In this document: positions 1 to 64,000 of the stretch, piece by piece
Layout of the letters: each line of letters begins with the position of its first letter
Numbering within the stretch: position 1 is the stretch's first letter
NCBI RefSeq assembly: GCF_005144885.1
Contig: NZ_CP039690.1
Location: 5,965,001 to 6,029,000, forward strand
Reading direction: 5' to 3'
DNA: 64,000 nt
DNA from: Phreatobacter stygius
GTDB taxonomy: Bacteria > Pseudomonadota > Alphaproteobacteria > Rhizobiales > Phreatobacteraceae
Notes under the pieces: model-generated
What the model was told of the DNA's origin: nothing
Database searches by the model: none
The model's input: only the letters and a program-made list of their open reading frames with translations
Made by a program: the position numbers and the translations under genes

Positions 1-954
1 CGCATCGGCGTCGTTCACGATGGCGACGGCAAGGTTTTCGACCTGGCGCTGGCGGCCGATCGCGCCGGATCGCAAAGCCAGGCCTTCCAGTCGATGCTGG
101 ACCTGATCGATGGTGGCGATGCCGCGCTCGACCAGGCGCGGCGGCTGTTCGACAGCCGCTCGGGCGACGCCGATCTCTCCCACGATCTGGCCGCGGTGGC
201 GCTGCTTTCGCCGCTGCCGGAACCCCGGCAGATGCGGGATGCCATGTCGTTTCCGACGCATATCCTGCAAGGCGGCCGGGGGCCGGCGAAGCTCGCCGCG
301 CGCCAGAAGGGCGACATGGCGGAACTGGCGCGGCTGAATGCCGAGCCGCTCGGCGAGTTGCCCGAGGTCTATCGGCAGGTGCCGATCTATTACATCACCA
401 ACCGGTTCAGCGTCGGCGGCACCGGGTCCACGGTCAAATGGCCGAAATACAGCAAGCTGATGGACTACGAGCTGGAGCTCGCCTGCATCACCAAGGGCAG
501 GGGCGCCGATATCGACGCGAAGGCGGCCGGCAACCACATTTTCGGCTTCACCATCTTCAACGACTTCTCGGCCCGCGACGCGCAGCGCATCGAAATGGCC
601 GGCCGGCTTGGACCGTCGAAAGGCAAAAGCTTCGACGGCGGCAATGTCATCGGTCCCTGGATCGTCACGCCGGACGAGATCGGCGATCCCTATCGTCTCG
701 GCATGAAGGCGCGGGTCAATGGCGAGACGCGTTGCGACACGACCAGCGAGGGCATGCTGTTTTCCTTCGAGGAGCTCATTGCCCATATCTCGCGTGACGA
801 GACCTTGATGCCGGGCGAGTTCATCGGCTCGGGAACCGTCGGCAATGGCTGCGGGCTGGAGCTCGGGTGGTTTCTCGAGCATGGCGATACGGTCGAGCTC
901 GAAATCGAAAAGATCGGCATCCTGAAAAACCGCGTCGAGCGGCAGGCGGCCTGA
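1..954 (+). CDS. Fumarylacetoacetate hydrolase family protein (5' end missing)
   Basis: The reading frame is already open at base 1 (RIGVVHDGDGKVFDL), so the true start lies outside the window. The C-terminal catalytic fold of the FAH family is recognisable: a metal-binding acidic stretch (MDYELELACITKGRG, about bases 460-500), FNDFSARDAQ, and the glycine-rich KGKSFDGGNVIGPW loop. Family members hydrolyse or hydrate 2-oxo acids such as fumarylpyruvate, or decarboxylate them, with a bound divalent metal in the cytoplasm. The cyclase gene follows 91 bases downstream on the same strand, suggesting a shared catabolic operon, probably for an aromatic or heterocyclic compound; this is inference. 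The exact substrate cannot be read from the sequence. Confidence 0.9.
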   Translation, partial: RIGVVHDGDGKVFDLALAADRAGSQSQAFQSMLDLIDGGDAALDQARRLFDSRSGDADLSHDLAAVALLSPLPEPRQMRDAMSFPTHILQGGRGPAKLAARQKGDMAELARLNAEPLGELPEVYRQVPIYYITNRFSVGGTGSTVKWPKYSKLMDYELELACITKGRGADIDAKAAGNHIFGFTIFNDFSARDAQRIEMAGRLGPSKGKSFDGGNVIGPWIVTPDEIGDPYRLGMKARVNGETRCDTTSEGMLFSFEELIAHISRDETLMPGEFIGSGTVGNGCGLELGWFLEHGDTVELEIEKIGILKNRVERQAA

Positions 955-1045
955 CACGACAGCGGCGGCCGTTTCATCCGGTGCACCTGGCGCATCCGGC
1001 TGGAGCGGCCGCCTTCATGATCCAAAAAAATCGAGGAGAAACGCC

Positions 1046-1819
1046 ATGTCACGCCGACTGGTCGATATTTCGGTGCCCTTGCAGAACGACGTGCCCGCCG
1101 ATCCGCCCGGCGGCCATCCGACGATCGAATATATCGACCACCAGCAGGGCATGGATCGCATGCTCAAGCATTTCCCCGGGCTCGCGCCGAAAGACCTGCC
1201 GGAGGGCCAGGCCTGGGCGGTCGAACGCATCACCCTGTCGACCCACAATGGCACTCATCTGGACGCGCCCTGGCATTATCACCCGACGATGAACCGGGGC
1301 GAGAAGTCCTGGACGATCGACGAAGTGCCGCTCGAATGGTGCCTGCAGCCCGGCGTGAAGCTGGACTTCCGCCATTTCCCCGACGGCTATGTGGTGACCG
1401 CCTCAGACGTCGAGCAGGAACTGGCGCGCATTGGCCATCAGCTGCAGCCGTTGAACATCGTCGTGGTCAATACCAGCGCCGGCGCCAAATATGGCCGCCA
1501 GGACTATGTCAATTCCGGCTGCGGCATGGGCTATGAGGCGACCATGTACCTGCTCGAGCGCGGCGTTCGGGTCACCGGCACGGATGCCTGGAGCTGGGAC
1601 GCGCCGTTCGTCTACACCGCCCGGAAATATGCCGAAACCGGTGATGCCAGCCTGATCTGGGAAGGCCATAAGGCGGGCCGTCACATTGGCTATTCGCATA
1701 TCGAGAAGCTGCACAATCTCGAGCAATTGCCCTCGACCGGTTTCACCGTGTCGTGTTTCCCGGTGAAGATCGAACGCGCCTCGGCCGGCTGGACCCGCGC
1801 CATCGCCATCATCGATTGA
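1046..1819 (+). CDS. Cyclase family protein (kynurenine-formamidase-like metal hydrolase)
   Basis: 257 residues. The family signature HNGTHLDAPWHYH is present, with His67, His71, Asp73 and His77 as the expected metal ligands. Members are cytoplasmic metal-dependent amidohydrolases or lactonases (kynurenine formamidase KynB and relatives); the name cyclase is historical. The ATG is preceded by an AGGAGAAA ribosome-binding site at a good distance. It lies downstream of the FAH-family gene on the same strand, and the pair probably acts on consecutive intermediates of one pathway. The N-terminal region (about residues 18-60) carries an insertion compared with KynB, so kynurenine itself is not assumed as the substrate. 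Confidence 0.88.
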   Translation: MSRRLVDISVPLQNDVPADPPGGHPTIEYIDHQQGMDRMLKHFPGLAPKDLPEGQAWAVERITLSTHNGTHLDAPWHYHPTMNRGEKSWTIDEVPLEWCLQPGVKLDFRHFPDGYVVTASDVEQELARIGHQLQPLNIVVVNTSAGAKYGRQDYVNSGCGMGYEATMYLLERGVRVTGTDAWSWDAPFVYTARKYAETGDASLIWEGHKAGRHIGYSHIEKLHNLEQLPSTGFTVSCFPVKIERASAGWTRAIAIID

Positions 1820-1834
1820 CTTAAGGACACGCGT

Positions 1835-1855
1835 GCGGGGGTGAAAAGCCCCCGC
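1835..1855 (+). terminator. Probable terminator hairpin after the cyclase gene
   Basis: A perfect 7-bp GC stem (GCGGGGG / CCCCCGC) with a 7-base loop sits 15 bases after the cyclase stop codon. There is no T-run after it, so if it terminates transcription it does so weakly or with Rho. It could also simply stabilise the mRNA end. Confidence 0.5.
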
Positions 1856-1865
1856 GTACTGGCGT

Positions 1866-1994
1866 GCCGGCCTCAGTGCAGCCGGCGCTTGCCACACCGA
1901 AATGGCAGATGCCTTCGCCAGGCTTGGCGTCGGCATGCGGGACAATGATGCCGGTCGGGCAGGGCACGGCAGCGGCCTCGCCGCTGGCGGCGCA
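1866..1994 (-). pseudogene. Remnant of the C-terminus of a desuccinylase/aspartoacylase-family gene
   Basis: Read on the minus strand this stretch gives SGEAAAV, then a hydrophobic GIIVPHADAKPGEGICHFGVAS block. The block closely matches the last 40 residues of the intact paralogue whose stop codon is at 5007 (NGEAVRAA, FIIFPNANPKPGEG, ICHLGVAS). The DNA also matches over about 100 bases with scattered substitutions. Nothing matching the rest of that gene is found upstream (above 2000), and no in-frame stop closes it where the paralogue ends. It is best read as the surviving 3' stub of a second copy that was deleted. Confidence 0.65.
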
Positions 1995-2056
1995 ATGAAT
2001 GACCGCTGAACGGACAATTCAATGCTTGTTTGATCTTGTCCTGCTATCCCTAGGTC

Positions 2057-2245
2057 ATGTACCAGTTTCGCGTCCTGAATAGGCTTGTCGGATACGCCGC
2101 GCGCGCGTCGTTGGTGTTGGCAATCATCGGCACGCCAATATTGGCTCCAATTCTTGCTATCGTTCTTCTGTCCCGGGATCAGCTCTCCGCAACGGGACCA
2201 TCTCCGCCCGCGGTTCTTCAGGTGCTGCCCGGCGCCCGGGACTAA
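2057..2245 (+). CDS. Doubtful small membrane protein (62 aa)
   Basis: A short open frame with an ATG start. It encodes one strongly hydrophobic segment (about residues 17-40, rich in Ile, Leu, Ala and Val) followed by a short polar tail. No convincing ribosome-binding site precedes the ATG and no family is recognised. It lies between a pseudogene stub and the 3' end of the opposite-strand lysozyme gene. It may be a single-pass membrane peptide or a chance frame. Confidence 0.25.
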   Translation: MYQFRVLNRLVGYAARASLVLAIIGTPILAPILAIVLLSRDQLSATGPSPPAVLQVLPGARD

Positions 2246-2343
2246 GCCTCAGGCGGGTCGCCGAAATGGCGCCGCGGCGAGGCTGTCGCAAGAGCATTGC
2301 CGCGCAGGCCGCTTGGTTCGCTTGGCGACTTCGCGCCTGATCG

Positions 2344-3345
2344 CTACGAGCGCGCGAGCCAGGCCCGCCAGGCGCTCTCGTTGCCGTGGAAGACGTTGAG
2401 GTCGATCCGGCCGGTGACGCCGTGCGACAGGCCGGATCCCGAATATTGCCAGAACACCCAGTTGCGGCCCGGATAGACCCTGGATGGATGCTGCGCCACG
2501 GCGCGCAGCCAGAAGGGATGGTCGAGGAAAGCGCCTCGAAGATTGTCGCGATAGAAGTCCGGCGCCGTGTAGATGATCGGACGCTGGCCGTAATGGGCTT
2601 CGAGCCGGTCCATGAAGACCCGCATCTTTTCCAAGACCTGAGCGCGGGACGGGCGCCTCGTGCAACGGGACTCGCCGTTCCATTCGACGTCGATGACCGG
2701 TGGCAAGGCGCCCTGGACACGCGGGACATTGCGGATGAACCAGGCGGCCTGGTCGCTCGCCGATCGGCACCAATAGAAGAAATGATAGGCGCCGCGTCTC
2801 AGGCCGGCCGCATCCGCGGCGTGCCAGTTGCGGACGAACATCGGGTCGAGGTGATCGCCGCCATCGGTCGCTTTGATATAGGCGAAGTTGGCACCCTGGC
2901 TGCGAAGCTTCACCCAATCGATATCGCCCTGCCAGCGCGAAACATCGACGCCGTGGACAGCCAGCCTGCTGGGCGACGATGCGCCGAAATTGATTGGCTT
3001 GGCGTCGCGAAAACGGCGGCTGTGGACCTGCACGGCATCCGCCGCTATGCGTCGAACCGCCGGGGCAGCCGGCATGCTGGTCATGGCCGCCAGGACGGGC
3101 CTGCTGGCAGGCAAGGGCGCGTAAGCTGCGCCCGGCGCCGTCGAGGCCGGTCTCGGCCTGTCTTGCGGCAATGGCAGGCCGGTTGCGGCGGGGGGAGTGG
3201 CTGCGGCTGGCCTGGTGATCGAGCCGGTCGTCTCGACGGGTGGTTGCCGCGGGTCGGCGCCTTCAAGATATGGACTGGCGGCGCACCCGGCGAGGCCAAG
3301 ACACGCGCATACGGAGGCAGCGACATAAGTAAGGCGCATGTTCAT
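2344..3345 (-). CDS. GH25 lysozyme lipoprotein
   Basis: 333 residues. The N-terminus is a lipoprotein signal peptide with lipobox LAGC (Cys21), followed by a Pro/Ala-rich linker to about residue 125. The C-terminal two thirds is a glycoside hydrolase family 25 domain: GVDVSRWQGDIDW (Asp134) and PPVIDVEW (Asp219 and Glu221) supply the acidic catalytic residues, with the typical YIKATDG, GAYHFF and WQYSGSG blocks. The family cleaves the MurNAc-GlcNAc bond of peptidoglycan. A lipid-anchored form would act in the periplasm, either remodelling the cell's own wall or in defence. It diverges from an L,D-transpeptidase gene, so two wall enzymes share an intergenic region. Confidence 0.9.
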   Translation of the reverse strand: MNMRLTYVAASVCACLGLAGCAASPYLEGADPRQPPVETTGSITRPAAATPPAATGLPLPQDRPRPASTAPGAAYAPLPASRPVLAAMTSMPAAPAVRRIAADAVQVHSRRFRDAKPINFGASSPSRLAVHGVDVSRWQGDIDWVKLRSQGANFAYIKATDGGDHLDPMFVRNWHAADAAGLRRGAYHFFYWCRSASDQAAWFIRNVPRVQGALPPVIDVEWNGESRCTRRPSRAQVLEKMRVFMDRLEAHYGQRPIIYTAPDFYRDNLRGAFLDHPFWLRAVAQHPSRVYPGRNWVFWQYSGSGLSHGVTGRIDLNVFHGNESAWRAWLARS

Positions 3346-3710
3346 TCAGGTCGTCTTGGGGGCAACGCGAGGTGTTTTTCGTCTTTGTGTGACATTTCGC
3401 CCGAACTGCCGATGCGCCGGAAAAATTACACCACCTTTCGTTTGCCGGGAGTTGATCGCGTGAGAAAAGAGTCAATTTGAATTGTTATGGTTTATGAAAT
3501 CTGAGCAACGTCCGCCGCTGATTTTGCGCATGTAAGGTCGTTGATATCAGCGATATTGCGTTTCAGCGTCCTGTCGGCGCGGAGTGACGCAGCGGGACTG
3601 GACGTTGTTGCGATCGCAAGCGCCGTTACGTCGCTGCCGTTAACCATAAAGGAGGCAAATCTCGGCAACTATCGGAACTGCAGGCGCTGTCGGAGCGTCG
3701 GAGATTTTTC
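3346..3710. other. Intergenic region between the lysozyme and L,D-transpeptidase genes
   Basis: 365 bases that must hold both divergent promoters. The middle part (about 3415-3500) is richer in A and T than its surroundings, a plausible promoter region. An orphan AAGGAGG sits at about 3650 with no in-frame start after it. No hairpin terminator, RNA gene or convincing small ORF was seen. Confidence 0.4.
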
Positions 3711-4985
3711 GTGCCGCAAGCAACGTCCCATTCTCCGTCAGGCATCCGGGTCGATCGCCGCCAAGTCCTGATCGGCTCGACCGTTTCGGCCTTGTTTCTC
3801 GGCAGCGGCCATGCGTCCTGGGCGCAAGGTCCGCGGCAGGGAGCGAGCGGCGCGGCAATCAATGGCAGCGCTGCGGCGCCGCTGCGCCCGCATGCGGTGC
3901 GGAGCAGTCGGCCGGTTCTGGGAACCGACACGGTGCTGGGCCTGGAACGGGCTATCGACGATTATGCCGCGATCGTCTCGCGCGGTGGTTGGCGACCCGT
4001 CCCGGCGGGCGACAGGCTGCGCATCGGCGCGCGCGGCCGGGGCGTCTCGGCGCTGCGCGAGCGTTTGGCGGCGACCGGCGACCTTGGCGGCAATGCCCGC
4101 GGCGGCGATCTGTTCGACAGCACGGTCGAAGCGGCGCTCAGGCGGTTCCAGATGCGCCATGGGATATCGCCCGAGGGCCAAGTCCGCGCATCGACGCTGA
4201 CGGCCCTGAATGTGCCAGCCGAGACGCGGCTGCGGCAGCTCGAGACCAATCTCGTCCGGGTGCGCGCCTATTCGGGCTTCCTTGGCAACCGCTATCTCGT
4301 TCTCAACATTCCGGCGGCGGAAGCCGAGGCGGTCGAGAACGACGTCGTGGTGTCGCGCCATGTCGCAGTGGTCGGCAAGGTCGACCGGCAGTCGCCGGTC
4401 ATTTCGAGCCGCATCGCCGACATCAATTTTAATCCCTATTGGACCATCCCGGCCTCGATCATCCGCAAGGATTTGATCCCAAAAATGCAGGCCGAGCCGG
4501 ATTATCTGGCGAGAAATCGGATTCGTCTCTTCAACGGCGAGAGCCAGGAGGTCGACGCCGCTTCGATCAACTGGAATTCGACTGAGGCTTTGAGATACCG
4601 GTTTCGCCAGGACCCTTTCGAGGGCAATTCCCTCGGGAATGTGCGGATCAACATCCCGAACGTCCATGCGGTCTATATGCATGATACCCCCGCCAAGGGC
4701 TTGTTCGACGAGGACCAGCGGTTTCATTCGTCCGGTTGTGCCCGGATCCAGGATATCCGCGGCCTGATTGCCTGGGCGCTGCAGGGAACAGCCTGGACCC
4801 GTTCCGAGATCGATCAGGTTCTGCAAACAGACGAGCGGATCGACGTGCGCCCGTTGCAATCGATCCCGGTCTATTGGGTCTACGTCACCGCCTGGGCCGA
4901 TCCCGCCGGCGTGGTGCGGTTTCGCCACGATGTCTACGAGCGTGACGGCATCGCCTCTCAACTCGCCCTCAGCCCGCAACGCTAG
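3711..4985 (+). CDS. L,D-transpeptidase, YcbB/LdtD type, exported
   Basis: 424 residues with a GTG start; a GGAG lies 8-10 bases upstream. A twin-arginine-like export signal (DRRQVLIG then a hydrophobic run, Ala-x-Ala-like site near residue 39) is followed by a peptidoglycan-binding helical domain (about 105-170) and a YkuD catalytic domain (about 195-360). The catalytic centre is visible as MHDTP (His324) and FHSSGC (Cys343). The enzyme forms 3-3 (meso-DAP to meso-DAP) crosslinks in peptidoglycan or anchors proteins to it, in the periplasm. YcbB-type enzymes are usually longer (500-600 aa), so this is a compact version. Confidence 0.9.
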   Translation: MPQATSHSPSGIRVDRRQVLIGSTVSALFLGSGHASWAQGPRQGASGAAINGSAAAPLRPHAVRSSRPVLGTDTVLGLERAIDDYAAIVSRGGWRPVPAGDRLRIGARGRGVSALRERLAATGDLGGNARGGDLFDSTVEAALRRFQMRHGISPEGQVRASTLTALNVPAETRLRQLETNLVRVRAYSGFLGNRYLVLNIPAAEAEAVENDVVVSRHVAVVGKVDRQSPVISSRIADINFNPYWTIPASIIRKDLIPKMQAEPDYLARNRIRLFNGESQEVDAASINWNSTEALRYRFRQDPFEGNSLGNVRINIPNVHAVYMHDTPAKGLFDEDQRFHSSGCARIQDIRGLIAWALQGTAWTRSEIDQVLQTDERIDVRPLQSIPVYWVYVTAWADPAGVVRFRHDVYERDGIASQLALSPQR

Positions 4986-5006
4986 CGCGGCTGCGGGGTG
5001 GGTCGC

Positions 5007-5990
5007 TCAGATCCGCCGGTCGCTGGCGACACCGAGATGGCAGATGCCTTCGCCGGGCTTCGGATTGGCATTGGGGAAAATGATGAAGCCCGGGCGAGCG
5101 GCCCTGACCGCCTCGCCATTGGCGCGCCGGGCGACGAGGTCGCCGGCTGCAACCGCATCACCGGTCTTCCAGCGGCCCTCCAGGCGGTCGCCCGCCTGTT
5201 CGCAGACAATGACATCGACCATGTGAATGACCGTCTGCGGGCGTAGCGCCGGTGCCGGCCCATCGGTCAGGCCAAGATGGGCCAGCGTGTTGACGATGGC
5301 GCTGTAGCCGACCTCGGCCGAGACCGGATCGTCGTGCAACCCGCACTCGAGCGTCACGCCGTAACCCCCGGAAAAGCGGATATATTCCGTGGTGCCCCAA
5401 CCCTCGGCGATTGACGTGCAGGGAAAACCGATGCGCTCGCGCACGGCCAGCAGGCGCGCATAATTTTCCAGCCAGCCGTGAATGGCGATGGTCGTGCCGA
5501 GGCAGGCGGCCAGCGCGCCTTCGGCATCGGCGTGCCGGAAGGCTTCGAGTTCGCCCCGGTTGTTCTCCGGCCCGAAGAACGTGAAGGGGACGCCGGGGCT
5601 CTTGAATGAATGGATGTCGAGCAGCACGTCGTGCTGGCGCAGGAGTGAACAGAGGCGATTGCCGATCCGGTCCTCATAGTCGGCGGGATAGGGTTTCTCG
5701 CGCAGGTCGCGGTTGAGATTGCGGTCGCCTTCCCGGGTGTTCTGGAGATAGGCCTTCGGATTGGCCACCGGCACGAAGGTGACGTCGCCGCGCCGGATCA
5801 AGAGTTCGCCCGAGCGGCATGCGGCGATGGCGCGGCGAATGGCGTTCGGACCACAGATCTCGTTGCCATGCACGGCTCCCAGCACGATCAGCGCCGGACC
5901 GGCGCCGAGGCCAGAAAACCGGATGCTCTCGATCGGGCCGTGCAGGGCGGCATCCCGACGCGTCTCGTCCAATCCAAGGTTTTCGCTCAA
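5007..5990 (-). CDS. Succinylglutamate desuccinylase/aspartoacylase family zinc deacylase
   Basis: 327 residues from a TTG start. TTG is preferred because AAGGA lies about 8 bases upstream and the length fits the family; the frame stays open further upstream, but that stretch runs through an intergenic repeat. Zinc ligands are visible: GAVHGNE (His and Glu) and LDIHSF (His). NPKAY and NLNRDLR blocks also match the family. The C-terminal beta domain ends in PGEGICHLGVAS. The enzymes remove N-acyl groups from amino acids or small amides in the cytoplasm; the substrate is unknown. A decayed copy of its last 40 codons lies at about 1.9 kb. Confidence 0.85.
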   Translation of the reverse strand: MSENLGLDETRRDAALHGPIESIRFSGLGAGPALIVLGAVHGNEICGPNAIRRAIAACRSGELLIRRGDVTFVPVANPKAYLQNTREGDRNLNRDLREKPYPADYEDRIGNRLCSLLRQHDVLLDIHSFKSPGVPFTFFGPENNRGELEAFRHADAEGALAACLGTTIAIHGWLENYARLLAVRERIGFPCTSIAEGWGTTEYIRFSGGYGVTLECGLHDDPVSAEVGYSAIVNTLAHLGLTDGPAPALRPQTVIHMVDVIVCEQAGDRLEGRWKTGDAVAAGDLVARRANGEAVRAARPGFIIFPNANPKPGEGICHLGVASDRRI

Positions 5991-6016
5991 GGCACTGTCC
6001 TTTCCGGAATCGGGGG

Positions 6017-6143
6017 CGAATAGCGAATAGCCAGTGGCGAATGGGGCATGCAGCGAAATGCCGCCGGCACAAATCGCTTGCGGCAGGGGGACGTTCACTG
6101 CGGTTTTCGCATCATCCCCATTCACTACTCGCCATTCGCTACG
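6017..6143. repeat. Intergenic inverted repeat with GCGAATAG/GCGAATGG motifs
   Basis: The left arm (6017-6050) contains CGAATAGCGAATAGCC and GTGGCGAATGGGG. The right arm (6113-6143) is its imperfect reverse complement, with CCCCATTCAC, TACTCGCCATTCGC and TACG. The arms flank about 62 bases. The right arm runs into the 3' end of the diguanylate cyclase gene and encodes its last residues. It looks like a short repetitive palindromic element rather than a terminator. No transposase is present. Confidence 0.6.
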
Positions 6144-7674
6144 AAGCCTGGTGGGGGCCTTGCTGCCGCCGGAGTGCCGGCCGGGCGGACCGGCGCTCGA
6201 CGATTTCGGTGCGGTTGCGGCCGAGCTCCTTGGCCCGGTAGAGCGCGCGATCGGCCAGCGCGATGAGTTCGTCGGGCTGCCATTCCGGCTTGGGCGTGAG
6301 GCAGGCGACACCAACGCTCAGCCGCTGCGCCGACCTGATCTCGCCGGGCTCGGTCTGCGCCAGGCAGGCGCGCACCAGCTCGGCCACCCGCACCGCGCCC
6401 TCGGCCTCGGTTCCCGGCAGCAGGATCGAGAATTCGTCGCCGCCGTAGCGCGCCCCGTGATCGCCCGGGCGCCGGATGCTGCCCTTGATCGCCGAACCCA
6501 GCGCCTGGAGCAGCTTGTCGCCCGCCTGATGGCCGTAGGCATCGTTATAGGTCTTGAAATGGTCGATATCGAGCATGAGCAATGCGAGCGGCTCCTGGGC
6601 GCGCGCCGCGCGCCCCCATTCCCGATCGAGCGTCTCGTTGAAATGGCGCCGGTTGGACAGGCCGGTCAGTTCGTCGGTCCGGGCGCGTAGCTCGAGTTCG
6701 GCCTCGGTGTCGGTGCGCCGCTTCAGTTCGCGCGCCAGATACACCGCCAGCGTGACGGTGACGGCGCAGAGCCCGGCGACCAGCAGGCTGACGATCGAGG
6801 CGTAGCGGCGCCACGACGCATAGATGTCGGCGAGGGATTGCCCGACCACGACGACCAGCGGCAATTCGCCGATCTGGCCATAGACCATGAGCCGGTCGAT
6901 GCCGTCGGGGACGATCTTCACTTCATAACGGCCGGCTCTTTTCTGAGCAAAATGCCTGAACAGTTCCGTGGACCGGAGATTCCAGCTGAGCAGGTGTTCC
7001 TGGAAGGGCCACCGCATGAGCATGGTGCCGTCGGCGCGGGCCAGGGTGATGAGCCCGTCGGTGCCCAGAAACGTGTCCTTGAACAGGTTCTGGAAATATT
7101 CCAGGCGCAGGGCGCCGATCACCACACCGGCGAACGATCCGTCCGGATGGGAGAGGCGTCGGCTGACCCCGGCGCTGAGTTGCCCGGTGATCGGATCCTC
7201 ATAGGGGCGGCTGATATAGATCCCGGCTGAGGCACTGCCCTTGTGGAACTGGAAGTAATCGCGATCGCTGAGGTTGACCGAAAGCGGATAGAGCGTCCGC
7301 GAATCCAGGTGCACTTCGCCGGTTTCATCGATGACCATGATGCCGCCGAGATGGCGCGCGGTCGTCGACCGGTCGAACAGAAGGACCTGGCGGAGTTCGG
7401 GGCTGACCTGATCGATATAGGGCCGCTTCAGGCCCTCGACGACGCCGGCGATCGACAGAGCGACGCTCTCGACGTTGTGAATGGTGTCGGTCTCGATCGC
7501 GGCAACCAGGCCGGTGGCGGTCTGAGCGGCACGCTCCAGGGCTGCGTGGCGCGCTTCGATCAGGACATGGGCGCAGACTGCGCAGAAGCAGCCGGCAATC
7601 AGGACGATCGGCGCGACCCAGCGCAAGGCGGGTCCCCGGTTCGCCCAGTTTGCCATCCAGCGGCTGCGAAGCAT
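6139..7674 (-). CDS. Membrane-bound diguanylate cyclase with periplasmic Cache-like sensor
   Basis: 511 residues. TM1 (about 18-40), a periplasmic sensor of about 240 residues with dCache features (SDRDYFQFH, ISRPYEDPITG), TM2 (about 290-312), then a GGDEF domain. The active site is RYGGDEF, and the inhibitory I-site RPGD sits exactly five residues before GGDEF, so both synthesis of cyclic di-GMP and product feedback look intact. The sensor probably reads a small periplasmic ligand. The last residues are encoded inside the inverted repeat at 6113-6143, so the C-terminus may have been extended by the element. Met7 is an alternative start. Confidence 0.92.
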   Translation of the reverse strand: MLRSRWMANWANRGPALRWVAPIVLIAGCFCAVCAHVLIEARHAALERAAQTATGLVAAIETDTIHNVESVALSIAGVVEGLKRPYIDQVSPELRQVLLFDRSTTARHLGGIMVIDETGEVHLDSRTLYPLSVNLSDRDYFQFHKGSASAGIYISRPYEDPITGQLSAGVSRRLSHPDGSFAGVVIGALRLEYFQNLFKDTFLGTDGLITLARADGTMLMRWPFQEHLLSWNLRSTELFRHFAQKRAGRYEVKIVPDGIDRLMVYGQIGELPLVVVVGQSLADIYASWRRYASIVSLLVAGLCAVTVTLAVYLARELKRRTDTEAELELRARTDELTGLSNRRHFNETLDREWGRAARAQEPLALLMLDIDHFKTYNDAYGHQAGDKLLQALGSAIKGSIRRPGDHGARYGGDEFSILLPGTEAEGAVRVAELVRACLAQTEPGEIRSAQRLSVGVACLTPKPEWQPDELIALADRALYRAKELGRNRTEIVERRSARPALRRQQGPHQAS

Positions 7675-8022
7675 GTCCTGCAGTGTCCCTTGCCGAGCCG
7701 AGAATAATGCCAGAATTCGCTCTACCGAAGATTAATCCAGAGGGCTTGATGCAAGTCGAGCTGGCATTTCGCCTCGCGGCTCGCGCCGGCAGGGCGCGTT
7801 GCGCCGGTCGCGGGCCGAGGGTCACGCGGCGCGCGCGCTTGCCGGGCGGCAACCGGCGGCTGCCGGGGCCGGCCGAGCGGCACCAGCCGGACGACATGAG
7901 GGGACGAGAAACACCGGCCCGTGACATCCGCCTGTCGCGCCCCGTGTCATAGATCAGCGCGGTCGCGCTCGTCCGGCAGGGTGGGGTGCGTTCACCCTTT
8001 TTTTAAGGTGCGAGGTGAGCCC
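7675..8022. other. Intergenic region between the diguanylate cyclase and decarboxylase genes
   Basis: 348 bases holding the divergent promoters. A T-rich run (CCCTTTTTTTAAGG, about 7996-8008) lies just before the ribosome-binding site of the next gene. No RNA gene, terminator or believable small ORF was recognised; the open frames here lack ribosome-binding sites. Confidence 0.35.
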
Positions 8023-8760
8023 ATGAAAGCCCAGGACGTCAGAGCATCCGCATTCGCCATGCCCTTGCACCGCCCGTCTTTTCCGCCGGGGCCCTATTGC
8101 TTCGTCGACCGCGAATATCTGACCATCAGCTATCGGACCGATCGCGCGCTGATCGAGCGCGTCGTGCCGAAACCGCTCGAGGTGATCGACGCCGCCGTCC
8201 GTATCGAATTCGTGCGCATGCCCGACTCGACCGGCTTCGGCGCCTATAGCGGCGCCGCCCAGGTCATCCCGGTGAAGTTCGGCCAGGAGACCGGCAGCTA
8301 TACCCGCTTCATGTTCCTCGACACCCATCCGCCGATCTCGGGCGGACGCGAACTCTGGGGCTTTCCGCAAAAGCTCGCCGGGCCGAAGCTGGCGGTCGAG
8401 CACGACACGCTGGTCGGCACGCTGGATTTCGGCCGCGTCAGGGTCGCCACCGGCACCATGGGCTACAAGCACCGGCGCGCCGACGCCGAGGCGACGCTTG
8501 CCGGCTTCCTCGAGCCGACCTTCCTTTTGAAGATCATCCCGCATGTCGATGGCAGCCCGCGCATTTGCGAGCTGGTCCGGGTCACCAAGAGCGACGTTAC
8601 CGTGAAGGGCGCCTGGACCGGGCCGTCGGCGCTCAGGCTGCATCCGCACGCCCTGGCGCCGCTCGCCGACCTGCCGATGGCGGGCGAGGTCACCGGCCTG
8701 CACATGATCGCCGACTACACGCTCGATCTCGGCACGGTGGTTCACGACTACCTCGCCTGA
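8023..8760 (+). CDS. Acetoacetate decarboxylase-like protein lacking the Schiff-base lysine
   Basis: 245 residues from the ATG after GCGAGGTGAGCCC. It aligns end to end with acetoacetate decarboxylase (ADC) and with its neighbour at 8818. In Clostridium acetobutylicum ADC the Schiff base forms on Lys115 of YPKKL; here the motif is FPQKL, so that lysine is Gln (codon CAA), while the neighbouring Lys116 equivalent remains. The Glu76 position (YTESGQ in the enzyme) is also changed (YSGAAQ), whereas the Arg29 and Glu61 equivalents are kept. It is therefore probably not a standard decarboxylase. It may have another reaction, as in ADC-superfamily aldolase/dehydratases, or be a non-catalytic partner. 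Confidence 0.85.
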
Positions 8761-8817
8761 ACCGCCGCCCACCGTTCACGTTTTGCGCGCCGACGCCCCG
8801 CTCCGAGGACCGTTTCG

Positions 8818-9585
8818 ATGGAACCCGCCGATATCCGCAAGAACGCCTTCGCCATGCCGCTGGAAAACCCGTCCTTTCCGCCTGGCCCCTATCGTTTCGT
8901 CAATCGCGAATTCCTGATCATCACCTATCGGACCAGCCGCGAGGCGCTGGAACGGGTGGTTCCCGAGCCGCTCGAGATCGTCGAGCCGATCGTCAAATAC
9001 GAGTTCATCCGCATGCCCGATTCGACCGGCTTCGGTGACTACACCGAATCCGGCCAGGTCATTCCGGTCAGGCTGCCGGACGGGCAGGGCGGCTACCAGA
9101 GCGGCGGTTTCGTCCATTCGATGTTCCTCGACGACGACCCGCCGATCGCCGGCGGGCGCGAACTCTGGGGCTTTCCCAAGAAGCTCGCCGCGCCGAGCCT
9201 GAAGGTCGAAGGCGACACGCTGGTCGGCACGCTCGATTTCGGGCCGGCGCGGATCGCCACCGGCACGATGGGTTACAAGCACCGGCGCATCCCGGACGAG
9301 ACCGCGCTGCACGCGCTTCAGGAGCCGGGCTTCCTGCTCAAGATCGTTCCCCATGTCGACGGCCGCCCGCGCGTCTGCGAACTGGTGCGCTACTACCTGC
9401 GCGATCTCGACCTCAAGGGCGCCTGGACCGGGCCGGCGGCGCTGGAACTCAGCCCGCACGCCCTGGCGCCGGTCGCCGACCTGCCGGTGCTGGAGATCCT
9501 GTCCGGCGTGCATCTGATCGCCGACCTCACCCTCGACCTCGGCGAGGTCGTGCACGATTACCTGGACAACGATTACCTGGGCTGA
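8818..9585 (+). CDS. adc: Acetoacetate decarboxylase
   Basis: 255 residues, ATG start after a GAGGA site. All expected active-site features of ADC are present: NREFL (Arg), KYEFIRM (Glu), YTESGQ (Glu) and GFPKKL, where the first Lys forms the Schiff base and the second lowers its pKa. It converts acetoacetate to acetone and CO2 in the cytoplasm, or acts on a related beta-keto acid. It is a tandem duplicate of the gene 57 bases upstream and is followed by an SDR. The three may form one operon for beta-keto acid metabolism. Confidence 0.9.
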
Positions 9586-9696
9586 TCGGGTTCGGCGGGA
9601 GGCCGGCGGCTGCCGCCGCGGCGGCCCGTCAACGGGATGGCGCCGGGCAGGGCACGGGATGTAGCCTGGTCGGCGCTTGCATCCCTGGAGACCGCC

Positions 9697-10407
9697 ATGC
9701 CCCATCCGACCCCTGTCGTGATCGTCACCGGCGCCACCGGCAATGTCGGACGTGCGCTCCTGCCCGTGCTCGCCGATCGCGGCATGACCGTCGTCGCGGT
9801 GGCTCGCGGCGGCGCGGCGCTCACCGAAGCCCTGGCGAATTTGCCCGCCGCCGCATCGCATCTGGCGATCCCCGACGCCGACCTGCTCGATCCCGCGGCT
9901 TGCCGGAAGGTCGTCTCCGACACGCTCGCCCGCTTCGGGCGCATCGACGGCCTTGCCCATACGGTCGGCGGTTTCGCCGCCGCCCCGGCCGCCGATGGCG
10001 GCACCGACCTGTGGGACCAGATGTTCCGGCTCAACACGCTGACCACGCTCAACATCGTCCAGGCGGCGCTGCCGCCGATGCGCGCGGCGCAACGCGGCAG
10101 CCTGGTCGCCATTGCCGCCGGAGCCGGCTTGAAGGCCCCATCGGGGCTGGCGGCCTATGCCGCGTCGAAAAGCGCTGTCCTGCGGCTGGTCGAGAGTTTC
10201 GCCGCCGAGTTGAAGTCCGAGGGCGTCAGGGTCAACGCCGTCCTGCCCGGCACGATCGACACTCCGCAGAATCGCGCGGCCATGCCGAAAGCCAATCCGT
10301 CGGCCTGGGTGCTGCCCTCGGAAGTGGCCGAAGCCATGGCCTTTCTCCTGGCTGATTCAGCCAGTGGCATCACCGGCGCCGCGCTGCCGGTCAATGGCCG
10401 CGGCTGA
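9697..10407 (+). CDS. Short-chain dehydrogenase/reductase family protein
   Basis: 236 residues from the ATG preceded by CTGGAG; a frame extension upstream to 9637 lacks a ribosome-binding site. The Rossmann motif TGATGNVG opens the protein and the catalytic YAASK (Tyr-x3-Lys) is present. The residue 13 before the tyrosine, normally the catalytic serine, is alanine (IAAGAG). Activity as a normal oxidoreductase is therefore uncertain; some SDR-like proteins bind NAD(P) without turnover. It follows the decarboxylase pair by 111 bases on the same strand. Confidence 0.85.
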   Translation: MPHPTPVVIVTGATGNVGRALLPVLADRGMTVVAVARGGAALTEALANLPAAASHLAIPDADLLDPAACRKVVSDTLARFGRIDGLAHTVGGFAAAPAADGGTDLWDQMFRLNTLTTLNIVQAALPPMRAAQRGSLVAIAAGAGLKAPSGLAAYAASKSAVLRLVESFAAELKSEGVRVNAVLPGTIDTPQNRAAMPKANPSAWVLPSEVAEAMAFLLADSASGITGAALPVNGRG

Positions 10408-10489
10408 TCGGCGAGGCCGGAGCGGTCCGGCCCCTGGCATCGTCGGGCCATGGGCCGTCGTGCAGGGCCGCCGTCATGCCGGATCATGA

Positions 10490-11914
10490 TCAGCCGATCG
10501 TGTCGAGCGCGGCGATCAGCACCGGGTGCGGCTGCGGCAGGGCCAGCGTCTGCTCGACCGCCAGGCAGGCTTCCAGGATCAGCCGCTCGGAATATTTGGG
10601 CCCGGAGATCTGCAATCCGATCGGCAGTCGCTCGGGCGACAGGCCGCAAGGCAAGGTCGCCGCCGGCAGGCCGGTCAGGTTGAAGGGCAGGGTATAGGGC
10701 ACCGCGTCGCGCCAGCGGTCATAACCTTGCGAGTGATAGGCCGTTTCCACCGGCGCGGCGACGCGCGGCACGGTCGGCGAGATCAAAAGGTCGAAATCCC
10801 GATGGAAGGCGGCGAGCTCGCGGCCGAGGGCCGCGCGGGCGGCTTCGCCCGTCAGCACGGCGTCGACACCGACATCGAGGCCCCGTTCGGCCAGCGCGCG
10901 GAACGTCGGATCCAGCTGGTCCCAGCGTTCGCGCGGGATCTGACGCAGGCGGCGGGCGAATCCGGCGATCCAGAACGCGCCGAAGGCCGTCTCGAGATCG
11001 CTGACGACAGGACCGACCTCGGTGATGTCGGCACCCGCGGCACGCAAGGCGGCGACCGCCGCCTCGATGCCGGCACGCACGTCCGGATCCGGCGCGATGC
11101 CGCCGAAATCGGGCGAATAGGCCAGGCGCAGACCGGTGAGCTTCGGCGCCATGCCGGCGAGCCAGCCGGGCTCCGGCGGCGGCAGCGCGAACCAGTCGCG
11201 ATCATCCGGCCGGGCCATCACCTGGAGCACGGCGACCGCCTCGGCGACGGTGCGGGTCAAGGGGCCGCCCGAGACCAGGGTCGCGAACAGGCCTTCCTGC
11301 GGATGATGCGGCACGCGGCCGAAGGTCGGCTTGATGCCGAACAGGCCGCAGAAACTGGCGGGGATGCGGATCGAGCCGCCGCCGTCATTGCCGAAGGCGA
11401 AAGTGCCGAGGCCGGCGGCGACACAGGCCGCGCTGCCGCCGCTGGATCCGCCGGGCGATCGGCCGAGGTTCCAGGGGTTGCGGGTCGGTCCGTCCTGCAG
11501 CGGGCCGTCGGTCAAGCCCTTCCAGCCGAATTCGGGCAGGCGGGTCTTGCCCAGGATCACCGCGCCGGCCTCGCGCAGCCGCGCGACCACCGGTGAATCG
11601 GCGGTGGCCGGCAGATCCTCCACCGTCAGCGACCCGTGGCGGGTCGGGAAGCCGGCAATGTCGACATTGTCCTTGATGGTCACCGTCACGCCGTCGAGCG
11701 GTCCGATCGGCCGGCCGGCCTGCCAGCGGGCGGTGCTGTCGGCGGCCGCCTGCAGCGCGCCGTCGGCATCGATCAGCTGGAAGGCGTTGAGCGCCGGCTC
11801 GATCCTGGCGATGCGCTGCAAATGCAGGATGGCGACACCCGTCGGGGTGAGTGTTGCCGCGGCATAACGCGACTGGAGCTGGTCGATGGTCAGAAAGCAG
11901 TCGGCGTCGTTCAT
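10490..11914 (-). CDS. Amidase (amidase-signature family)
   Basis: 474 residues. The Ser-cisSer-Lys triad of the amidase-signature family is visible: TIKDN (Lys81), SPGGSSGG (cis-Ser about 157) and GGGSIRIPA (nucleophile Ser181). Members hydrolyse amide bonds of small amides, nitrile-derived amides or aryl amides in the cytoplasm. It starts 10 bases after the stop of a second, clearly different amidase on the same strand, so the two are one operon. GatA is unlikely, because two such genes sit together without gatB or gatC. Confidence 0.88.
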
Positions 11915-11924
11915 GATCGGTCTC

Positions 11925-13358
11925 TCACAGCCCGGCCGGGCGATGCTGGGCCCAGGGCCGGGCCTGTTCGAGCAGGCTGCCGAGCCGCAGGACGTCGGTC
12001 TCGGCGCCCCACTGGCCGACGATCTGAACGCCGGTCGGCAGGCCGTCGGCGGCGAAGCCCGAAGGCACCGACAGCGCGGGATGTCCGGTCAGGTTGAACG
12101 GATATTGGTAGGAGGTCCAACCTTGGCGGGTGATGCCACATTTCACCCCGTCGACCTCGACCTCGTCATTGGCGGCGTCGAATTCGACCGGCAGGGCCGA
12201 GCGGGTGTTGGTCGGGGTGACCAGGAAATCATAACGCTCGAACAGCGCCTGGATGGCGCGGAACAGGCGGGTGCGGGCAAATTGCGCATTGCGGAAGTCG
12301 GCCAGGCTGAATGTCGCGCCGCGTTCCATGAAGGCGAGCGTCACCGGGTCCATCTGGTTCTGCCAGCGCGGCAGATATTGCGCGCAGAACACGGTGAAAT
12401 TCGCCTGGTAGAGAATGCGCCCCTCGAGCTCGATCCAGTCGATCGCGTCGGTCACCTCTTCCACCTCGGCGCCCATGGCGGCCCAGGCGTCGAGCGCGGC
12501 GCGGGTATTGGCTGTCACGTCGGCCGCCACCCGGGGATTGGCGCAGCGCGCGATATGGCCGATGCGGATGCCGGTGAGATCGCCGCCGATCAGCTTGGGC
12601 GAGAGCTGCCGCTGATCTTGGCCCTTGATGCTCCAGGGATCCTTGGCCGATGGCCCGGTCAGCACGGCATGCATCACCGCCGCGTCGGTGACGGTGCGGG
12701 CGAGCGGCCCGGCATAGATATTGTTGCCGAAGGCGTCGCGGGTGGTGTCGGCCGGCACCGCGCCGAGCGTCGGCTTGAGCCCGACGACGCCGCAACAGGC
12801 GGCGGGCCCGCGCACCGAGCCGGCACCGTCGGTGCCGAGGCCGATCGGCCCAAGGCCGGCGGCAACCGCTGCCGCGGCGCCGCCGCTCGACCCGCCGGAG
12901 GTTCGCCCGAGATTCCAGGGATTGCGCGTGATGCCGTGGCTCGGGCTGTCGGTCAGGCCCTTGTTGCCGAATTCCGGGGTCGTCGACTTGCCGATGACGA
13001 TGGCGCCGGCCGCCTTCAGGCGCGCGACCAGCACATCGTCTTCTCTGGCGATATTGTCCTGGAAGATCGCCGAGCCGTGTTTGGTCGGCACGCCCGAGAC
13101 ATCGACCAGGTCCTTGATGCTGACCGGCACGCCATGCAGGGGGCCGAGCGGTTCGCCGGCCGCAACCGCCTGCTCGGCTCGCTTCGCGTCGGCCCTGGCC
13201 TCAGCGGCGGTGACGGTGACGAAGGCATTGAGCCGCGGCTGCTGGCGCGCGATGGCGCCGAGCACGGCCTCGACATAGTCGACCGGCGACAGCTTGCGCG
13301 CGCGGATCAGCGCCGCCGCCGATGTCGCGGACATGAACAGGAGATCGGCGTCTTGCAT
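11925..13358 (-). CDS. Amidase (amidase-signature family)
   Basis: 477 residues from the ATG of MQDADLLF, which has GGGGAGC just upstream; the frame extends to 13457 without a better start. Triad residues are Lys82 (SIKDL), cis-Ser about 157 (TSGGSSGG) and Ser181 (GAGSVRGPA). The substitution RGPA for RIPA in the loop next to the nucleophile suggests a different acyl pocket from the neighbouring amidase. First gene of the two-amidase operon, divergent from an orphan substrate-binding protein that may deliver the amide or peptide substrate. Confidence 0.88.
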   Translation of the reverse strand: MQDADLLFMSATSAAALIRARKLSPVDYVEAVLGAIARQQPRLNAFVTVTAAEARADAKRAEQAVAAGEPLGPLHGVPVSIKDLVDVSGVPTKHGSAIFQDNIAREDDVLVARLKAAGAIVIGKSTTPEFGNKGLTDSPSHGITRNPWNLGRTSGGSSGGAAAAVAAGLGPIGLGTDGAGSVRGPAACCGVVGLKPTLGAVPADTTRDAFGNNIYAGPLARTVTDAAVMHAVLTGPSAKDPWSIKGQDQRQLSPKLIGGDLTGIRIGHIARCANPRVAADVTANTRAALDAWAAMGAEVEEVTDAIDWIELEGRILYQANFTVFCAQYLPRWQNQMDPVTLAFMERGATFSLADFRNAQFARTRLFRAIQALFERYDFLVTPTNTRSALPVEFDAANDEVEVDGVKCGITRQGWTSYQYPFNLTGHPALSVPSGFAADGLPTGVQIVGQWGAETDVLRLGSLLEQARPWAQHRPAGL

Positions 13359-13600
13359 GGGGGCTCCCCGGAACGGCAACAGTGCTGCCGCTTCCGATCT
13401 TCGACCGGGAAGGGGGCACCCGTCCAGGCAGGACGCAGTGCACCAAGGGCGGTTCACGGCTGCCCTGCGGCAGATGGGTGTCGGTGCCGATCAGCCGTTG
13501 CGCGGAAGGAGGAAACCGGCTCAGCTTGGCGCTCCGGCAGTGCATGCAATCGTTCGACCAATCCCGCTTTGGATTTCTCGAAGGCCAAGGAGAGACGAGC

Positions 13601-15172
13601 ATGGCAGACGCGACGATGAGCCGGCGAAACATGCTGGCCGGGAGCGCCACTCTGGCCGCGGCCGGCGTCATCCGACCGCGCGAGGCGCGCGCCGCCAAAT
13701 CGATCAACGTCGTGCTGGAATCCGAAGTGGTCATTTTCGACCCGCATTTCACCACGGCCGCCATCACCCGGACCTTCGGCACCCATGTCTTCGACACGCT
13801 GTTCGCCATGGACGGCAAGGGCGACATCCGCCCGCAAATGATCGAGGCCTTCGAGACCTCGGCCGACAAGCTCACCTGGAAGTTCAAGCTGCGCGACGGC
13901 CTGCGCTGGCACAATGGCGAGCCGGTGACCGCCACCGACTGCGTCGCCTCGCTCAACCGCTGGGCGCCGCGCGACGCGCTCGGCCGCATGCTGGCGGCCG
14001 CCACCGGGGCGCTCACCGCCAATGACCCGCGCAGCTTCACCTTTCAGCTCAAGCATCCGTTCCCGCTCATGCTGGCGACGCTCGGCAAGGCCAATGCGCC
14101 CTTGCCGGTGATGATGCCGGAGCGGCTGGCCAGGACGCCGGGCGACCAGCGCATCACCACGCCGATCGGCTCGGGACCGTTCCGGTTCCGCTCGGACCTG
14201 TGGCGCTCGGGCAATCTCATGGTGCTGGAACGCAATCCCGACTACGTGCCGCGCCGCGAGCCGCCGGATTTCCTGGCCGGCGGCAAGACGGTGAAGATCG
14301 ACCAGCTCGACCTCCGGGTGATGCCGGACCAGTCGACCGGCGCCAACGCGCTGATGCGCGGCGAAATCGACTACATGCAATATCTGCCCTTCGACATGTT
14401 GCCGCTGTTGCAGCGGGCCCGCGGGGTCAATCTCCTGGGGCTTGGCGGCATCCACCAGTTTCAGGGCAATTTCCGGCTCAATCACCAGTTTCCGCCGTTC
14501 GACGACCCGGCGATCCGGCGCGTCCTGTGGAAGCTCGCCGACCAGTCCTCGGTGCTGACCGCGATCGGCGTTCCCGAGCAGTTCCGCGCGCCGCAATGCC
14601 CGTCGTTCTGGATGTGCGACGCGCCGCTGTCGACCACCGCCGGCTCCGAGACCGCCCGCCTCGACATCGAAGCGGCCAAGGCCGAACTGAAGGCCACGAG
14701 CTATCGCGGCCAGCCGGTGATCCTGCTGGAGGTCGCCGGCTCGATCAGCCAGACCGCCGCCAATGTCCTGGCGCAGAACATGAAAAATGCCGGTTTCGTG
14801 GTCGACGAGCAGACCATGGACTGGGGCACCGTGCTGGCGCGCCGGGCCAAAAAGGACGGCTGGTCGATGTTCTCGGTCTATTCGAACGGCACCGACATGA
14901 TCTCACCATTGTCGCATTTCTACATCGCGTCGACCTGCGCCGATTATCCCGGCTGGTCCTGCGACCAGCGGGTGCCGGCGCTTCTGGAGGCATTCGCCAA
15001 GGCCGACAGCGACGACGATCGCAAGCGCGTCGCGGCCGAGATCCAGACCGTTGCCTATGAACTGACGCCATCCGTCATGTGGGGCCAGTTCACCATTCCC
15101 GCCGGTTATCGCAGCCACCTCAACAATCTCATCCAGTCGTCCTACCCGATGTTCTGGGAGGTCGACCGCTGA
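13601..15172 (+). CDS. ABC transporter substrate-binding protein, family 5 (peptide/nickel type)
   Basis: 523 residues. The ATG follows an AAGGAGA site; the frame is open back to 13382 but without a better start. A Tat signal (MSRRNMLAG then an Ala-rich run, cleavage near AREARAA) indicates folded export to the periplasm. The SBP_bac_5 domain fills the rest, with family blocks such as WHNGEPVTATD and SGPFRF. Such proteins bind oligopeptides, opines or similar ligands and pass them to an ABC permease. No permease or ATPase gene lies next to it, so it is an orphan here. It diverges from the two-amidase operon. Confidence 0.88.
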   Translation: MADATMSRRNMLAGSATLAAAGVIRPREARAAKSINVVLESEVVIFDPHFTTAAITRTFGTHVFDTLFAMDGKGDIRPQMIEAFETSADKLTWKFKLRDGLRWHNGEPVTATDCVASLNRWAPRDALGRMLAAATGALTANDPRSFTFQLKHPFPLMLATLGKANAPLPVMMPERLARTPGDQRITTPIGSGPFRFRSDLWRSGNLMVLERNPDYVPRREPPDFLAGGKTVKIDQLDLRVMPDQSTGANALMRGEIDYMQYLPFDMLPLLQRARGVNLLGLGGIHQFQGNFRLNHQFPPFDDPAIRRVLWKLADQSSVLTAIGVPEQFRAPQCPSFWMCDAPLSTTAGSETARLDIEAAKAELKATSYRGQPVILLEVAGSISQTAANVLAQNMKNAGFVVDEQTMDWGTVLARRAKKDGWSMFSVYSNGTDMISPLSHFYIASTCADYPGWSCDQRVPALLEAFAKADSDDDRKRVAAEIQTVAYELTPSVMWGQFTIPAGYRSHLNNLIQSSYPMFWEVDR

Positions 15173-15205
15173 GCGGAAGGCTGGGCGCCGGGGCGGCGAT
15201 CGGCG

Positions 15206-15862
15206 TCAGAAGGCGGCGTAGAGGCCAAGCGAGCCGGCGAGCGCCAGGCTCGCCGCCCAGAGCATCCTGAGGTCGAACCATGACCGGGTCAGCGCCCCGA
15301 GCCCGACGAGCCGGTAGACCGTCCAGGCGACGAGGCCGCCCGAGGCCAGCATGGCCGCCGTGTGGATGAGGGTTACGCCCAGCGCCAGGCCGGCATTGCC
15401 GGCAAGACCTGGCGCCTGGCCGGCCGCCAGGCCCGGCAGGCCGGCCGACGGGACCGTGCAAAGCCCCAGAAGGATCGGCACGAGCAGGAGCCCGGCGCCG
15501 TGCAGGACGCCGACCAGAAACGACCACAGCGCGATCTGGGTCGGCCGGATCCTGGCCATGAACCTGGGATGGCCGGGATAGCAGAGGAGCAGGGCTGCGA
15601 AACCGACGACCAGCAATCCCGCGCCGATCCTGATCTCGCGCGCCCAGTCCAGCAGCAGGCTCAGCGCTGCGAAAGGCAGCAGCACGACGGCAACCGCCGC
15701 AAGGTGGCCGGCGCCCAAGGGAACCAAGGTGCCGATCAGCGCGCCGAGCCGGCGTTCCGTCATGCCCGCCGCGACCGCCAGCGGCCAGCCCATCCCAGGG
15801 TTCAGCCCGTGATAGAGGCCGCTCGCGACCACCGCCAGCCAGAGCGCCGTCTCTGTCGCCAT
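15206..15862 (-). CDS. Multi-pass membrane protein, partner of the methanethiol oxidase homologue
   Basis: 218 residues with six or seven hydrophobic segments. The N-terminal GLYHGLNPGMGWPLAV block puts His, Asn and Pro at the mouth of TM1, recalling metal or urease-accessory transporters of the HupE/NicO kind, but no named family is firmly recognised. A second conserved-looking His lies in VLHGAGLLLVP. The gene starts 39 bases after the selenium-binding protein homologue on the same strand, so they are probably co-transcribed. A role in metal (copper) supply or sulfur-compound transport for that enzyme is inference. Confidence 0.7.
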   Translation of the reverse strand: MATETALWLAVVASGLYHGLNPGMGWPLAVAAGMTERRLGALIGTLVPLGAGHLAAVAVVLLPFAALSLLLDWAREIRIGAGLLVVGFAALLLCYPGHPRFMARIRPTQIALWSFLVGVLHGAGLLLVPILLGLCTVPSAGLPGLAAGQAPGLAGNAGLALGVTLIHTAAMLASGGLVAWTVYRLVGLGALTRSWFDLRMLWAASLALAGSLGLYAAF

Positions 15863-15901
15863 GTCCGTGTCGCCAAAGTTCCTGTCGCTACATCGGGCGC
15901 C

Positions 15902-17308
15902 TCAGGCCGAGGGGTAGCAGAACGAGTCGGTCGAGCAGTCGCCGCCCTCCAGCCGGATCTGATGGGCGGCGTAGCCGGGCGGGAATTCGACCTGGAAATC
16001 GGGGTTGATCGCCAGGCCCCCGTCTGCGGCGACATTGACCATGACGAGCGCGCCGGGGATGCCTTCGGGGTAAAATTGCGGGTCCCAGGTCGAATAGAGC
16101 GAATTGCTGAAATAGACCCGCTCGCCGTCGCGGCTGATCTCGATCATCTGGGGTCCGCCGGCAAATGGCTTGCCGCCCGGCCGCGGCCGGTTCTTGCCGA
16201 TGCCGCCGATCTGGACGGACCCGGCCAGGACGGGCTTTCTGGGCTCGGTCACGTCATATTGGCGCAACTCGCCGGTCGCCCAGCAGGCGACATAGAGATA
16301 GCGATCGTCCATCGACAGGTCGATATCGGTCACTAGCGGGGGCACGGCGCCGAAACCCTTCAACAGGGGCGGCAGAAGTGCTGCGTCGGTCGGCTCCGGC
16401 GGGATCGTTGCGGTCTTTTCGATATGGAACCGTCCGCCGTCCCGCCACCATGTCCAGATCGAGCCTTCGAGATTGGTGGTGTCGACGACGACGCCGAGAA
16501 AGCCGTATTCCTTGGCCGGATCATGGGCCGGGCGCACTTCGAGCGCCATCTGGTGCTGGGCCCCGAGATCGATCGTCTGGATGTGGCGGCGGCCGCGCAG
16601 ATCCCAGAAATGCACCTGGTGGCCGTAGCGGTTGCCCAGGAGATCGTCCGGCACGATGCCATTCTCGAATTGCGGCGGCAGGGCCCATTCGCTCGACACC
16701 GCATAGTCGCGGGGAAGGTTCCACCAGAAGTCGTAATGCAGCCGCTGCGGGCCGCGGTCGATCTCCCATTGGCCGAGAATCTCGAAGTTCTCGCAATCGA
16801 GGATGAACACGCCGGGAGGCCCCTCGGTGCCGTTGGCGCCCTTGCCGCCGAGGGTCGAGATATAGACGCCCTCGGGACCGCAATGGACGGTGTGAGGCCG
16901 CGAATAACCGGTTTTGCGAAAGACGTCCTCCGGCTCGATGATCTTGTGGATCTTCGCCTTGGTCGGATGCGGCTTGGTGTCGACGACATAGATCCTGGAC
17001 GAGCGCATGCCGGGAATGATCAGGAACCGCCGCTCGAGGAAACCGTGGCCGCTCATCGGCGACAGTGCCGAGCTGCAGGCGTTCCAGCCGAAATGATGGA
17101 ACTCGTCGCCCTTGTTGGGCATCTCCACCTGATGGACGAGATGGCCGAAACGGGTCGAATGAGGCGTCACGTCGACCACGCCCAGCGCATCGGGCTTGGA
17201 GAAGTCGGGCGAGAGCAAAAGCACATAGGCATAGTTCTCGCGTGGGGCCTCCATGGCGAGTTTGGGCGAGGGATAGAAGGTCGGGTCTGGCCGCAGGGTC
17301 TCGAGCAT
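15902..17308 (-). CDS. Selenium-binding protein 1 homologue / methanethiol oxidase
   Basis: 468 residues from the ATG preceded by GGGAG. It matches the SBP56/SELENBP1 family throughout: HHFGWNACSS with the conserved Cys78, SRPHTVHCGP, HYDFWWNLPRD, and a C-terminal PRPGGKPFAGGPQMIE-like block. Human and bacterial relatives oxidise methanethiol to formaldehyde, hydrogen peroxide and hydrogen sulfide with copper; that activity was shown in Hyphomicrobium. No signal peptide is visible here, whereas periplasmic bacterial forms have one, so location is open. The downstream membrane protein probably belongs to the same transcript. Confidence 0.88.
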   Translation of the reverse strand: MLETLRPDPTFYPSPKLAMEAPRENYAYVLLLSPDFSKPDALGVVDVTPHSTRFGHLVHQVEMPNKGDEFHHFGWNACSSALSPMSGHGFLERRFLIIPGMRSSRIYVVDTKPHPTKAKIHKIIEPEDVFRKTGYSRPHTVHCGPEGVYISTLGGKGANGTEGPPGVFILDCENFEILGQWEIDRGPQRLHYDFWWNLPRDYAVSSEWALPPQFENGIVPDDLLGNRYGHQVHFWDLRGRRHIQTIDLGAQHQMALEVRPAHDPAKEYGFLGVVVDTTNLEGSIWTWWRDGGRFHIEKTATIPPEPTDAALLPPLLKGFGAVPPLVTDIDLSMDDRYLYVACWATGELRQYDVTEPRKPVLAGSVQIGGIGKNRPRPGGKPFAGGPQMIEISRDGERVYFSNSLYSTWDPQFYPEGIPGALVMVNVAADGGLAINPDFQVEFPPGYAAHQIRLEGGDCSTDSFCYPSA

Positions 17309-17583
17309 GGCTGTTGCTCCCGGTTGGACGCGCCGCTTGGAATGCCGATGCCGGTGGTTCTGCCAGGCGTGGACCGCCGCCGCGGGCAGATCGGATGTCG
17401 CTGGTCGGCCGATTGCCGTTCGGGCTGCACGCTGTCGAGCAGGCGCACCCGTGCGAACAGGCATACCCTCAGGCCCGGGCACTGCGCCTGTTCGGCGCGC
17501 CGGCAAATGGCCTCGCAACGGCAAAATCATAGTCGAACTCGGCGCTGGCCGCCATGCCGGCCTTGCCGGCAGGCGTGCTGCCC

Positions 17584-20500
17584 TTACCAGGTGTGGCGCA
17601 GGCCGAGGCTGCCGCGGATCGCCTGATGCCGCTCGCCGAGCTCGGCTTCGATCGACGAGGTGAAGCTGAGGCCCGTGCCGAGCCTGAGTTCCGCTCCGGC
17701 CGATGCGAGCGCGGTATGCATGGAGGGGCGGGCGCCGAACACCGTGAAGCCGGAATTGCCGAGCGTCTGGAACTGGGCATCCAGCGACCGCTCGGTGGTC
17801 GGCTGATAGGCCCAGGCGAGGCGCCCGAAAGCGATCAGGTCGGTGCCGGGCGACAGCACCATCCGGCCGTCGAGCCGGACGCCGAGCTCGGTGCGCACCC
17901 AGGCCGCGCTTTTTCCGGCGAAGTTCAGGCCGAACACGCCGCCCGCCGGGATCGAGCTTTCGCTGTAGCGGGGCGCCGAATAGCCGATCGCTTCCAGCGC
18001 GGCGTAAGGCGTCCAGCCGAAGCCCGGCTGGCCGAACCGCCAGCCGGCCTCGATCCGGCCGCCATAGGTCTGCGCGGTGACGCTGGAGCGGTAGAGCTCC
18101 GGGCCGGCCAGATTGACGTTGCGCTTGATGTCGAAACTGTTCCAGCCATAGGCCACGGCCGCCGAGACATAGGCATTGCCGAGACGGGTGGAGCCATAAA
18201 GGCCGATCTGGAACAGGTCGCCGGTGCCGCCGCCGCGCGCGCCGAGCCCGTAGGACGTGCCGCCACCGGCCAGCGCGAAACCGACCAGGGTCTCCGGCGA
18301 AATGCGACGGTCGGCACCGGCGGCAACCCCATAGATGCCGCTATTAGTGGCCGCGGCGCCAGTGCCGGCATCGGCATTGATTTTGGTGGCCTGGCCGAAG
18401 GCCTTGGTCCAGATCGCCCAGCCTTCGCTGACCCGCCCGGCCGACAAGGGCCGGCCGACCGGCGGATCGGCCATCTGGATCAGCGACGGGCTGGCGGACG
18501 AGGCCTGGGCCCCGCGCGCGCCGGCCATCGGGTCGAGCATCAGGTTGAGGAACAGGCTGGAGGCCCGCAACGCCACGTCCTGCGTACCGGTACCGGTTTC
18601 GCCCGACAGTCCGGCGAGCGCCTGTTGCAGCGACGACAGCGGCAGCAAGTAGAGCGGCATGAAGGCCGAGACATCGGCGCCGCCGGCGACCGCGCGGTCG
18701 AGCGCCGCCGCGACATTGGCCGGATTGGTCGGCAGGCCCGGCAGAAGCGGGACCAACGCGCCGGCGCTGAGTCTCAGTTGGACATCGGTTGCGGTGTAGG
18801 TGAGATGTGGCGTGATGGCCGGCAGCGTCGAGCTCAAGTCGGTGAAGGTGCCGGTCCGGCCACCGGTTGCCGACAGCACGGTATAAGTGGTCGTGAAATT
18901 GAAGCCGCTGCCGGCGAGGACGACCCGCAAGCCGCCGGCCAGGGTTGCGGTGCCGCCGATATTGACCCGGTCTGCCGTCGTCCCCGAAAGTTCGATGAAG
19001 GTGACGCTACCGGCATTGAAGGTCGCATTGCCTGCCACAGTCATGGTGCCGATACTGTTGCCGGGCGCCAGATTGCCGCTGAGATCCAATGCGCCGATGG
19101 TTCCGACGCCGCTCAGCCAGGCGCCGGCATTGACGGTCACAGCCGAGACCAGCGAGCCATTGACCGTCAGCGTGCCGGCCTCGACGATGGTCGGGCCGGT
19201 ATAGGTATTGGCGCCCGACAGGGTCAGCGTGCCGGTGCCGACCTTGACCAGCGAGCCGCCGCCCGGGCCGCAGCCGCAACTGTCGGCGATGACGCCGCTC
19301 ACCTCGGTCGACCGGTTGTTGCTGCCGACAGTCAACTGGTTGGAACCGAGGAAATAGTCGCCGGCGCCTTCGATCGAGCCGGCGCTGAGCCGGCCGTCAT
19401 TGTTCGGGCCGAAGCTGAAGCCGAAATCGACCAGGCCGCCCGCCTCGGTGATGAACCGGGCATTGCCGCCGGTGCTGTTGCCGCCAAACAAAACCTCGGA
19501 GCCATTCCGGGTGATGATGGTGGCATTGCCGGCGGTGCTGGAGCCGTCGAACACCAAGAGGGCATAGGCCGGGCCGACCGCGGCCTCATTGATGATGGTG
19601 GCATTGCCCGCGGTGCTGGAATCGCTGAAGAACGTGGCCGCGTCGGCTTGGTTGGTGATCGTGGCGCTGCCGGCAGTGCTGGATTCACCAAAGAAAACCG
19701 CGGATCCGGACTGGCTCGTGATGGTGGCATTGCCGGCCGTCGCGAAGCCGCCAAAAAAGGTGAGCCCGCCAGCCGTGTTGACGATGGTCGCATGGTCAGC
19801 CGAGGCCGTGTCGGTGCCGCCGAGGATGGTCGAGCCAAAATACAGGACGCCGCCGGTTCCGTTGGTGATGACAGCGGTGCCTGCGCGCGCCTGCTGGCTG
19901 AACAGCAGGTCGCCGCTATTGGTGATCGTCGCCGCGCCAGCCGTGCTGCTGTCGGTAAATTCGAGCCCGCTGTTGTTGATGATCGTGGCGGTGCCGGCGG
20001 TGCTGTTGTCGCGAAAGGTAACGAGGCCTCCGAACGCGATGGTGGTGATCGTGGCATTGCCGGCCGACGTCGCGTTGTAGAAGTTCATCTCGCCGGTGGT
20101 GTTGATGGTCAGTCCGTTGGTATTGCCGTTGACGATGTTGAACGTGCCGTCATTGGTCACCAGGCCGGTGATCGAGCCGGCGCTCGTCAGGGTGCCAAGT
20201 TGCAGCGTGCCGCCGAGATCGATCGCGGTGCCGCCGGAATAGCTGTTGGCGCCGGACAGAATGGTCGTGCCGCCGGCGAGTTGCCGAACCGCGCCGGCGC
20301 CGGTGATGGCTCCGGCAAAATCGCCGCCCTGCAGGGCCAGTACGGACAAGGGGTTGATGCCGGTCTGGACCGTGCCGGCGCCGAGCAGATTGTTGATGCC
20401 AGCCGAGAAGCCGTTGAGATCGAGCGTCGCGCCCGAATTCACCGTCACCGACGCGAAGTTGAAGAGCTGACCCCCGAACAGGCCATTGCCGTCGCGCAAG

Positions 20501-21429
20501 GTGCCGCCGGCGACCTGCAGCATGGCACCTGGATCGACGATGACCGTGTTGGAAGCGATGACCACCGTCCCGCTGTCGGTGGCGCTGCCGAAAATGGCGG
20601 TGCTGCCGGCGCCGAAGAGCGCGATGCTCCCTCCGCCAGCCGGGCCGAAGGTGATCGTCTGGCCCGCCGCCGCCGAAACCGTGCCGGTCGTGCCCGGATT
20701 GAAGACGAAGCTGTTGGCGAAGGTCGCCGAGACGGTCGAGCGCAGACCGCCGCCATTCAGGATGAGCGCGGTAGCCCCGATTGGTCCGCCCAAGGCTCCG
20801 GCATTGCCGACCTCGATCGTGCCGGCATCGATCCGAAGCGAGGCGCCGAGGAAGGGGTTGGCCGCAGCCAGTACCAAGGTGCCGGCGCCGGTCTTGATCA
20901 GGTCGTCGGCAAAGGGCGAGGTGATTTCGCCGGCCTGGGTTGCCCGGCCCGACGCGACGTCGAAATTGACCGCGCCCCCGAAAACGACAATGCCAATCGT
21001 GTTGTTGATGGTGATGCCGTCGAGATAACCGAGGGTCGCTCCTGCCAAGGCCAGATTGACGATGCTGTTGCTGAAAGCCGCATCATTGCCCGCGACCAAC
21101 GTTCCCTCGTAGATATCGGTCTGGAACGTATAGGTATTCGCGCCCGACAGGATCAACGTGCCCGCGCCAGTCTTGAGGAGAGCGTGCGGTCCGCCCGAAA
21201 TGACACCGGACTGCTCGGCCGTGCCCACAACGACAATGAGGTTCGTCCCCATGACGCCGTCGACGACGATCGGCGCCGAACTGACGTCTCCGTCGTTGTA
21301 ATTGACCGGAACCTGTGCTGCGGCCGTCGTCGCGACGGCCAGCAAAGCCGCGCCCGCCAACAGCGCCTTGCGCAGGTCAGCCGCAGATCCGCCCGACAGC
21401 CGTCGCGGCCGGCTTGTGGTTCGAGACAT
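17584..21429 (-). CDS. Giant autotransporter with PATR repeats and outer-membrane beta-barrel
   Basis: 1281 residues from MSRTTSRP (a G-rich run sits upstream; nine more codons are possible). A signal peptide follows (hydrophobic core about 25-40, AAAQ). The passenger is a long beta-helix with passenger-associated transport repeats (KTGAGTLILSGANTY, GTGTLTLSGANTYTGPT) and a block of about ten short STAGNATI-type repeats. The C-terminal 270 residues form the type V secretion beta-barrel (from about WAIWTKAFGQ) and end in an aromatic residue. Probably an adhesin or surface-structure protein; no protease or lipase motif was seen in the passenger. Confidence 0.92.
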   Translation of the reverse strand: MSRTTSRPRRLSGGSAADLRKALLAGAALLAVATTAAAQVPVNYNDGDVSSAPIVVDGVMGTNLIVVVGTAEQSGVISGGPHALLKTGAGTLILSGANTYTFQTDIYEGTLVAGNDAAFSNSIVNLALAGATLGYLDGITINNTIGIVVFGGAVNFDVASGRATQAGEITSPFADDLIKTGAGTLVLAAANPFLGASLRIDAGTIEVGNAGALGGPIGATALILNGGGLRSTVSATFANSFVFNPGTTGTVSAAAGQTITFGPAGGGSIALFGAGSTAIFGSATDSGTVVIASNTVIVDPGAMLQVAGGTLRDGNGLFGGQLFNFASVTVNSGATLDLNGFSAGINNLLGAGTVQTGINPLSVLALQGGDFAGAITGAGAVRQLAGGTTILSGANSYSGGTAIDLGGTLQLGTLTSAGSITGLVTNDGTFNIVNGNTNGLTINTTGEMNFYNATSAGNATITTIAFGGLVTFRDNSTAGTATIINNSGLEFTDSSTAGAATITNSGDLLFSQQARAGTAVITNGTGGVLYFGSTILGGTDTASADHATIVNTAGGLTFFGGFATAGNATITSQSGSAVFFGESSTAGSATITNQADAATFFSDSSTAGNATIINEAAVGPAYALLVFDGSSTAGNATIITRNGSEVLFGGNSTGGNARFITEAGGLVDFGFSFGPNNDGRLSAGSIEGAGDYFLGSNQLTVGSNNRSTEVSGVIADSCGCGPGGGSLVKVGTGTLTLSGANTYTGPTIVEAGTLTVNGSLVSAVTVNAGAWLSGVGTIGALDLSGNLAPGNSIGTMTVAGNATFNAGSVTFIELSGTTADRVNIGGTATLAGGLRVVLAGSGFNFTTTYTVLSATGGRTGTFTDLSSTLPAITPHLTYTATDVQLRLSAGALVPLLPGLPTNPANVAAALDRAVAGGADVSAFMPLYLLPLSSLQQALAGLSGETGTGTQDVALRASSLFLNLMLDPMAGARGAQASSASPSLIQMADPPVGRPLSAGRVSEGWAIWTKAFGQATKINADAGTGAAATNSGIYGVAAGADRRISPETLVGFALAGGGTSYGLGARGGGTGDLFQIGLYGSTRLGNAYVSAAVAYGWNSFDIKRNVNLAGPELYRSSVTAQTYGGRIEAGWRFGQPGFGWTPYAALEAIGYSAPRYSESSIPAGGVFGLNFAGKSAAWVRTELGVRLDGRMVLSPGTDLIAFGRLAWAYQPTTERSLDAQFQTLGNSGFTVFGARPSMHTALASAGAELRLGTGLSFTSSIEAELGERHQAIRGSLGLRHTW
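19420..20090 (-). repeat. STAGNATI repeat block inside the autotransporter
   Basis: About ten tandem copies, each 20-24 residues (60-72 bases), with the pattern STAGNATI, then 5-8 residues, then a Phe-centred strand (LVTFRD, AVFFGE, ATFFSD, EVLFGG). Copies differ at the DNA level, so expansion is not recent. The periodicity fits one beta-helix rung per copy. Confidence 0.75.
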
Positions 21430-21671
21430 GCCGCTTCCCCCCCAAAAAAGCGTCAAGGAGCGTCATGACGTACAGTTTTGGCGGGAGATGCAAGGAGAAT
21501 GTAAGGCGGGGTTGCGGTTTCGGCGGGTGGTGTTTCCCATCGACAACAGCCACAGCTGATCAGACATTTCAGAGGGGCAATTGCCGCATTGCGTCGCGCG
21601 GCGACCGATGCTCGGCGCACCGCCGCGAACAGTGTCTTAGTCGTTGTCGCATTTCGGATCAGTGCCGGAGG

Positions 21672-21890
21672 TTATCCGGCCTGGCTGTAGCGCTTGTGCG
21701 GCTTGGGCGGCGGCCCTCGCACCAGGCCGTCGTCGTCGCGCTCCGGCTGATCGGCGAAATTGCCCGCTCCGACCATGTCGCCATGGTTGCGGTCCTCGCC
21801 TTGATTGCCACGCGCGGTTCCGCCGGATTTGTTGGGTTCGTCGCGGTTGACGTCGCGGCTTGATCCGCCGGGATGAGGGCTGTTCGCCAT
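21672..21890 (-). CDS. Small hydrophilic protein, probable stress protein
   Basis: 72 residues, almost entirely polar (Gly, Asn, Asp, Arg), without hydrophobic segments; likely disordered. The ATG has a strong GGAGGA site at the right distance. The frame extends to 22034, but the added residues read through a tandem repeat. No family is recognised. It is the first gene of a cluster of small genes with EcfG-type promoters, and a near-match (GGAAC, 16 bases, TGTT) lies 63-87 bases upstream. Confidence 0.7.
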   Translation of the reverse strand: MANSPHPGGSSRDVNRDEPNKSGGTARGNQGEDRNHGDMVGAGNFADQPERDDDGLVRGPPPKPHKRYSQAG

Positions 21891-21906
21891 GTCGTCCTCC
21901 AGGGTT

Positions 21907-21950
21907 GTTCGGGAGAATGGGCTGTTCGGGAGAATGGGTTCTTCGGGAGA
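21907..21950. repeat. 17-base tandem repeat
   Basis: Two full copies of TGTTCGGGAGAATGGGC (the second ends in T) and a partial third (CTTCGGGAGA) lie between the start of the 72-residue gene and its putative promoter, so in its 5' leader. Function unknown. Confidence 0.7.
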
Positions 21951-21952
21951 CC

Positions 21953-21977
21953 AACAGGCCGCTTGCCCCGAGGTTCC
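21953..21977 (-). promoter_or_regulatory. Weak EcfG-like promoter for the 72-aa gene
   Basis: On the minus strand GGAAC is followed after 16 bases by TGTT; the last element differs from the CGTT consensus at one base. Its position, 63 bases before the ATG at 21890, suits that gene. Confidence 0.35.
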
Positions 21978-22027
21978 CGGCCGGCTGTCCGAATCCACCA
22001 CGGGCCAGGCGTTTTTGCTCGGGGGCC

Positions 22028-22052
22028 GGAACAACGTGCCGGCCTGCGCGTT
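22028..22052 (+). promoter_or_regulatory. EcfG-type promoter for the 130-aa gene
   Basis: GGAAC, 16 bases, CGTT: an exact match to the alphaproteobacterial general-stress sigma factor consensus. The predicted transcript start is near 22059, giving a leader of about 23 bases that contains the GAGGA ribosome-binding site. Confidence 0.75.
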
Positions 22053-22081
22053 CGGGATTTGGATCCCCCCGAGGATGTGTC

Positions 22082-22474
22082 ATGACCCGCGACGAACCCT
22101 GGATGCGACCCTATGTCCTGTCGATCACGGGTCTGTTCCTGGAGGAAGGCTTCGGGCGTCTCGCCGAGGCCCTGGGACGGCTCGATCCGGCCGCGGCCGA
22201 GGCCACGCTGGCGCGTTTCGAGGAGATGATCGGCGCCGAGATCGCCAATATCGGTGCGCAGGAGGATATCCCGCCGGCCGTGCTGGTCGGCCTGCGGCGC
22301 AATGTCCAGAACCGGATGGCGACGGTCGTCGCCAAGGCGCGGCAAAGATTGGCGGCGGCGGGCGAGGCGGCCTCGAATTCCATGACCCCGGCGGGTGGCC
22401 AAGGCAATGGCCCGGGAAGCAGCCAGGCAAGCGCCCGCGACCGGCTGTTCGTCCACACCGTTTCGATGCCTTGA
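22082..22474 (+). CDS. Hypothetical alpha-helical protein (130 aa)
   Basis: 130 residues, ATG after GAGGATGTGTC; the frame is open further upstream, but the promoter at 22028-22052 fixes the start. The body (residues 10-90) is helical, with a regular acidic pattern (GRLAEALGRLDPAAAEATLARF as two halves). The tail is Gly/Ser/Asn-rich. No family is recognised and no signal peptide or membrane segment is present. Expected to be made under EcfG control. Confidence 0.75.
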   Translation: MTRDEPWMRPYVLSITGLFLEEGFGRLAEALGRLDPAAAEATLARFEEMIGAEIANIGAQEDIPPAVLVGLRRNVQNRMATVVAKARQRLAAAGEAASNSMTPAGGQGNGPGSSQASARDRLFVHTVSMP

Positions 22475-22512
22475 GCGAGGTGTTTGGAGCGAGGTGTTTG
22501 GCGAGGTGATTG
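22473..22512. repeat. 14-base tandem repeat at the gene end
   Basis: GAGCGAGGTGTTTG occurs twice in tandem, followed by a shortened copy (GCGAGGTGATTG). The array begins inside the stop codon of the 130-residue gene. It is not a hairpin and has no T-run. Confidence 0.65.
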
Positions 22513-22541
22513 GAACGGGGCGCCCGGCCTGGTCGGGCGGA

Positions 22542-22706
22542 TCAGATACCGGCGCCCAGGCCACCGAGCAGATAGACGATCAACAGGATGACGAGAACGG
22601 TGCCGAGGCCGCCGCCGAGGCCCCTCGAACCGTAGGCCCGGTGTCCGAAATAACCTCCACCGCCAAGCAGCAGGACGACCAGGATGATCAGAAGCAGGGT
22701 CGACAT
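22542..22706 (-). CDS. DUF3309 family small membrane protein
   Basis: 54 residues: a hydrophobic Leu/Ile-rich segment (residues 3-15), a Gly/aromatic loop (GGGGYFGHRAYGSRG) and a second hydrophobic segment (about 32-50). This is the DUF3309 layout common in Hyphomicrobiales. An inner-membrane stress peptide of unknown function. The ATG is chosen because the longer frame (to 22781) would begin right at the promoter's -10 element. Transcribed from the exact EcfG promoter at 22780-22804. Confidence 0.8.
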   Translation of the reverse strand: MSTLLLIILVVLLLGGGGYFGHRAYGSRGLGGGLGTVLVILLIVYLLGGLGAGI

Positions 22707-22779
22707 GTGAGCCTCGCGGGATCGGATTCTCGTGTCGACATGCCGCTTGGGTCTGCGGCAGTCACACGGTCGGCTATTC

Positions 22780-22804
22780 AACGCAGGTCGACCCGGAAGG
22801 TTCC
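22780..22804 (-). promoter_or_regulatory. EcfG-type promoter for the DUF3309 gene
   Basis: On the minus strand GGAAC, 16 bases, CGTT, an exact match. It points at the DUF3309 gene with a leader of about 65 bases. Confidence 0.75.
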
Positions 22805-22854
22805 CGATCAGAGTAACGGCCGGTCCATCCGCGGCGGGCGATCATGGGGCCCGT

Positions 22855-23130
22855 TCAGGCGTCGCGGCGCGGTTTCGAAGGGGCGCCGGGCTTGGTCTCG
22901 GCCGAGGTCGCGGCAACCGGATCGCTCGCAGGGAAAGTGTCCTCGAGCGCCTTGTGCAGATCCTTGTCGATCAGATCCTTATCGATCAGACCCTTGTCGA
23001 TCGTCTGGCCTGCCTGTTTTGCCGGCATGGCCGGGCCCGCACCGGCGATCGCCGCCTCGAACTCGCGGGTGCCTTCGGCCTGCATGTCGTCGGCCTTGCG
23101 ATCGGCGAGCGATTTTCCCTGGCTGGTCAT
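22855..23130 (-). CDS. Small acidic/charged stress protein (91 aa)
   Basis: 91 residues from the ATG with an AGGAGGA site four bases upstream. Hydrophilic, with a repeated IDKGLIDKDLIDKDL stretch (about residues 45-60) and a Pro/Lys-rich tail (KPGAPSKPRRD); no membrane segment. No named family is assigned. The EcfG promoter 25 bases upstream excludes the longer frame to 23493. Divergent from the DUF2188 gene, with which it shares a 165-base control region. Confidence 0.75.
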   Translation of the reverse strand: MTSQGKSLADRKADDMQAEGTREFEAAIAGAGPAMPAKQAGQTIDKGLIDKDLIDKDLHKALEDTFPASDPVAATSAETKPGAPSKPRRDA

Positions 23131-23154
23131 GGTGTCCTCCTGTGGCTTCATACC

Positions 23155-23179
23155 AACGGAAGGCGCGCCGATCGGTTCC
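23155..23179 (-). promoter_or_regulatory. EcfG-type promoter for the 91-aa gene
   Basis: Minus-strand GGAAC, 16 bases, CGTT, exact. The predicted start near 23148 leaves a leader of about 18 bases, just enough for the strong ribosome-binding site. Confidence 0.75.
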
Positions 23180-23245
23180 GCCGGACCGTCAGCGCCCTGG
23201 CCGGCGGCCGATCGATCGAAAGGCGGTTTCGTGGGGTGTTCGGCG

Positions 23246-23270
23246 GGAACTTTCGCGCGCGCGACCGGTT
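23246..23270 (+). promoter_or_regulatory. Near-consensus EcfG promoter for the DUF2188 operon
   Basis: GGAAC, 16 bases, GGTT. The -10 differs from CGTT only in the first base; the same GGTT variant recurs at 28264 and in front of nepR. Leader of about 20 bases to the ATG at 23296. Confidence 0.45.
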
Positions 23271-23295
23271 TCCTGCTGGTCACAGGAGGGTCACC

Positions 23296-23556
23296 ATGGC
23301 TGAGCTTCACTACCAGATCGTGCAGCATGATGGCGGCTGGGCCTATAAGCTGGGCGACGTCATCTCGGAGACCTTCGCCTCCCATGACGAAGCGGTGATC
23401 GCGGCCGAGGGCGTGGCGGCCCGCCAGCACCGGCCGGGCGAGCCGGTCGATATCGAATATGAGGATGGCGACGGCCGCTGGCACAAGGAACATTCATCCG
23501 GCGACGATCGCCCGGACGTGCGGGTCGACGACGCCCCGATCGGGAGGAAGTCGTGA
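23296..23556 (+). CDS. DUF2188 domain protein
   Basis: 86 residues. The N-terminal half (YQIVQHDGGWAYKLGDVI, then FASHDEAVIAAEGVAA) is the DUF2188 fold, a small beta-beta-alpha unit seen in stress-induced proteins. The C-terminal part is acidic and probably disordered. The ATG follows AGGAGGG. It overlaps the next small gene by one base (TGATG), so the two are translationally coupled. Confidence 0.8.
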   Translation: MAELHYQIVQHDGGWAYKLGDVISETFASHDEAVIAAEGVAARQHRPGEPVDIEYEDGDGRWHKEHSSGDDRPDVRVDDAPIGRKS

Positions 23557-23756
23557 TGGGCAATCCTGTTCCCAGACACAGTCCCGGCTTCGACGAAGAC
23601 GATCCGGCCCGGCGCCGCCGTGAGCCGGACGTGGGCGATCCGGTGATCGATCCGGAGCGTCATCCGGACCAGGATCCGGCGATCGATCAGCCGGCCGACA
23701 GCATTGACGAGCCGCCGCCCGACCCGCCCGACGACGAAGACCGCGACCCCCGATGA
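23556..23756 (+). CDS. Small disordered acidic protein (66 aa)
   Basis: 66 residues, nearly all Asp, Pro, Arg and Glu (for example DEPPPDPPDDEDRDPR). No hydrophobic core and no family. The start overlaps the DUF2188 stop by one base, and GGGAGGAAG serves as its ribosome-binding site. It resembles the intrinsically disordered small stress proteins common in Hyphomicrobiales; function unknown. Confidence 0.65.
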   Translation: MGNPVPRHSPGFDEDDPARRRREPDVGDPVIDPERHPDQDPAIDQPADSIDEPPPDPPDDEDRDPR

Positions 23757-23860
23757 GGGCCGCCGGCGGCAGGCTGGCTTGTGATGCCGTCCTTGACGGA
23801 CCGCCATCCGGGCGCGCCGGCAATCATGACGTGGCCAATCATGACGTGACGAGGGGACAT

Positions 23861-24814
23861 TTGGCTGACAATCTGGTGTTCGGGATGACCGGCGACGCCT
23901 CCGTCGCGATCCTGGCCAATCGCAGTTCCGGCCTGACCGCGCGAACCGCCGAAGCGGTCGATGTCGCCGTCTCGATGCTGGCCGGGCACGGCTTCTATCC
24001 CCGGCTCTTCATGGCGCGGCGGGGCGGCCTCGAGGAGGCGCTTGCCGCCTGCCGGGCGCATGAGCCGGATCTGGTCTTCGTGATCGGCGGCGATGGAACC
24101 ATTCTGGCCGCGGCGGAGGCGTTCCTGGGAACCGATACGCGGCTGGCCATCGTGCCGCTCGGCACGGTCAATCAACTCGCCCGCGACCTCGATATCCCGC
24201 TGGATCCGGCACTTGCCGTGGCATCCTTCGTCGGCGGTTCGATCCGCGCCATCGATGTCGGCATGGTCAACGGACGCGCTTTCCTGTGCACGTCTGTCGT
24301 CGGGCCGCTTGCCAAGCTGCAGCGCTATCGCGAACAGGCGCGGGGCCGGCTGCCGGCGACGCTGCTCGCCATCGTGACGACGATCCTGAAGGCCTTCCGC
24401 CTGAGGCCGATGCGCCTGGTGCTCGGCGACGGCGCCCGGACCTGGCGCGAGGACAGCCGCGGCGTGATCGTCTCGGTCAATCCGTTCCTCAGGCAGCCGT
24501 CGCGCATCCCCAGGCGGGCGAGCCTCGATGGCGGCCGGCTCGCCATCTATGCCGCCCGCGACAACGGCCGGCTGACGCTGATGAAAATGGCCGCGGCGAT
24601 CCTCGCCGGCCGCGCCGAGGACAATGCCAATATCGTCTATCACGAGGCTCCCGCCATCCGGATCGGCGCACGCCGCCGGCGCATCACGGTGCTGAACGAC
24701 GGCGAGATCCGGCTTTTGCCGATGCCCTTGCAGTTCAAATTGATGCCGGGAGCCTTGCGGGTCCTGGCGCCGGGCCAAAGCGTGGCCGCACCGGCGGCCG
24801 TCGTCGCCCCGTGA
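23861..24814 (+). CDS. Diacylglycerol-kinase-family lipid kinase
   Basis: 317 residues from a TTG preceded by GAGGGG; ATG at 23885 is the alternative and lacks a ribosome-binding site. The DAGK catalytic domain is clear: ILANRSSG, FVIGGDGTI (nucleotide-binding GGDGT), and PLGTVNQLARDL. The C-terminal half carries the beta-sandwich with VLNDGEI. Such enzymes phosphorylate diacylglycerol or a related membrane lipid using ATP at the cytoplasmic face. Its setting among stress genes suggests membrane-lipid adjustment under stress. A direct repeat, AATCATGACGTG, occurs twice just upstream (23824-23847). Confidence 0.85.
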   Translation: MADNLVFGMTGDASVAILANRSSGLTARTAEAVDVAVSMLAGHGFYPRLFMARRGGLEEALAACRAHEPDLVFVIGGDGTILAAAEAFLGTDTRLAIVPLGTVNQLARDLDIPLDPALAVASFVGGSIRAIDVGMVNGRAFLCTSVVGPLAKLQRYREQARGRLPATLLAIVTTILKAFRLRPMRLVLGDGARTWREDSRGVIVSVNPFLRQPSRIPRRASLDGGRLAIYAARDNGRLTLMKMAAAILAGRAEDNANIVYHEAPAIRIGARRRRITVLNDGEIRLLPMPLQFKLMPGALRVLAPGQSVAAPAAVVAP

Positions 24815-24824
24815 GGCCTGGCCG

Positions 24825-25610
24825 CTATGCCGCGTCGCCGCCGGCGATACGCGACAGCCAGGCGCGCACCTCCGCCGGCTCCATGAAACTAGCGTCGGCC
24901 TGGCGGAAATGCTCGCCGGCGACCTTCAGGCCGAACCCACCGGCACCCTCGGCCACGACGAAGGCGTCCTCGTCGGCGCGATCATCGCCGATCATGATCG
25001 GAATGCGTCCGGCAAAGGGCTGCCTGCGCATGATTTCTCGCAGAGCCGTTGCCTTGGACGTGCCGTTGGGGATCACCTCGATCACCGCGCGGCCCTCTTT
25101 CAGGTGATGATCGAGATTGAGCTCGACCAACAGATGCGCGAGCGCATTGAGCAAGGCCGGCCCGGCCTCGGGCGCCTGCCGGAAGTGAACCGCCAGGATC
25201 GGGCCCTTATATTCCAGGCGCACGCCTGGATGGCTCGCCACCAGCGCCACCGCGCGGGCAAGCAGGGCCGGCGCGATCGCCTCGGGCATGGGTGTGACCG
25301 GATCGGCCGACATGAAACTGAATTCGAGGCCATGGAGGCCGGAGCCAGCCAGTTGCGCCGGAGCGATCATGCGGGCGATATCGGCGAGATGCCGCCCGGT
25401 CACCACCGCGACCGCGCCGCCGAGGCGCTGCTGAAGCCGCGTCAGGTCGGGCGTCAGGCTTGGCGGCAGGATCACCTCTTCCGGCGTATTGGCAATGTCG
25501 ACCAGGGTGCCGTCGAAATCGAAATAGACCGCATAGTCGTCCGGCCGAAGACGGATCTGCGGCGCCAGCAGATCGGGCAGGTTCCTGGATCTGGGGGCGT
25601 CGATCATCAT
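24825..25610 (-). CDS. otsB: Trehalose-6-phosphate phosphatase
   Basis: 261 residues; ATGATG start, MIDAPRSR. HAD-superfamily motifs: FDFDGTL (nucleophile Asp and acid Asp), VVTGRHLADI (motif II), and GDDRADEDAF with a Lys-containing block before it. It releases trehalose from trehalose-6-phosphate in the cytoplasm. Trehalose synthesis belongs to the EcfG-controlled response in other alphaproteobacteria. No otsA is in the window. A weak EcfG-like site lies 62-86 bases upstream. The gene ends 10 bases from the convergent lipid-kinase gene. Confidence 0.9.
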   Translation of the reverse strand: MMIDAPRSRNLPDLLAPQIRLRPDDYAVYFDFDGTLVDIANTPEEVILPPSLTPDLTRLQQRLGGAVAVVTGRHLADIARMIAPAQLAGSGLHGLEFSFMSADPVTPMPEAIAPALLARAVALVASHPGVRLEYKGPILAVHFRQAPEAGPALLNALAHLLVELNLDHHLKEGRAVIEVIPNGTSKATALREIMRRQPFAGRIPIMIGDDRADEDAFVVAEGAGGFGLKVAGEHFRQADASFMEPAEVRAWLSRIAGGDAA

Positions 25611-25671
25611 GCAACCTGTCGAGGGCGAGGCGATATCTAAAAAAGGACCGGTCGGGCGTCCGGAGATCAGC

Positions 25672-25696
25672 AAGGTCGGGCGGCAGGCCCGGTTCC
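25672..25696 (-). promoter_or_regulatory. Weak EcfG-like promoter for otsB
   Basis: Minus-strand GGAAC, 16 bases, CCTT (consensus CGTT; one mismatch). Correctly placed for otsB, with a leader of about 55 bases, but in GC-rich DNA a one-mismatch site is weak evidence. Confidence 0.35.
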
Positions 25697-25804
25697 CCTG
25701 GCGCATTCTAACCCATGGCGGCCGCCCGTCGAGGCAGGTCCGCCTCATGATGCTTCGCCCAAGGCCCGCCCGACCGGTCGATCCGATGCGTGATCGGCGC
25801 GGCA

Positions 25805-25829
25805 GGAACCGGACCGCCCGCATCTCGTT
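25805..25829 (+). promoter_or_regulatory. EcfG-type promoter for the 62-aa gene
   Basis: GGAAC, 16 bases, CGTT, exact. Predicted start near 25836; the leader of about 26 bases holds the AGGAGG site of the gene at 25862. Confidence 0.75.
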
Positions 25830-25861
25830 GTGTCTCGATAGAGGCGAAACAGGAGGCGATC

Positions 25862-26050
25862 ATGATGCATCCCAAGGAAGCCGGTGGATGGCAAGATGCC
25901 CAGGCGCCCGTCCAGCCGGATGACGAGGGCAAGTCGCAGCAGAGCCAGGGCAATGGCCGCCCGGCGCGCGGTGGGCAGAAGGCGCAGGCCGGCGGCCAGC
26001 CGAGCCGCCAGCAGGGCCAGAAGCCCGGATCGGCCGGCCAGCGGGGCTGA
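25862..26050 (+). CDS. Small Gln/Gly-rich hydrophilic protein (62 aa)
   Basis: 62 residues dominated by Gln, Gly, Ala and Pro (GQKAQAGGQPSRQQGQKPG); likely disordered and very soluble, hydrophilin-like. Strong AGGAGG ribosome-binding site. The promoter at 25805-25829 rules out the longer frame from 25790. No family is recognised; a role in desiccation or osmotic protection is only a guess from composition and promoter. Confidence 0.7.
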   Translation: MMHPKEAGGWQDAQAPVQPDDEGKSQQSQGNGRPARGGQKAQAGGQPSRQQGQKPGSAGQRG

Positions 26051-26157
26051 TCCGGCGCGACCAGGGCAAAGGTCTCCCGCCGCAACCGGCCGGTGATTGG
26101 AACAAAACAGGAAACGTGTCATCCACGGGATGAAGCCAGCCCAGGGATGATTCGCGC

Positions 26158-28233
26158 TTGTCCGTCGCCGCCGCCTATCTGACCAAGCTCAACCCCGAGC
26201 AGCGGCGCGCGGTCGAGCACGGCGCGGCCTCAACGGAGGCCGGCTGCGGACCGCTGCTGGTGATCGCGGGGGCGGGTTCGGGCAAGACCAATACGCTGGC
26301 CCATCGGGTCGCCCACCTGATCGTCGGCGGCGCCGATCCGCGCCGCATCATGCTGCTGACCTTTTCGCGCCGGGCGGCTGCCGAAATGACCCGAAGGGTC
26401 GAGCGCATCGCGGCCGAGGCGCTGGGTGCCAAGGCCGGCGTGATGACCGATGCCCTGACCTGGGCCGGCACTTTCCACGGCATCGGCGCGCGCATCCTGC
26501 GTGACCATGCCGGCGAGATCGGACTGGATCCGGGCTTCACCATTCATGATCGCGAGGATTCCGCCGATCTCGTCAACCTCTGCCGCCACGAGCTGGGTTT
26601 CTCCAAGACCGAGACGCGGTTTCCGACCAAGGGCACCTGCCTTGCGATCTATTCGCGCGCGGTCAATGCCGAGATGGCGCTGGAGGAGGTGCTGCGGGCG
26701 GCTTTTCCCTGGTGCATGGCCTGGACAGCGGAACTGCGGGCGCTGTTTGCCGCCTATGTCGAGGCGAAACAGCGCCACAACGTGCTCGATTACGACGACC
26801 TGTTGCTCTACTGGGCGCAAATGGTCGCCGAGCCGGCGCTCGCCGCGGAGCTTTCCGGCCGCTTCGACCATATCCTGGTCGACGAATATCAGGACACCAA
26901 CCGGCTGCAGTCGTCGATCCTCATCGCCTTGAAGCCCGCGGGGCGCGGCCTCACCGTGGTCGGCGACGACGCCCAGTCGATCTATGCGTTCCGCGCCGCG
27001 ACCGTGCGCAACATCCTCGATTTTCCCGGCCAGTTCGACCCGCCGGCCGAGATCGTCACGCTCGACCGCAACTACCGCTCGACCCAGCCGATCCTGGCCG
27101 CCGCCAATGCGGTGATCGGCGAGGCCGCCGAGCGCTTCACCAAGAATCTGTGGACCGAACGCACCTCCGGCGAGCCTCCGGGCCTCGTCACCGTGCGCGA
27201 CGAGATCGACCAGGCCCGCTACGTCGCCGACCGGATCCTGGAAAACCGCGAGACCGGCACGGCCTTGAAGGCCCAGGCGGTGCTGTTCCGCACCTCGCAT
27301 CACAGCGGCCCGCTGGAGGTCGAGCTGGTCCGGCGCAACATTCCTTTCGTCAAGTTCGGCGGGCTCAAGTTCCTCGATGCCGCCCATGTCAAGGACATGC
27401 TGGCATTGCTGCGCTTCGTGCAGAACCCGCGCGACCGCGTCGCCGGGTTCCGGGTGCTGCAGCTCATCCCGGGCGTTGGCGGCAGTTCGGCGGCACGCCT
27501 GATCGACCAGATGACCGGGGTCAGGGATCCGTTCGGCGCGCTGGCCGAGGCCGCGGCGCCGCCTCGCTCCGGCGATGACTGGCCGGCCTTTGTCGACCTG
27601 GCCTTGGCCTTGCGGTCCGGCCGGGCCGGTTGGCCGGCCGAGTTCGGCGCGGCGCGGCTCTGGTACGAACCGCATCTGGAGCGCATGCACGAGGACGCCA
27701 GCGTGCGGCGCGCCGATCTTCTGCAACTGGAGCAGATCGCCGGCGGTTATCCCTCGCGCGAGCGCTTCCTGACCGAGCTGACCCTGGATCCGCCCGACGC
27801 GACCAGCGACCAGGCCGGCATGCCCTTGCTCGACGAGGACTACCTGATCCTGTCGACCATTCATTCCGCCAAGGGCCAGGAATGGAAATCGGTCTTCGTG
27901 CTCAATGCGGTCGATGGTTGCATTCCCTCCGATCTCGGTGCCGGCACCAGTTCCGAGATCGAGGAGGAGCGGCGGCTGCTCTATGTCGCGATGACCCGCG
28001 CCAAGGACGACCTGCACCTGATGGTGCCGCAGCGCTTCTTCACCCATCAGCAGTCATCCACCGGCGACCGGCACGTCTATGCCCAGCGCACCCGGTTCAT
28101 TCCGCCCTCGGTTCTGAAAAACTTCCAGCTGACCACCTGGCCGATCGCCGCCCAGCAGGCCAATGCCGGCCGCGCCGCCGCCCAGCCGGTCAAGGTGGAT
28201 ATCGCCCAGCGCATGCGCGGCATGTGGCGCTAA
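26158..28233 (+). CDS. UvrD/PcrA-like superfamily 1 DNA helicase
   Basis: 691 residues from a TTG start; in-frame alternatives are poor. SF1A helicase motifs appear in order: Walker A AGAGSGKT (about residue 40), motif Ia LLTFSRRAA, motif II VDEYQDTN, motif III GDDAQSIYAFR, motif IV LDRNYRST, motif V STIHSAKGQEW, and motif VI VAMTRAKD. A 3'-5' DNA helicase of the UvrD/Rep type for repair or replication restart. It is shorter at the C-terminus than UvrD itself (about 720), so it is probably an accessory paralogue rather than the main UvrD. Followed 86 bases later by a stress gene. Confidence 0.92.
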   Translation: MSVAAAYLTKLNPEQRRAVEHGAASTEAGCGPLLVIAGAGSGKTNTLAHRVAHLIVGGADPRRIMLLTFSRRAAAEMTRRVERIAAEALGAKAGVMTDALTWAGTFHGIGARILRDHAGEIGLDPGFTIHDREDSADLVNLCRHELGFSKTETRFPTKGTCLAIYSRAVNAEMALEEVLRAAFPWCMAWTAELRALFAAYVEAKQRHNVLDYDDLLLYWAQMVAEPALAAELSGRFDHILVDEYQDTNRLQSSILIALKPAGRGLTVVGDDAQSIYAFRAATVRNILDFPGQFDPPAEIVTLDRNYRSTQPILAAANAVIGEAAERFTKNLWTERTSGEPPGLVTVRDEIDQARYVADRILENRETGTALKAQAVLFRTSHHSGPLEVELVRRNIPFVKFGGLKFLDAAHVKDMLALLRFVQNPRDRVAGFRVLQLIPGVGGSSAARLIDQMTGVRDPFGALAEAAAPPRSGDDWPAFVDLALALRSGRAGWPAEFGAARLWYEPHLERMHEDASVRRADLLQLEQIAGGYPSRERFLTELTLDPPDATSDQAGMPLLDEDYLILSTIHSAKGQEWKSVFVLNAVDGCIPSDLGAGTSSEIEEERRLLYVAMTRAKDDLHLMVPQRFFTHQQSSTGDRHVYAQRTRFIPPSVLKNFQLTTWPIAAQQANAGRAAAQPVKVDIAQRMRGMWR

Positions 28234-28242
28234 GCCTCGGCC

Positions 28243-28267
28243 GGAACCTCACGCCTTCGATCGGGTT
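28243..28267 (+). promoter_or_regulatory. Near-consensus EcfG promoter for the first DUF883-like gene
   Basis: GGAAC, 16 bases, GGTT, the same -10 variant as at 23267. It begins 10 bases after the helicase stop codon and gives a leader of about 45 bases. Confidence 0.45.
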
Positions 28268-28319
28268 GGACCATTGACGGGCATTGCCCGCATGGGTTCA
28301 GGATCGATGGAGGTTTGTC

Positions 28320-28601
28320 ATGGCTGATGCGCAAGGCCGCACGGGATCGAACAACGGAGGCCCGGCCGGCCCGACCGAACTCGAGGACAAGATCGTCCGC
28401 GGCGCCAGCGATTTTGCCTCGTCCGCGAGCAAGACGCTGAAACATGTCGGTGTCGACACCGATGTCATGGTCGACGCCGCCAAGGGCCAGGCAACCGAAC
28501 TGCAGAAGCTGCTGATCGACGAAATCGCCGCCCGGCCGTTCCGGGCGCTCGGCATCGCCGCGGCCGTCGGTTTCGTCGTCGGCGTCTGGAACGCCCGCTG
28601 A
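28320..28601 (+). CDS. DUF883-like (ElaB/YqjD-type) membrane-anchored protein
   Basis: 93 residues; ATG after ATGGAGG. A polar N-terminus is followed by an amphipathic helical region (residues 20-65) and a C-terminal hydrophobic anchor (RALGIAAAVGFVVGVW), the layout of the ElaB/YqjD/DUF883 group. E. coli members are tail-anchored to the inner membrane and bind ribosomes in stationary phase. The second half is nearly the same as in the gene at 39949 (GVDTDVMVDAAKGQATELQ versus GVDTDVMVKAAKGQASELQ), so the two are paralogues within the same stress island. Confidence 0.82.
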   Translation: MADAQGRTGSNNGGPAGPTELEDKIVRGASDFASSASKTLKHVGVDTDVMVDAAKGQATELQKLLIDEIAARPFRALGIAAAVGFVVGVWNAR

Positions 28602-28652
28602 GCAATGACATGAGGGGAGGCCGGCTGGCACCGGCCTCCCGCGCAGCCGCCG

Positions 28653-29567
28653 TCAGGGCAATCCTTCGGACCGGTTTCGGCGCCACGCGGTCTGGGCCGC
28701 AGCATGGGCGCGGCGATCTTCCGCACTCACCGGGAAGCGCTGGCCGAGCACCTCTTCGGCAGTCACCTCGAAACGATCGAGCACATGCGCGCCGAACGAG
28801 TTGACCAGCGGCACGTCGGCGGCGTCCTGGCCGTAGGCCATGACGATGCGGCCGATGCGCGGCATGTTGTGGCGGGCATCGAAGGTGTACCACTGGCCAT
28901 CGAGGAAGGCCTCGAACCAGGCGCAGAAATCCATCGGGGCAGGGTCCTGGGGCACGCCGATATCGGGCAGATAGCCGGTGGCATAGCGCGCCGGGATATT
29001 CATGCAGCGGCACAGCGTGATGGCCAGATGGGCGAAATCCCGGCAGACGCCGACCCGTTCCTCAAAGGCCTGGGTAGCGGTGCGCGTGTCGCGGGCAAAG
29101 TGGTAGCCGAAGCCGAGCCGGTCGTGGACGAAATCGGTGATCGCCTGGACACGGCTCCAGCCCGGCGCGACATGGCCGAAGCGGTGCCAGGCCTCCTGCG
29201 ACAGCTGATCGGTCTCGCAATAGCGGCTGCCGCGCAGGTAGATCAGGGTGTCCTCCGGCAGTTGCTCCGGCGGCACCTCGCCGGCCAAAGGCTGTACCGT
29301 GTCGGAAAAACCGGGATCGAAGATCACCCCGCCGGCCTTGAGCGACAGGCCGCCGGCCGGCGCGGTCATGCGCCGGCAGAGATTGCCGAACTGATCTTCG
29401 TGAATGGTCTGCTCGATCGGCAAGGCCGGGTCGGCCAGCGCGCTGGCGATCAGCTCGTCGGCCTGGGTCAGGTCCTGGCGCCGGCTCGGGTGAATGTCGA
29501 GCAAGGCGATCAGCGGCGTCGCCGCCTCGCACAGGATGTCGATGTGGAAGCCATAACGGATATGCAT
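28653..29567 (-). CDS. Transglutaminase-like cysteine protease family protein
   Basis: 304 residues; GGAG nine bases before the ATG. The N-terminal beta domain (1-130) precedes a transglutaminase core with the catalytic triad visible: Cys in VGVCRDFAHLAI, a Trp/His block in CAWFEAFLDGQWY, and Asp in YTFDARHN. Such bacterial proteins act as cysteine peptidases or amidases; some are linked to circularly permuted ATP-grasp and alpha-E proteins, which are absent here. No signal peptide, so cytoplasmic. No EcfG site was found in front of it. Confidence 0.85.
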   Translation of the reverse strand: MHIRYGFHIDILCEAATPLIALLDIHPSRRQDLTQADELIASALADPALPIEQTIHEDQFGNLCRRMTAPAGGLSLKAGGVIFDPGFSDTVQPLAGEVPPEQLPEDTLIYLRGSRYCETDQLSQEAWHRFGHVAPGWSRVQAITDFVHDRLGFGYHFARDTRTATQAFEERVGVCRDFAHLAITLCRCMNIPARYATGYLPDIGVPQDPAPMDFCAWFEAFLDGQWYTFDARHNMPRIGRIVMAYGQDAADVPLVNSFGAHVLDRFEVTAEEVLGQRFPVSAEDRRAHAAAQTAWRRNRSEGLP

Positions 29568-29704
29568 CGCGCGCTCCGGCGGGATGAAAAAGGAAACCGC
29601 AGCGCCATGCTACAGCACGCGCGCGCCGGCCGGCGCTATCGTTTCGTCAAAAGGGCGCGAGCGGCAAGCTCGCGCCCTGAAATGCCGAAAGGTCGACGTG
29701 GAAC

Positions 29705-30100
29705 TTACATCCAGTAGGGACTGGTTCCGTAATAGTCGTAGATGCGCTTGCCATAGACGCGGTCGCTCCAGTCCGGCTCGCCCTTGGCATCGTACATCGG
29801 GGCGTTCTCCAGCCGGTCGCGGGTCAGCGGCACGACATAGCCTTCGCGCTCGGTGTCGTATTTCAGCACGCTCCACGGCAGCGGATGATATTTCTCGCCG
29901 ATGCCGAGAAAACCGCCGAACGACATGATGGCGTAGACGACATGGCCCGATTCCTTGTCGAGGATGATGTCGTGGATCTCGCCGAGATGTTCGCCATTGC
30001 TGTTATAGACATTGGTGCCGGCGACGCGGTCGGCGGCAATGATCGCGGAATGACCGGACATGGACCGGCCGGACGTCGTTCCCGTGGCTTGGTTCGCCAT
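29705..30100 (-). CDS. PRC-barrel domain stress protein
   Basis: 131 residues. A polar Gly/Thr/Ser N-terminus is followed by a PRC-barrel (residues 25-100): GTNVYNSNGEHLGEIHDIILD, in two halves, then YAIMSFGGFLGIGEKYHPLPW. The C-terminus is aromatic (YDYYGTSPYWM). Soluble PRC-barrel proteins of this type are abundant in stressed alphaproteobacteria; their partner is unknown. GGAG ribosome-binding site upstream. Exact EcfG promoter (17-base spacer) 56 bases before the ATG. Confidence 0.85.
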   Translation of the reverse strand: MANQATGTTSGRSMSGHSAIIAADRVAGTNVYNSNGEHLGEIHDIILDKESGHVVYAIMSFGGFLGIGEKYHPLPWSVLKYDTEREGYVVPLTRDRLENAPMYDAKGEPDWSDRVYGKRIYDYYGTSPYWM

Positions 30101-30155
30101 TTCACAATCTCCGGGTTTTGAAGGTGGGCCCGCACAGGCGGGGGGACAGTCATGG

Positions 30156-30181
30156 AACGTCTCGGGTCGGATCAAGGTTCC
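30156..30181 (-). promoter_or_regulatory. EcfG-type promoter for the PRC-barrel gene
   Basis: Minus-strand GGAAC, 17 bases, CGTT, exact elements with the longer permitted spacer. Leader of about 50 bases to the ATG at 30100. Confidence 0.75.
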
Positions 30182-30207
30182 CGGCAAGCACCGAGAAGCT
30201 GCGCCGC

Positions 30208-30972
30208 TCAGATCAGCGGCCGCGGCGTCATCTCGCGTTCGAACAGCGAGGCCATCCGCGCGGTGAGCCGCGGATTCAGCAGTGTCAGGCGTCCGCCGGC
30301 GAATGCGAACAGGCCGGCGCGCCGGAGCCGCGACCAGGTCTTGCTGGTATGGACCAGCGACAGGCCGAGCGCGTCCGCCATGTGCTGCTGCGACAGCGGA
30401 AACTGGAAACTTTTGTCGCTGACCAAGCCGAGCGTTTCGGCGCGCCGGAACAGCGAGATGACCAGCGCGGCGATCCGTTCGGCGGCGCTGCGCTGGCCGA
30501 CCGAGACAAGGTTCTCGTCGACCATGCTTTCCTCGCGCGAGCCGAGCCAGGCGAGCTCATAGGCGAGGGTGGGCATCTTGACGAACAGGTCCCAGACGCG
30601 GCGGCGGGAAAACACGCAGACCTCGACATCGGTCAAGGCCTCGATGCCATGCTGGGAGGCGCTGAGCAGTGAGGCTTGCAGGCCCAGAATGTCGCCGGGC
30701 AGGAGGAAGTTGAGGATCTGCCGCCGGCCGTCGGGCAAGGTCTTGTAGCGATAGGCCCAGCCGGCGAACAGCGTGAACAGTTCGGCATCGGTTTCGCCCG
30801 GGCTGATGATGTCGCTGCCGGCCTTCACCAGCCGATGGTCGATCTTCATCGACTGGATGAAGGCGATGTCATCCACCGTCTTGTCGGCAAAAGCGGGCTT
30901 GGCCCGAAGGGGGCAGGCACTGCAGGGCGTTCCGGCCCGCGGCAGGCGGCTCTTGTCAGTATAGACGAGCAT
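30208..30972 (-). CDS. Crp/Fnr family transcriptional regulator
   Basis: 254 residues from the ATG after GAGGG; the frame is open to 31206, but the EcfG promoter at 31003 fixes the start. An N-terminal Cys pair (PCSACPLR, residues 16-19) precedes the cyclic-nucleotide-binding beta-roll (about 30-150, with PGDILG and the LP-DGRRQI strand). The C-terminal winged HTH (about 160-240) contains LSQQHMADALGLSLVHTSKTWSRL, split across the two helices. With only two N-terminal Cys it is unlikely to hold an FNR-type iron-sulfur cluster. Divergent from the ABC exporter gene and probably under EcfG, so it may be a second-tier stress regulator. Confidence 0.9.
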   Translation of the reverse strand: MLVYTDKSRLPRAGTPCSACPLRAKPAFADKTVDDIAFIQSMKIDHRLVKAGSDIISPGETDAELFTLFAGWAYRYKTLPDGRRQILNFLLPGDILGLQASLLSASQHGIEALTDVEVCVFSRRRVWDLFVKMPTLAYELAWLGSREESMVDENLVSVGQRSAAERIAALVISLFRRAETLGLVSDKSFQFPLSQQHMADALGLSLVHTSKTWSRLRRAGLFAFAGGRLTLLNPRLTARMASLFEREMTPRPLI

Positions 30973-31002
30973 TCGGACCCTCGCAAAATCAACCACCGCA
31001 TC

Positions 31003-31027
31003 AACGGCCTCGTGGCCAGGAAGTTCC
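31003..31027 (-). promoter_or_regulatory. EcfG-type promoter for the Crp/Fnr regulator
   Basis: Minus-strand GGAAC, 16 bases, CGTT, exact. Its -35 lies only 11 bases from the -35 of the divergent promoter at 31039, so the two compete for or share polymerase binding. Confidence 0.78.
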
Positions 31028-31038
31028 GGCGCAGGAGA

Positions 31039-31063
31039 GGAACCTGCGCGGGGACGGGGCGTT
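31039..31063 (+). promoter_or_regulatory. EcfG-type promoter for the YddA-like ABC exporter
   Basis: GGAAC, 16 bases, CGTT, exact. Predicted start near 31070, which rules out an upstream start codon at 31062 for the following gene. Confidence 0.78.
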
Positions 31064-31121
31064 GTCATGGGGAGCGCGTCGGGGCGCGCCCTCGCGTGTC
31101 GCGCCTTTCGAACCGGTGGCC

Positions 31122-32945
31122 ATGATGACCGAGAATGACGATCTGGGGCGGGATGAGGGTTCATCTCGCGGGCGCTTGCGGGCGCGCGAATTCTTTCGGA
31201 CGTCATTGGGTTTCTGGACGGGACGCACCCGGTTTCGGGCCTGGGGACTGACCTTGCTGGTCCTGGCCTTCGCCGCCGCCCATATTGGCGCGCAGGTCGG
31301 CATCAATATGTGGCAACGCCTGTTTTTCGATGCGCTCGAGCGAAAGTCGGTTGGCGACGTCCTCGGCGCCATCGGCTGGGTGCCGGTCATTGTCGGTTTC
31401 TTCTCGCTCGCGCTGTCGGGCGTCGTCGTCACGCGCATGCTGCTGCAGACGCGCTGGCGCGAATGGCTGACCATGCATCTGGCGGGCTGGTGGATCGCCG
31501 ACCAGCGCTATTACCGGCTCGGCTTCATCGCCGAGGAGCAGACCGCGCCGGAATTCCGCATTGCCGAGGACGTCCGCCTGTCGGTCGAACCGCTGGTCGA
31601 GTTCGCGCTCGGCCTGATCACCGCCTCGGTCACGGCGGTCACCTTCGCCGCCATCCTCTGGCAGGTGGCGGGATCGGTGCAGTTTTCGCTCGGCGGAACG
31701 ACGGTCGTCATTCCCTTCTACATGGCGATCGCGGCCATCTTTTATGCGGTCGTCATCTCGACGGCGGCCTATTTCACCGGCAGGCCCCTGGTCGGGAGGA
31801 TCTCGCACAAGAACCAGATGGAGGCGCAATTCCGCGCCGAGATGACCAGGCTCAGGGAAAATGCCGAAAGCATCGCGCTGATCCGGGGGGATGATGACGA
31901 ACGGGCATCGGTTCACGACAATTACCGCAATGTCGTCAAGGCCTGGCTTCAGATCGTCCGCCAGCAGGGCATCATCGCGCTGGTGATGAACACCAATGGC
32001 GCCTTGTTCCCGATCATTCCCCTGGTGCTGGTGGCGCCCAAATATCTCGCCGGCGAGCTGTCTCTCGGGGCGGTCATGCAGGTCACCGCCGCCTTCAGCG
32101 CGGTGCAGTCCGCGCTGATCTGGTTCGTCGACAATTTCGTCAAGCTCGCCGAATGGTACGCTTCGCTCAAGCGTGTCGACGAACTGGTCGAGGTGCTGGA
32201 AGACCTCGACATGGGCACCATCATGGAGGGTGAGGGCCAGATCGAGTTGGGCACCAGCGGCGACGGCGCGATCCATATCGACAACCTGTCGCTGGCCCAT
32301 CGCAACGGCCGCGTGGTCATTGCCGATGCCTCCGTCGTCATCGAGGCCGGCGAAAAGGTGCTGATCACCGGCGCGAGCGGCACCGGCAAGAGCACGCTGA
32401 TCCGCGCGCTCGCCGGTCTCTGGCCCTGGGGTTCGGGCAAGATCACCGTGCCGCCGGGCCAGTCCATCGCCTTCGTGCCGCAAAAACCCTACATCCCCAT
32501 GGGCACCCTCAAGGAGGCGCTGCTTTATCCCCATGCCGACATAGCGGTCGACAACGAGACCATCGTCACGGCGATGAAGCGCTGCGGTCTCGGCTATCTC
32601 GCCAAGCGCCTCGATGACGACGAGGCCAAATGGGATCAAACCCTGTCCGGGGGCGAGCGCCAGCGTGTCGCGTTTACCCGGCTGCTGATCCAGAAACCGA
32701 CCATCATCATCATGGACGAGGCGACCTCGGCGCTGGATGAAGACAGCCAGAATGGGCTGCTCGAACTGTTGCGCGAGGAACTCGCCGGTTCGACGGTCAT
32801 CAGTGTCGGCCATCGCGCCGGCCTGGAGGAGTTTCATGACCGCAAGATCACCCTGGAGCGCCGGCCGGCGGGCGCACGCCTGACCGCGGAGACGTCGACC
32901 AGTTCGCTCTGGCGGATGTTCGGACTGGGCAAGGCCGGCGTCTGA
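31122..32945 (+). CDS. ABC exporter, SbmA/BacA-YddA type (permease fused to ATPase)
   Basis: 607 residues (ATG 31122 or 31125). The N-terminal ABC_membrane_2 domain has about six TM helices (residues 45-330) with the family blocks NMWQRLFFDALE, WREWLTMHLAGWW, and QRYYRLGF. The C-terminal ATPase has Walker A GASGTGKST, signature LSGGERQR and Walker B IIIMDEATSALDE. Relatives (YddA, Rv1819c, BacA with fused ATPase) move peptides, vitamin B12 or very-long-chain fatty acyl groups. BacA-like proteins matter in rhizobial stress and host survival. Transcribed from an exact EcfG promoter and divergent from the Crp/Fnr gene. Confidence 0.9.
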   Translation: MMTENDDLGRDEGSSRGRLRAREFFRTSLGFWTGRTRFRAWGLTLLVLAFAAAHIGAQVGINMWQRLFFDALERKSVGDVLGAIGWVPVIVGFFSLALSGVVVTRMLLQTRWREWLTMHLAGWWIADQRYYRLGFIAEEQTAPEFRIAEDVRLSVEPLVEFALGLITASVTAVTFAAILWQVAGSVQFSLGGTTVVIPFYMAIAAIFYAVVISTAAYFTGRPLVGRISHKNQMEAQFRAEMTRLRENAESIALIRGDDDERASVHDNYRNVVKAWLQIVRQQGIIALVMNTNGALFPIIPLVLVAPKYLAGELSLGAVMQVTAAFSAVQSALIWFVDNFVKLAEWYASLKRVDELVEVLEDLDMGTIMEGEGQIELGTSGDGAIHIDNLSLAHRNGRVVIADASVVIEAGEKVLITGASGTGKSTLIRALAGLWPWGSGKITVPPGQSIAFVPQKPYIPMGTLKEALLYPHADIAVDNETIVTAMKRCGLGYLAKRLDDDEAKWDQTLSGGERQRVAFTRLLIQKPTIIIMDEATSALDEDSQNGLLELLREELAGSTVISVGHRAGLEEFHDRKITLERRPAGARLTAETSTSSLWRMFGLGKAGV

Positions 32946-33004
32946 GCCGCCACCTGCGTCGCGCCCGCCGGTCGGCTGAAACCCATCGGTGCCGCGGCCC
33001 ACGG

Positions 33005-33029
33005 GGAACAACCCCAGATATCGCACGTT
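33005..33029 (+). promoter_or_regulatory. EcfG-type promoter for the 79-aa gene
   Basis: GGAAC, 16 bases, CGTT, exact; predicted start near 33036, leader about 31 bases. It begins 60 bases after the ABC exporter stop. Confidence 0.75.
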
Positions 33030-33066
33030 GCTCCTGCACTGACCCGCAACGAGGCAGGAGATCACC

Positions 33067-33306
33067 ATGTCCATCGCGTCGCGCCCGGTTCTACCCCTGT
33101 TGTCCTTTGCGGCGGCAACCCTGGTCATTCTGGGCATCTGCCTGGTCAGCATGATCCTACAGCCAACCGGCGGGCCAAATTCGCGCCTCGGTTACCATGA
33201 TCAGGCGGCGCAGGGCGCCGTCCTCGCGATCAACGCCACCGCCGCTATCGATACGCTCGAGCGTGTCCTGCCGGATCCGGGTGACCGCCCGGCGATCGAG
33301 CGCTGA
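33067..33306 (+). CDS. Small single-pass membrane protein (79 aa)
   Basis: 79 residues with one hydrophobic N-terminal segment (about 7-32) and a soluble C-terminus that should face the periplasm. Strong GGCAGGAG ribosome-binding site. No family is recognised. It lies convergent to the end of the nepR-ecfG-kinase operon and is driven by an exact EcfG promoter, so its expression should follow the stress response it borders. Confidence 0.72.
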   Translation: MSIASRPVLPLLSFAAATLVILGICLVSMILQPTGGPNSRLGYHDQAAQGAVLAINATAAIDTLERVLPDPGDRPAIER

Positions 33307-33334
33307 ACCTTCAGGCCCGCGTGAGACGTCCGGG

Positions 33335-34990
33335 TTAGGTGGTCACCTGCCAGGTGCCGAGATCGGCGGCCGTCGCCGGCACCGGCTGGACCGCCTCGAT
33401 CTGCATGGCGAGGCCGGCAAGCATTTTCGGCTGCGGTCCGAGCGCCACGTCGCGATCGGCCGTCAGCTTGAGTTCGAAGGCCTTTTTGGCGGCGTTCGGG
33501 TTGAGATCGACGACGCGGGCGATGATATGCACGCCCTGTATGGTCCAAAGGCAGCGCGACACCACCTCGACGACCAGCAGCCCCAGCGGGATCAGGCGAT
33601 CGATCGGCAAGCTCGCCTGCGAGGCGATCTGCCCTTCCACCAATTGACCGGGGCGCGACAGCAGCCGCGAGATCGTCGCCAGCACCTCGTCCAGGAATGC
33701 GTCGACACGCACCACATGCATCTCGCCTTCGGCAAGCGCGAAACGATAGGCGATGGCCAGCACCTGGACCCGGCACTCCGCCTCGCTCAGCGCCAGCTTC
33801 GCCTCGGTTGAATGGTTGCGCTTGGCGAGCGACAGGTAGCTCTGCACGATCTGCAGGCTGTTCTTCACCCGGTGGTGCAGCTCGCGCACCAGCAGCCGGT
33901 TGCGGTCGAGCGCGGTCTGCAGCGCGTGCTGACGCTGCTCCTGCGCATCGACCATGCCGTTGAAGGCCCGCGCGACGCTCTTGATGTCCGACGGCATTTC
34001 CTCGGCGACCAGCGCGCGGGCGGTGAATGACGATTGCTCTTCCTGCCGCGCCGCCTGCTCGATGCCGCGCAGCCAGCGCAGGATGTGGCTGTGGATGGCG
34101 TGCAGATAGACCGCGCAGAGCAGGGCAAGCGTCGCCAGTGGAATGATCAGCAGCGCCAGGAACTGGGTTTGCGCGGCGCGGGTGACGGTCTGGTCGAGGC
34201 TTGCCAGGACATAAAGATCGGGCTCGGCGATCCGCTGAACGGAATAGGACCGCCGCGCGCCGGCGCGGCTGGCCGCCTCGAAGGGCTCGCCGGTTCGGGA
34301 AATGCTCCCCTCGGGCAGCCAGCTCACGTCCTTCTCGTCGGCGCCCCGGGCGATCAGGATCTGATCGCTCCGGCCGATGAGACCGACGACCGCGCCGGCC
34401 GCCAGGGCTCCGAGATCGAAGGCCCGCTCGAGCGCCGCCACGTCGGTGACGTAGAGGCCCTCCCAGCCGGTTCCGGCCCCGCCGCCGGTCGCGTGAATGG
34501 CGAGATAGTGCTTGCCGTCGATGTCGACATAATCGTAGCGCGCCGTCGTCGACGCGGCGCCCGGCAGATCCTGGACGATCGGGCGCGACGTCAGGGTCCG
34601 CGTCATGGCGTCGAGCGTCTCGGCGGACAGGGCGCCGTTGCGCGAGGCGAGGCAGGACGTGCCATTGGCGAAGCGCAGGCGCAATGCCTGGTCGTCCTGG
34701 GTGCCGGCGAGCACCTGGCGGCCGATCGCGTCGCATTGCGGGTCCGTCAGACCGGTCGCTTCGACCCCGGCGACGGTGGCGAGCAGCGCCCGAAGCGCGC
34801 CGTCGTACCAGATCCGCGTCCTGACCGCGTAATTGGCCGCCGCTTCCAGCTGGCGATCTTCGATCGATCCCAGCACCGTCCTATAAGTCGTCACCGCGGC
34901 GGTGGCGGCGAGCAGCGCCATCGGCACCGCGATCAGCACCAGAAGCCCGATCAGGCGGCCTCGGACGGTCTGGAATTTGGACAGCTTCAT
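33335..34990 (-). CDS. GSR-operon sensor histidine kinase homologue with degenerate ATPase domain
   Basis: 551 residues: TM1 (about 12-34), a periplasmic sensor of about 220 residues, TM2 (about 270-292), a HAMP-like linker, then a HisKA_2/HWE dimerisation domain with the phospho-acceptor block ELHHRVKNSLQ (His372/373). The following catalytic domain is degenerate. The N-box, normally VNELVTNALKH, reads VVEVVSRCLW with both Asn lost, and no DxGxG box is visible. It starts 15 bases after ecfG and belongs to the nepR-ecfG transcript, the usual place for a PhyR-specific kinase (PhyK-like). It probably cannot bind ATP normally; it may act as a phosphatase, as a phosphotransfer partner or through a heterodimer. 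Confidence 0.85.
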   Translation of the reverse strand: MKLSKFQTVRGRLIGLLVLIAVPMALLAATAAVTTYRTVLGSIEDRQLEAAANYAVRTRIWYDGALRALLATVAGVEATGLTDPQCDAIGRQVLAGTQDDQALRLRFANGTSCLASRNGALSAETLDAMTRTLTSRPIVQDLPGAASTTARYDYVDIDGKHYLAIHATGGGAGTGWEGLYVTDVAALERAFDLGALAAGAVVGLIGRSDQILIARGADEKDVSWLPEGSISRTGEPFEAASRAGARRSYSVQRIAEPDLYVLASLDQTVTRAAQTQFLALLIIPLATLALLCAVYLHAIHSHILRWLRGIEQAARQEEQSSFTARALVAEEMPSDIKSVARAFNGMVDAQEQRQHALQTALDRNRLLVRELHHRVKNSLQIVQSYLSLAKRNHSTEAKLALSEAECRVQVLAIAYRFALAEGEMHVVRVDAFLDEVLATISRLLSRPGQLVEGQIASQASLPIDRLIPLGLLVVEVVSRCLWTIQGVHIIARVVDLNPNAAKKAFELKLTADRDVALGPQPKMLAGLAMQIEAVQPVPATAADLGTWQVTT

Positions 34991-35005
34991 GCTCTGCCGG
35001 TTTCG

Positions 35006-35566
35006 TCAGTTGCCGGAACCCGAGGCGCCAGTGGTCTGCAGGGCTGCGGTTGTCTTCCGGTCAGGGCCGTATTCGTCGGCGCCATGGATCTGCAGCAGCT
35101 CGGCGAGCTTGCCGCGGGCGCGATTGACACGGCTCTTGACGGTGCCGACGGCAACGCCGCAGATCTCGGCGGTTTCTTCATAGGACAGGCCGCTTGCGCC
35201 AACCATGATCAGCACTTCGCGCTGCTCGTCCGGCAGGGTCGCCAGCGCCTTGCGGAAATCGGCGAGGTCGAGATGGCTTTCCTGGTTGCCCTGGGTCGAC
35301 AGGCGTTCGGTATAGGTGCCGTCGCTGTCCTGGATCTCGCGCCCGCGTTTGCGGTAGAGCGAGAAATAGGTGTTGCGCAGGATGGTGAAGAGCCAGGCCC
35401 GCAGGCTGGTTCCGGGTTCGAATTTCTCGGCATTCGACCAGGCCTTCAAGAGCGTATCCTGGACCAGGTCGTCAGCCAGTTGCATCGAGCCGGACAGCGA
35501 TGCCGCGAAAGCCCTCAGGTTCGGAATCTCGGCAATCAGTCCGTCCCTGAAAATGTCATCGCTCAT
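35006..35566 (-). CDS. ecfG: General stress response sigma factor EcfG
   Basis: 186 residues from MSDDIFRD; the upstream in-frame ATG at 35578 is an alternative. ECF sigma factor with region 2 (about 8-75: DDLVQDTLLKAW, RAWLFTILRN) and region 4 (about 105-160: LPDEQREVLIMVGASGLSYEETAEICGV split over the helix-turn-helix, then KSRVNRAR). These match the EcfG (ECF15) group. It directs RNA polymerase to GGAAC-N16/17-CGTT promoters and is held by NepR until phosphorylated PhyR captures NepR. It overlaps the end of nepR by 11 bases and is followed by the sensor gene. Confidence 0.95.
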   Translation of the reverse strand: MSDDIFRDGLIAEIPNLRAFAASLSGSMQLADDLVQDTLLKAWSNAEKFEPGTSLRAWLFTILRNTYFSLYRKRGREIQDSDGTYTERLSTQGNQESHLDLADFRKALATLPDEQREVLIMVGASGLSYEETAEICGVAVGTVKSRVNRARGKLAELLQIHGADEYGPDRKTTAALQTTGASGSGN

Positions 35567-35777
35567 CGGTTTCACCATTCGACTGGGCCTTCAGCTCCTT
35601 GGCTTCGAGCTGCGCCAGCAGAACCAGAAAACGATCGGGGATCGGGGCCCTGACGAGATCGTCGTAATGGGCTTTCAAGGAACGGCCAATGGCATCCTGA
35701 ACGCGTTGATCGAGGACAGGCTCGTTCTCGAAGACCTCGAAATCGCGGGCGGGGTCTTCGTCTCTTGGGTTCACCAT
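35556..35777 (-). CDS. nepR: Anti-sigma factor NepR
   Basis: 73 residues; ATG (MVNPRDEDP) with GAGGA five bases upstream. The NepR core is clear: DQRVQDAIGRSLKAHYDD in helix 1 and APIPDRFLVLLAQLE in helix 2, preceded by an acidic disordered N-terminus. It binds EcfG in unstressed cells and switches to phosphorylated PhyR under stress. Its 3' end overlaps ecfG by 11 bases, coupling their translation. First gene of nepR-ecfG-kinase, divergent from phyR. Confidence 0.93.
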   Translation of the reverse strand: MVNPRDEDPARDFEVFENEPVLDQRVQDAIGRSLKAHYDDLVRAPIPDRFLVLLAQLEAKELKAQSNGETDER

Positions 35778-35876
35778 GCTCGTCCTCATCATCACCTTGA
35801 CCAGCGGAATCCGCAGTTGTCGATTGGCCACAGAAGCGTCGCGCTCGCCAAGGCGCAGATATACCAATCCGCCTAA

Positions 35877-35903
35877 GGAACCTGTGCGCCTCAGGAAAGT
35901 TCC
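35877..35903. promoter_or_regulatory. Overlapping divergent EcfG-like promoters of nepR-ecfG and phyR
   Basis: The same 27 bases carry GGAAC at both ends in opposite orientation. Reading minus, GGAAC is followed after 16 bases by GGTT; reading plus, GGAAC is followed after 16 bases by AGTT. Each -10 is one base from CGTT and is contained in the -35 of the other. The arrangement would let EcfG control its own operon and phyR but not both on one DNA molecule at once. Confidence 0.6.
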
Positions 35904-35981
35904 ATGTCGAGCAAGAAATAAAATGCTTGCCAAGCGATGGCGGCAAATGTTCGCCTTCCGACCAATAAGGAGCACCATACG

Positions 35982-36767
35982 ATGTCGATCGCGAAGGAAA
36001 TAGCCCAGCATCTCCCGTACCTTAGGCGTTTCGCACGGGCTTTGTGCGGGACCCAGGCGAGCGGCGATGCCTATGTCGTGGCGACATTGGAGGCGTTGGT
36101 CGAAGACCCCACGATCTTCGAACGCAGCCTCGGCGAACGCATTGCGCTCTACCGGTTGTTCCTCAAGCTCTGGTCCTCGGTCGGCGTCAACAACGAAGGC
36201 GAGGGGGATCGGTCCTTCGCCGAGCGCAACCTCGACGCGCTGACGCCGCGCTCCCGCCAGGCCTTCCTGCTGCGCACCGTCGAGGGTTTTTCGCTGTCCG
36301 AGGTCGCCAGCATCATGGCCGAGCCGGTGGCCGACACCGCCGACCTGCTCGATCGCGCCGGCCGCGAGATCGCCGAGCAGATGGCGACCGACGTGCTGAT
36401 CATCGAGGATGAACCGATCATCGCGCTCGATATCGAGACGATGGTGCAGGAGCTCGGGCACCGGGTCACCGGCGTCGCGCGCACCCACAAGGAGGCCGTC
36501 GCCCTGGTCGCCGCCAAGCGGCCGGGCCTGGTACTCGCCGACATCCAGCTCGCCGACGGCAGCTCGGGCCTCGACGCGGTCAACGAGATCCTCCGCTCGA
36601 TCTCGGTGCCGGTCATCTTCATCACCGCCTATCCGGAACGCCTGCTCACCGGCGACCGGCCGGAACCGGCCTTCCTGATCACCAAGCCGTTCCAGCAGGA
36701 TGCGGTGAAGGCAGCGATCAGCCAGGCCTTGTTCTTCGACCGGCGCGCCGGCAAGGCGGCCGCCTGA
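35982..36767 (+). CDS. phyR: General stress response regulator PhyR
   Basis: 261 residues from the ATG with AAGGAG nine bases upstream. The N-terminal sigma-factor-like domain (1-130) mimics EcfG (YLRRFARALCG; TPRSRQAFLLRTVEGFSLSEVA over the sigma-4-like part). The C-terminal receiver domain (135-255) has IIEDEPI, phospho-acceptor Asp187 in VLADIQL, Thr in FITAYPE and Lys235 in ITKPF. Once phosphorylated, the sigma-like domain is exposed and sequesters NepR. Divergent from nepR-ecfG across 204 bases; followed by a strong terminator. Confidence 0.95.
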   Translation: MSIAKEIAQHLPYLRRFARALCGTQASGDAYVVATLEALVEDPTIFERSLGERIALYRLFLKLWSSVGVNNEGEGDRSFAERNLDALTPRSRQAFLLRTVEGFSLSEVASIMAEPVADTADLLDRAGREIAEQMATDVLIIEDEPIIALDIETMVQELGHRVTGVARTHKEAVALVAAKRPGLVLADIQLADGSSGLDAVNEILRSISVPVIFITAYPERLLTGDRPEPAFLITKPFQQDAVKAAISQALFFDRRAGKAAA

Positions 36768-36827
36768 TCGAAGGCGCACCACGCGAAACGGGGCCGGCCA
36801 CACGACAGATGTCGGCCCTCGAAACAC

Positions 36828-36864
36828 AAAACCCCCGCTTCGGATCACCCGAAGCGGGGGTTTT
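36828..36864. terminator. Strong bidirectional terminator after phyR
   Basis: A perfect 16-bp inverted repeat: AAAACCCCCGCTTCGG, a 5-base loop, then CCGAAGCGGGGGTTTT. The T-run on one strand and A-run on the other let it end phyR transcripts on the plus strand and the DUF1328 transcript on the minus strand. Confidence 0.92.
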
Positions 36865-36903
36865 GATCTGGAGGAATGGCCGCCTGTCGACGCGTCGGCG
36901 CCG

Positions 36904-37071
36904 TCAGCCCCTGCCGCGAACCAGACCCATGACCGCGGAGATCGCGAATGCGATCAGCGCCACCACGAAGACGATTTGGGCGGCCGACATGGCGGTTCCC
37001 GCAACGCCGCCGAAGCCAAGGGCCGCGGCAATGAGTGCGACGATCAGAAACATGATGGCCCAGCCGAACAT
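36904..37071 (-). CDS. DUF1328 family small membrane protein
   Basis: 55 residues with two hydrophobic helices and a basic end (VRGRG). It opens with the DUF1328 signature [16 protein letters not shown], followed by [12 protein letters not shown] after CAGGAGAG. An inner-membrane peptide common in proteobacteria and often stress-induced; function unknown. An exact EcfG promoter lies 39 bases upstream, and the shared terminator after phyR ends its transcript. Confidence 0.85.
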
Positions 37072-37109
37072 GGCGTCTCTCCTGTGCTGCCTATTGAAGT
37101 CTTTCGGAA

Positions 37110-37134
37110 AACGCCGCGTGCCGTGTTTTGTTCC
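37110..37134 (-). promoter_or_regulatory. EcfG-type promoter for the DUF1328 gene
   Basis: Minus-strand GGAAC, 16 bases, CGTT, exact. Leader of about 32 bases to the ATG at 37071. Confidence 0.78.
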
Positions 37135-37298
37135 TCGTTTGCGGGTGCAACGGAAGGCTCCGCCGCGCGCTGTCCGGGGCCGCGGCACGGTCGGATCGCG
37201 ACCGAGACAAGGCAGGCCCGTCATGACCCGGCGACGCCGGCTCATGCTCCGCTCGCCGTAGCTCAGGTCGTCAGGTCATCGCGCCGGGGCTCGGCTTG

Positions 37299-37400
37299 TC
37301 AGTGTCGGGATCGTTTGCCGAAGCCGCTGAGGAAACCCATCACCGTGGCGACCACGACGATGACGATCGACACGATCATGATGATGTTGATCACTGCCAT
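37299..37400 (-). CDS. 33-residue single-TM peptide (small ORF)
   Basis: A short frame with a good GGGAGAAG ribosome-binding site. It encodes MAVINIIMIVSIVIVV and then VATVMGFLSGFGKRSRH: one uniform hydrophobic helix with a basic, positive-inside C-terminus. The codons are chosen for Ile and Val with G/C at the third position, as in a real gene. It lies between stress genes, but no EcfG site was found directly upstream. It would resemble small stress-induced membrane peptides of other bacteria. No homologue is recalled. Confidence 0.55.
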   Translation of the reverse strand: MAVINIIMIVSIVIVVVATVMGFLSGFGKRSRH

Positions 37401-37520
37401 GGCGCTTCTCCCGCATCGGCCTTGAAAGCATCGGTGTGACCACCGAGCTCCGCCCATTCTGTTCTGTGCCCCGGCCGTCAGGCTGAAGGCGGCCGGCGAT
37501 CGTTGGTCGGCTACACCGCA

Positions 37521-37545
37521 GGAACTGGTCCGTCGGGCATGCGTT
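37521..37545 (+). promoter_or_regulatory. EcfG-type promoter upstream of the response regulator
   Basis: GGAAC, 16 bases, CGTT, exact. Predicted start near 37552, about 185 bases before the regulator's TTG, an unusually long leader compared with the other sites in this island. Confidence 0.65.
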
Positions 37546-37550
37546 GCATC

Positions 37551-37661
37551 ATGACAGGGCCCATCGAAACAACGGCTTCCGAACGCGCCAGAGCGAGCGC
37601 GCGAGGCTCTTCCTTTGTGGGCGGCCCCGGCCCGGCAGGTTGCGTCGACGATATCGAATAA
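37551..37661 (+). CDS. Possible leaderless small ORF (36 aa)
   Basis: The ATG coincides with the transcript start expected from the EcfG promoter, so if translated it would be leaderless. The peptide is polar (MTGPIETTASERARAS then a Gly/Pro-rich part) and ends 75 bases before the regulator. No homologue is known to me. It may be a leader peptide, a small stress protein or chance. Confidence 0.2.
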   Translation: MTGPIETTASERARASARGSSFVGGPGPAGCVDDIE

Positions 37662-37736
37662 CGCGGCGCTAATCTATCTCTGCCAGAATCATTCAAATGA
37701 GCGGTAAGGTTCGGCTGCCAATGGAGGGATCGAACC

Positions 37737-38099
37737 TTGGCAAATACAAGAGTTCTGATCGTCGAAGACGATCCATTCATTGCGCTCGATCTTGAGGCCA
37801 CGGTCGGCGACGGCCTGGATGGCGATGCCGAGCTGGTCGTCGTCGGCTCGCTGGACGAGGCGAACAAGGCGGCGGAGGCGCCGTTATCCTTCGCCTTGCT
37901 CGATATCGACGTCATTGGCGGCAAGACCTTCGCGCTGGCCCAAGCCCTGGCCAGCCGCGGTACGCCTTTCGCCTTCGTCTCGGGCTCGTTGCCGGCGGAC
38001 CTGCCGGAACTGCTGCGCGCGGTGCCCTTCGTTCGCAAGCCGTTTTCGGCGCCCGAGATCCGGCGGCTGGTCGAGAATGTCCTGAACGCCGAGGCCTAG
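37737..38099 (+). CDS. Single-domain response regulator
   Basis: 120 residues from a TTG start with GGAGGG eight bases upstream; no other start fits. It is a bare receiver domain: VEDDPFIALD (acid pocket), ALLDIDVIGG (phospho-acceptor Asp), FVSGS (Ser in the Thr position) and VRKPFS (Lys). With no output domain it probably relays or drains phosphate, as single-domain regulators do around PhyR in other alphaproteobacteria. It is tail to tail with an HWE/HisKA_2 kinase; the two stop codons share CTAG. Confidence 0.88.
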   Translation: MANTRVLIVEDDPFIALDLEATVGDGLDGDAELVVVGSLDEANKAAEAPLSFALLDIDVIGGKTFALAQALASRGTPFAFVSGSLPADLPELLRAVPFVRKPFSAPEIRRLVENVLNAEA

Positions 38100-39481
38100 G
38101 TTTCGGTCGCTGCCGGTTCCTTTTTCGGGAAAATCAGGGTGACACGCGTGCCCGGCCTTGGCGCACCGGGATCGATCATCTCCACGGCCATCGTCGCCCG
38201 CATGCTGCGCAACAGGCTGGCGATGACCGATTGGCCAAGGCCGTCGGACTCGACTTTGGCCGGCATGCCCACGCCGTCGTCCTCGATCCGCAGCAGGACG
38301 GCATTCGTGTCGTCGGCGGCCGGGTGCACGCCAACCGTGATCGTCCCCGCCATGCCCGAGGGAAAGGCATGTTTGATCGCGTTGGTCACCAGTTCATTGA
38401 CCAGCACCACATAGGACACGGCATCGCGTCCGGGCAGCCGGATATTCTCCATGGCGAGTTTGAAGGTGATCGGGCGGCCCTCGGCGGCCTTGCCGATCTC
38501 GGCCAGGAGGTCTTCGAAATAGGGGCGGGCATCGATCTCGTCGGCCTCGATGTCGATGCGCAGGCGGCGCTGTCCGGCGGCGATCGCCTGGATGCGCGAC
38601 TGGGCCTGGGCGAGAGCGGCCTTGACCTGTGGTTCGCGCGCCTGGCGGCCCTGCACGCTGAGCAGCGCGGACACCGTCGCCAGATTGTTGCCGACCCGGT
38701 GGTTGACGTCCTTCAGCAGCGCCTCGACCCTGAGCTTCTCGTTTTCCAGCTGCTGCGTCCGCTCGGTCACGCGCCGATCGAGCAGCGCATTGGCCTGGGC
38801 CAGGCTGAGATTGCGGCGGTTGCCGACATAGAGCTGCCGCCAGGCGGCAAAGGCCAGGAAAGCCAGCGCCAGGACCACGCCCAGCGTGCTGATCAGCCTG
38901 CGCTGATTGCCGGTGGCGGTGCGCTCGGCTGAAAGCCGGGTCTCTTCGGCCTGCAGTTCGCCGACGGTGAGGCGCACCTCGTCCATCAGCCCCTTGCCGA
39001 CCTCCTGGCGGACCTGGTCGAGCGCCTTGGCCAGGTCGCCGGCGCGATAGGCGGCGATGGCCTCGTCCAGTCCCGCCATCTTGGCGGTGGCGAGATTGCG
39101 CAGCCGGGTCACACGGATGCTCTGCGCGGGATTGTCGGAGACGAGTGTGGCAAGGCTGCCGAGTTCGGCCGCGATGGCCGCTTTGCCGCTGTCATAGGGT
39201 TCCAGGAATTCCCGCCGGCCGGTGAGCAGGAAGCCGCGCTGGCCGGTCTCGGCGTCGCGCAACTGGCCGAGAAACCGCTCGGCATGTTCGCGCGCCTGCA
39301 GCGCATGGACGACGCGGCGCACCGCTTCGAGCGCCTGCAGGTTGATCAGGGCGACCATGACGATGGTCACCGCGACCGCGGCCAGCGCCAGAATGCCGCT
39401 GACCAGGGGCGTCATCGACCTCGCCCGTTGAGTTGGCCACCAATTGGTCATCGCCGAGCGCGTCTTCATCCAACCGATCAT
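38096..39481 (-). CDS. CHASE3 sensor histidine kinase, HisKA_2/HWE type
   Basis: 461 residues. TM1 (about 25-48), a periplasmic CHASE3 domain (about 55-185; RDAETGQRGFLLTG), TM2 (about 195-215), a coiled-coil linker, then KDVNHRVGNNLATVSALLS with the phospho-acceptor His. The ATPase domain is intact: N-box VLVNELVTNAIKHAF and D-box IEDDGVGMP. Kinases with this dimerisation domain are the usual activators of PhyR and of single-domain regulators. Given its location it is a good candidate for the functional stress kinase here; that is inference. Met11 is an alternative start. Confidence 0.9.
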   Translation of the reverse strand: MIGWMKTRSAMTNWWPTQRARSMTPLVSGILALAAVAVTIVMVALINLQALEAVRRVVHALQAREHAERFLGQLRDAETGQRGFLLTGRREFLEPYDSGKAAIAAELGSLATLVSDNPAQSIRVTRLRNLATAKMAGLDEAIAAYRAGDLAKALDQVRQEVGKGLMDEVRLTVGELQAEETRLSAERTATGNQRRLISTLGVVLALAFLAFAAWRQLYVGNRRNLSLAQANALLDRRVTERTQQLENEKLRVEALLKDVNHRVGNNLATVSALLSVQGRQAREPQVKAALAQAQSRIQAIAAGQRRLRIDIEADEIDARPYFEDLLAEIGKAAEGRPITFKLAMENIRLPGRDAVSYVVLVNELVTNAIKHAFPSGMAGTITVGVHPAADDTNAVLLRIEDDGVGMPAKVESDGLGQSVIASLLRSMRATMAVEMIDPGAPRPGTRVTLIFPKKEPAATET

Positions 39482-39548
39482 CGGATCGAGTTAGGCTAAG
39501 GCGGCGCCTCGTCCTATGTCAAAAGACATGGCTTGCCCGGCCTGCCGG

Positions 39549-39947
39549 TCAGCGGCCCAATTGGCGGCCGAGCGCGGCGCCGAGCAAGACGATGCCGCCG
39601 AGCGCGGCGACCTTGAGCGTGTTCTTCGAGCCGAGCGCGCTCGCCGCGATCGGCGCGGCGACCAGCGCCGTGGTCGCCAGGGCATTGGACCTGCGCGGAC
39701 GCGATTGCATGAAGGCTGCGATGGCAAAAATGACCAGCGCGACGACGAACAGGCCGGCGGCGATCACCAGGCTCGCCACCACCGCATCGTAACGCAGGGC
39801 GAGCATGGTGTAGAGCCCGGCGAGCGCAAAGCCGCAGGCGACGACGCCGATCAGAATCGCGACGACATAGAGGCCGTGGACGACCAGGCTCTTCCTGATC
39901 GATTGGCCTGCCTCGCTCATGGCCAGCGCGCCGAGCACCTTGAACAT
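39549..39947 (-). CDS. Small multi-pass membrane protein (phage-holin-like/DUF1469-like layout)
   Basis: 132 residues with two strong TM helices (about 25-48 and 55-78), an amphipathic linker, then a weaker Ala/Gly-rich hydrophobic C-terminus. The layout resembles the holin-superfamily III / DUF1469 proteins that often follow DUF883 genes, as this one does. It starts two bases before the DUF883 stop codon region ends (TGACATG), so it is co-translated with it and falls under the same EcfG promoter. Confidence 0.75.
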   Translation of the reverse strand: MFKVLGALAMSEAGQSIRKSLVVHGLYVVAILIGVVACGFALAGLYTMLALRYDAVVASLVIAAGLFVVALVIFAIAAFMQSRPRRSNALATTALVAAPIAASALGSKNTLKVAALGGIVLLGAALGRQLGR

Positions 39948-39948
39948 G

Positions 39949-40284
39949 TCAGCGCGCCGTCATGAAACCGACGACCAGGCCAATGGCCGCGGCAATGCCG
40001 AGCGCGCGCAGCGGCCGGGCTTTCAGCTCGTCCGCCACCAGGCGCTGCAGTTCCGACGCCTGGCCCTTGGCGGCCTTGACCATCACGTCAGTGTCGACGC
40101 CGGCCGCTTTCAGCTTCTGATTGACGTTCGCCGCCAGTTCCTCGGCATTGCGCACGACGGTGTCCTGCAATTCCGAAGCCTCCTCGCGCGCCTTGGTGGC
40201 GGTTGCCGAAACGCGCTCGGCGGCGTCCTCGGCCGCGGCCGAGACAGCCGACAGTCGTTTGCCCGACGAAACAGGATTGGCCAT
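39949..40284 (-). CDS. DUF883 family membrane-anchored protein
   Basis: 111 residues; ATG after AAGGAG. A long amphipathic helix (about 10-80; ASELQDTVVRNAEELAANV) is followed by a C-terminal anchor (RALGIAAAIGLVVGFM). DUF883/ElaB proteins are tail-anchored inner-membrane proteins, some ribosome-binding. Paralogue of the gene at 28320 over its last 55 residues. Operon partner of the following holin-like gene. Exact EcfG promoter about 70 bases upstream. Confidence 0.85.
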   Translation of the reverse strand: MANPVSSGKRLSAVSAAAEDAAERVSATATKAREEASELQDTVVRNAEELAANVNQKLKAAGVDTDVMVKAAKGQASELQRLVADELKARPLRALGIAAAIGLVVGFMTAR

Positions 40285-40356
40285 ATCAATCTCCTTGCAA
40301 AATCGATGAAATCGCTTCGGTGCGGGAGCGGGTCGCCCCGCTTCGATCCCATGATG

Positions 40357-40381
40357 AACGTCCGGCCCTCCGATCGGTTCC
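40357..40381 (-). promoter_or_regulatory. EcfG-type promoter for the DUF883/holin-like operon
   Basis: Minus-strand GGAAC, 16 bases, CGTT, exact. It ends 10 bases from the stop codon of the PerM-like gene, so the stress promoter lies in a very short intergenic gap. Confidence 0.76.
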
Positions 40382-40390
40382 CGGACCATC

Positions 40391-41518
40391 TCACGGGGTC
40401 GGTGCGGCCGGCGGGCAGCGTTCTTCGGCGCGGTATTTGGCGAAGGTTTCGACGCCGACCATCGCGATCAGCAGGATCGGCGTCGACAGCACGGCGCCGA
40501 TCGGCCCCCACAGCCAGAGCCAGAAGATGAAGGAGATGAACACCAGGAAGGGCGACACGGTCAGCCTGTTGCCGACCACGGCGGGGGTCACGGCATTGCT
40601 CTCCACGAGATGCAGGACATAGAAGGCGGCGGCCGGCCAAAGCGCGGCAAGCGTGGTCGTGGTCGTTAGCAGGCCGGCTGCGAACAGCAGCGCCGCGACG
40701 ATGATCGGGCCGACAAAGGCGAGATAGTTCAGCAGGAACGCCAGCGCTCCCCAGAAGATCGGAAACGGCAGGCCGGCGATCCAGGCGATGATCGTCGTGG
40801 CCGCGCCCAGTCCCAGATTGATGACCGTGACGATGCCGAGATAGGCAGCCACCCGCTCTTCGATTTCTTCGAAGAAGCCGCCTGCCGATTTCCGGGCCCC
40901 GCGGCCAAGGCAGAGGCGGAGGATGCGCGCCTTCATGATGCGACGGGTGGCCAGGTAGAAATAGGTGGTGGCAATGAAAATGAGCACGCCGCCGGCGGCC
41001 GCGGAGGACGATATGGCGAAATGCATCACCTGGCTGCCGCCGGCGACGTTGACCTGCAGGCCCGACGAGGTCGAGAGGCTCTCGAGCGCGGTTTCGACCT
41101 GTTTGATGATCGCAAATATGTCGGCGAGCTTGGCCTGGAGCGCCGCCATCATGGCCGGCAACTGGTCGCTCCAGGCGGCGATCGGGACGGTGAGCAATGA
41201 GAGCGCGGCAAGTGTCAGACCGACGCTGGCCAGCACGAGGACCGCCGCCGCCAGATGCCTTGGAACCCCGTGCCGAACCAGCCGATCGACGAGCGGGCCG
41301 AGAACCAGGCCGATGATGACGCCGGCGGTTACCGGCAGGGAGATGGCGCGGGTCATGTTCAGCGTGGCGATCGCCAGAATGACGAATATTCCGACCGCCG
41401 CATAACGCAGGACGAGATCGTGTTCGAAGGTTCCGCCGTCATCGATGGCGTGCTCGTCGGTATCGTCCGTCGGCGGGTCATAAGACGCCAGCGCGCTCAG
41501 GAAGTTGTCCCATGCCAT
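40391..41518 (-). CDS. AI-2E/PerM family membrane transporter
   Basis: 375 residues from MAWDNFLSAL; the frame is open to 41791, but the EcfG promoter fixes the start. Acidic cytoplasmic N-terminus, then about seven or eight TM helices with the family pattern: two N-terminal helices (FVILAIATLNMTRA; SLPVTAGVIIGLVLGP), a long amphipathic region, and a C-terminal helix bundle with GLPFPIFWGALAFLLNYLAFVGP split over two helices. The family includes TqsA (AI-2 export) and sodium/proton antiporter-like members; substrate unknown. Confidence 0.87.
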   Translation of the reverse strand: MAWDNFLSALASYDPPTDDTDEHAIDDGGTFEHDLVLRYAAVGIFVILAIATLNMTRAISLPVTAGVIIGLVLGPLVDRLVRHGVPRHLAAAVLVLASVGLTLAALSLLTVPIAAWSDQLPAMMAALQAKLADIFAIIKQVETALESLSTSSGLQVNVAGGSQVMHFAISSSAAAGGVLIFIATTYFYLATRRIMKARILRLCLGRGARKSAGGFFEEIEERVAAYLGIVTVINLGLGAATTIIAWIAGLPFPIFWGALAFLLNYLAFVGPIIVAALLFAAGLLTTTTTLAALWPAAAFYVLHLVESNAVTPAVVGNRLTVSPFLVFISFIFWLWLWGPIGAVLSTPILLIAMVGVETFAKYRAEERCPPAAPTP

Positions 41519-41563
41519 GGTCTGACCCTTTGCCGGCTCTCGCCGTCTGTCCGGCGCCGCATC

Positions 41564-41589
41564 AACGCGTGGGCCCCAGCCATAGTTCC
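41564..41589 (-). promoter_or_regulatory. EcfG-type promoter for the PerM-like gene
   Basis: Minus-strand GGAAC, 17 bases, CGTT, exact elements. Leader of about 40 bases. It is the only recognisable element in the 317 bases between this gene and the divergent gene at 41836; the rest shows nothing. Confidence 0.72.
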
Positions 41590-41835
41590 ACATGGCCCGC
41601 GTGTGGTTTTTGGTCCGAGCGCTTTTTGCAGGCCTCGACGATCGGGACGCTGGGGGAAGGCGGGTGCGGTGCCGGTCACGCGGCCGCCTTGCGTGAGTTG
41701 ACGCTGGGGTTGCCCCAGGGTCGGTCGAAAGATCCATTGTCGTGCGGATCGGAATGACGGTTATGTGCGGCAACACACTCGACCATTGCACGGGCGATCA
41801 TATAGTTTGTGCAATGGCCGGATCATTGATGGCCG

Positions 41836-42321
41836 ATGAATTCGCAAGATCTGACCCAAGAAGTGACCGTGCCGATCCGTCGTATTCTCGCTGCCCTGCT
41901 CTGGACGATGCTGGTCGCCGGTCCGGCGCGCGCCCAATGGCTGGTGCAGGATATCGCGGCACGACCGGGCAGTGCCGCCGTGCTCGACCTGACTTACCGC
42001 AGTTCGGGCGAGAAATTCACGGTCGTCTGCAGCGAAACCGGTGTGTTCATCTCCTACGCCGCGGGATTCCGGGTCGATCGCCCGCGCGACAGGCCGATAG
42101 CGGGCACCTATCAGATCGACGACGGGCCTTCCAAGCCGATCAGCTGGACCACGCCGGGACGCACGGCCTATGTCAGCGCGCGTTATGCCGAATCCCTGCT
42201 GCGCGATATTGCCGGCGCCGCGCGTCTGTTCATTCAGTTCGCCGGTGTCGAGCAGACCTTCGACCTGACGCCGCTTCTGCCCTATGCCGAATCGATCAGG
42301 CGGCGGTGCCGGATGCCGTAG
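41836..42321 (+). CDS. Exported hypothetical protein (161 aa)
   Basis: 161 residues with a Sec signal (basic IRR, hydrophobic ILAALLWTMLVAG, cleavage after ARA near residue 34). The mature part is a beta-rich domain with two Cys (TVVCSETG; RRRCRMP), which could form a disulfide in the periplasm. No family is recognised. GTG codons at 41863 and 41869 are alternative starts. Its last 40 bases overlap the convergent small gene. Confidence 0.7.
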   Translation: MNSQDLTQEVTVPIRRILAALLWTMLVAGPARAQWLVQDIAARPGSAAVLDLTYRSSGEKFTVVCSETGVFISYAAGFRVDRPRDRPIAGTYQIDDGPSKPISWTTPGRTAYVSARYAESLLRDIAGAARLFIQFAGVEQTFDLTPLLPYAESIRRRCRMP

Positions 42322-42581
42322 GGCGAGCCCCCCGATCGGGTCCTGACGGCCGCTCCTTCGCCTTCGAAGGGCAGGGTCTCGGTGGCGAATGTCGGCGGGG
42401 TCTCGGCGAGGCCGGTGGCGAAGGCCTTGACCACGGCACGGCCGACCGCCGCCCGGGCCTCCCGGTCTTCGTGGAACAGGCCGAGTTCCTCGCAGGTCTG
42501 GTCGAATTTCAGCCGCATCTGCCGAATGTCCTGAAGACTATAGAGGCAGCGCGGGCCGGGCCGAGCGATGTCGTCGCGCAT
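42282..42581 (-). CDS. Hypothetical protein (99 aa)
   Basis: 99 residues; ATG about nine bases after GAGGGAGG. The middle (LYSLQDIRQMRLKFDQTCEELGLF, over two helices) is helical and looks like the short conserved hypothetical proteins of rhizobia; the tail is basic. No membrane segment. The frame extends to 42752 with less convincing content. A GGTT-type EcfG-like site lies about 60 bases upstream. The 3' end overlaps the convergent exported-protein gene by 40 bases. Confidence 0.65.
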   Translation of the reverse strand: MRDDIARPGPRCLYSLQDIRQMRLKFDQTCEELGLFHEDREARAAVGRAVVKAFATGLAETPPTFATETLPFEGEGAAVRTRSGGSPYGIRHRRLIDSA

Positions 42582-42638
42582 GGCATGAGCCTCCCTCACA
42601 AACCGGCCGAAGCGGCAGGCAGGCCAGCTCGGTCCGAC

Positions 42639-42664
42639 AACCCGCGGGCCCCGGTCTTTGTTCC
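42639..42664 (-). promoter_or_regulatory. Weak EcfG-like promoter for the 99-aa gene
   Basis: Minus-strand GGAAC, 17 bases, GGTT. One mismatch to consensus, but correctly placed for the gene starting at 42581 and using the same -10 variant as other near-matches here. Confidence 0.35.
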
Positions 42665-42813
42665 GCCCGGCGGCGGCATGTCGCGGGTCGAACTGAGCGC
42701 AGACCAGCCGTTCCGAAAAGGAACTGCGCAGCCGGTCGGTTGTTGAATACACATTCGAGGGCGGTGCGCCGGCCGTCGGCGACGCCGTTCAGACCGGTCA
42801 GCCGGAGCCCATC

Positions 42814-43008
42814 ATGGATGCTATCCCCCAAGAGATGCGCGACAAGCTCATTGGTGCGATCGCGGCGCTCAACCAGGTCGCGGAGGCCCTGGCGGATCGG
42901 GGCCTGAGGCTGGATATCGAGAGCTCGGATGCAACCCTTGCCGGCAGTCCCGGCCAGCGGAACATGTTCCGCGCCCGCATTTCGGCGCCGTCCATCCTCA
43001 TTCCCTGA
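42814..43008 (+). CDS. Hypothetical protein (64 aa)
   Basis: 64 residues; ATG after CGGAGCCCATC. A single predicted helix (DKLIGAIAALNQVAEALADR) is followed by a polar tail with a hydrophobic end (APSILIP). No family is recognised and no signal peptide or TM segment is present. Divergent from the 99-residue gene. Confidence 0.55.
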   Translation: MDAIPQEMRDKLIGAIAALNQVAEALADRGLRLDIESSDATLAGSPGQRNMFRARISAPSILIP

Positions 43009-43033
43009 CAGGCAGGCCGCCGCTCGCCGCCTG

Positions 43034-43705
43034 TCACGTCCGCTGCAGGCGCTCGACGACGCCGTCGATGTAGCGCGCCATCAGTTCGGGCGCCGAGGCT
43101 GAAAACATCCTGATGCGGCCGGTATGGGCGAGCAGGAGCAGGCCGGCGGCGTGGGCGAAGGCGTCGACCATCAGGAGATTGGCCGCTTCGCGTGTCGCGC
43201 CCAGGCTTTCGGCGGCTTCCGCGATCGGCCCGAGCGCCGCCGCGAGCCCGGCATTCAGCTCCTCGTCGCGCTCCCGGCCGAGGCCTTTCGGTTTCATGCC
43301 ACCGCGGAACAGGTAGAAGCCGAGATCGAGATCACGCGGATTGGCTGCATAGAAGCCGAAAAAGGCGGTTGCCGCGGCGCGCAGCCGTTCGGCGGGCGTG
43401 CGGCAGCGGGCGACCGCCCGGTCGACGGTTTCGCTGAGATTGGTCAGCGAGGCCTGAAGCACCTCGGCGTAAATCGCTTCCTTGGACGCGAAGTGGAAAT
43501 AGAGCGCGGCGGGCGTGTAGCCGGCTTCCGAGGCAATCGCCCGCAGCGACGCGCCATCAAGGCCCTCCGCCTCGAAGACCTTGCGCGCGGCGTCCAGGAT
43601 GAGGCTGCGCTTGAGCTCCTTGACCGCCCGGGTGCGTCCCTGCCTGCGCTGTTCCACCGTTCTTCCCGTCGCGTCCCGATTGACTGTCGATAAATTTTCT
43701 AACAC
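43034..43705 (-). CDS. TetR family transcriptional repressor
   Basis: 223 residues. A basic N-terminus (RTRAVKELKRSLILDAA) leads into the TetR helix-turn-helix (about 30-75: ASLRAIASEAGYTPAALYFHF then SKEAIYAEV). The C-terminal ligand domain resembles the TetR_C_33-like group. Divergent from the oxygenase/acyl-CoA dehydrogenase pair, so it most likely represses that operon and itself from the palindrome between them. The inducer is probably an acyl-CoA or the pathway substrate. Downstream in-frame ATG codons are absent until well inside the HTH. Confidence 0.9.
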   Translation of the reverse strand: MLENLSTVNRDATGRTVEQRRQGRTRAVKELKRSLILDAARKVFEAEGLDGASLRAIASEAGYTPAALYFHFASKEAIYAEVLQASLTNLSETVDRAVARCRTPAERLRAAATAFFGFYAANPRDLDLGFYLFRGGMKPKGLGRERDEELNAGLAAALGPIAEAAESLGATREAANLLMVDAFAHAAGLLLLAHTGRIRMFSASAPELMARYIDGVVERLQRT

Positions 43706-43706
43706 T

Positions 43707-43722
43707 GTTCAATTAATCAAAC
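43707..43722. promoter_or_regulatory. Putative TetR operator
   Basis: A 16-base imperfect palindrome GTTCAATTAATCAAAC (12 of 16 positions symmetric, centre TTAA), an AT-rich patch in GC-rich surroundings. It abuts the TetR start codon and lies 20 bases before the divergent gene's ATG, so it can block both. Confidence 0.45.
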
Positions 43723-43742
43723 AAGAAGTCCTGGAGGTGCCC

Positions 43743-45308
43743 ATGTTGATGACGTCCGCCGACTATCGCGAGTCGCTGCGCGCCTATCGGCCGCGTGTCT
43801 TCGTCAATGGCAACGCGGTGGCGAGCGTCGCCGACGAGCCGTTGCTGGCGCCCGGCATCAATGCCGTCGGCACCGCCTACGACCTCGCGCACGAAGCCGG
43901 GCATCGCACCGTCATGACGGCCCGGCAGGGGACCTCGGGCAAGACCGTCAACCGGATGCTGCACATCGACGAGACCTCGTCGGATCTCTTGCAGAAGCTG
44001 GAAGCGGTGCGTCTGGCCTGCCGGATCTCGGGCTGCGCCCAGCGCTACCTCGCCCATGACGCGCTCAATGGCCTGTTTCAGGCGACGCGGCGCACCGACC
44101 AGGCCCATGCGACCGACTATTCCCAGCGCTTCCTGAACTACCTGCACGCGGTGCAGGACCGCGACCTGACGCTCGGCATCGCCATGACCGACGCCAAGGG
44201 CGATCGGTCCAGGCGGCCGGGCGGGCAGGCGAACCCGGACGTCTATGTCCATATCAAGGAGCGGCGGCCCGACGGCATCGTCATCCGCGGCACCAAGGCG
44301 ATCGTCACCGGCGCGCCCTATATGCACGAATTCCTGGTCATGCCGTGCCGGACGCATGTCCCGGAAGATGCGGACTTCGCGGTCTGCTGCGCGGTGCCGG
44401 TCGATGCGCCCGGCGTCACCATCGTCGCCCGCCCGGCCGGCCGCCCAGGCGAGGCGGCGGCCAAATTTTCCGCCCGATACGGCCAGTCGACCGGCGTCGT
44501 CCTGTTCGACGACGTGTTCGTGCCGCATGATCGGGTCTTCCTCGCCGGCGAGGTCGAGGAGGGCGGTTTCCTGACCACCTCCTACGCCACCCACCACCGG
44601 CATTCCTGCATCGGCGCGCGCGCCGGCTTCGGCGACCTGTTGATCGGCGCCGGCGCGCTGATGACCGAAGCCAATGGGCTCGATGCCGACGCCCATGGTC
44701 ATATCCGCGACGCCATGGTCGAGCTGATCACCATCACCGAAGGCTTCTACGCCTGCGGCGTCGCGTCATCGGTCTATTGCGTCCAGGACCCCGCCGGTTC
44801 GGTCATGCCGGATGCGGTGTTCTCGAACATCGGCAAGCTCCTGCTGGCGACCAGGATCTACGACATGCATCGGCTCGCCCATTATGTCTCGGGCGGCCTG
44901 ATCGTCGCGCTTCCCGGCCCCGACGAGGACCACAATCCGATGACCCAGGCTTCGCTTGCCGCCGTGCTCGGCGGCCGCGCCGACATTCCCATGGCGCAGC
45001 GCATCGAGGTCTCCCGTTTCATCGAAGATCTCACCATTTCGCATCAGGCTGGCTGGTACTCGGTCATCTCGCTCCATGGCGGCGGCTCGCCGGAAGCCAT
45101 GAAACGCGAGGTCTGGCGCAATTATCCGGTCATGGAAAAGGTCGAGCTGGTCGAGAGCCTGCTCGACCGCGGCGTCCTGGCCGGCGGCGGCCGTCCGTCC
45201 AGGCAGCCGGGACGGTGCTGCGCCACGGGCTGCGAGCCGCCGGGCCTGGCCGGGCCTCAGGCGCGGTCTCAGGATCGGGTTGTTGTGGCAGACGAGGGGA
45301 GGGCTTGA
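43743..45308 (+). CDS. HpaB / 4-hydroxybutyryl-CoA dehydratase-like flavoprotein
   Basis: 521 residues; ATG with GGAGG six bases upstream. It aligns with the 4-hydroxyphenylacetate 3-hydroxylase / 4-hydroxybutyryl-CoA dehydratase superfamily (TDAKGDRSRRPG, ERRPDGIVIRGTKA, TTSYATHHRHSC). Compared with Clostridium aminobutyricum AbfD from memory, Cys99 and His292 seem kept while Cys103 is Tyr (GCAQRYL) and Cys299 is Ala (HRHSCIGA). A [4Fe-4S] dehydratase is therefore unlikely, and an FAD- or FMNH2-dependent hydroxylase/oxidase is more likely. The last 35 residues (Pro/Arg/Cys-rich) look unlike the family. Overlaps the next gene by one base. Confidence 0.82.
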   Translation: MLMTSADYRESLRAYRPRVFVNGNAVASVADEPLLAPGINAVGTAYDLAHEAGHRTVMTARQGTSGKTVNRMLHIDETSSDLLQKLEAVRLACRISGCAQRYLAHDALNGLFQATRRTDQAHATDYSQRFLNYLHAVQDRDLTLGIAMTDAKGDRSRRPGGQANPDVYVHIKERRPDGIVIRGTKAIVTGAPYMHEFLVMPCRTHVPEDADFAVCCAVPVDAPGVTIVARPAGRPGEAAAKFSARYGQSTGVVLFDDVFVPHDRVFLAGEVEEGGFLTTSYATHHRHSCIGARAGFGDLLIGAGALMTEANGLDADAHGHIRDAMVELITITEGFYACGVASSVYCVQDPAGSVMPDAVFSNIGKLLLATRIYDMHRLAHYVSGGLIVALPGPDEDHNPMTQASLAAVLGGRADIPMAQRIEVSRFIEDLTISHQAGWYSVISLHGGGSPEAMKREVWRNYPVMEKVELVESLLDRGVLAGGGRPSRQPGRCCATGCEPPGLAGPQARSQDRVVVADEGRA

Positions 45309-47005
45309 TGACGAGCAGCACGATGACGGATCGCAGCCTCGCCGGCGAGGCGCCGGGTTACGCCACCCACGAGGTGTTCAACCAGTCCGGTTCGCTCGCC
45401 GATTACAATGCCTTCGCCGGCGACACGGCGCTGGTCGAGGCGGCCCGCGTTTTCGGTACCGATTGGGCCGGCGACCATTTGCGTCGCGCCGGTGCGATCG
45501 TCGGCAGCGAGAAGGTGCAAAACCTTGCCCGGCAAGCCAACCGGAACCTGCCGGAACTCAGGACCCATGACCGGTTCGGCAACCGGCTCGACGTGGTCGA
45601 GTTTCATCCGGCCTATCACGAGCTGATGGGTCTGATTTACGGCACCGAGACCCACAGCTTTGCCTGGACCCACAAGCGGCCGGGCGGCCATGTCGCGCGC
45701 GCCATCCTCAGCTATCTCTGGAACCAGGGCGAAAACGGCATCTGCTGCCCGATGGGCATGACCTTCTCGGCGATTCCCGCGCTCAGGCACGACCCCGCGC
45801 TGTTCGACCAATGGGCGCCGCAGATCCTGAAACCCGTCTACGATCCCAGGCCGATCCACGCCGCCGCGAAAGCCGGCGCAACCGTCGGCATGGCCATGAC
45901 CGAGAAGCAGGGCGGCTCGGATCTGCGCGCCACCATCACCACGGCGAGGCCCGCCACCAGCCGCCGGGGCTCCGGCGCGCCTTATCTCATCACCGGCCAC
46001 AAATGGTTCTTCTCGGTGCCGATGAGCGATCTGTTCCTGACCCTGGCGCAGACGGAAAAGGGGCTCTCCTGTTTCCTGGCGACCGGCTGGCTGCCCGACG
46101 GCACGCGCAACCGGCTGAAGCTGCAGCGGCTCAAGGACAAATGCGGCAACAAGTCGAATGCCTCGTCCGAGGTCGAATTCCACGACCTCTACGCGGTCAT
46201 GCTCGGCGAGGATGGCAAGGGCATCCGCACCGGCATCGAAATGGCCCATGTCACCCGGCTCGATTTCGCCGTCGGCTCGTCCGGCCTGATGCGCCAGGCT
46301 CTGTCGCAGGCGATCCACCACACGACCAACCGGCGCGCCTTCCAGCGGTCGCTGGTCGACCTGCCGATCATGCGCAATGTGGTGGCCGATCTGGCTGTCG
46401 AGAGCGAGGCGCTGATGTGGATGTCGATGCGGCTGGCCTTTGCGCTCGACCGCTCCGACGAGGACCGGTTCGAGCAATTGCTGTCCAGGATCTGCACGCC
46501 GGTGGCCAAATATTGGGCCTGCAAGCGCGCGCCGCCCTTCGTTGTCGAGGCGCTGGAATGCCATGGTGGCAACGGCTTCATCGCCGATCACCTGATGGAG
46601 CGGCTCTACCGCGAGGCGCCGCTGAACGGCATCTGGGAGGGCACCGGCAATGTCATTTGCCTCGACGTGCTGCGCGCGATGCAGCGCGAACCCGAAACCG
46701 TCACGGTGTTCCTCGACGAACTGCGCAAGGCGCGTGGGGCGGATCGCCGCTTCGATGCCTTCACCGACGACCTGGAGCGCCGCCTTGGCCAGCTCGCGGA
46801 TTTCGAGGGCGCGGCGCGCCGGGTCGTCGAGATGATGGCCTTTGCCCTTCAGGCGAGCCTGCTGCTGCGCCATTCGACCCCGGCCGTTGCCGACGCCTTC
46901 TGCGCGACCCGTCTGGACGGCGATTGGGGGCAGGCCTTCGGGACCATGCCCAGCGGCCTCGACAGCCAATCCATCATCGACCGTGCCCGTATTGCGCCGG
47001 GCTGA
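45308..47005 (+). CDS. AidB-like acyl-CoA dehydrogenase
   Basis: 565 residues; the ATG overlaps the previous stop (TGATG) and has GGGGAGGG upstream. ACAD fold with the AidB-type features: MAMTEKQGGSDLRAT for FAD binding, KWFFSVPMSD, RLDFAVGSSGLMRQAL, and ECHGGNGFI near the C-terminal FAD contact. AidB relatives are flavoproteins with weak isovaleryl-CoA dehydrogenase activity; in E. coli AidB also binds DNA in the alkylation response. Coupled to the HpaB-like gene and controlled by the TetR gene, a catabolic acyl-CoA oxidation role is more likely than DNA protection here. Confidence 0.9.
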   Translation: MTSSTMTDRSLAGEAPGYATHEVFNQSGSLADYNAFAGDTALVEAARVFGTDWAGDHLRRAGAIVGSEKVQNLARQANRNLPELRTHDRFGNRLDVVEFHPAYHELMGLIYGTETHSFAWTHKRPGGHVARAILSYLWNQGENGICCPMGMTFSAIPALRHDPALFDQWAPQILKPVYDPRPIHAAAKAGATVGMAMTEKQGGSDLRATITTARPATSRRGSGAPYLITGHKWFFSVPMSDLFLTLAQTEKGLSCFLATGWLPDGTRNRLKLQRLKDKCGNKSNASSEVEFHDLYAVMLGEDGKGIRTGIEMAHVTRLDFAVGSSGLMRQALSQAIHHTTNRRAFQRSLVDLPIMRNVVADLAVESEALMWMSMRLAFALDRSDEDRFEQLLSRICTPVAKYWACKRAPPFVVEALECHGGNGFIADHLMERLYREAPLNGIWEGTGNVICLDVLRAMQREPETVTVFLDELRKARGADRRFDAFTDDLERRLGQLADFEGAARRVVEMMAFALQASLLLRHSTPAVADAFCATRLDGDWGQAFGTMPSGLDSQSIIDRARIAPG

Positions 47006-47043
47006 AGTCGCAAGAGAACTCCAAGGCTATTTCGTTATTTATT

Positions 47044-47076
47044 CGAACATGACAATATTGAAAGGCAGAACGAACA
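47044..47076. promoter_or_regulatory. Possible GlpR operator half-sites before glpR
   Basis: CGAACA occurs at 47044-47049 and 47071-47076 in an AT-rich stretch upstream of glpR. This is the conserved half of DeoR/GlpR operators (E. coli TGTTCG...CGAACA). The 27-base spacing suits binding on one face of the helix. Autoregulation is inferred. Confidence 0.35.
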
Positions 47077-47122
47077 AAGCTGGCGGCAACCCGGCGCGGC
47101 AAACAAGGACCTTGGCAGCGCG

Positions 47123-47920
47123 ATGAGCGACCTTTCGCCCAGGCAATCGGAAATCCTGGCGCTGGCGCGGACCGCCGGCAAGGTCGGCGTCGAAGATCTC
47201 GCCCGGCGTTTCGAGGTGACGCCGCAGACCGTGCGCAAGGACCTCAACGAGCTCTGCGAGCGGCGGGTGCTGCAGCGTGTCCATGGCGGCGCGGTGGTCG
47301 CGTCGGGTGTCGCCAACCTGTCCTATGATGCCCGGCGCTTTGCCGCGGCCGAAGCCAAGCGCGCCATTGGAAGCGCCGCGGCGGCGCTGGTGCCGAACGG
47401 CTCTTCGCTGTTCATCAATATTGGCACGACCACTGAAGAAGTCGCCAAGGCCCTGGCTTTTCGCGACGACCTTCTGGTCATCACCAACAACCTGAATGTC
47501 GCTACCGAACTCTACCGGCACGCCGGCATCGAGGTGATCGTCACCGGCGGCCCGGTGCGCAAGGCCGACGGCGCGGTGGTCGGCGCCGCCGCGACCAATC
47601 TGATCCGGCAGTTCAAGGTCGACTATGCGGTGATCGGCGTGTCGGCCATCGACGCCGACGGCACGCTGCTCGATTTCGACTATCGCGAGGTGCTGGTCAC
47701 CCAGGCGATCATCGAGAACGCGCGCCATGTCATCCTGGTGTCCGACCAGACCAAGTTCACGCGCAAGGCGCCCGTGCGCATTGGCCATATGAGCCAGATC
47801 GACAGTTTCGTCACCGACCTGGTGCCTTCAGAGGACATCCGGCAGATGTGCCTGGAGGCGCAGGTCGACCTGGTCGAGGCCGATCCGGGTGGCGTTCTGA
47901 GCCGAGGCGAGCCGGATTGA
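47123..47920 (+). CDS. glpR: DeoR family repressor of glycerol metabolism, GlpR
   Basis: 265 residues. The N-terminal DeoR-type winged HTH (about 5-58: VEDLARRFEVTPQTVRKDLNEL over helix 2-3, then VHGGAV) is followed by the sugar-phosphate-binding DeoRC domain (75-235) with INIGTTTEEVA and VIGVSAID. It would sense glycerol-3-phosphate and release the operon. It is immediately upstream of glpD and the glycerol ABC genes on the same strand, which supports the name. Confidence 0.9.
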   Translation: MSDLSPRQSEILALARTAGKVGVEDLARRFEVTPQTVRKDLNELCERRVLQRVHGGAVVASGVANLSYDARRFAAAEAKRAIGSAAAALVPNGSSLFINIGTTTEEVAKALAFRDDLLVITNNLNVATELYRHAGIEVIVTGGPVRKADGAVVGAAATNLIRQFKVDYAVIGVSAIDADGTLLDFDYREVLVTQAIIENARHVILVSDQTKFTRKAPVRIGHMSQIDSFVTDLVPSEDIRQMCLEAQVDLVEADPGGVLSRGEPD

Positions 47921-47958
47921 GGTTTATCGGTCTTCGGGTTGATTTTCACTTGCACGCG

Positions 47959-47974
47959 TTTCGATCTTCGTTTT
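47959..47974. promoter_or_regulatory. Possible GlpR site before glpD
   Basis: TTTCGATCTTCGTTTT: two TTCG cores spaced one turn apart, about 50 bases before the glpD start. It resembles the TTTCGxTTTCG-type motifs seen at alphaproteobacterial GlpR targets. It may mark an internal promoter between glpR and glpD. Confidence 0.3.
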
Positions 47975-48024
47975 AGCCTTTGTCTGGTACAGGCCGCATC
48001 AAACGGCCATGCCGGAGATTGCGC

Positions 48025-49559
48025 GTGCAGGGCCAATTCGACCTCCTGGTGATCGGCGGCGGCATCAATGGCTGCGGCATCGCGCGCGACGCGGTCGGCC
48101 GCGGACTGACGGTTTGCCTGGTCGAGATGGACGATCTCGCCAGCGGCACCTCGTCGTCCTCGACCAAGCTGATCCATGGCGGCCTGCGCTATCTCGAATA
48201 TTACGAGTTTCGCCTGGTGCGCGAGGCGCTGAAGGAGCGCGAGGTCCTGTGGGGCATAGCCCCGCATGTCGTTGGTCCCTTGCGCTTCGTCCTGCCGCAT
48301 CATGCCGGGCTGCGTCCGTCCTGGCTCCTGCGCACCGGGCTTTTCCTCTACGACCATCTGGGCGGCCGCAAGCGGCTGCCGCCCACCCGCAGCCTCGACC
48401 TGACGCGCGACCCCGCCGGGCTGCCGTTGAAGCCCGGGCTGTTCACCAGGGCCTTCGAATATTCCGATTGCTGGGTCGATGATTCCCGGCTCGTGGCGCT
48501 GAACGCCCGCGACGCGGCCGATCGCGGGGCGGTCATCCGCACCCGCACCCGCGTGGTCGGCGCCGAGCGGCTGGCGGAGGGCTGGCAGGTGACGGTCGAG
48601 GACGTGGCGAGCGGCGCCCGCGACGTCGTCGCCGCCCGCATGCTGGTCAATGCCGCCGGCCCCTGGGTCGCCGATGTCCTGTCGGAAAAGCTCGGCATGG
48701 CGGCCCGCGCCAAGGTCCGGCTGGTCCAGGGCTCGCATATCGTCGTCCGCAAGCTGTTCACCGACGAGCGCTGCTACATTTTCCAGACCGCCGACGGGCG
48801 CGTCGTCTTCGCCATCCCCTATGAGGGTGATTTCACCCTGATCGGCACCACCGATCTCGATTATGACGGCGATCCGGCGGCCGTCGCGGCGACCGAGGCC
48901 GAGGTCAACTACCTGTGCGAGGCGGCGAGCGTCTATTTTCGCTCAGCCGTCACGCCCGCCGACGTGGTCTGGCGCTATTCCGGCGTCCGTCCACTTTATG
49001 ACGACGGCGCCAGCGAAGCCCGGGCGGCGACCCGCGACTATGTCTTCGAACTCGATGATGCCTCCGGCCAGCCACCGCTCCTGTCGATCTTCGGCGGCAA
49101 GATCACCACCTACCGGAAGCTCGCCGAGGACGCGCTCGGCAAGCTCGGCATCGGTCCGGGCCAGCGCGGCGCCGGCTGGACCGCGCATGCGGCCTTGCCG
49201 GGCGGCGACTTCCCCGTCGACGGGCGCGCCGCGCTTGCCGCCGAACTGCGGGCCGAATTCCCGTTCCTCGCCGCCGATCATGCGGCGCGCCTTGCCCGTT
49301 CCTATGGCACGCGCGCCCGGGCGATCCTTGGCGAAGCGCGCCGCGCCGAGGACCTCGGCCGCGATTTCGGCGCGACCCTGACCGAAGCCGAGGTGCGTTA
49401 TCTCGCCGATCGGGAATGGGCCCGCTCGGCCGGCGATATCGTCTGGCGCCGGTCGAAATTGGGGCTCAGGATGCAGCCGTCCGAAATCGCCGCGCTGGAC
49501 GGCTTCATGGCGGGCCTGGTCGGCGCCGGGCAGAGCGGAACCCTCCGCCGGGAGGCGCG

Positions 49560-49563
<4 letters not shown>
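48025..49563 (+). CDS. glpD: Aerobic glycerol-3-phosphate dehydrogenase
   Basis: 512 residues from a GTG with GGAG seven bases upstream, so the protein starts just before the FAD-binding LLVIGGGINGCGIARDA. Family blocks follow: DLASGTSSSSTKLIHGGLRYL, FQTADGRVVFAIPYEG, IFGGKITTYRKLAE, and the C-terminal DAO_C domain with the EAEVRYLADREWARS block. It oxidises sn-glycerol-3-phosphate to dihydroxyacetone phosphate at the inner membrane and passes electrons to ubiquinone. Overlaps glpS by four bases. Confidence 0.95.
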
Positions 49564-51757
<2,194 letters not shown>

Positions 51758-51760
51758 CCC

Positions 51761-52654
51761 ATGCAGAAGATCGCGGACAACAAGGCCTGGTTCCTGGTTC
51801 TCCCCGTCGTGCTGATCGTCGCCTTCAACGCGCTCGTGCCGCTGATGACGGTGGTCAATTATTCGGTCCAGGACACCTTCGGCAACAACCAGTTCTTCTG
51901 GAACGGCATAGGCTGGTTCCAGGAGGTGCTCGACCCGAGCTCGTCGGTCGGCCAGCGCTTCTACGATGCGCTCGGGCGCAACCTGATGTTTTCGGCCATC
52001 GTGCTGGCGATCGAGGTGCCGCTCGGCATCCTGGTGGCGCTGTCCATGCCGAAGAGCGGCTGGGGCGTGGCCTGGACGCTGGTGCTGATGGCGCTGCCGC
52101 TGCTCATTCCGTGGAATGTCGTCGGCACCATCTGGCAGGTCTTCGCGCGCGGCGACATCGGCCTGCTCGGCTATGCCGTCAACGGGCTCGGCATCGACTA
52201 CAACTATGTCCGCGATCCGCTGGCCGCCTGGGTGACCATCATCGTCATGGATGTCTGGCACTGGACCAGCCTGGTGGCGCTGCTCTGTTATGCCGGCCTC
52301 AAGTCGATCCCCGACGCCTATTACCAGGCCGCCAAGATCGACGGCGCGTCGCGTTTCGCGGTGTTTCGCACCATCGAGCTGCCGAAGATGAACCGGGTCC
52401 TGCTGATCGCGGTGCTGCTCCGTTTCATGGACAGCTTCATGATCTATACCGAGCCCTTCGTGGTCACCGGCGGCGGTCCGGGCAATACCACCACCTTCCT
52501 GTCGATCGATCTGGTCAAGATCGCGCTCGGCCAGTTCGATCTCGGCAAGGCCGCGGCCCTGTCGATCATCTACAACGTCATCGTGCTGACCGTCTGCTGG
52601 GTCTTCTACACCGTCATGACCCATGGCGAGACCCAGCGGGAGGGCGCGCCATGA
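51761..52654 (+). CDS. glpP: Glycerol ABC transporter permease GlpP
   Basis: 297 residues with six TM helices and the EAA loop that docks to the ATPase (YYQAAKIDGASRFAVFRTI). Starts three bases after glpT. One half of the inner-membrane channel of the importer. Family: MalF-type permease. Confidence 0.9.
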   Translation: MQKIADNKAWFLVLPVVLIVAFNALVPLMTVVNYSVQDTFGNNQFFWNGIGWFQEVLDPSSSVGQRFYDALGRNLMFSAIVLAIEVPLGILVALSMPKSGWGVAWTLVLMALPLLIPWNVVGTIWQVFARGDIGLLGYAVNGLGIDYNYVRDPLAAWVTIIVMDVWHWTSLVALLCYAGLKSIPDAYYQAAKIDGASRFAVFRTIELPKMNRVLLIAVLLRFMDSFMIYTEPFVVTGGGPGNTTTFLSIDLVKIALGQFDLGKAAALSIIYNVIVLTVCWVFYTVMTHGETQREGAP

Positions 52655-53442
52655 GGGCCAGCCGCACCATCCTGATCGTCTATCTCGTCTTCCTCATGTT
52701 GCCGATCTATTGGCTGGTCAACATGAGCTTCAAGACCAATACCGAGATCACCACGGCCTTCTCGCTCTATCCGCAGACCTTCACCCTGCGCAATTACGAG
52801 AAGATCTTCACCGATCCGTCCTGGTACATGGGTTATGTCAACTCGCTGACCTTCGTCGTGATCAACACGCTGTTGTCGATCGGCATCGCCCTGCCGGCGG
52901 CCTATGCCTTCTCGCGCTACAAATTCGTCGGCGACAAGCACCTGTTCTTCTGGCTCCTGTCGAACCGCATGGCGCCGCCGGCGATCTTTGCGCTGCCCTT
53001 CTTCAATCTCTATTCGGCGATCGGCCTGTTCGACACGCCCTGGGCGGTGGCGCTCGCCCATTGCCTGTTCAATGTGCCGCTGGCGGTCTGGATTCTCGAG
53101 GGCTTCATGTCCTCGGTGCCGCGCGAGATCGACGAGACCGCCTATATCGACGGCTATTCCTTCCCGCGCTTCTTCGTGAAGATCTTCACGCCGCTGATCG
53201 CCAGCGGCATCGGGGTGGCGGCCTTCTTCTGTTTCATGTTCTCCTGGGTCGAGCTGTTGCTGGCGCGCACGCTGACCAACAACAAGCCGATCTCCTCGAT
53301 CATGACCCGCACGGCCTCGGCGGCCGGCATGGACTGGGGCCTGCTCGCGGCCGCCGGCGTGCTCACCCTCATCCCCGGCGCGCTGGTGATCTGGTTCGTC
53401 CGCAACTACATCGCCAAGGGCTTCGCCCTGGGGAGGGTGTGA
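52651..53442 (+). CDS. glpQ: Glycerol ABC transporter permease GlpQ
   Basis: 263 residues; ATGA overlap with glpP. MalG-type permease: six TM helices, EAA loop in VPREIDETAYIDGYSFPRFF. Partner channel subunit of GlpP. The symbol follows the rhizobial operon, not the E. coli phosphodiesterase GlpQ. Confidence 0.9.
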   Translation: MRASRTILIVYLVFLMLPIYWLVNMSFKTNTEITTAFSLYPQTFTLRNYEKIFTDPSWYMGYVNSLTFVVINTLLSIGIALPAAYAFSRYKFVGDKHLFFWLLSNRMAPPAIFALPFFNLYSAIGLFDTPWAVALAHCLFNVPLAVWILEGFMSSVPREIDETAYIDGYSFPRFFVKIFTPLIASGIGVAAFFCFMFSWVELLLARTLTNNKPISSIMTRTASAAGMDWGLLAAAGVLTLIPGALVIWFVRNYIAKGFALGRV

Positions 53443-53762
53443 TGGCCGACTGGTTCGCCCGGACCGTCGACTGGTTCGCCCAGACCTTCGCCTGGATGGC
53501 CTGGACCTGGCAGACCGGCCTGTTCTTTTTCGTCCTGTTCTGCACGCTGGTCGTGATGACCGTGCTCGCCGTCCGTTACCCGGAGGTCGAGCGCAGCGGG
53601 GCCTTGAGGATCGCCACGACGCGCGGCGACCGGCTGTTTCTCTCGCTTTTGAGCGCCGCGATCATCCACATCCTGTGGATCGCGGCCCTGGGCGCCTCGG
53701 GCCTTTGGGGCGCGACGCTCGTTTCGCTCGTCTGGGCCTTCGGAGTGTTCCGATACGTCTGA
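53442..53762 (+). CDS. glpU: Glycerol transporter small membrane subunit GlpU (DUF2160)
   Basis: 106 residues; the ATG overlaps the glpQ stop by one base. Trp/Phe-rich N-terminus (WFARTVDWFAQTFAWMAWTW) and two or three TM helices. This DUF2160 protein is found only with glycerol-type ABC operons. Role unknown; it may stabilise the permease. Confidence 0.87.
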   Translation: MADWFARTVDWFAQTFAWMAWTWQTGLFFFVLFCTLVVMTVLAVRYPEVERSGALRIATTRGDRLFLSLLSAAIIHILWIAALGASGLWGATLVSLVWAFGVFRYV

Positions 53763-53816
53763 CGCGCCATCAAGAAAAACCGGAAAACCGGACTGAGGCC
53801 AACCCAGGAGGAGACG

Positions 53817-55577
53817 ATGAAAATCAAGATCAACAGAAGAGCATTCGTCGCAGGAACCTCGGCCCTCGTGGCCGCCCCCTACCTGTCGACCCCGGTGCGT
53901 GCCCAGGCCGATGCCGCCAGGCGTTGGATCGACAGTGAATTCCAGCCCTCCGTGCTGACCAAGGAACAGCAGGCGGCCGAACTCGACTGGTTCATCAAGG
54001 CGGCCCAGCCTTATCGGGGCCAGGAGATCAATGTCGTCTCCGAGACCATCACGACGCATGAATACGAGGCCAATACGCTCGCCAAGGCGTTTGGCGAGAT
54101 CACCGGCATCCGGCTGAAGCACGACGTCATCCAGGAAGGCGACGTGGTCGAGAAGATCCAGACGCAGATGCAGTCGGGTCGCAATGTCTATGACGCCTGG
54201 GTCAATGATTCCGATCTCATCGGCACCCATTTCCGCTACCAGCAGGCCGTGCCACTGACCGACTGGATGACCGGCGAGGGCAGGGAGGTGACCTTGCCGA
54301 CCCTCGACATCGACGATTTCATCGGCAAGGCCTTCACCACCGGGCCCGACGGCAAGCTCTACCAATTGCCCGACCAGCAGTTCGCCAATCTCTACTGGTT
54401 CCGTTACGACTGGTTCCAGCGGCCGCAGATCCGCGAAGCCTTCAAGAAGCAGTTCAACTATGACCTCGGCGTGCCCGCCAACTGGTCGGCCTATGAGGAT
54501 ATCGCCGAGTTCTTCACCAATACGGTGAAGGAGATCGACGGTGTGCGTGTCTATGGCCATATGGACTACGGCAAGAAGGATCCCTCGCTCGGCTGGCGGT
54601 TCACCGACGCCTGGCTGTCGATGGCCGGCAATGGCGATCGCGGCATTCCCAACGGCATGCCGGTCGACGAATGGGGCATTCGCATGGAGGGCTGCAATCC
54701 GCGCGGCGCCCATATCGCCCGTGGCGGCGATACCAATGGCCCGGCCGCCGTCTATGCGGTCGAGAAATATGTCGAGTGGCTGAAGAAATACGCGCCTCCC
54801 GGCGCCGCCGGCATGACCTTCTCGGAATCAGGACCGGTGCCGGCCCAGGGCAATATCGCCCAGCAGATGTTCTGGTACACCGCCTTCACCGCCGACATGG
54901 TCAAGACCGGCCTGCCGGTGGTCAATGCCGACGGCACGCCGAAATGGCGCATGGCGCCGTCGCCCAAGGGCTCCTATTGGCGCGAGGGCATGAAGCTCGG
55001 TTACCAGGACGCCGGCTCCTGGACGCTGATGAAGTCGACCCCGGTCGAGCGCCGCAAGGCGGCCTGGCTCTATGCCCAGTTCTGCGTCTGCAAGACCACC
55101 AGCCTGAAGAAGAGCCATGTCGGCCTCACCTTCATCCGCGAGAGCGACATCTGGCACCAGAGCTTCTCCGACCGGGCCAAGAACCTCGGCGGCCTCATCG
55201 AGTTCTACCGCTCGCCGGCGCGCGTCCAATGGACGCCGACCGGCAACAACGTGCCCGACTATCCGCGTCTGGCGCAGCTGTGGTGGCAGAATATCGGCGA
55301 TGCCTCGTCGGGCGCCAAGACCCCGCAGGCCGCCATGGATTCGCTCGCCGATGCCATGGACGACGTGATGATCCGGCTCGAACGCTCCGGCGTCCAGGGC
55401 GCCTGCGGACCGCGCATCAATCCAAAGACGACGGCTGACGAATGGTATCGCCGGGCCGAGACCGCCGGCACGGTCGCGCCCCAGCGCAAGCTCGCCAATG
55501 AGAAGCCGCAGGGCCAGACGGTCGATTACGACGCGCTGATCCGGTCCTGGCCGGCAACGCCGCCGAAGCGCACCTGA
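53817..55577 (+). CDS. glpV: Glycerol ABC transporter substrate-binding protein GlpV
   Basis: 586 residues; ATG preceded by CAGGAGGAG. Signal peptide with INRRAFVAGTSALVAAP (Tat-like Arg pair) and cleavage at VRAQ (about residue 30). Family-1 extracellular binding fold, large like other GlpV proteins. It delivers glycerol to GlpPQ from the periplasm. Last gene of the operon, 28 bases before a strong terminator. glpK (glycerol kinase) is not in the window. Confidence 0.9.
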   Translation: MKIKINRRAFVAGTSALVAAPYLSTPVRAQADAARRWIDSEFQPSVLTKEQQAAELDWFIKAAQPYRGQEINVVSETITTHEYEANTLAKAFGEITGIRLKHDVIQEGDVVEKIQTQMQSGRNVYDAWVNDSDLIGTHFRYQQAVPLTDWMTGEGREVTLPTLDIDDFIGKAFTTGPDGKLYQLPDQQFANLYWFRYDWFQRPQIREAFKKQFNYDLGVPANWSAYEDIAEFFTNTVKEIDGVRVYGHMDYGKKDPSLGWRFTDAWLSMAGNGDRGIPNGMPVDEWGIRMEGCNPRGAHIARGGDTNGPAAVYAVEKYVEWLKKYAPPGAAGMTFSESGPVPAQGNIAQQMFWYTAFTADMVKTGLPVVNADGTPKWRMAPSPKGSYWREGMKLGYQDAGSWTLMKSTPVERRKAAWLYAQFCVCKTTSLKKSHVGLTFIRESDIWHQSFSDRAKNLGGLIEFYRSPARVQWTPTGNNVPDYPRLAQLWWQNIGDASSGAKTPQAAMDSLADAMDDVMIRLERSGVQGACGPRINPKTTADEWYRRAETAGTVAPQRKLANEKPQGQTVDYDALIRSWPATPPKRT

Positions 55578-55604
55578 GCCACGCGCTCTCGCGACGCAGG
55601 AAGG

Positions 55605-55630
55605 AGCGGGGCTGGTCCCCGCTCTTTTTC
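55605..55630 (+). terminator. Rho-independent terminator of the glp operon
   Basis: Stem GAGCGGGG / CCCCGCTC with a 5-base loop and a run of five T. It lies 28 bases after the glpV stop: a textbook intrinsic terminator. Confidence 0.93.
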
Positions 55631-55774
55631 ATGGGCGGGTGGGGTCGAGGGGGGGGCTTGCCGTGACATGAATGCATGGACGGGCCGCCGGCATGGCCGT
55701 TGTGCCGGCCGCCGATCGGCCGGACAGTCGCGCCGCCGGCCACGGTTCGCATTCCGGCTCTGGAGTTCATGCTG

Positions 55775-57028
55775 ATGACGACGCCCGCACCAAAAGCCCC
55801 GCCCGCACCGAGTGCCGCCGACAGCGACCCGGTCGCGCTCGGCATGATGCGGGGCTTTCCGCCGCCGGCCGAACGGACGGTCGCCTTCGCCGACGGCTCG
55901 TTCCGCTCATTTCCCGAATTCCGCTGGGCCTGGAGCAATATCCGCCAGCTGGTGCCGACAACCAATGTCTGGCGCGGGCGGGGGCCGGTCTCGGTGCTGC
56001 CGCGCGACGAGCAGGACCTCGGCAAGGTTGCCTCGACCACCATGGACGGCCGTCCGATGACCTTCGACCAGGCGCTGGCCGAGACCTATGCCGACGGCAT
56101 TTGTGTGCTGCATCGCGGCCGGATCGTCTACGAGCGCTATTTCGGCGCGCTCGAGGCCCATAAGCCGCACCTCGCCATGTCGGTGACCAAGTCTTTCGTC
56201 GGCGTGCTCGCCGGCATGCTGGTCGCCGATGGGCTGATCGATCCCGCGGCCCTGGTGACCCGCTATGTGCCGGAACTCGGCGCCAGCGCCTTTGGCGACG
56301 CCACCGTCCGCCAGGTCATGGATATGACCACGGGGCTTCGCTACACCGAGGTCTATACCGACGCCAATTCGGATGTCTGGGGGCTGCGCCGCGCCAATGG
56401 CATGGCCGCGCGGGATCCGGACTATCAGGGCGCCAGGACGCTCTACGACTTCCTGATCTCCCAGCCGAAGCAAGGCGAGCACGGCCAGGTCTTCGCCTAC
56501 AAGACCGTCAATACCGACGTGCTCGCCTGGATCGTCAGGCGCGCCAGCGGCCAGTCGTTGAGCGAGCTGCTGTCGAGCCGGATCTGGTCGAAGCTCGGCG
56601 CCGAGGAAGATGCCTTCTTCACCGTCGACAGCATCGGCACGGAATCGGGCGGCGGCGGCCTCAACACCACGCTGCGCGACCTTGCCCGCTTCGGCGAATG
56701 CATGCGCAACAGGGGCCGGTTCAACGGCCAGCAGATCATTCAGGCCGAGGCTGTCGAGGATATCGCGCGCGGCGCCGACCCGGCGCAGTTCAAGCCGGCG
56801 GGGTATGCCACCTTGCCCGGCTGGTCCTAGCGGAACATGTGGTGGGTCAGCCACAACGAGCACGGCGTCTATATGGCGCGCGGCATCCATGGCCAGTCGA
56901 TCTATGTCGACCCGAAGGCCGAGATGGTGATCGCGCGTTACGGCTCGCATCCCCAGGCCGGCAATGTCGCCAACGACCCGGTGACCCTGCCGGCCTTCAT
57001 GGCCGTGGCCAAGGCCCTGATGCCGTAG
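55775..57028 (+). pseudogene. Beta-lactamase-like serine hydrolase (NylB/EstB type) interrupted by an amber codon
   Basis: From the ATG after CTGGAG the frame encodes a class C beta-lactamase-fold hydrolase: nucleophile motif MSVTKSF (Ser-x-x-Lys), the Tyr motif region GLRYTEVYTD, and a C-terminal HGQSIYVDP third motif. At 56828-56830 a TAG interrupts the frame (LPGWS-stop-RNMWWVSHN). The downstream 66 codons continue in the same frame with normal composition to a TAG at 57026. In relatives the stop position is usually Tyr, so one base change (TAC or TAT to TAG) explains it. The truncated product would lack the third active-site motif. Confidence 0.85.
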
Positions 57029-57031
57029 GCG

Positions 57032-57604
57032 TCAGCGCGCTGCGATCGGCCGCCACGGGTGCAGGACCCGGCGCGTGGCGATCTCGAAGGCCCAGTAATG
57101 CCCCTCGAAGGGCTGGTCGGCGCTCCGGCTGATCGGCTGGCCGAGATAACGGCACAGCAGCAGGGTGCCGACCCCGCCATGGGCGACGAAGGCGATGTCG
57201 CCGCCCGAATGGTTGTTCAGGATTGCATCGACCGCGGCGGCAACCCGCGCCTGGGCATCGACCGCGCGCTCCCAGCCCCTGACGCTCTCGTCGGGGCTTG
57301 CGAAGAACATGTCGGCCGTCCGCTGGAATTCGGGCGGCGGCAGAAAGCCGGTGGCGCTGCGGTCGTTCTCATGAAGGCGAGGGTGAACACCGACGGCCAA
57401 GCCCGAGCGGCCGGCCAGGATGCCCGCCGCTTCCACCGCCTTGGTCTCGTTGCTCGCCCAGACCGCGGCCAGGCCGCGCATGTCCGATGACGCCGCGAAT
57501 GTCCGCATGCGCTGGATGCCCTTGTCGCTCAGGTGCCAGCGCGGCACCGGCACGGCGGGATCGATGACCACTTCGGGATGGCTGATGAAAAAGCCGAGGC
57601 TCAC
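57032..57604 (-). CDS. Histidine phosphatase family protein (divergent RHG motif)
   Basis: 190 residues from a GTG (57604 or 57607) with GGGAGG upstream. Phosphoglycerate-mutase-like fold: N-terminal block FFISHPEVVI, LSDKGIQRMR, ASNETKAVEAA, Glu in HPRLHENDR, and the second His in FVAHGGVGTL. The usual RHG of motif 1 reads SHP, so the active-site Arg is missing while the His is kept. A group of bacterial relatives shares this. Substrate unknown. It lies three bases from the convergent pseudogene. Confidence 0.82.
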   Translation of the reverse strand: MSLGFFISHPEVVIDPAVPVPRWHLSDKGIQRMRTFAASSDMRGLAAVWASNETKAVEAAGILAGRSGLAVGVHPRLHENDRSATGFLPPPEFQRTADMFFASPDESVRGWERAVDAQARVAAAVDAILNNHSGGDIAFVAHGGVGTLLLCRYLGQPISRSADQPFEGHYWAFEIATRRVLHPWRPIAAR

Positions 57605-57648
57605 CACGCCCTCCCGGGGCAACCATCGCCGCGTCCGCCAAGGTCCAT

Positions 57649-58995
57649 TCAGGCCACCAGGGTCGCCGAATGCCGATAGCCGATGCGGTTTTCCGGCGGC
57701 ACCGGGTAGCGCCCGGCGATCCGCTCGAGCATCATCAGGACATCGCTTTTCGAGCCGGCCTTGGCCGCGGCATCGGTGAACAATTGCTCCAGCACGTCCT
57801 GCTGGGCGTGGCTGCCGCCGAGCCGGTACATGCCGCCGAGCGCCGGCCGCATCAGCTCGACCGCCTCCTGGTAGCGGCCCCGGCCATGGGCGAGCACCGC
57901 CGCCGAGATCGGCAGGGCATAGAGCCGGACCAGGCCGGCGATCGTATCCGATCCGGCCGCCGCCGCCTCGAGGCCGGCCAGGAAAGCCTCGGCGGCCTGG
58001 TAGCGCCCGGTATGGACCAGCGCCATCATCCAATGCGGCAAGGTGAACGCGTTGAGGCAGTCGCCGATCCGGCCCTCGGCCTTGTCGGCGAGCTCGATCC
58101 AGCGGTCGCCGACATCGACGCCCTGCAATTGCAGCCGGAACAGCATGGAAGCGGCATTCTGCACGTCGATATAGAGGTCGGGCTGCATCTCGACGATGGG
58201 CGAGCCGAGGTTGCGGAAGCCCTTGTCGTAGAGCGCCAGGACCTCGTCGAACTCCTCGCGTTCGAGGTGGTAGAGGCCGCGATGCCACCACAGGTGATGC
58301 TTGAGGTTGTTGCCGCCCTGCCAATGCGGCTCCAGGTCGCGCAGCAGCAGGATGCCCTCGCTGCGCCGTCCCTGCATTTCCATGACATGGGCCACCGCAT
58401 GGGTCGCCCAGATGTCGCCGGGGTCGAGCGCGATCGCCTCGCGGCCGGAATTTTCGGCCACCGTGTAGTTGCCGCATTCCTCGTTGGCGAAGGCCCGGCA
58501 GGCGAGCACCGCGCCGCGGCCGGCCAGGCCCAGCTCCCAATGCGGCAAGGTCGCTTCGACGACAGCCAGCATCTGCTCGGGACGGCCGAGCCAGAAGGCG
58601 TTGAAATGGTGCAGGCGGAAGGCGAGGACATCGGTCGGATGGCGCGCCACGATGGCTTCCCAGCGGGCCAGCAGTTCGTCCAGCCGGCCGTCGACCCAGG
58701 CTTCCAGCGCCGCGACATGGGCCTGCTCGCGCGCCGTGGCGTTGACGGCGGCGGTTTTTGCCAGCGCCAGCGCCTCGCGCGCCGCCGGCACGGTTGCGAG
58801 ATTGAACGCGGCCAGCGTCAGGTAGCCGCGCAGCACATGGGCGAGGCAGAAGTCCGGATCGACCGCCAAGCAGGCCTTCACCCGGGCCGCCGTGTCCAGC
58901 CGATAGGTCAGATAGCCCGCCACCGCATGGTCGAAGGCCACCGCCGCGGCGTCCGACGCGCAGGTCATGGTCAGTCCACGACAATCCCTGGGCAT
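57649..58995 (-). CDS. TTC38-like tetratricopeptide repeat protein
   Basis: 448 residues; AGGAG eight bases before the ATG. All-helical TPR-type protein matching the TTC38 family from the N-terminus (RDCRGLTMTCASDAA) through repeats about every 35-40 residues (for example WHRGLYHLEREEFDEVLALY and HTGRYQAAEAFLAGLEA). Cytoplasmic; no signal or catalytic motif. Function unknown in bacteria. The histidine phosphatase start lies 45 bases beyond its stop, so the two may be co-transcribed. Confidence 0.82.
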   Translation of the reverse strand: MPRDCRGLTMTCASDAAAVAFDHAVAGYLTYRLDTAARVKACLAVDPDFCLAHVLRGYLTLAAFNLATVPAAREALALAKTAAVNATAREQAHVAALEAWVDGRLDELLARWEAIVARHPTDVLAFRLHHFNAFWLGRPEQMLAVVEATLPHWELGLAGRGAVLACRAFANEECGNYTVAENSGREAIALDPGDIWATHAVAHVMEMQGRRSEGILLLRDLEPHWQGGNNLKHHLWWHRGLYHLEREEFDEVLALYDKGFRNLGSPIVEMQPDLYIDVQNAASMLFRLQLQGVDVGDRWIELADKAEGRIGDCLNAFTLPHWMMALVHTGRYQAAEAFLAGLEAAAAGSDTIAGLVRLYALPISAAVLAHGRGRYQEAVELMRPALGGMYRLGGSHAQQDVLEQLFTDAAAKAGSKSDVLMMLERIAGRYPVPPENRIGYRHSATLVA

Positions 58996-59139
58996 TGTCC
59001 CGGCTCCTCTCGCATCCGACCGGCGGCCTGGATTCGCTTTTGGCCGGCCCGCGCCAAGCTCACGCCATTGGCGCGTGATTGTCCATTGCCCGCGGGCAGG
59101 GGTTGACGGGACCGGGGGAGGAGGCCAGATTCAAGTGAA

Positions 59140-59245
59140 CTCTGAGGGGAGCCCCGCGACGGGGCTGAGAGGCTGCAAGGCCGGCATGGACGCCGGCACG
59201 GTGGCGACCCTTGAACCTGATCCGGATCATGCCGGCGGAGGGACA
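59140..59245 (+). promoter_or_regulatory. TPP riboswitch (THI box)
   Basis: The conserved pyrimidine-sensing core CTGAGA (59165-59170) and the thi-box ACCTGATCCGGATCATGCC with its GGCGGAGGGA end (59215-59243) are both present in correct order. They are separated by a variable P3 stem (CCGGCATGGACGCCGG). The GGAGGGA at the 3' end is also the ribosome-binding site for thiO six bases further on. Thiamine pyrophosphate binding should therefore hide it and block translation of thiOSGE. Confidence 0.95.
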
Positions 59246-59248
59246 GGG

Positions 59249-60265
59249 ATGCGTCACGACACGTCAGCACGCCATGCACAGGTCAGCATTATCGGAGCCG
59301 GCATAGCCGGGCTCTGGCAAGCCTTGCTGTTTGCCCGCGCCGGCTACGCGGTCACGCTGTTCGAGCGGGGCGACGAGGCAATGAGCCAGGCGACCAGTCA
59401 TTGGGCTGGCGGCATGCTGGCGCCCTGGTGCGAGCGCGAGGCCGCCGACGACGTGGTGACCAGGCTCGGCATCCGGTCCCTGTCGCTCTGGCGCGACGCG
59501 CTGCCCGAGCTTGCCTTCAATGGCTCGCTGGTGGTCGCCCATACGCGCGACCGGGCCGATTTCGAGCGCTTCGCCGGCATGACCGAGGGCCATGTCCGGC
59601 TCGACGCCGAACGTCTCGCCGCGCTCGAACCGGCGCTCGCCGGGCGTTTCCGCGATGCCCTGCATTTTCCCGGCGAAGGCCATGTCGAACCGCGCCGGGT
59701 CATGCCGGCGCTGCGCCGGCTCATCGCCCAGGCGGGCGGCGAGATCGTCTTCGGCGCCAGGCGCGAACCGGCCGATTGTGCCGGCCTGACGATCGATTGC
59801 CGCGGGCTCGCCGGCCGCGACCGCCAGCCGGCCCTGCGCGGCGTCAAGGGCGAGACCGTGCTGATCGAGACCACCGAGATCGCGCTGTCCCAGCCGGTCC
59901 GGCTGTTGCATCCGCGCTGGCCGCTCTACGTGGTGCCGCGTGCCGGCAACCTGTTTTTGATTGGCGCAACCTCGATCGAGAGCGAAAGCCAGGGGGTCAG
60001 CCTGCGCTCGGCGCTGGAACTGATGACCGCGGCCTATGCGCTGCATCCGGCTTTCGCCGAGGCGCGCATTGTCGAACTCGGTTCGGCGCTCCGGCCGGCC
60101 TTTCCGGACAACCACCCGCGGATTTCCGTCGACGGCCGGATGATCGCGGTCAACGGGCTCTACCGCCACGGGTTTCTCATCGCGCCGGCGCTCGCCGAAC
60201 TGACGCTCGCGCAGGTGCGGCAAGGTCTGCAACACGGCTCAATCGACAACGAGGTGATGTCATGA
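59249..60265 (+). CDS. thiO: Glycine oxidase ThiO
   Basis: 338 residues, start directly after the riboswitch. D-amino-acid-oxidase fold: FAD-binding IIGAGIAGLWQA, SHWAGGMLAPW, and C-terminal NGLYRHGFLIAPA. It oxidises glycine with oxygen to dehydroglycine (iminoacetate) for thiazole formation in aerobes. Overlaps thiS by four bases (ATGA). In many Hyphomicrobiales thiC precedes it; here it is first. Confidence 0.93.
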   Translation: MRHDTSARHAQVSIIGAGIAGLWQALLFARAGYAVTLFERGDEAMSQATSHWAGGMLAPWCEREAADDVVTRLGIRSLSLWRDALPELAFNGSLVVAHTRDRADFERFAGMTEGHVRLDAERLAALEPALAGRFRDALHFPGEGHVEPRRVMPALRRLIAQAGGEIVFGARREPADCAGLTIDCRGLAGRDRQPALRGVKGETVLIETTEIALSQPVRLLHPRWPLYVVPRAGNLFLIGATSIESESQGVSLRSALELMTAAYALHPAFAEARIVELGSALRPAFPDNHPRISVDGRMIAVNGLYRHGFLIAPALAELTLAQVRQGLQHGSIDNEVMS

Positions 60266-60459
60266 TCCTGATCGTCAACGGCGAAAAAACCGAAACGGCG
60301 GCCACCAGCCTGCCGGCCTTGCTGGAGGAGCTCGAATACCAGCACCGCCATCTCGCCATTGCGGTCAACCACGAGGTGGTGCCACGCGCCGCCTGGGCGA
60401 AAGCCGCGCTGCAGGACGGCGACGCGGTCGAGATCATCACGCCGCGCCAGGGCGGCTGA
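60262..60459 (+). CDS. thiS: Sulfur carrier protein ThiS
   Basis: 65 residues with a ubiquitin-like fold and the required C-terminal Gly-Gly (TPRQGG). Its terminal thiocarboxylate donates sulfur to ThiG. Starts by ATGA overlap with thiO; thiG follows four bases after its stop. Confidence 0.95.
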
Positions 60460-60463
60460 GACC

Positions 60464-61246
60464 ATGGTCGATTTCTACGGACGTTCGTTCACCTCGCGCC
60501 TGCTGATCGGCACGGCGCTCTATCCGTCACCCGCCATCATGCAGGAGGCGGTGCGCGCCGCGGGGTCCGAGATCGTCACCGTCTCGGTCCGTCGCGAAAG
60601 CGCCGGCGGTGGCACCGGCCAGGGCTTCTGGTCGCTGATCCAGGAGCTCGGCGTCGCCGTGCTGCCGAATACCGCGGGCTGCCGCAGCGTGCGCGATGCG
60701 GTGACCACGGCGAAGCTCGCGCGCGAGCTGTTCGAGACGCCCTGGATCAAGCTCGAGGTGATCGCCGATGACGACACCCTGCAGCCGGACGTGGTTGGCC
60801 TGGTCGAGGCGGCCGCCATCCTGATCAAGGATGGCTTCGAGGTGTTTCCTTATTGCACCGAGGACCTGGGCGTGGCCTTGCGCCTGGCCGATGCCGGTTG
60901 CCGGGTGATCATGCCCTGGGCCTCGCCCATCGGCAGCGCCCGCGGCATCACCAATCGGCGGGCGCTCGAACTGATGCGCAACCGGCTGCCCGAGCTGACC
61001 CTGGTGGTCGATGCCGGCCTCGGCGCGCCCTCGCATGCGGCGGAAGCGCTGGAGATCGGCTTCGACGCGGTGCTGCTCAACACCGCGATCGCCAAGGCCG
61101 CCGATCCCGTCGCTATGGCAAGGGCCTTCCGGCAAGGGGTGGAGGCCGGCTATACCGCCCATGCGGCGGGCCTGATGGCGCCGCGCGACTTCGCTTCTCC
61201 CTCCACGCCGGTTGTCGGGACACCGTTTTGGCATGACCTACCCTGA
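60464..61246 (+). CDS. thiG: Thiazole synthase ThiG
   Basis: 260 residues, TIM barrel. The catalytic Lys lies in WIKLEVI; other blocks are [18 protein letters not shown] and MPWASPIGS, plus the phosphate-binding [11 protein letters not shown]. It makes the thiazole phosphate carboxylate from 1-deoxy-D-xylulose-5-phosphate, dehydroglycine and ThiS thiocarboxylate. Its 3' end overlaps thiE by 14 bases. Confidence 0.95.
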
Positions 61247-61841
61247 TCGCTTCTATCCCGTCATCGACAGCCTCGCCTGGCTCAGGCGGCTGACCGCGCT
61301 CGGCGTCGGCACCGTGCAGCTGAGGGTCAAGGACCTGACGCTCGAACAGGCGACGGCCCTGATGCGCGAGGCCCTTACCGTGACCCGTGGCACGCCGACC
61401 CGGCTGGTCGTCAACGACTGGTGGCAGGCGGCGATCGATGCCGGCGCCGAGCATGTCCATCTTGGCCAGGAGGACCTCGCCGATGCCGACGTTCCGGCAA
61501 TCCGGCGCGCCGGGCTGACCTTGGGCGTGTCGACCCATGACGACGACGAGCTGGATGCCGCGCTCGACTACGTGCCCGACTATATCGCGCTCGGGCCGAT
61601 CTACGAGACGACCCTGAAGGTCATGCGCTTCGGGCCGCAGGGGCTGGAGCGCATCCGCACCTGGAAGGACCGCATGGGCGCCATCCCGCTGATCGCCATT
61701 GGCGGCATCACGCTGGAGCGGGCACCGGCGGTCTATGCCAGCGGCGCCGATTCGATCGCGGTGGTCAGCGATGTCACCGGCAATCCCGACCCGGACCAGC
61801 GCGTCCGCGACTGGCTGAGCCTTGCCGCCAAGACCGCCTGA
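61233..61841 (+). CDS. thiE: Thiamine-phosphate synthase ThiE
   Basis: 202 residues from [13 protein letters not shown] barrel with [33 protein letters not shown] and AIGGI. It couples HMP pyrophosphate to the thiazole phosphate. Translationally coupled to thiG by the 14-base overlap. Last gene of the riboswitch-controlled operon. Confidence 0.94.
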
Positions 61842-61900
61842 ATCGGGTGCGTCGGGTCGCAACCCGTTGATTGCACTGGTGTTGAGCCGCGGTTCCTCGT

Positions 61901-62809
61901 ATGGATTCGGCCATGATCAAGCGGCTTCCAGAGGGCAGGGGCGTTCAGTCGATCGAGGTCGGCGGGCGGCTGCTCGCCGCCATGGTCGAGCTCGGCAAGC
62001 CGGCCATGCTGCGCGACCTCGCGGCCATGGCCAAGGTCACTTCGGCCCAGGCCCATGCCTATCTCGTCAGTTTCCGCAAGATCGGCATGGTCGAGCAGGA
62101 TCCCTTGAGCGGGCGCTACCTGCTCGGCCCCTTCGCGCTGCAGGTCGGGCTCACCCGCATGCGCGAACATGTGCCGCTGCGCATGGCGAGCCAGGCGGCG
62201 GTCGAGCTTGCCGCCGAGACCGGCCTGATGGTGACCGTCACGGTCTGGGGCACCCATGGGCCGACCATTATCGAGGTCGAGGAATCGGTCCAGCCGGTGC
62301 ACGTCAATCTGCGCGTCGGCGCGGGTTATACGGTCACCGGCACGGCCACCGGCCGGCTGTTCGCCGCCTTCCTGCCGGATGATCTGGTGCGGCCCTTGAT
62401 CGACAAGGAACGTGGCGCCGGCCGGCCGGGCGCGACGCGCCTGGCCAGGGACAAGATGGCCGCCGATTTCGCCGAGATCCGGCGGCGCGGCTTTGCCACC
62501 ACCGAGGGCATTCCGGTGCCCGGCATCAACGCGGTCAGCGCCCCGGTGCTCGACCATAGCGGCCAGGTGCAATTCGCCATCACGCTGATCGGTCCGGCCT
62601 CCGACCTGATCGTCAAGGGCGACAGCGAGCAGGCGATTTTCGTCAAGCGTTTCGCCGAAAGCCTGTCGGCCAATCTCGGATTTCGGGCTGAACGGACAAG
62701 CGACGATCCGGCGGCCGCCCTGCCATTCGGTTTCGGCCGCGTCCGCGGCGAATTCGCCGAACGCGCCGTGCCCTTTGCCCGCCCGCCGCGCCGGTCAAGG
62801 CCGGGCTAG
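61901..62809 (+). CDS. IclR family transcriptional regulator
   Basis: 302 residues (ATG 61901; ATG 61913 is equally possible, neither with a clear ribosome-binding site). An N-terminal winged HTH (about 18-75: LRDLAAMAKVTSAQAHAYL, then RKIGMVEQDP) precedes the IclR effector domain (90-255). The basic Pro/Arg tail (about 270-302) is longer than usual. No divergent target gene is close; the nearest downstream unit is the livGF operon on the other strand. Its target is unknown. Confidence 0.88.
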   Translation: MDSAMIKRLPEGRGVQSIEVGGRLLAAMVELGKPAMLRDLAAMAKVTSAQAHAYLVSFRKIGMVEQDPLSGRYLLGPFALQVGLTRMREHVPLRMASQAAVELAAETGLMVTVTVWGTHGPTIIEVEESVQPVHVNLRVGAGYTVTGTATGRLFAAFLPDDLVRPLIDKERGAGRPGATRLARDKMAADFAEIRRRGFATTEGIPVPGINAVSAPVLDHSGQVQFAITLIGPASDLIVKGDSEQAIFVKRFAESLSANLGFRAERTSDDPAAALPFGFGRVRGEFAERAVPFARPPRRSRPG

Positions 62810-62878
62810 CGAAGGTCGGGGCCAATTGGCGAGGATGCAGGCTGCCTTGCAAGCATGTCTTTTCGGAACACGCACGTG

Positions 62879-63054
62879 AACCTCTACGTCACCCCCGGCG
62901 ACCGAGCGTAGCGAGGGAGGGAAGGGGGCCCAGGAGCCAACACATCACGCCTTCCGTGGATCGATTTCGGGGGATTTCGCAGTGTTGAGCTAAGCGGCCT
63001 GCAACCCTTGGACCCCCTTCCCTCGCTTCGCTCGCCGGGGGTGACGTAGGTGTT
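62879..63054. repeat. Large intergenic inverted repeat (GCGAAGCGAGGGAAGGGGG element)
   Basis: The left arm (62879-62937: TACGTCACCCCCGGCGA, then a GAGCGTAGCGAGGG... part) and right arm (63007-63054) are reverse complements over about 45 bases with small insertions. About 70 bases lie between. The arms can form a long hairpin between the convergent IclR and livF genes. The GAGCGAAGCGAGGGAAGGGG core looks like a dispersed repeat of GC-rich alphaproteobacteria. There is no transposase. Confidence 0.7.
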
Positions 63055-63070
63055 TCCGGCCTGACGCCGA

Positions 63071-63784
63071 TCAATGCCCACCTCCCAGATAAGCCGCCCG
63101 GACCCGGGCGTTCTGCAACATCTCCTGGCCGGTGCCCGACAGCACGATCCGGCCGGTCTCCAGCACATAGGCGCGGTCGGCCACCGCCAGCGCCAGGTTG
63201 GCCATCTGCTCGACCAGCAGGATGGTCATGCCGGCATCGCGCAGGCGCCGGATGGTCGCGAAGATCTCCTTGATGATCAAAGGCGCCAGGCCGAGCGAGG
63301 GTTCGTCCATCAGCAAGAGCTTCGGTTCGCCCATCAGCGCGCGCGCAATGGCGAGCATCTGCTGCTCGCCGCCGGACAAGGTCACCGCCGGCTGGCTCCG
63401 CCGTTCGGCGAGCCTTGGGAACATGTCGAACTGGGCGTCGATCGCACGGGTCAGATCGACCGTCGAAAGCTTGCGCGAATAGGCCCCGAGCTCGAGATTG
63501 TCGCGCACGCTCTGGTCGGGAAAGACCTGGCGCCCTTCGGGCGACAGCGCGATGCCGGCCTTCACCCGCTTATGCGCGGCAAGCTGGGTGATATCCTCGC
63601 CGCGAAAGCGGATCTGGCCGGATCTCGGCAAGGCGAGGCCGGCGATCGCCTTCAACAGCGTGCTCTTGCCGGCGCCATTGGCGCCGACAATGGCAACCAC
63701 CTGGCCTTCGCCAACCGTGATCGTCGCCTCCGAGACGGCCTGGATCGGGCCATAGAACAGCGAGACGGCATCGAGTGTCAGCAT
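63071..63784 (-). CDS. livF: Branched-chain amino acid-type ABC transporter ATPase LivF
   Basis: 237 residues from MLTLDAVSLFYG; a GTG at 63793 is an alternative that overlaps the livG stop. Walker A GANGAGKST, signature LSGGEQQ, Walker B LLLMDEPSLGLAP, H-loop LLVEQ. This is the short LivF type without extra C-terminal domains. It energises import of branched-chain amino acids or other HAAT-family substrates (amides, urea, aromatic acids). Confidence 0.92.
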   Translation of the reverse strand: MLTLDAVSLFYGPIQAVSEATITVGEGQVVAIVGANGAGKSTLLKAIAGLALPRSGQIRFRGEDITQLAAHKRVKAGIALSPEGRQVFPDQSVRDNLELGAYSRKLSTVDLTRAIDAQFDMFPRLAERRSQPAVTLSGGEQQMLAIARALMGEPKLLLMDEPSLGLAPLIIKEIFATIRRLRDAGMTILLVEQMANLALAVADRAYVLETGRIVLSGTGQEMLQNARVRAAYLGGGH

Positions 63785-63789
63785 GGCGC

Positions 63790-64000
63790 TCACCTGTGCC
63801 CCGCAAGATTGCTGCCGGCCAAATCGCCGGCAAGCCCGAGCGCCGGCGTGCCGTCTTGGGCCGCTGCCTCGTCCGCCTCGTCGACGCCGAGATAGGCGGC
63901 AATGACGCGCGGATCGCGTTGCATGGCGGCCGGCGGACCCTCGGCGATCTTCTCACCATAGTCGAGCACGATGACGTGGTCGGAAATGGCCATCACCAGG
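63790..64000 (-). CDS. livG: Branched-chain amino acid-type ABC transporter ATPase LivG (C-terminal part)
   Basis: Only the last 70 or so residues lie in the window, entering at 64000 in frame. The H-loop follow-on [22 protein letters not shown] and VIAAYLGVD are the LivG C-terminal motif. The extra 30-residue Ala/Gly-rich tail after it is longer than usual. The stop overlaps the possible GTG start of livF, so they are coupled. Confidence 0.88.

Follow-up and report, generated by a model that had tools for sequence, protein, structure and literature searches.

We identified a dense island of EcfG-type promoter sites around the phyR, nepR and ecfG genes of Phreatobacter stygius, in a window of 64,000 nucleotides (the whole stretch of DNA analysed; coordinates below refer to it unless a contig is named). 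Judged from its sites and genes, the stretch between 21.9 and 42.7 kb very probably forms a gene island under EcfG control, and we consider with good confidence that it is the general-stress-response hub of this alphaproteobacterium (Hyphomicrobiales), in which EcfG would drive the local promoters together with those of a second island. The window contains 12 exact GGAAC-N16/17-CGTT sites, all within 22.0-41.6 kb and all at the positions and on the strands where the original prediction had placed them; dinucleotide shuffles of the window have a mean of 0.77 sites and a maximum of 3 (100 shuffles). These sites, two GGTT variants and the associated genes are listed here, with the state of the site before the orthologs in the closest relative (G003) and, for some, in another genome of the genus (G007):

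22028-22052, plus strand: exact site, 29 nt 5′ of a 130-aa gene (22082-22474); exact in G003
22780-22804, minus strand: exact site preceding a DUF3309 gene (22542-22706); one mismatch in G003
23155-23179, minus strand: exact site preceding a 91-aa gene (22855-23130); one mismatch in G003, exact in G007
25805-25829, plus strand: exact site preceding a 62-aa gene (25862-26050), after which comes a UvrD-like helicase gene (26158-28233); one mismatch in G003
28243-28267, plus strand: GGTT-variant site preceding a DUF883_C-like gene (28284-28601)
30156-30181, minus strand: exact site (N17) preceding a PRC-barrel gene (29705-30100), followed on the same strand by a transglutaminase-like gene (28653-29567); exact in G003 and G007
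31003-31027, minus strand: exact site preceding a Crp/Fnr-type regulator gene (30208-30972); exact in G003
31039-31063, plus strand: exact site, divergent from the one at 31003, preceding a fused ABC transporter gene (31125-32945)
33005-33029, plus strand: exact site preceding a 79-aa gene (33067-33306); one mismatch in G003 and in G007
37110-37134, minus strand: exact site preceding a DUF1328 gene (36904-37071); exact in G003 and four other same-genus relatives
37521-37545, plus strand: exact site, 191 nt 5′ of a single-domain response regulator gene (37737-38099); one mismatch in G003
40357-40381, minus strand: exact site preceding a DUF883_C-like gene (39949-40284) and a 132-aa gene (39549-39947); exact in G003
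41564-41589, minus strand: exact site (N17) preceding an AI-2E/PerM-like transporter gene (40391-41518); exact in G003 and G007
42639-42664, minus strand: GGTT-variant site (N17) preceding a 99-aa gene (42282-42581); a lone variant site, which is weak evidence

The start codon of a credible gene lies 24-73 bases past the site in 11 of the 12 cases, in keeping with the eleven sites that had been predicted to point at a nearby start; the exception is the response regulator behind the site at 37521. For several sites, the longest ORF that could be read begins at the site or includes it, so that shorter gene starts are favored, again as predicted. A mechanical gene caller also puts 11 of the 12 sites in promoter position, and outside the two islands it does so for 32 of 94 (P = 2e-4); the one it misses here is at 23155, where it calls an antisense ORF in place of the 91-aa gene. 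The ABC transporter had been called an exporter: it matches the ABC_membrane_2 and SbmA/BacA-like families, from which the direction of transport is not deducible. The small unnamed genes of the island are stress genes by prediction only. An Rfam search of the window between 21 and 44 kb gave no match.

Within the 20.8-kb stretch the two words of the motif occur ten times with a spacer of 16 and twice with a spacer of 17, while spacers 8-15 have no occurrence each and spacers 18-30 have 0-2 each; the enrichment is limited to spacers 16 and 17. In the whole genome (7.35 Mb) we found 123 exact sites (80 N16 and 43 N17), fewer than the 161 matches of the reversed pattern; by this control the motif is not in genome-wide excess, and the excess is local. 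Because the reversed pattern outnumbers the motif genome-wide, the two words at other spacings served as background: spacers 18-23 give 221 matches, or about 74 per two spacers, which translates into 0.21 expected sites in the phyR island, where 12 are observed. The GGTT variant, which played no part in defining the islands, occurs there 5 times against 0.26 expected, and one-mismatch N17 sites in the window are not above chance (8 seen, 12.5 expected). Although GGAAC has a somewhat higher density inside the island than elsewhere in the window (3.27 vs. 2.08 per kb) and the reversed pattern is the commoner one genome-wide, the sites themselves make up part of the GGAAC excess and G003 retains the promoters, and the spacer control rules out chance and local composition. 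Repeated copying of one promoter-gene unit would also multiply sites, and there are indeed two DUF883_C-like genes, as well as a transglutaminase in each island; but the 12 sites have differing spacers and are followed by genes of diverse families or of no family, a diversity that mostly refutes tandem duplication and leaves it very improbable.

The island is centered on the regulators of the general stress response, with two kinases:

33335-34990, minus strand: HisKA_2 histidine kinase gene with an HRXXN motif, downstream of ecfG
35006-35578, minus strand: ecfG sigma factor gene (Pfam sigma regions 2 and 4)
35556-35777, minus strand: nepR (73 aa), overlapping ecfG and assigned by position
35877-35903, both strands: palindromic pair GGAAC-N17-GTTCC, made of one-mismatch sites; arranged the same way in G003
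35937-36767, plus strand: phyR, given with its longest start (the gene caller prefers 35982)
38096-39481, minus strand: CHASE3-HisKA_2 histidine kinase gene with an HRXXN motif, in front of which no EcfG-type site was found

PhyR has sigma-like and receiver domains and scores 371.5 bits with NF006623 (cut-off 240), and EcfG scores 248.6 bits with NF009199 (cut-off 219); its placement in ECF15 follows from locus and family, and it has no close paralog elsewhere in the genome. NepR matches NF051865 at 24.5 bits (E = 1.8e-5), under the cut-off of 100, and has a counterpart in G003 that is 84% identical. phyR is divergent from nepR-ecfG, and the intergenic region between phyR and nepR contains one-mismatch sites but no exact one: in the palindromic pair the AGTT element points to phyR and the GGTT element to nepR-ecfG, the latter in agreement with the published C/GGTT consensus. 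An exact site towards nepR is kept in 8 of the 9 same-genus relatives (7 besides G007). We also considered the palindrome as a general design and rejected it: GGAAC-N15-18-GTTCC is found in only 3 of 68 divergent loci, and superposed sites in 8 of the 68.

The cluster around the master regulators is real and far above the density of the genome, but it is not the only one. When 123 sites were placed at random (5000 runs), the fullest 20-kb interval contained 6, compared with 12 and 13 per 20 kb in two islands. The second, at C1:6830643-6864254, has 16 sites in 34 kb, 0.82 Mb from the phyR island; its genes include ku, ligD, a type IB topoisomerase, csbD and DUF892, and it has neither phyR nor a close ecfG. 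The local excess foreseen in the original prediction was found, but this second, unforeseen stretch is equally dense, which counts in part against that prediction. The second dense stretch nevertheless looks like another EcfG island rather than background. The GGTT variant occurs there 8 times against 0.43 expected. On the other side, 9 of its 16 sites are in promoter position, which is not significantly above the sites outside the islands (P = 0.10). Together the two islands hold 28 of the 123 sites in 54 kb, i.e., 0.74% of the genome accounts for some 56% of the above-background sites; about 22 such sites lie outside both.

All 12 promoters of the phyR island are matched, ahead of the orthologs in the closest relative, by a site that has one mismatch or none (7 are exact), and the island is largely common to the two genomes, in the same order. 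The site at 31039 is exact in 7 of the 9 same-genus relatives and has one mismatch in another, and one of the nine gave no homolog of the ABC transporter behind it in its phyR stretch. Among same-genus relatives generally, gene content differs strongly, and NHEJ genes were found in only 4 of the 9 genomes searched, as would be expected if the stress genes had come together as a mobile module. We consider such acquisition unlikely, since GC content shows no deviation (0.662 in the phyR island vs. 0.666 in the window; 0.675 in the second island vs. 0.675 and 0.674 in its flanks), the window has no tRNA gene, gene order is mostly shared with the closest relative, and members of the island recur near phyR across the order.

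The clustering had been called unusual, a view that comparison with relatives overturns: sites are in excess near phyR in 8 of the 9 genomes tested from the genus and in 11 of the 12 from the order, and an Alsobacter phyR locus has up to 13 sites in 21 kb. Proteins recurrently preceded by a site near phyR (from 109 non-redundant proteins in 80 named loci; the named and genus sets share one genome, L037 and G005 being apparently identical) are DUF883, PRC, HWE kinase, PerM, DUF1328, DAGK, Crp, Ku, CsbD and DUF3309. For example, homologs of the DUF883_C-like gene at 28284-28601 have an exact site in all 11 named loci that contain one; the site-bearing 130-, 91-, 62- and 79-aa genes have no homolog in the 80 loci. 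In addition, the 52-kb phyR region of G007 contains orthologs (at least 50% identity) of 10 of 40 second-island proteins, compared with 2 of 279 control proteins taken from 90 loci elsewhere in this genome; the other same-genus genomes have 0 or 1 of the 40 near phyR, so a putative exchange between islands would rest mainly on this one genome.

A simpler view is that EcfG targets are mostly adjacent to its gene, as for many ECF sigma factors, forming a local autoregulatory neighborhood and no special island. In the 80 named loci, the density of sites falls off within some 7 kb of phyR, with the highest bins adjoining phyR; 14 of 57 full-length loci have no sites outside the phyR core; 2 of the 12 same-order genomes have core sites only and 1 has none; and some genomes with an excess near phyR have only the regulators’ own promoters. 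Yet at least 3 sites lie beyond the core in 27 of the 57 loci, the phyR island runs from 14 kb upstream of phyR to 5.6 kb downstream, the second island lacks both phyR and a close ecfG, and there are the above-background sites elsewhere. This simpler view is thus the best of the alternatives, but still a rather improbable one.

By analogy with the established PhyR-NepR-EcfG system, the island would work as a partner switch: phosphorylated PhyR would draw NepR off EcfG, and the freed EcfG would transcribe its own operon and, from GGAAC-N16/17-CGTT promoters, some 12-18 separate short transcription units within the same 20 kb. Their products would be small stress-type proteins (DUF3309, DUF1328, DUF883-like and PRC-barrel), together with the SbmA/BacA-like ABC transporter, the PerM-like transporter, the Crp/Fnr regulator and the single-domain response regulator; the rest of the exact-consensus regulon would be the second island (with Ku/LigD end-joining) and perhaps 20 scattered sites. 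As to why the genes cluster, we infer that their co-location may be kept up actively, and that genes may enter or leave the islands or pass from one to another. Tentatively, the EcfG regulon of Hyphomicrobiales could be spatial, with selection keeping targets near phyR-ecfG and in satellite islands and genes shifting with their promoters. If so, either a scarce sigma factor might work most effectively close to where it is made, or the islands might be landing pads, where an incoming gene would at once be stress-inducible.

Many targets of the alphaproteobacterial general stress response are of unknown function. If neighborhood and promoter together mark stress genes, phyR islands would offer a cheap listing of such targets, also for organisms never grown under laboratory stress. 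They would in addition provide a natural test of whether the distance from sigma gene to target matters, since one species has beside phyR the very genes that another carries in a distant island.

In the literature searched, which did not extend to the main subscription reviews, we found no description of phyR-centered regulon islands. According to the accessible parts of the published accounts, the ECF15 locus has divergent phyR and nepR-ecfG, HRXXN kinases nearby and EcfG-type promoters (PMC8103513, PMC4814048); here phyR is likewise divergent from ecfG and its putative nepR, with HRXXN kinases nearby and EcfG-type promoters (between phyR and nepR only one-mismatch sites), but the promoters span about 20 kb of small genes, and a further island lacks both phyR and ecfG. 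EcfG regulons have been mapped experimentally in Sphingopyxis, Sphingomonas, S. meliloti, R. etli and M. extorquens, the last having a phyR locus without ecfG, with consensus GGAAC-N16-CGTT or GAAC-N16,17-C/GGTT in the portions available to us. Our sites share this consensus, and csbD, among the Sphingopyxis EcfG targets, and ku-ligD, reported to be under control of the general stress response in Sphingopyxis (PMC7083833), also occur here, in the second island; phyR-centered clustering, however, is absent from the available portions of those descriptions. In R. etli the EcfG-dependent ncRNA ReC64 adjoins phyR (PMC3892343, seen in part); that transcript too belongs to the neighborhood of phyR, but it is a single ncRNA and ours an island of genes. 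In E. coli and B. subtilis, operons of one regulon tend towards few clusters, as far as the accessible part of that study goes (PMC3250446), and the sites described here are similarly non-uniform and gathered in few clusters; the clusters there generally serve one metabolic pathway, whereas here unrelated small stress genes are assembled with the sigma switch.

We utilized the complete genome of P. stygius (7,354,671 bases in a single contig, C1, with the window at C1:5965001-6029000) for the genome-wide scan that the original prediction of an EcfG regulon island had asked for, and the excess of sites proved to be local. Exactly the 12 exact EcfG-type promoter sites (GGAAC-N16/17-CGTT) proposed at 21.95-42.66 kb around phyR-nepR-ecfG (island 1) were recovered across the 64-kb window, where shuffled sequences gave a mean of 0.77 and a maximum of 3; their gene-start position also held, eleven lying 24-73 bases 5′ of a start codon and one at 191 bases. 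Against a background of the same two words at spacers 18-23 (221 sites genome-wide, ∼74 per two spacers), only 0.21 sites are expected in the 20.7 kb of island 1, which contains 10 sites at spacer 16, 2 at spacer 17, and 0-2 at each other spacer. The whole genome has 123 exact sites (80 N16 and 43 N17); the reversed pattern has 161 matches, so by that measure there is no whole-genome excess. We identified a second island (island 2; C1:6830643-6864254, loci L133-L135) 0.82 Mb from island 1, with 16 exact sites, 13 of which begin inside a single 20-kb window. Outside both islands there are 95 sites vs 73 expected (P = 0.008); since this excess is only ∼22, islands 1 and 2 together contain ∼56% of the above-background sites in 0.74% of the genome. 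The variant with GGTT for CGTT, which the published EcfG consensus permits (PMC4814048) and which played no part in finding the islands, occurs 93 times genome-wide, with five in island 1 (0.26 expected) and eight in island 2 (0.43 expected). A mechanical classifier (gene start at most 250 nt downstream, site not within a gene) placed 11 of 12 island-1, 9 of 16 island-2, and 32 of 94 outside sites (94 of the 95 were classified) in promoter position; island 1 differs from the outside sites (P = 2e-4), and island 2 alone does not differ significantly (P = 0.10).

Genes of island 1, with and without an exact site:
DUF3309 protein, exact site
PRC-barrel protein, exact site
Crp/Fnr regulator, exact site
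DUF1328 protein, exact site
Single-domain response regulator, exact site
ABC transporter (ABC_membrane_2 and SbmA/BacA type), exact site
DUF883_C-like protein (under the Pfam cut-off), exact site
AI-2E/PerM-like transporter, exact site
Four small proteins (130, 91, 62, and 79 aa; no Pfam match), exact sites
DAGK/YegS-like kinase, trehalose phosphatase, UvrD-like helicase, and transglutaminase, no exact site
Second DUF883_C-like gene, GGTT site instead of an exact site

PhyR and EcfG both score above their NCBIfam cut-offs, NepR matches its own model with a score under the cut-off, and both HisKA_2 kinases carry the HRXXN motif. Apart from EcfG itself, the most EcfG-like protein that the genome encodes shows only 36% identity (59 bits), which makes a single canonical EcfG likely. 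From consensus, position, and conservation, we infer that EcfG reads the 12 island-1 promoters.

Two sites have overlapping partners: a two-strand pair (30154-30181; minus exact, plus GGTT) lies 5′ of the PRC-barrel gene, and the phyR/nepR intergenic region contains a palindromic GGAAC-N17-GTTCC (35877-35903), in which each direction's -35 word overlaps the other's -10 word. The palindrome is also present in the closest relative (G003, phyR 92% identical), and superposed two-strand sites were found between phyR and nepR in 8 of 68 divergent loci. A 191-nt leader (37545-37737) separates the exact site from the response regulator; an Rfam search of it gave no match, and the matching interval in the same-genus G008 contains a 49-aa ORF. 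A large autotransporter gene (17584-21456; 1290 aa, PATR repeats and beta-domain) adjoins island 1 on the left. Elsewhere, a 26-base match near one contig end (C1:24415-24440) recurs identically on the other strand near the opposite end (C1:7345841-7345866), which suggests an inverted repeat.

In G003, all 12 promoters are matched by a site in the 350 nt 5′ of the ortholog, exact at 7 and with one mismatch at the others. Among the best 80 of 566 relatives, of which the nearest named loci are Boseaceae, exact sites precede 11/11 and 7/7 homologs of the two DUF883-like genes, 16/26 of DUF1328, 6/13 of PerM, 4/20 of PRC, 4/12 of Crp, 5/28 of the ABC transporter, 6/28 of the response regulator, and 0/10 of DUF3309; the four small proteins have no homologs in these loci.

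Excess sites near phyR recur in many relatives. Nine of 11 same-genus relatives were readable around phyR, and eight have 6-11 sites per 37 kb vs 0.5-0.9 expected (each P < 1e-4); G005 has two (P = 0.14). In G007 and G008 (each one contig), N16 sites are more clustered than in 2000 random placements. A strong match to PhyR was present in 13 same-order genomes, and the 12 analyzed contain 57 sites vs 3.5 expected, with an excess in 11 and no site in one; seven have at least two sites more than 1 kb from the centre, and in two (G038 and G015) every site falls inside that 1 kb and probably serves the regulators themselves. One same-order genome, G028, has two PhyR-like genes (C1:819680-828686 and C5:406315-410724), with five exact sites beside each. 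Eight genomes from other orders have 21 sites vs 2.0 in the spacer control, at most 5 per genome. Beyond the phyR core, the 57 full-length named loci (among the best 80 of 566) have a median of 2 sites (at least 3 in 27, at least 5 in 18, none in 14). Counted in full, Alsobacter loci have 9-13 sites per 21 kb, and several Bradyrhizobium loci 0 or 1. The genera studied most closely seem to have few sites, and this may explain the little attention paid to the pattern.

Island 2 encodes Ku, LigD, DNA topoisomerase IB, CsbD, DUF892, transglutaminase, and HWE kinase families, with a weak YflT match under the Pfam cut-off; paired Ku matches in relatives point to a putative second Ku-like gene. A single continuous phyR region in G007 carries orthologs of both islands: orthologs (at least 50% identity) occur there for 10 of the 40 proteins of island 2, vs 2 of 279 control proteins (P = 2e-8) drawn from 90 loci elsewhere and none of 25 island-2 flank proteins. 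Since only 1 of 40 (the transglutaminase) has such an ortholog in seven other genus members, and none of 40 in G003, the case for exchange between islands rests mainly on G007. In the named loci (the best 80 of 566), a Ku-like gene is close to phyR in five and LigD in four; in G003, G006, G008, and G002, ku genes lie within small EcfG-type site clusters remote from phyR.

The clustering may reflect selection that keeps the genes co-located, accretion at a landing pad, or an effect of a local source; composition gives no hint of a recent transfer. Regulons are known to cluster generally (PMC3250446); the literature searched, which covers few subscription papers, yielded no account of EcfG islands centred on phyR, and an earlier one may exist. 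The family's partner switch is established: NepR is bound by PhyR∼P, and EcfG is released (PMC8103513). The island-1 single-domain response regulator is reminiscent of MrrA, the single-domain protein that acts as the hub of stress signalling in Caulobacter (PMC5964349).
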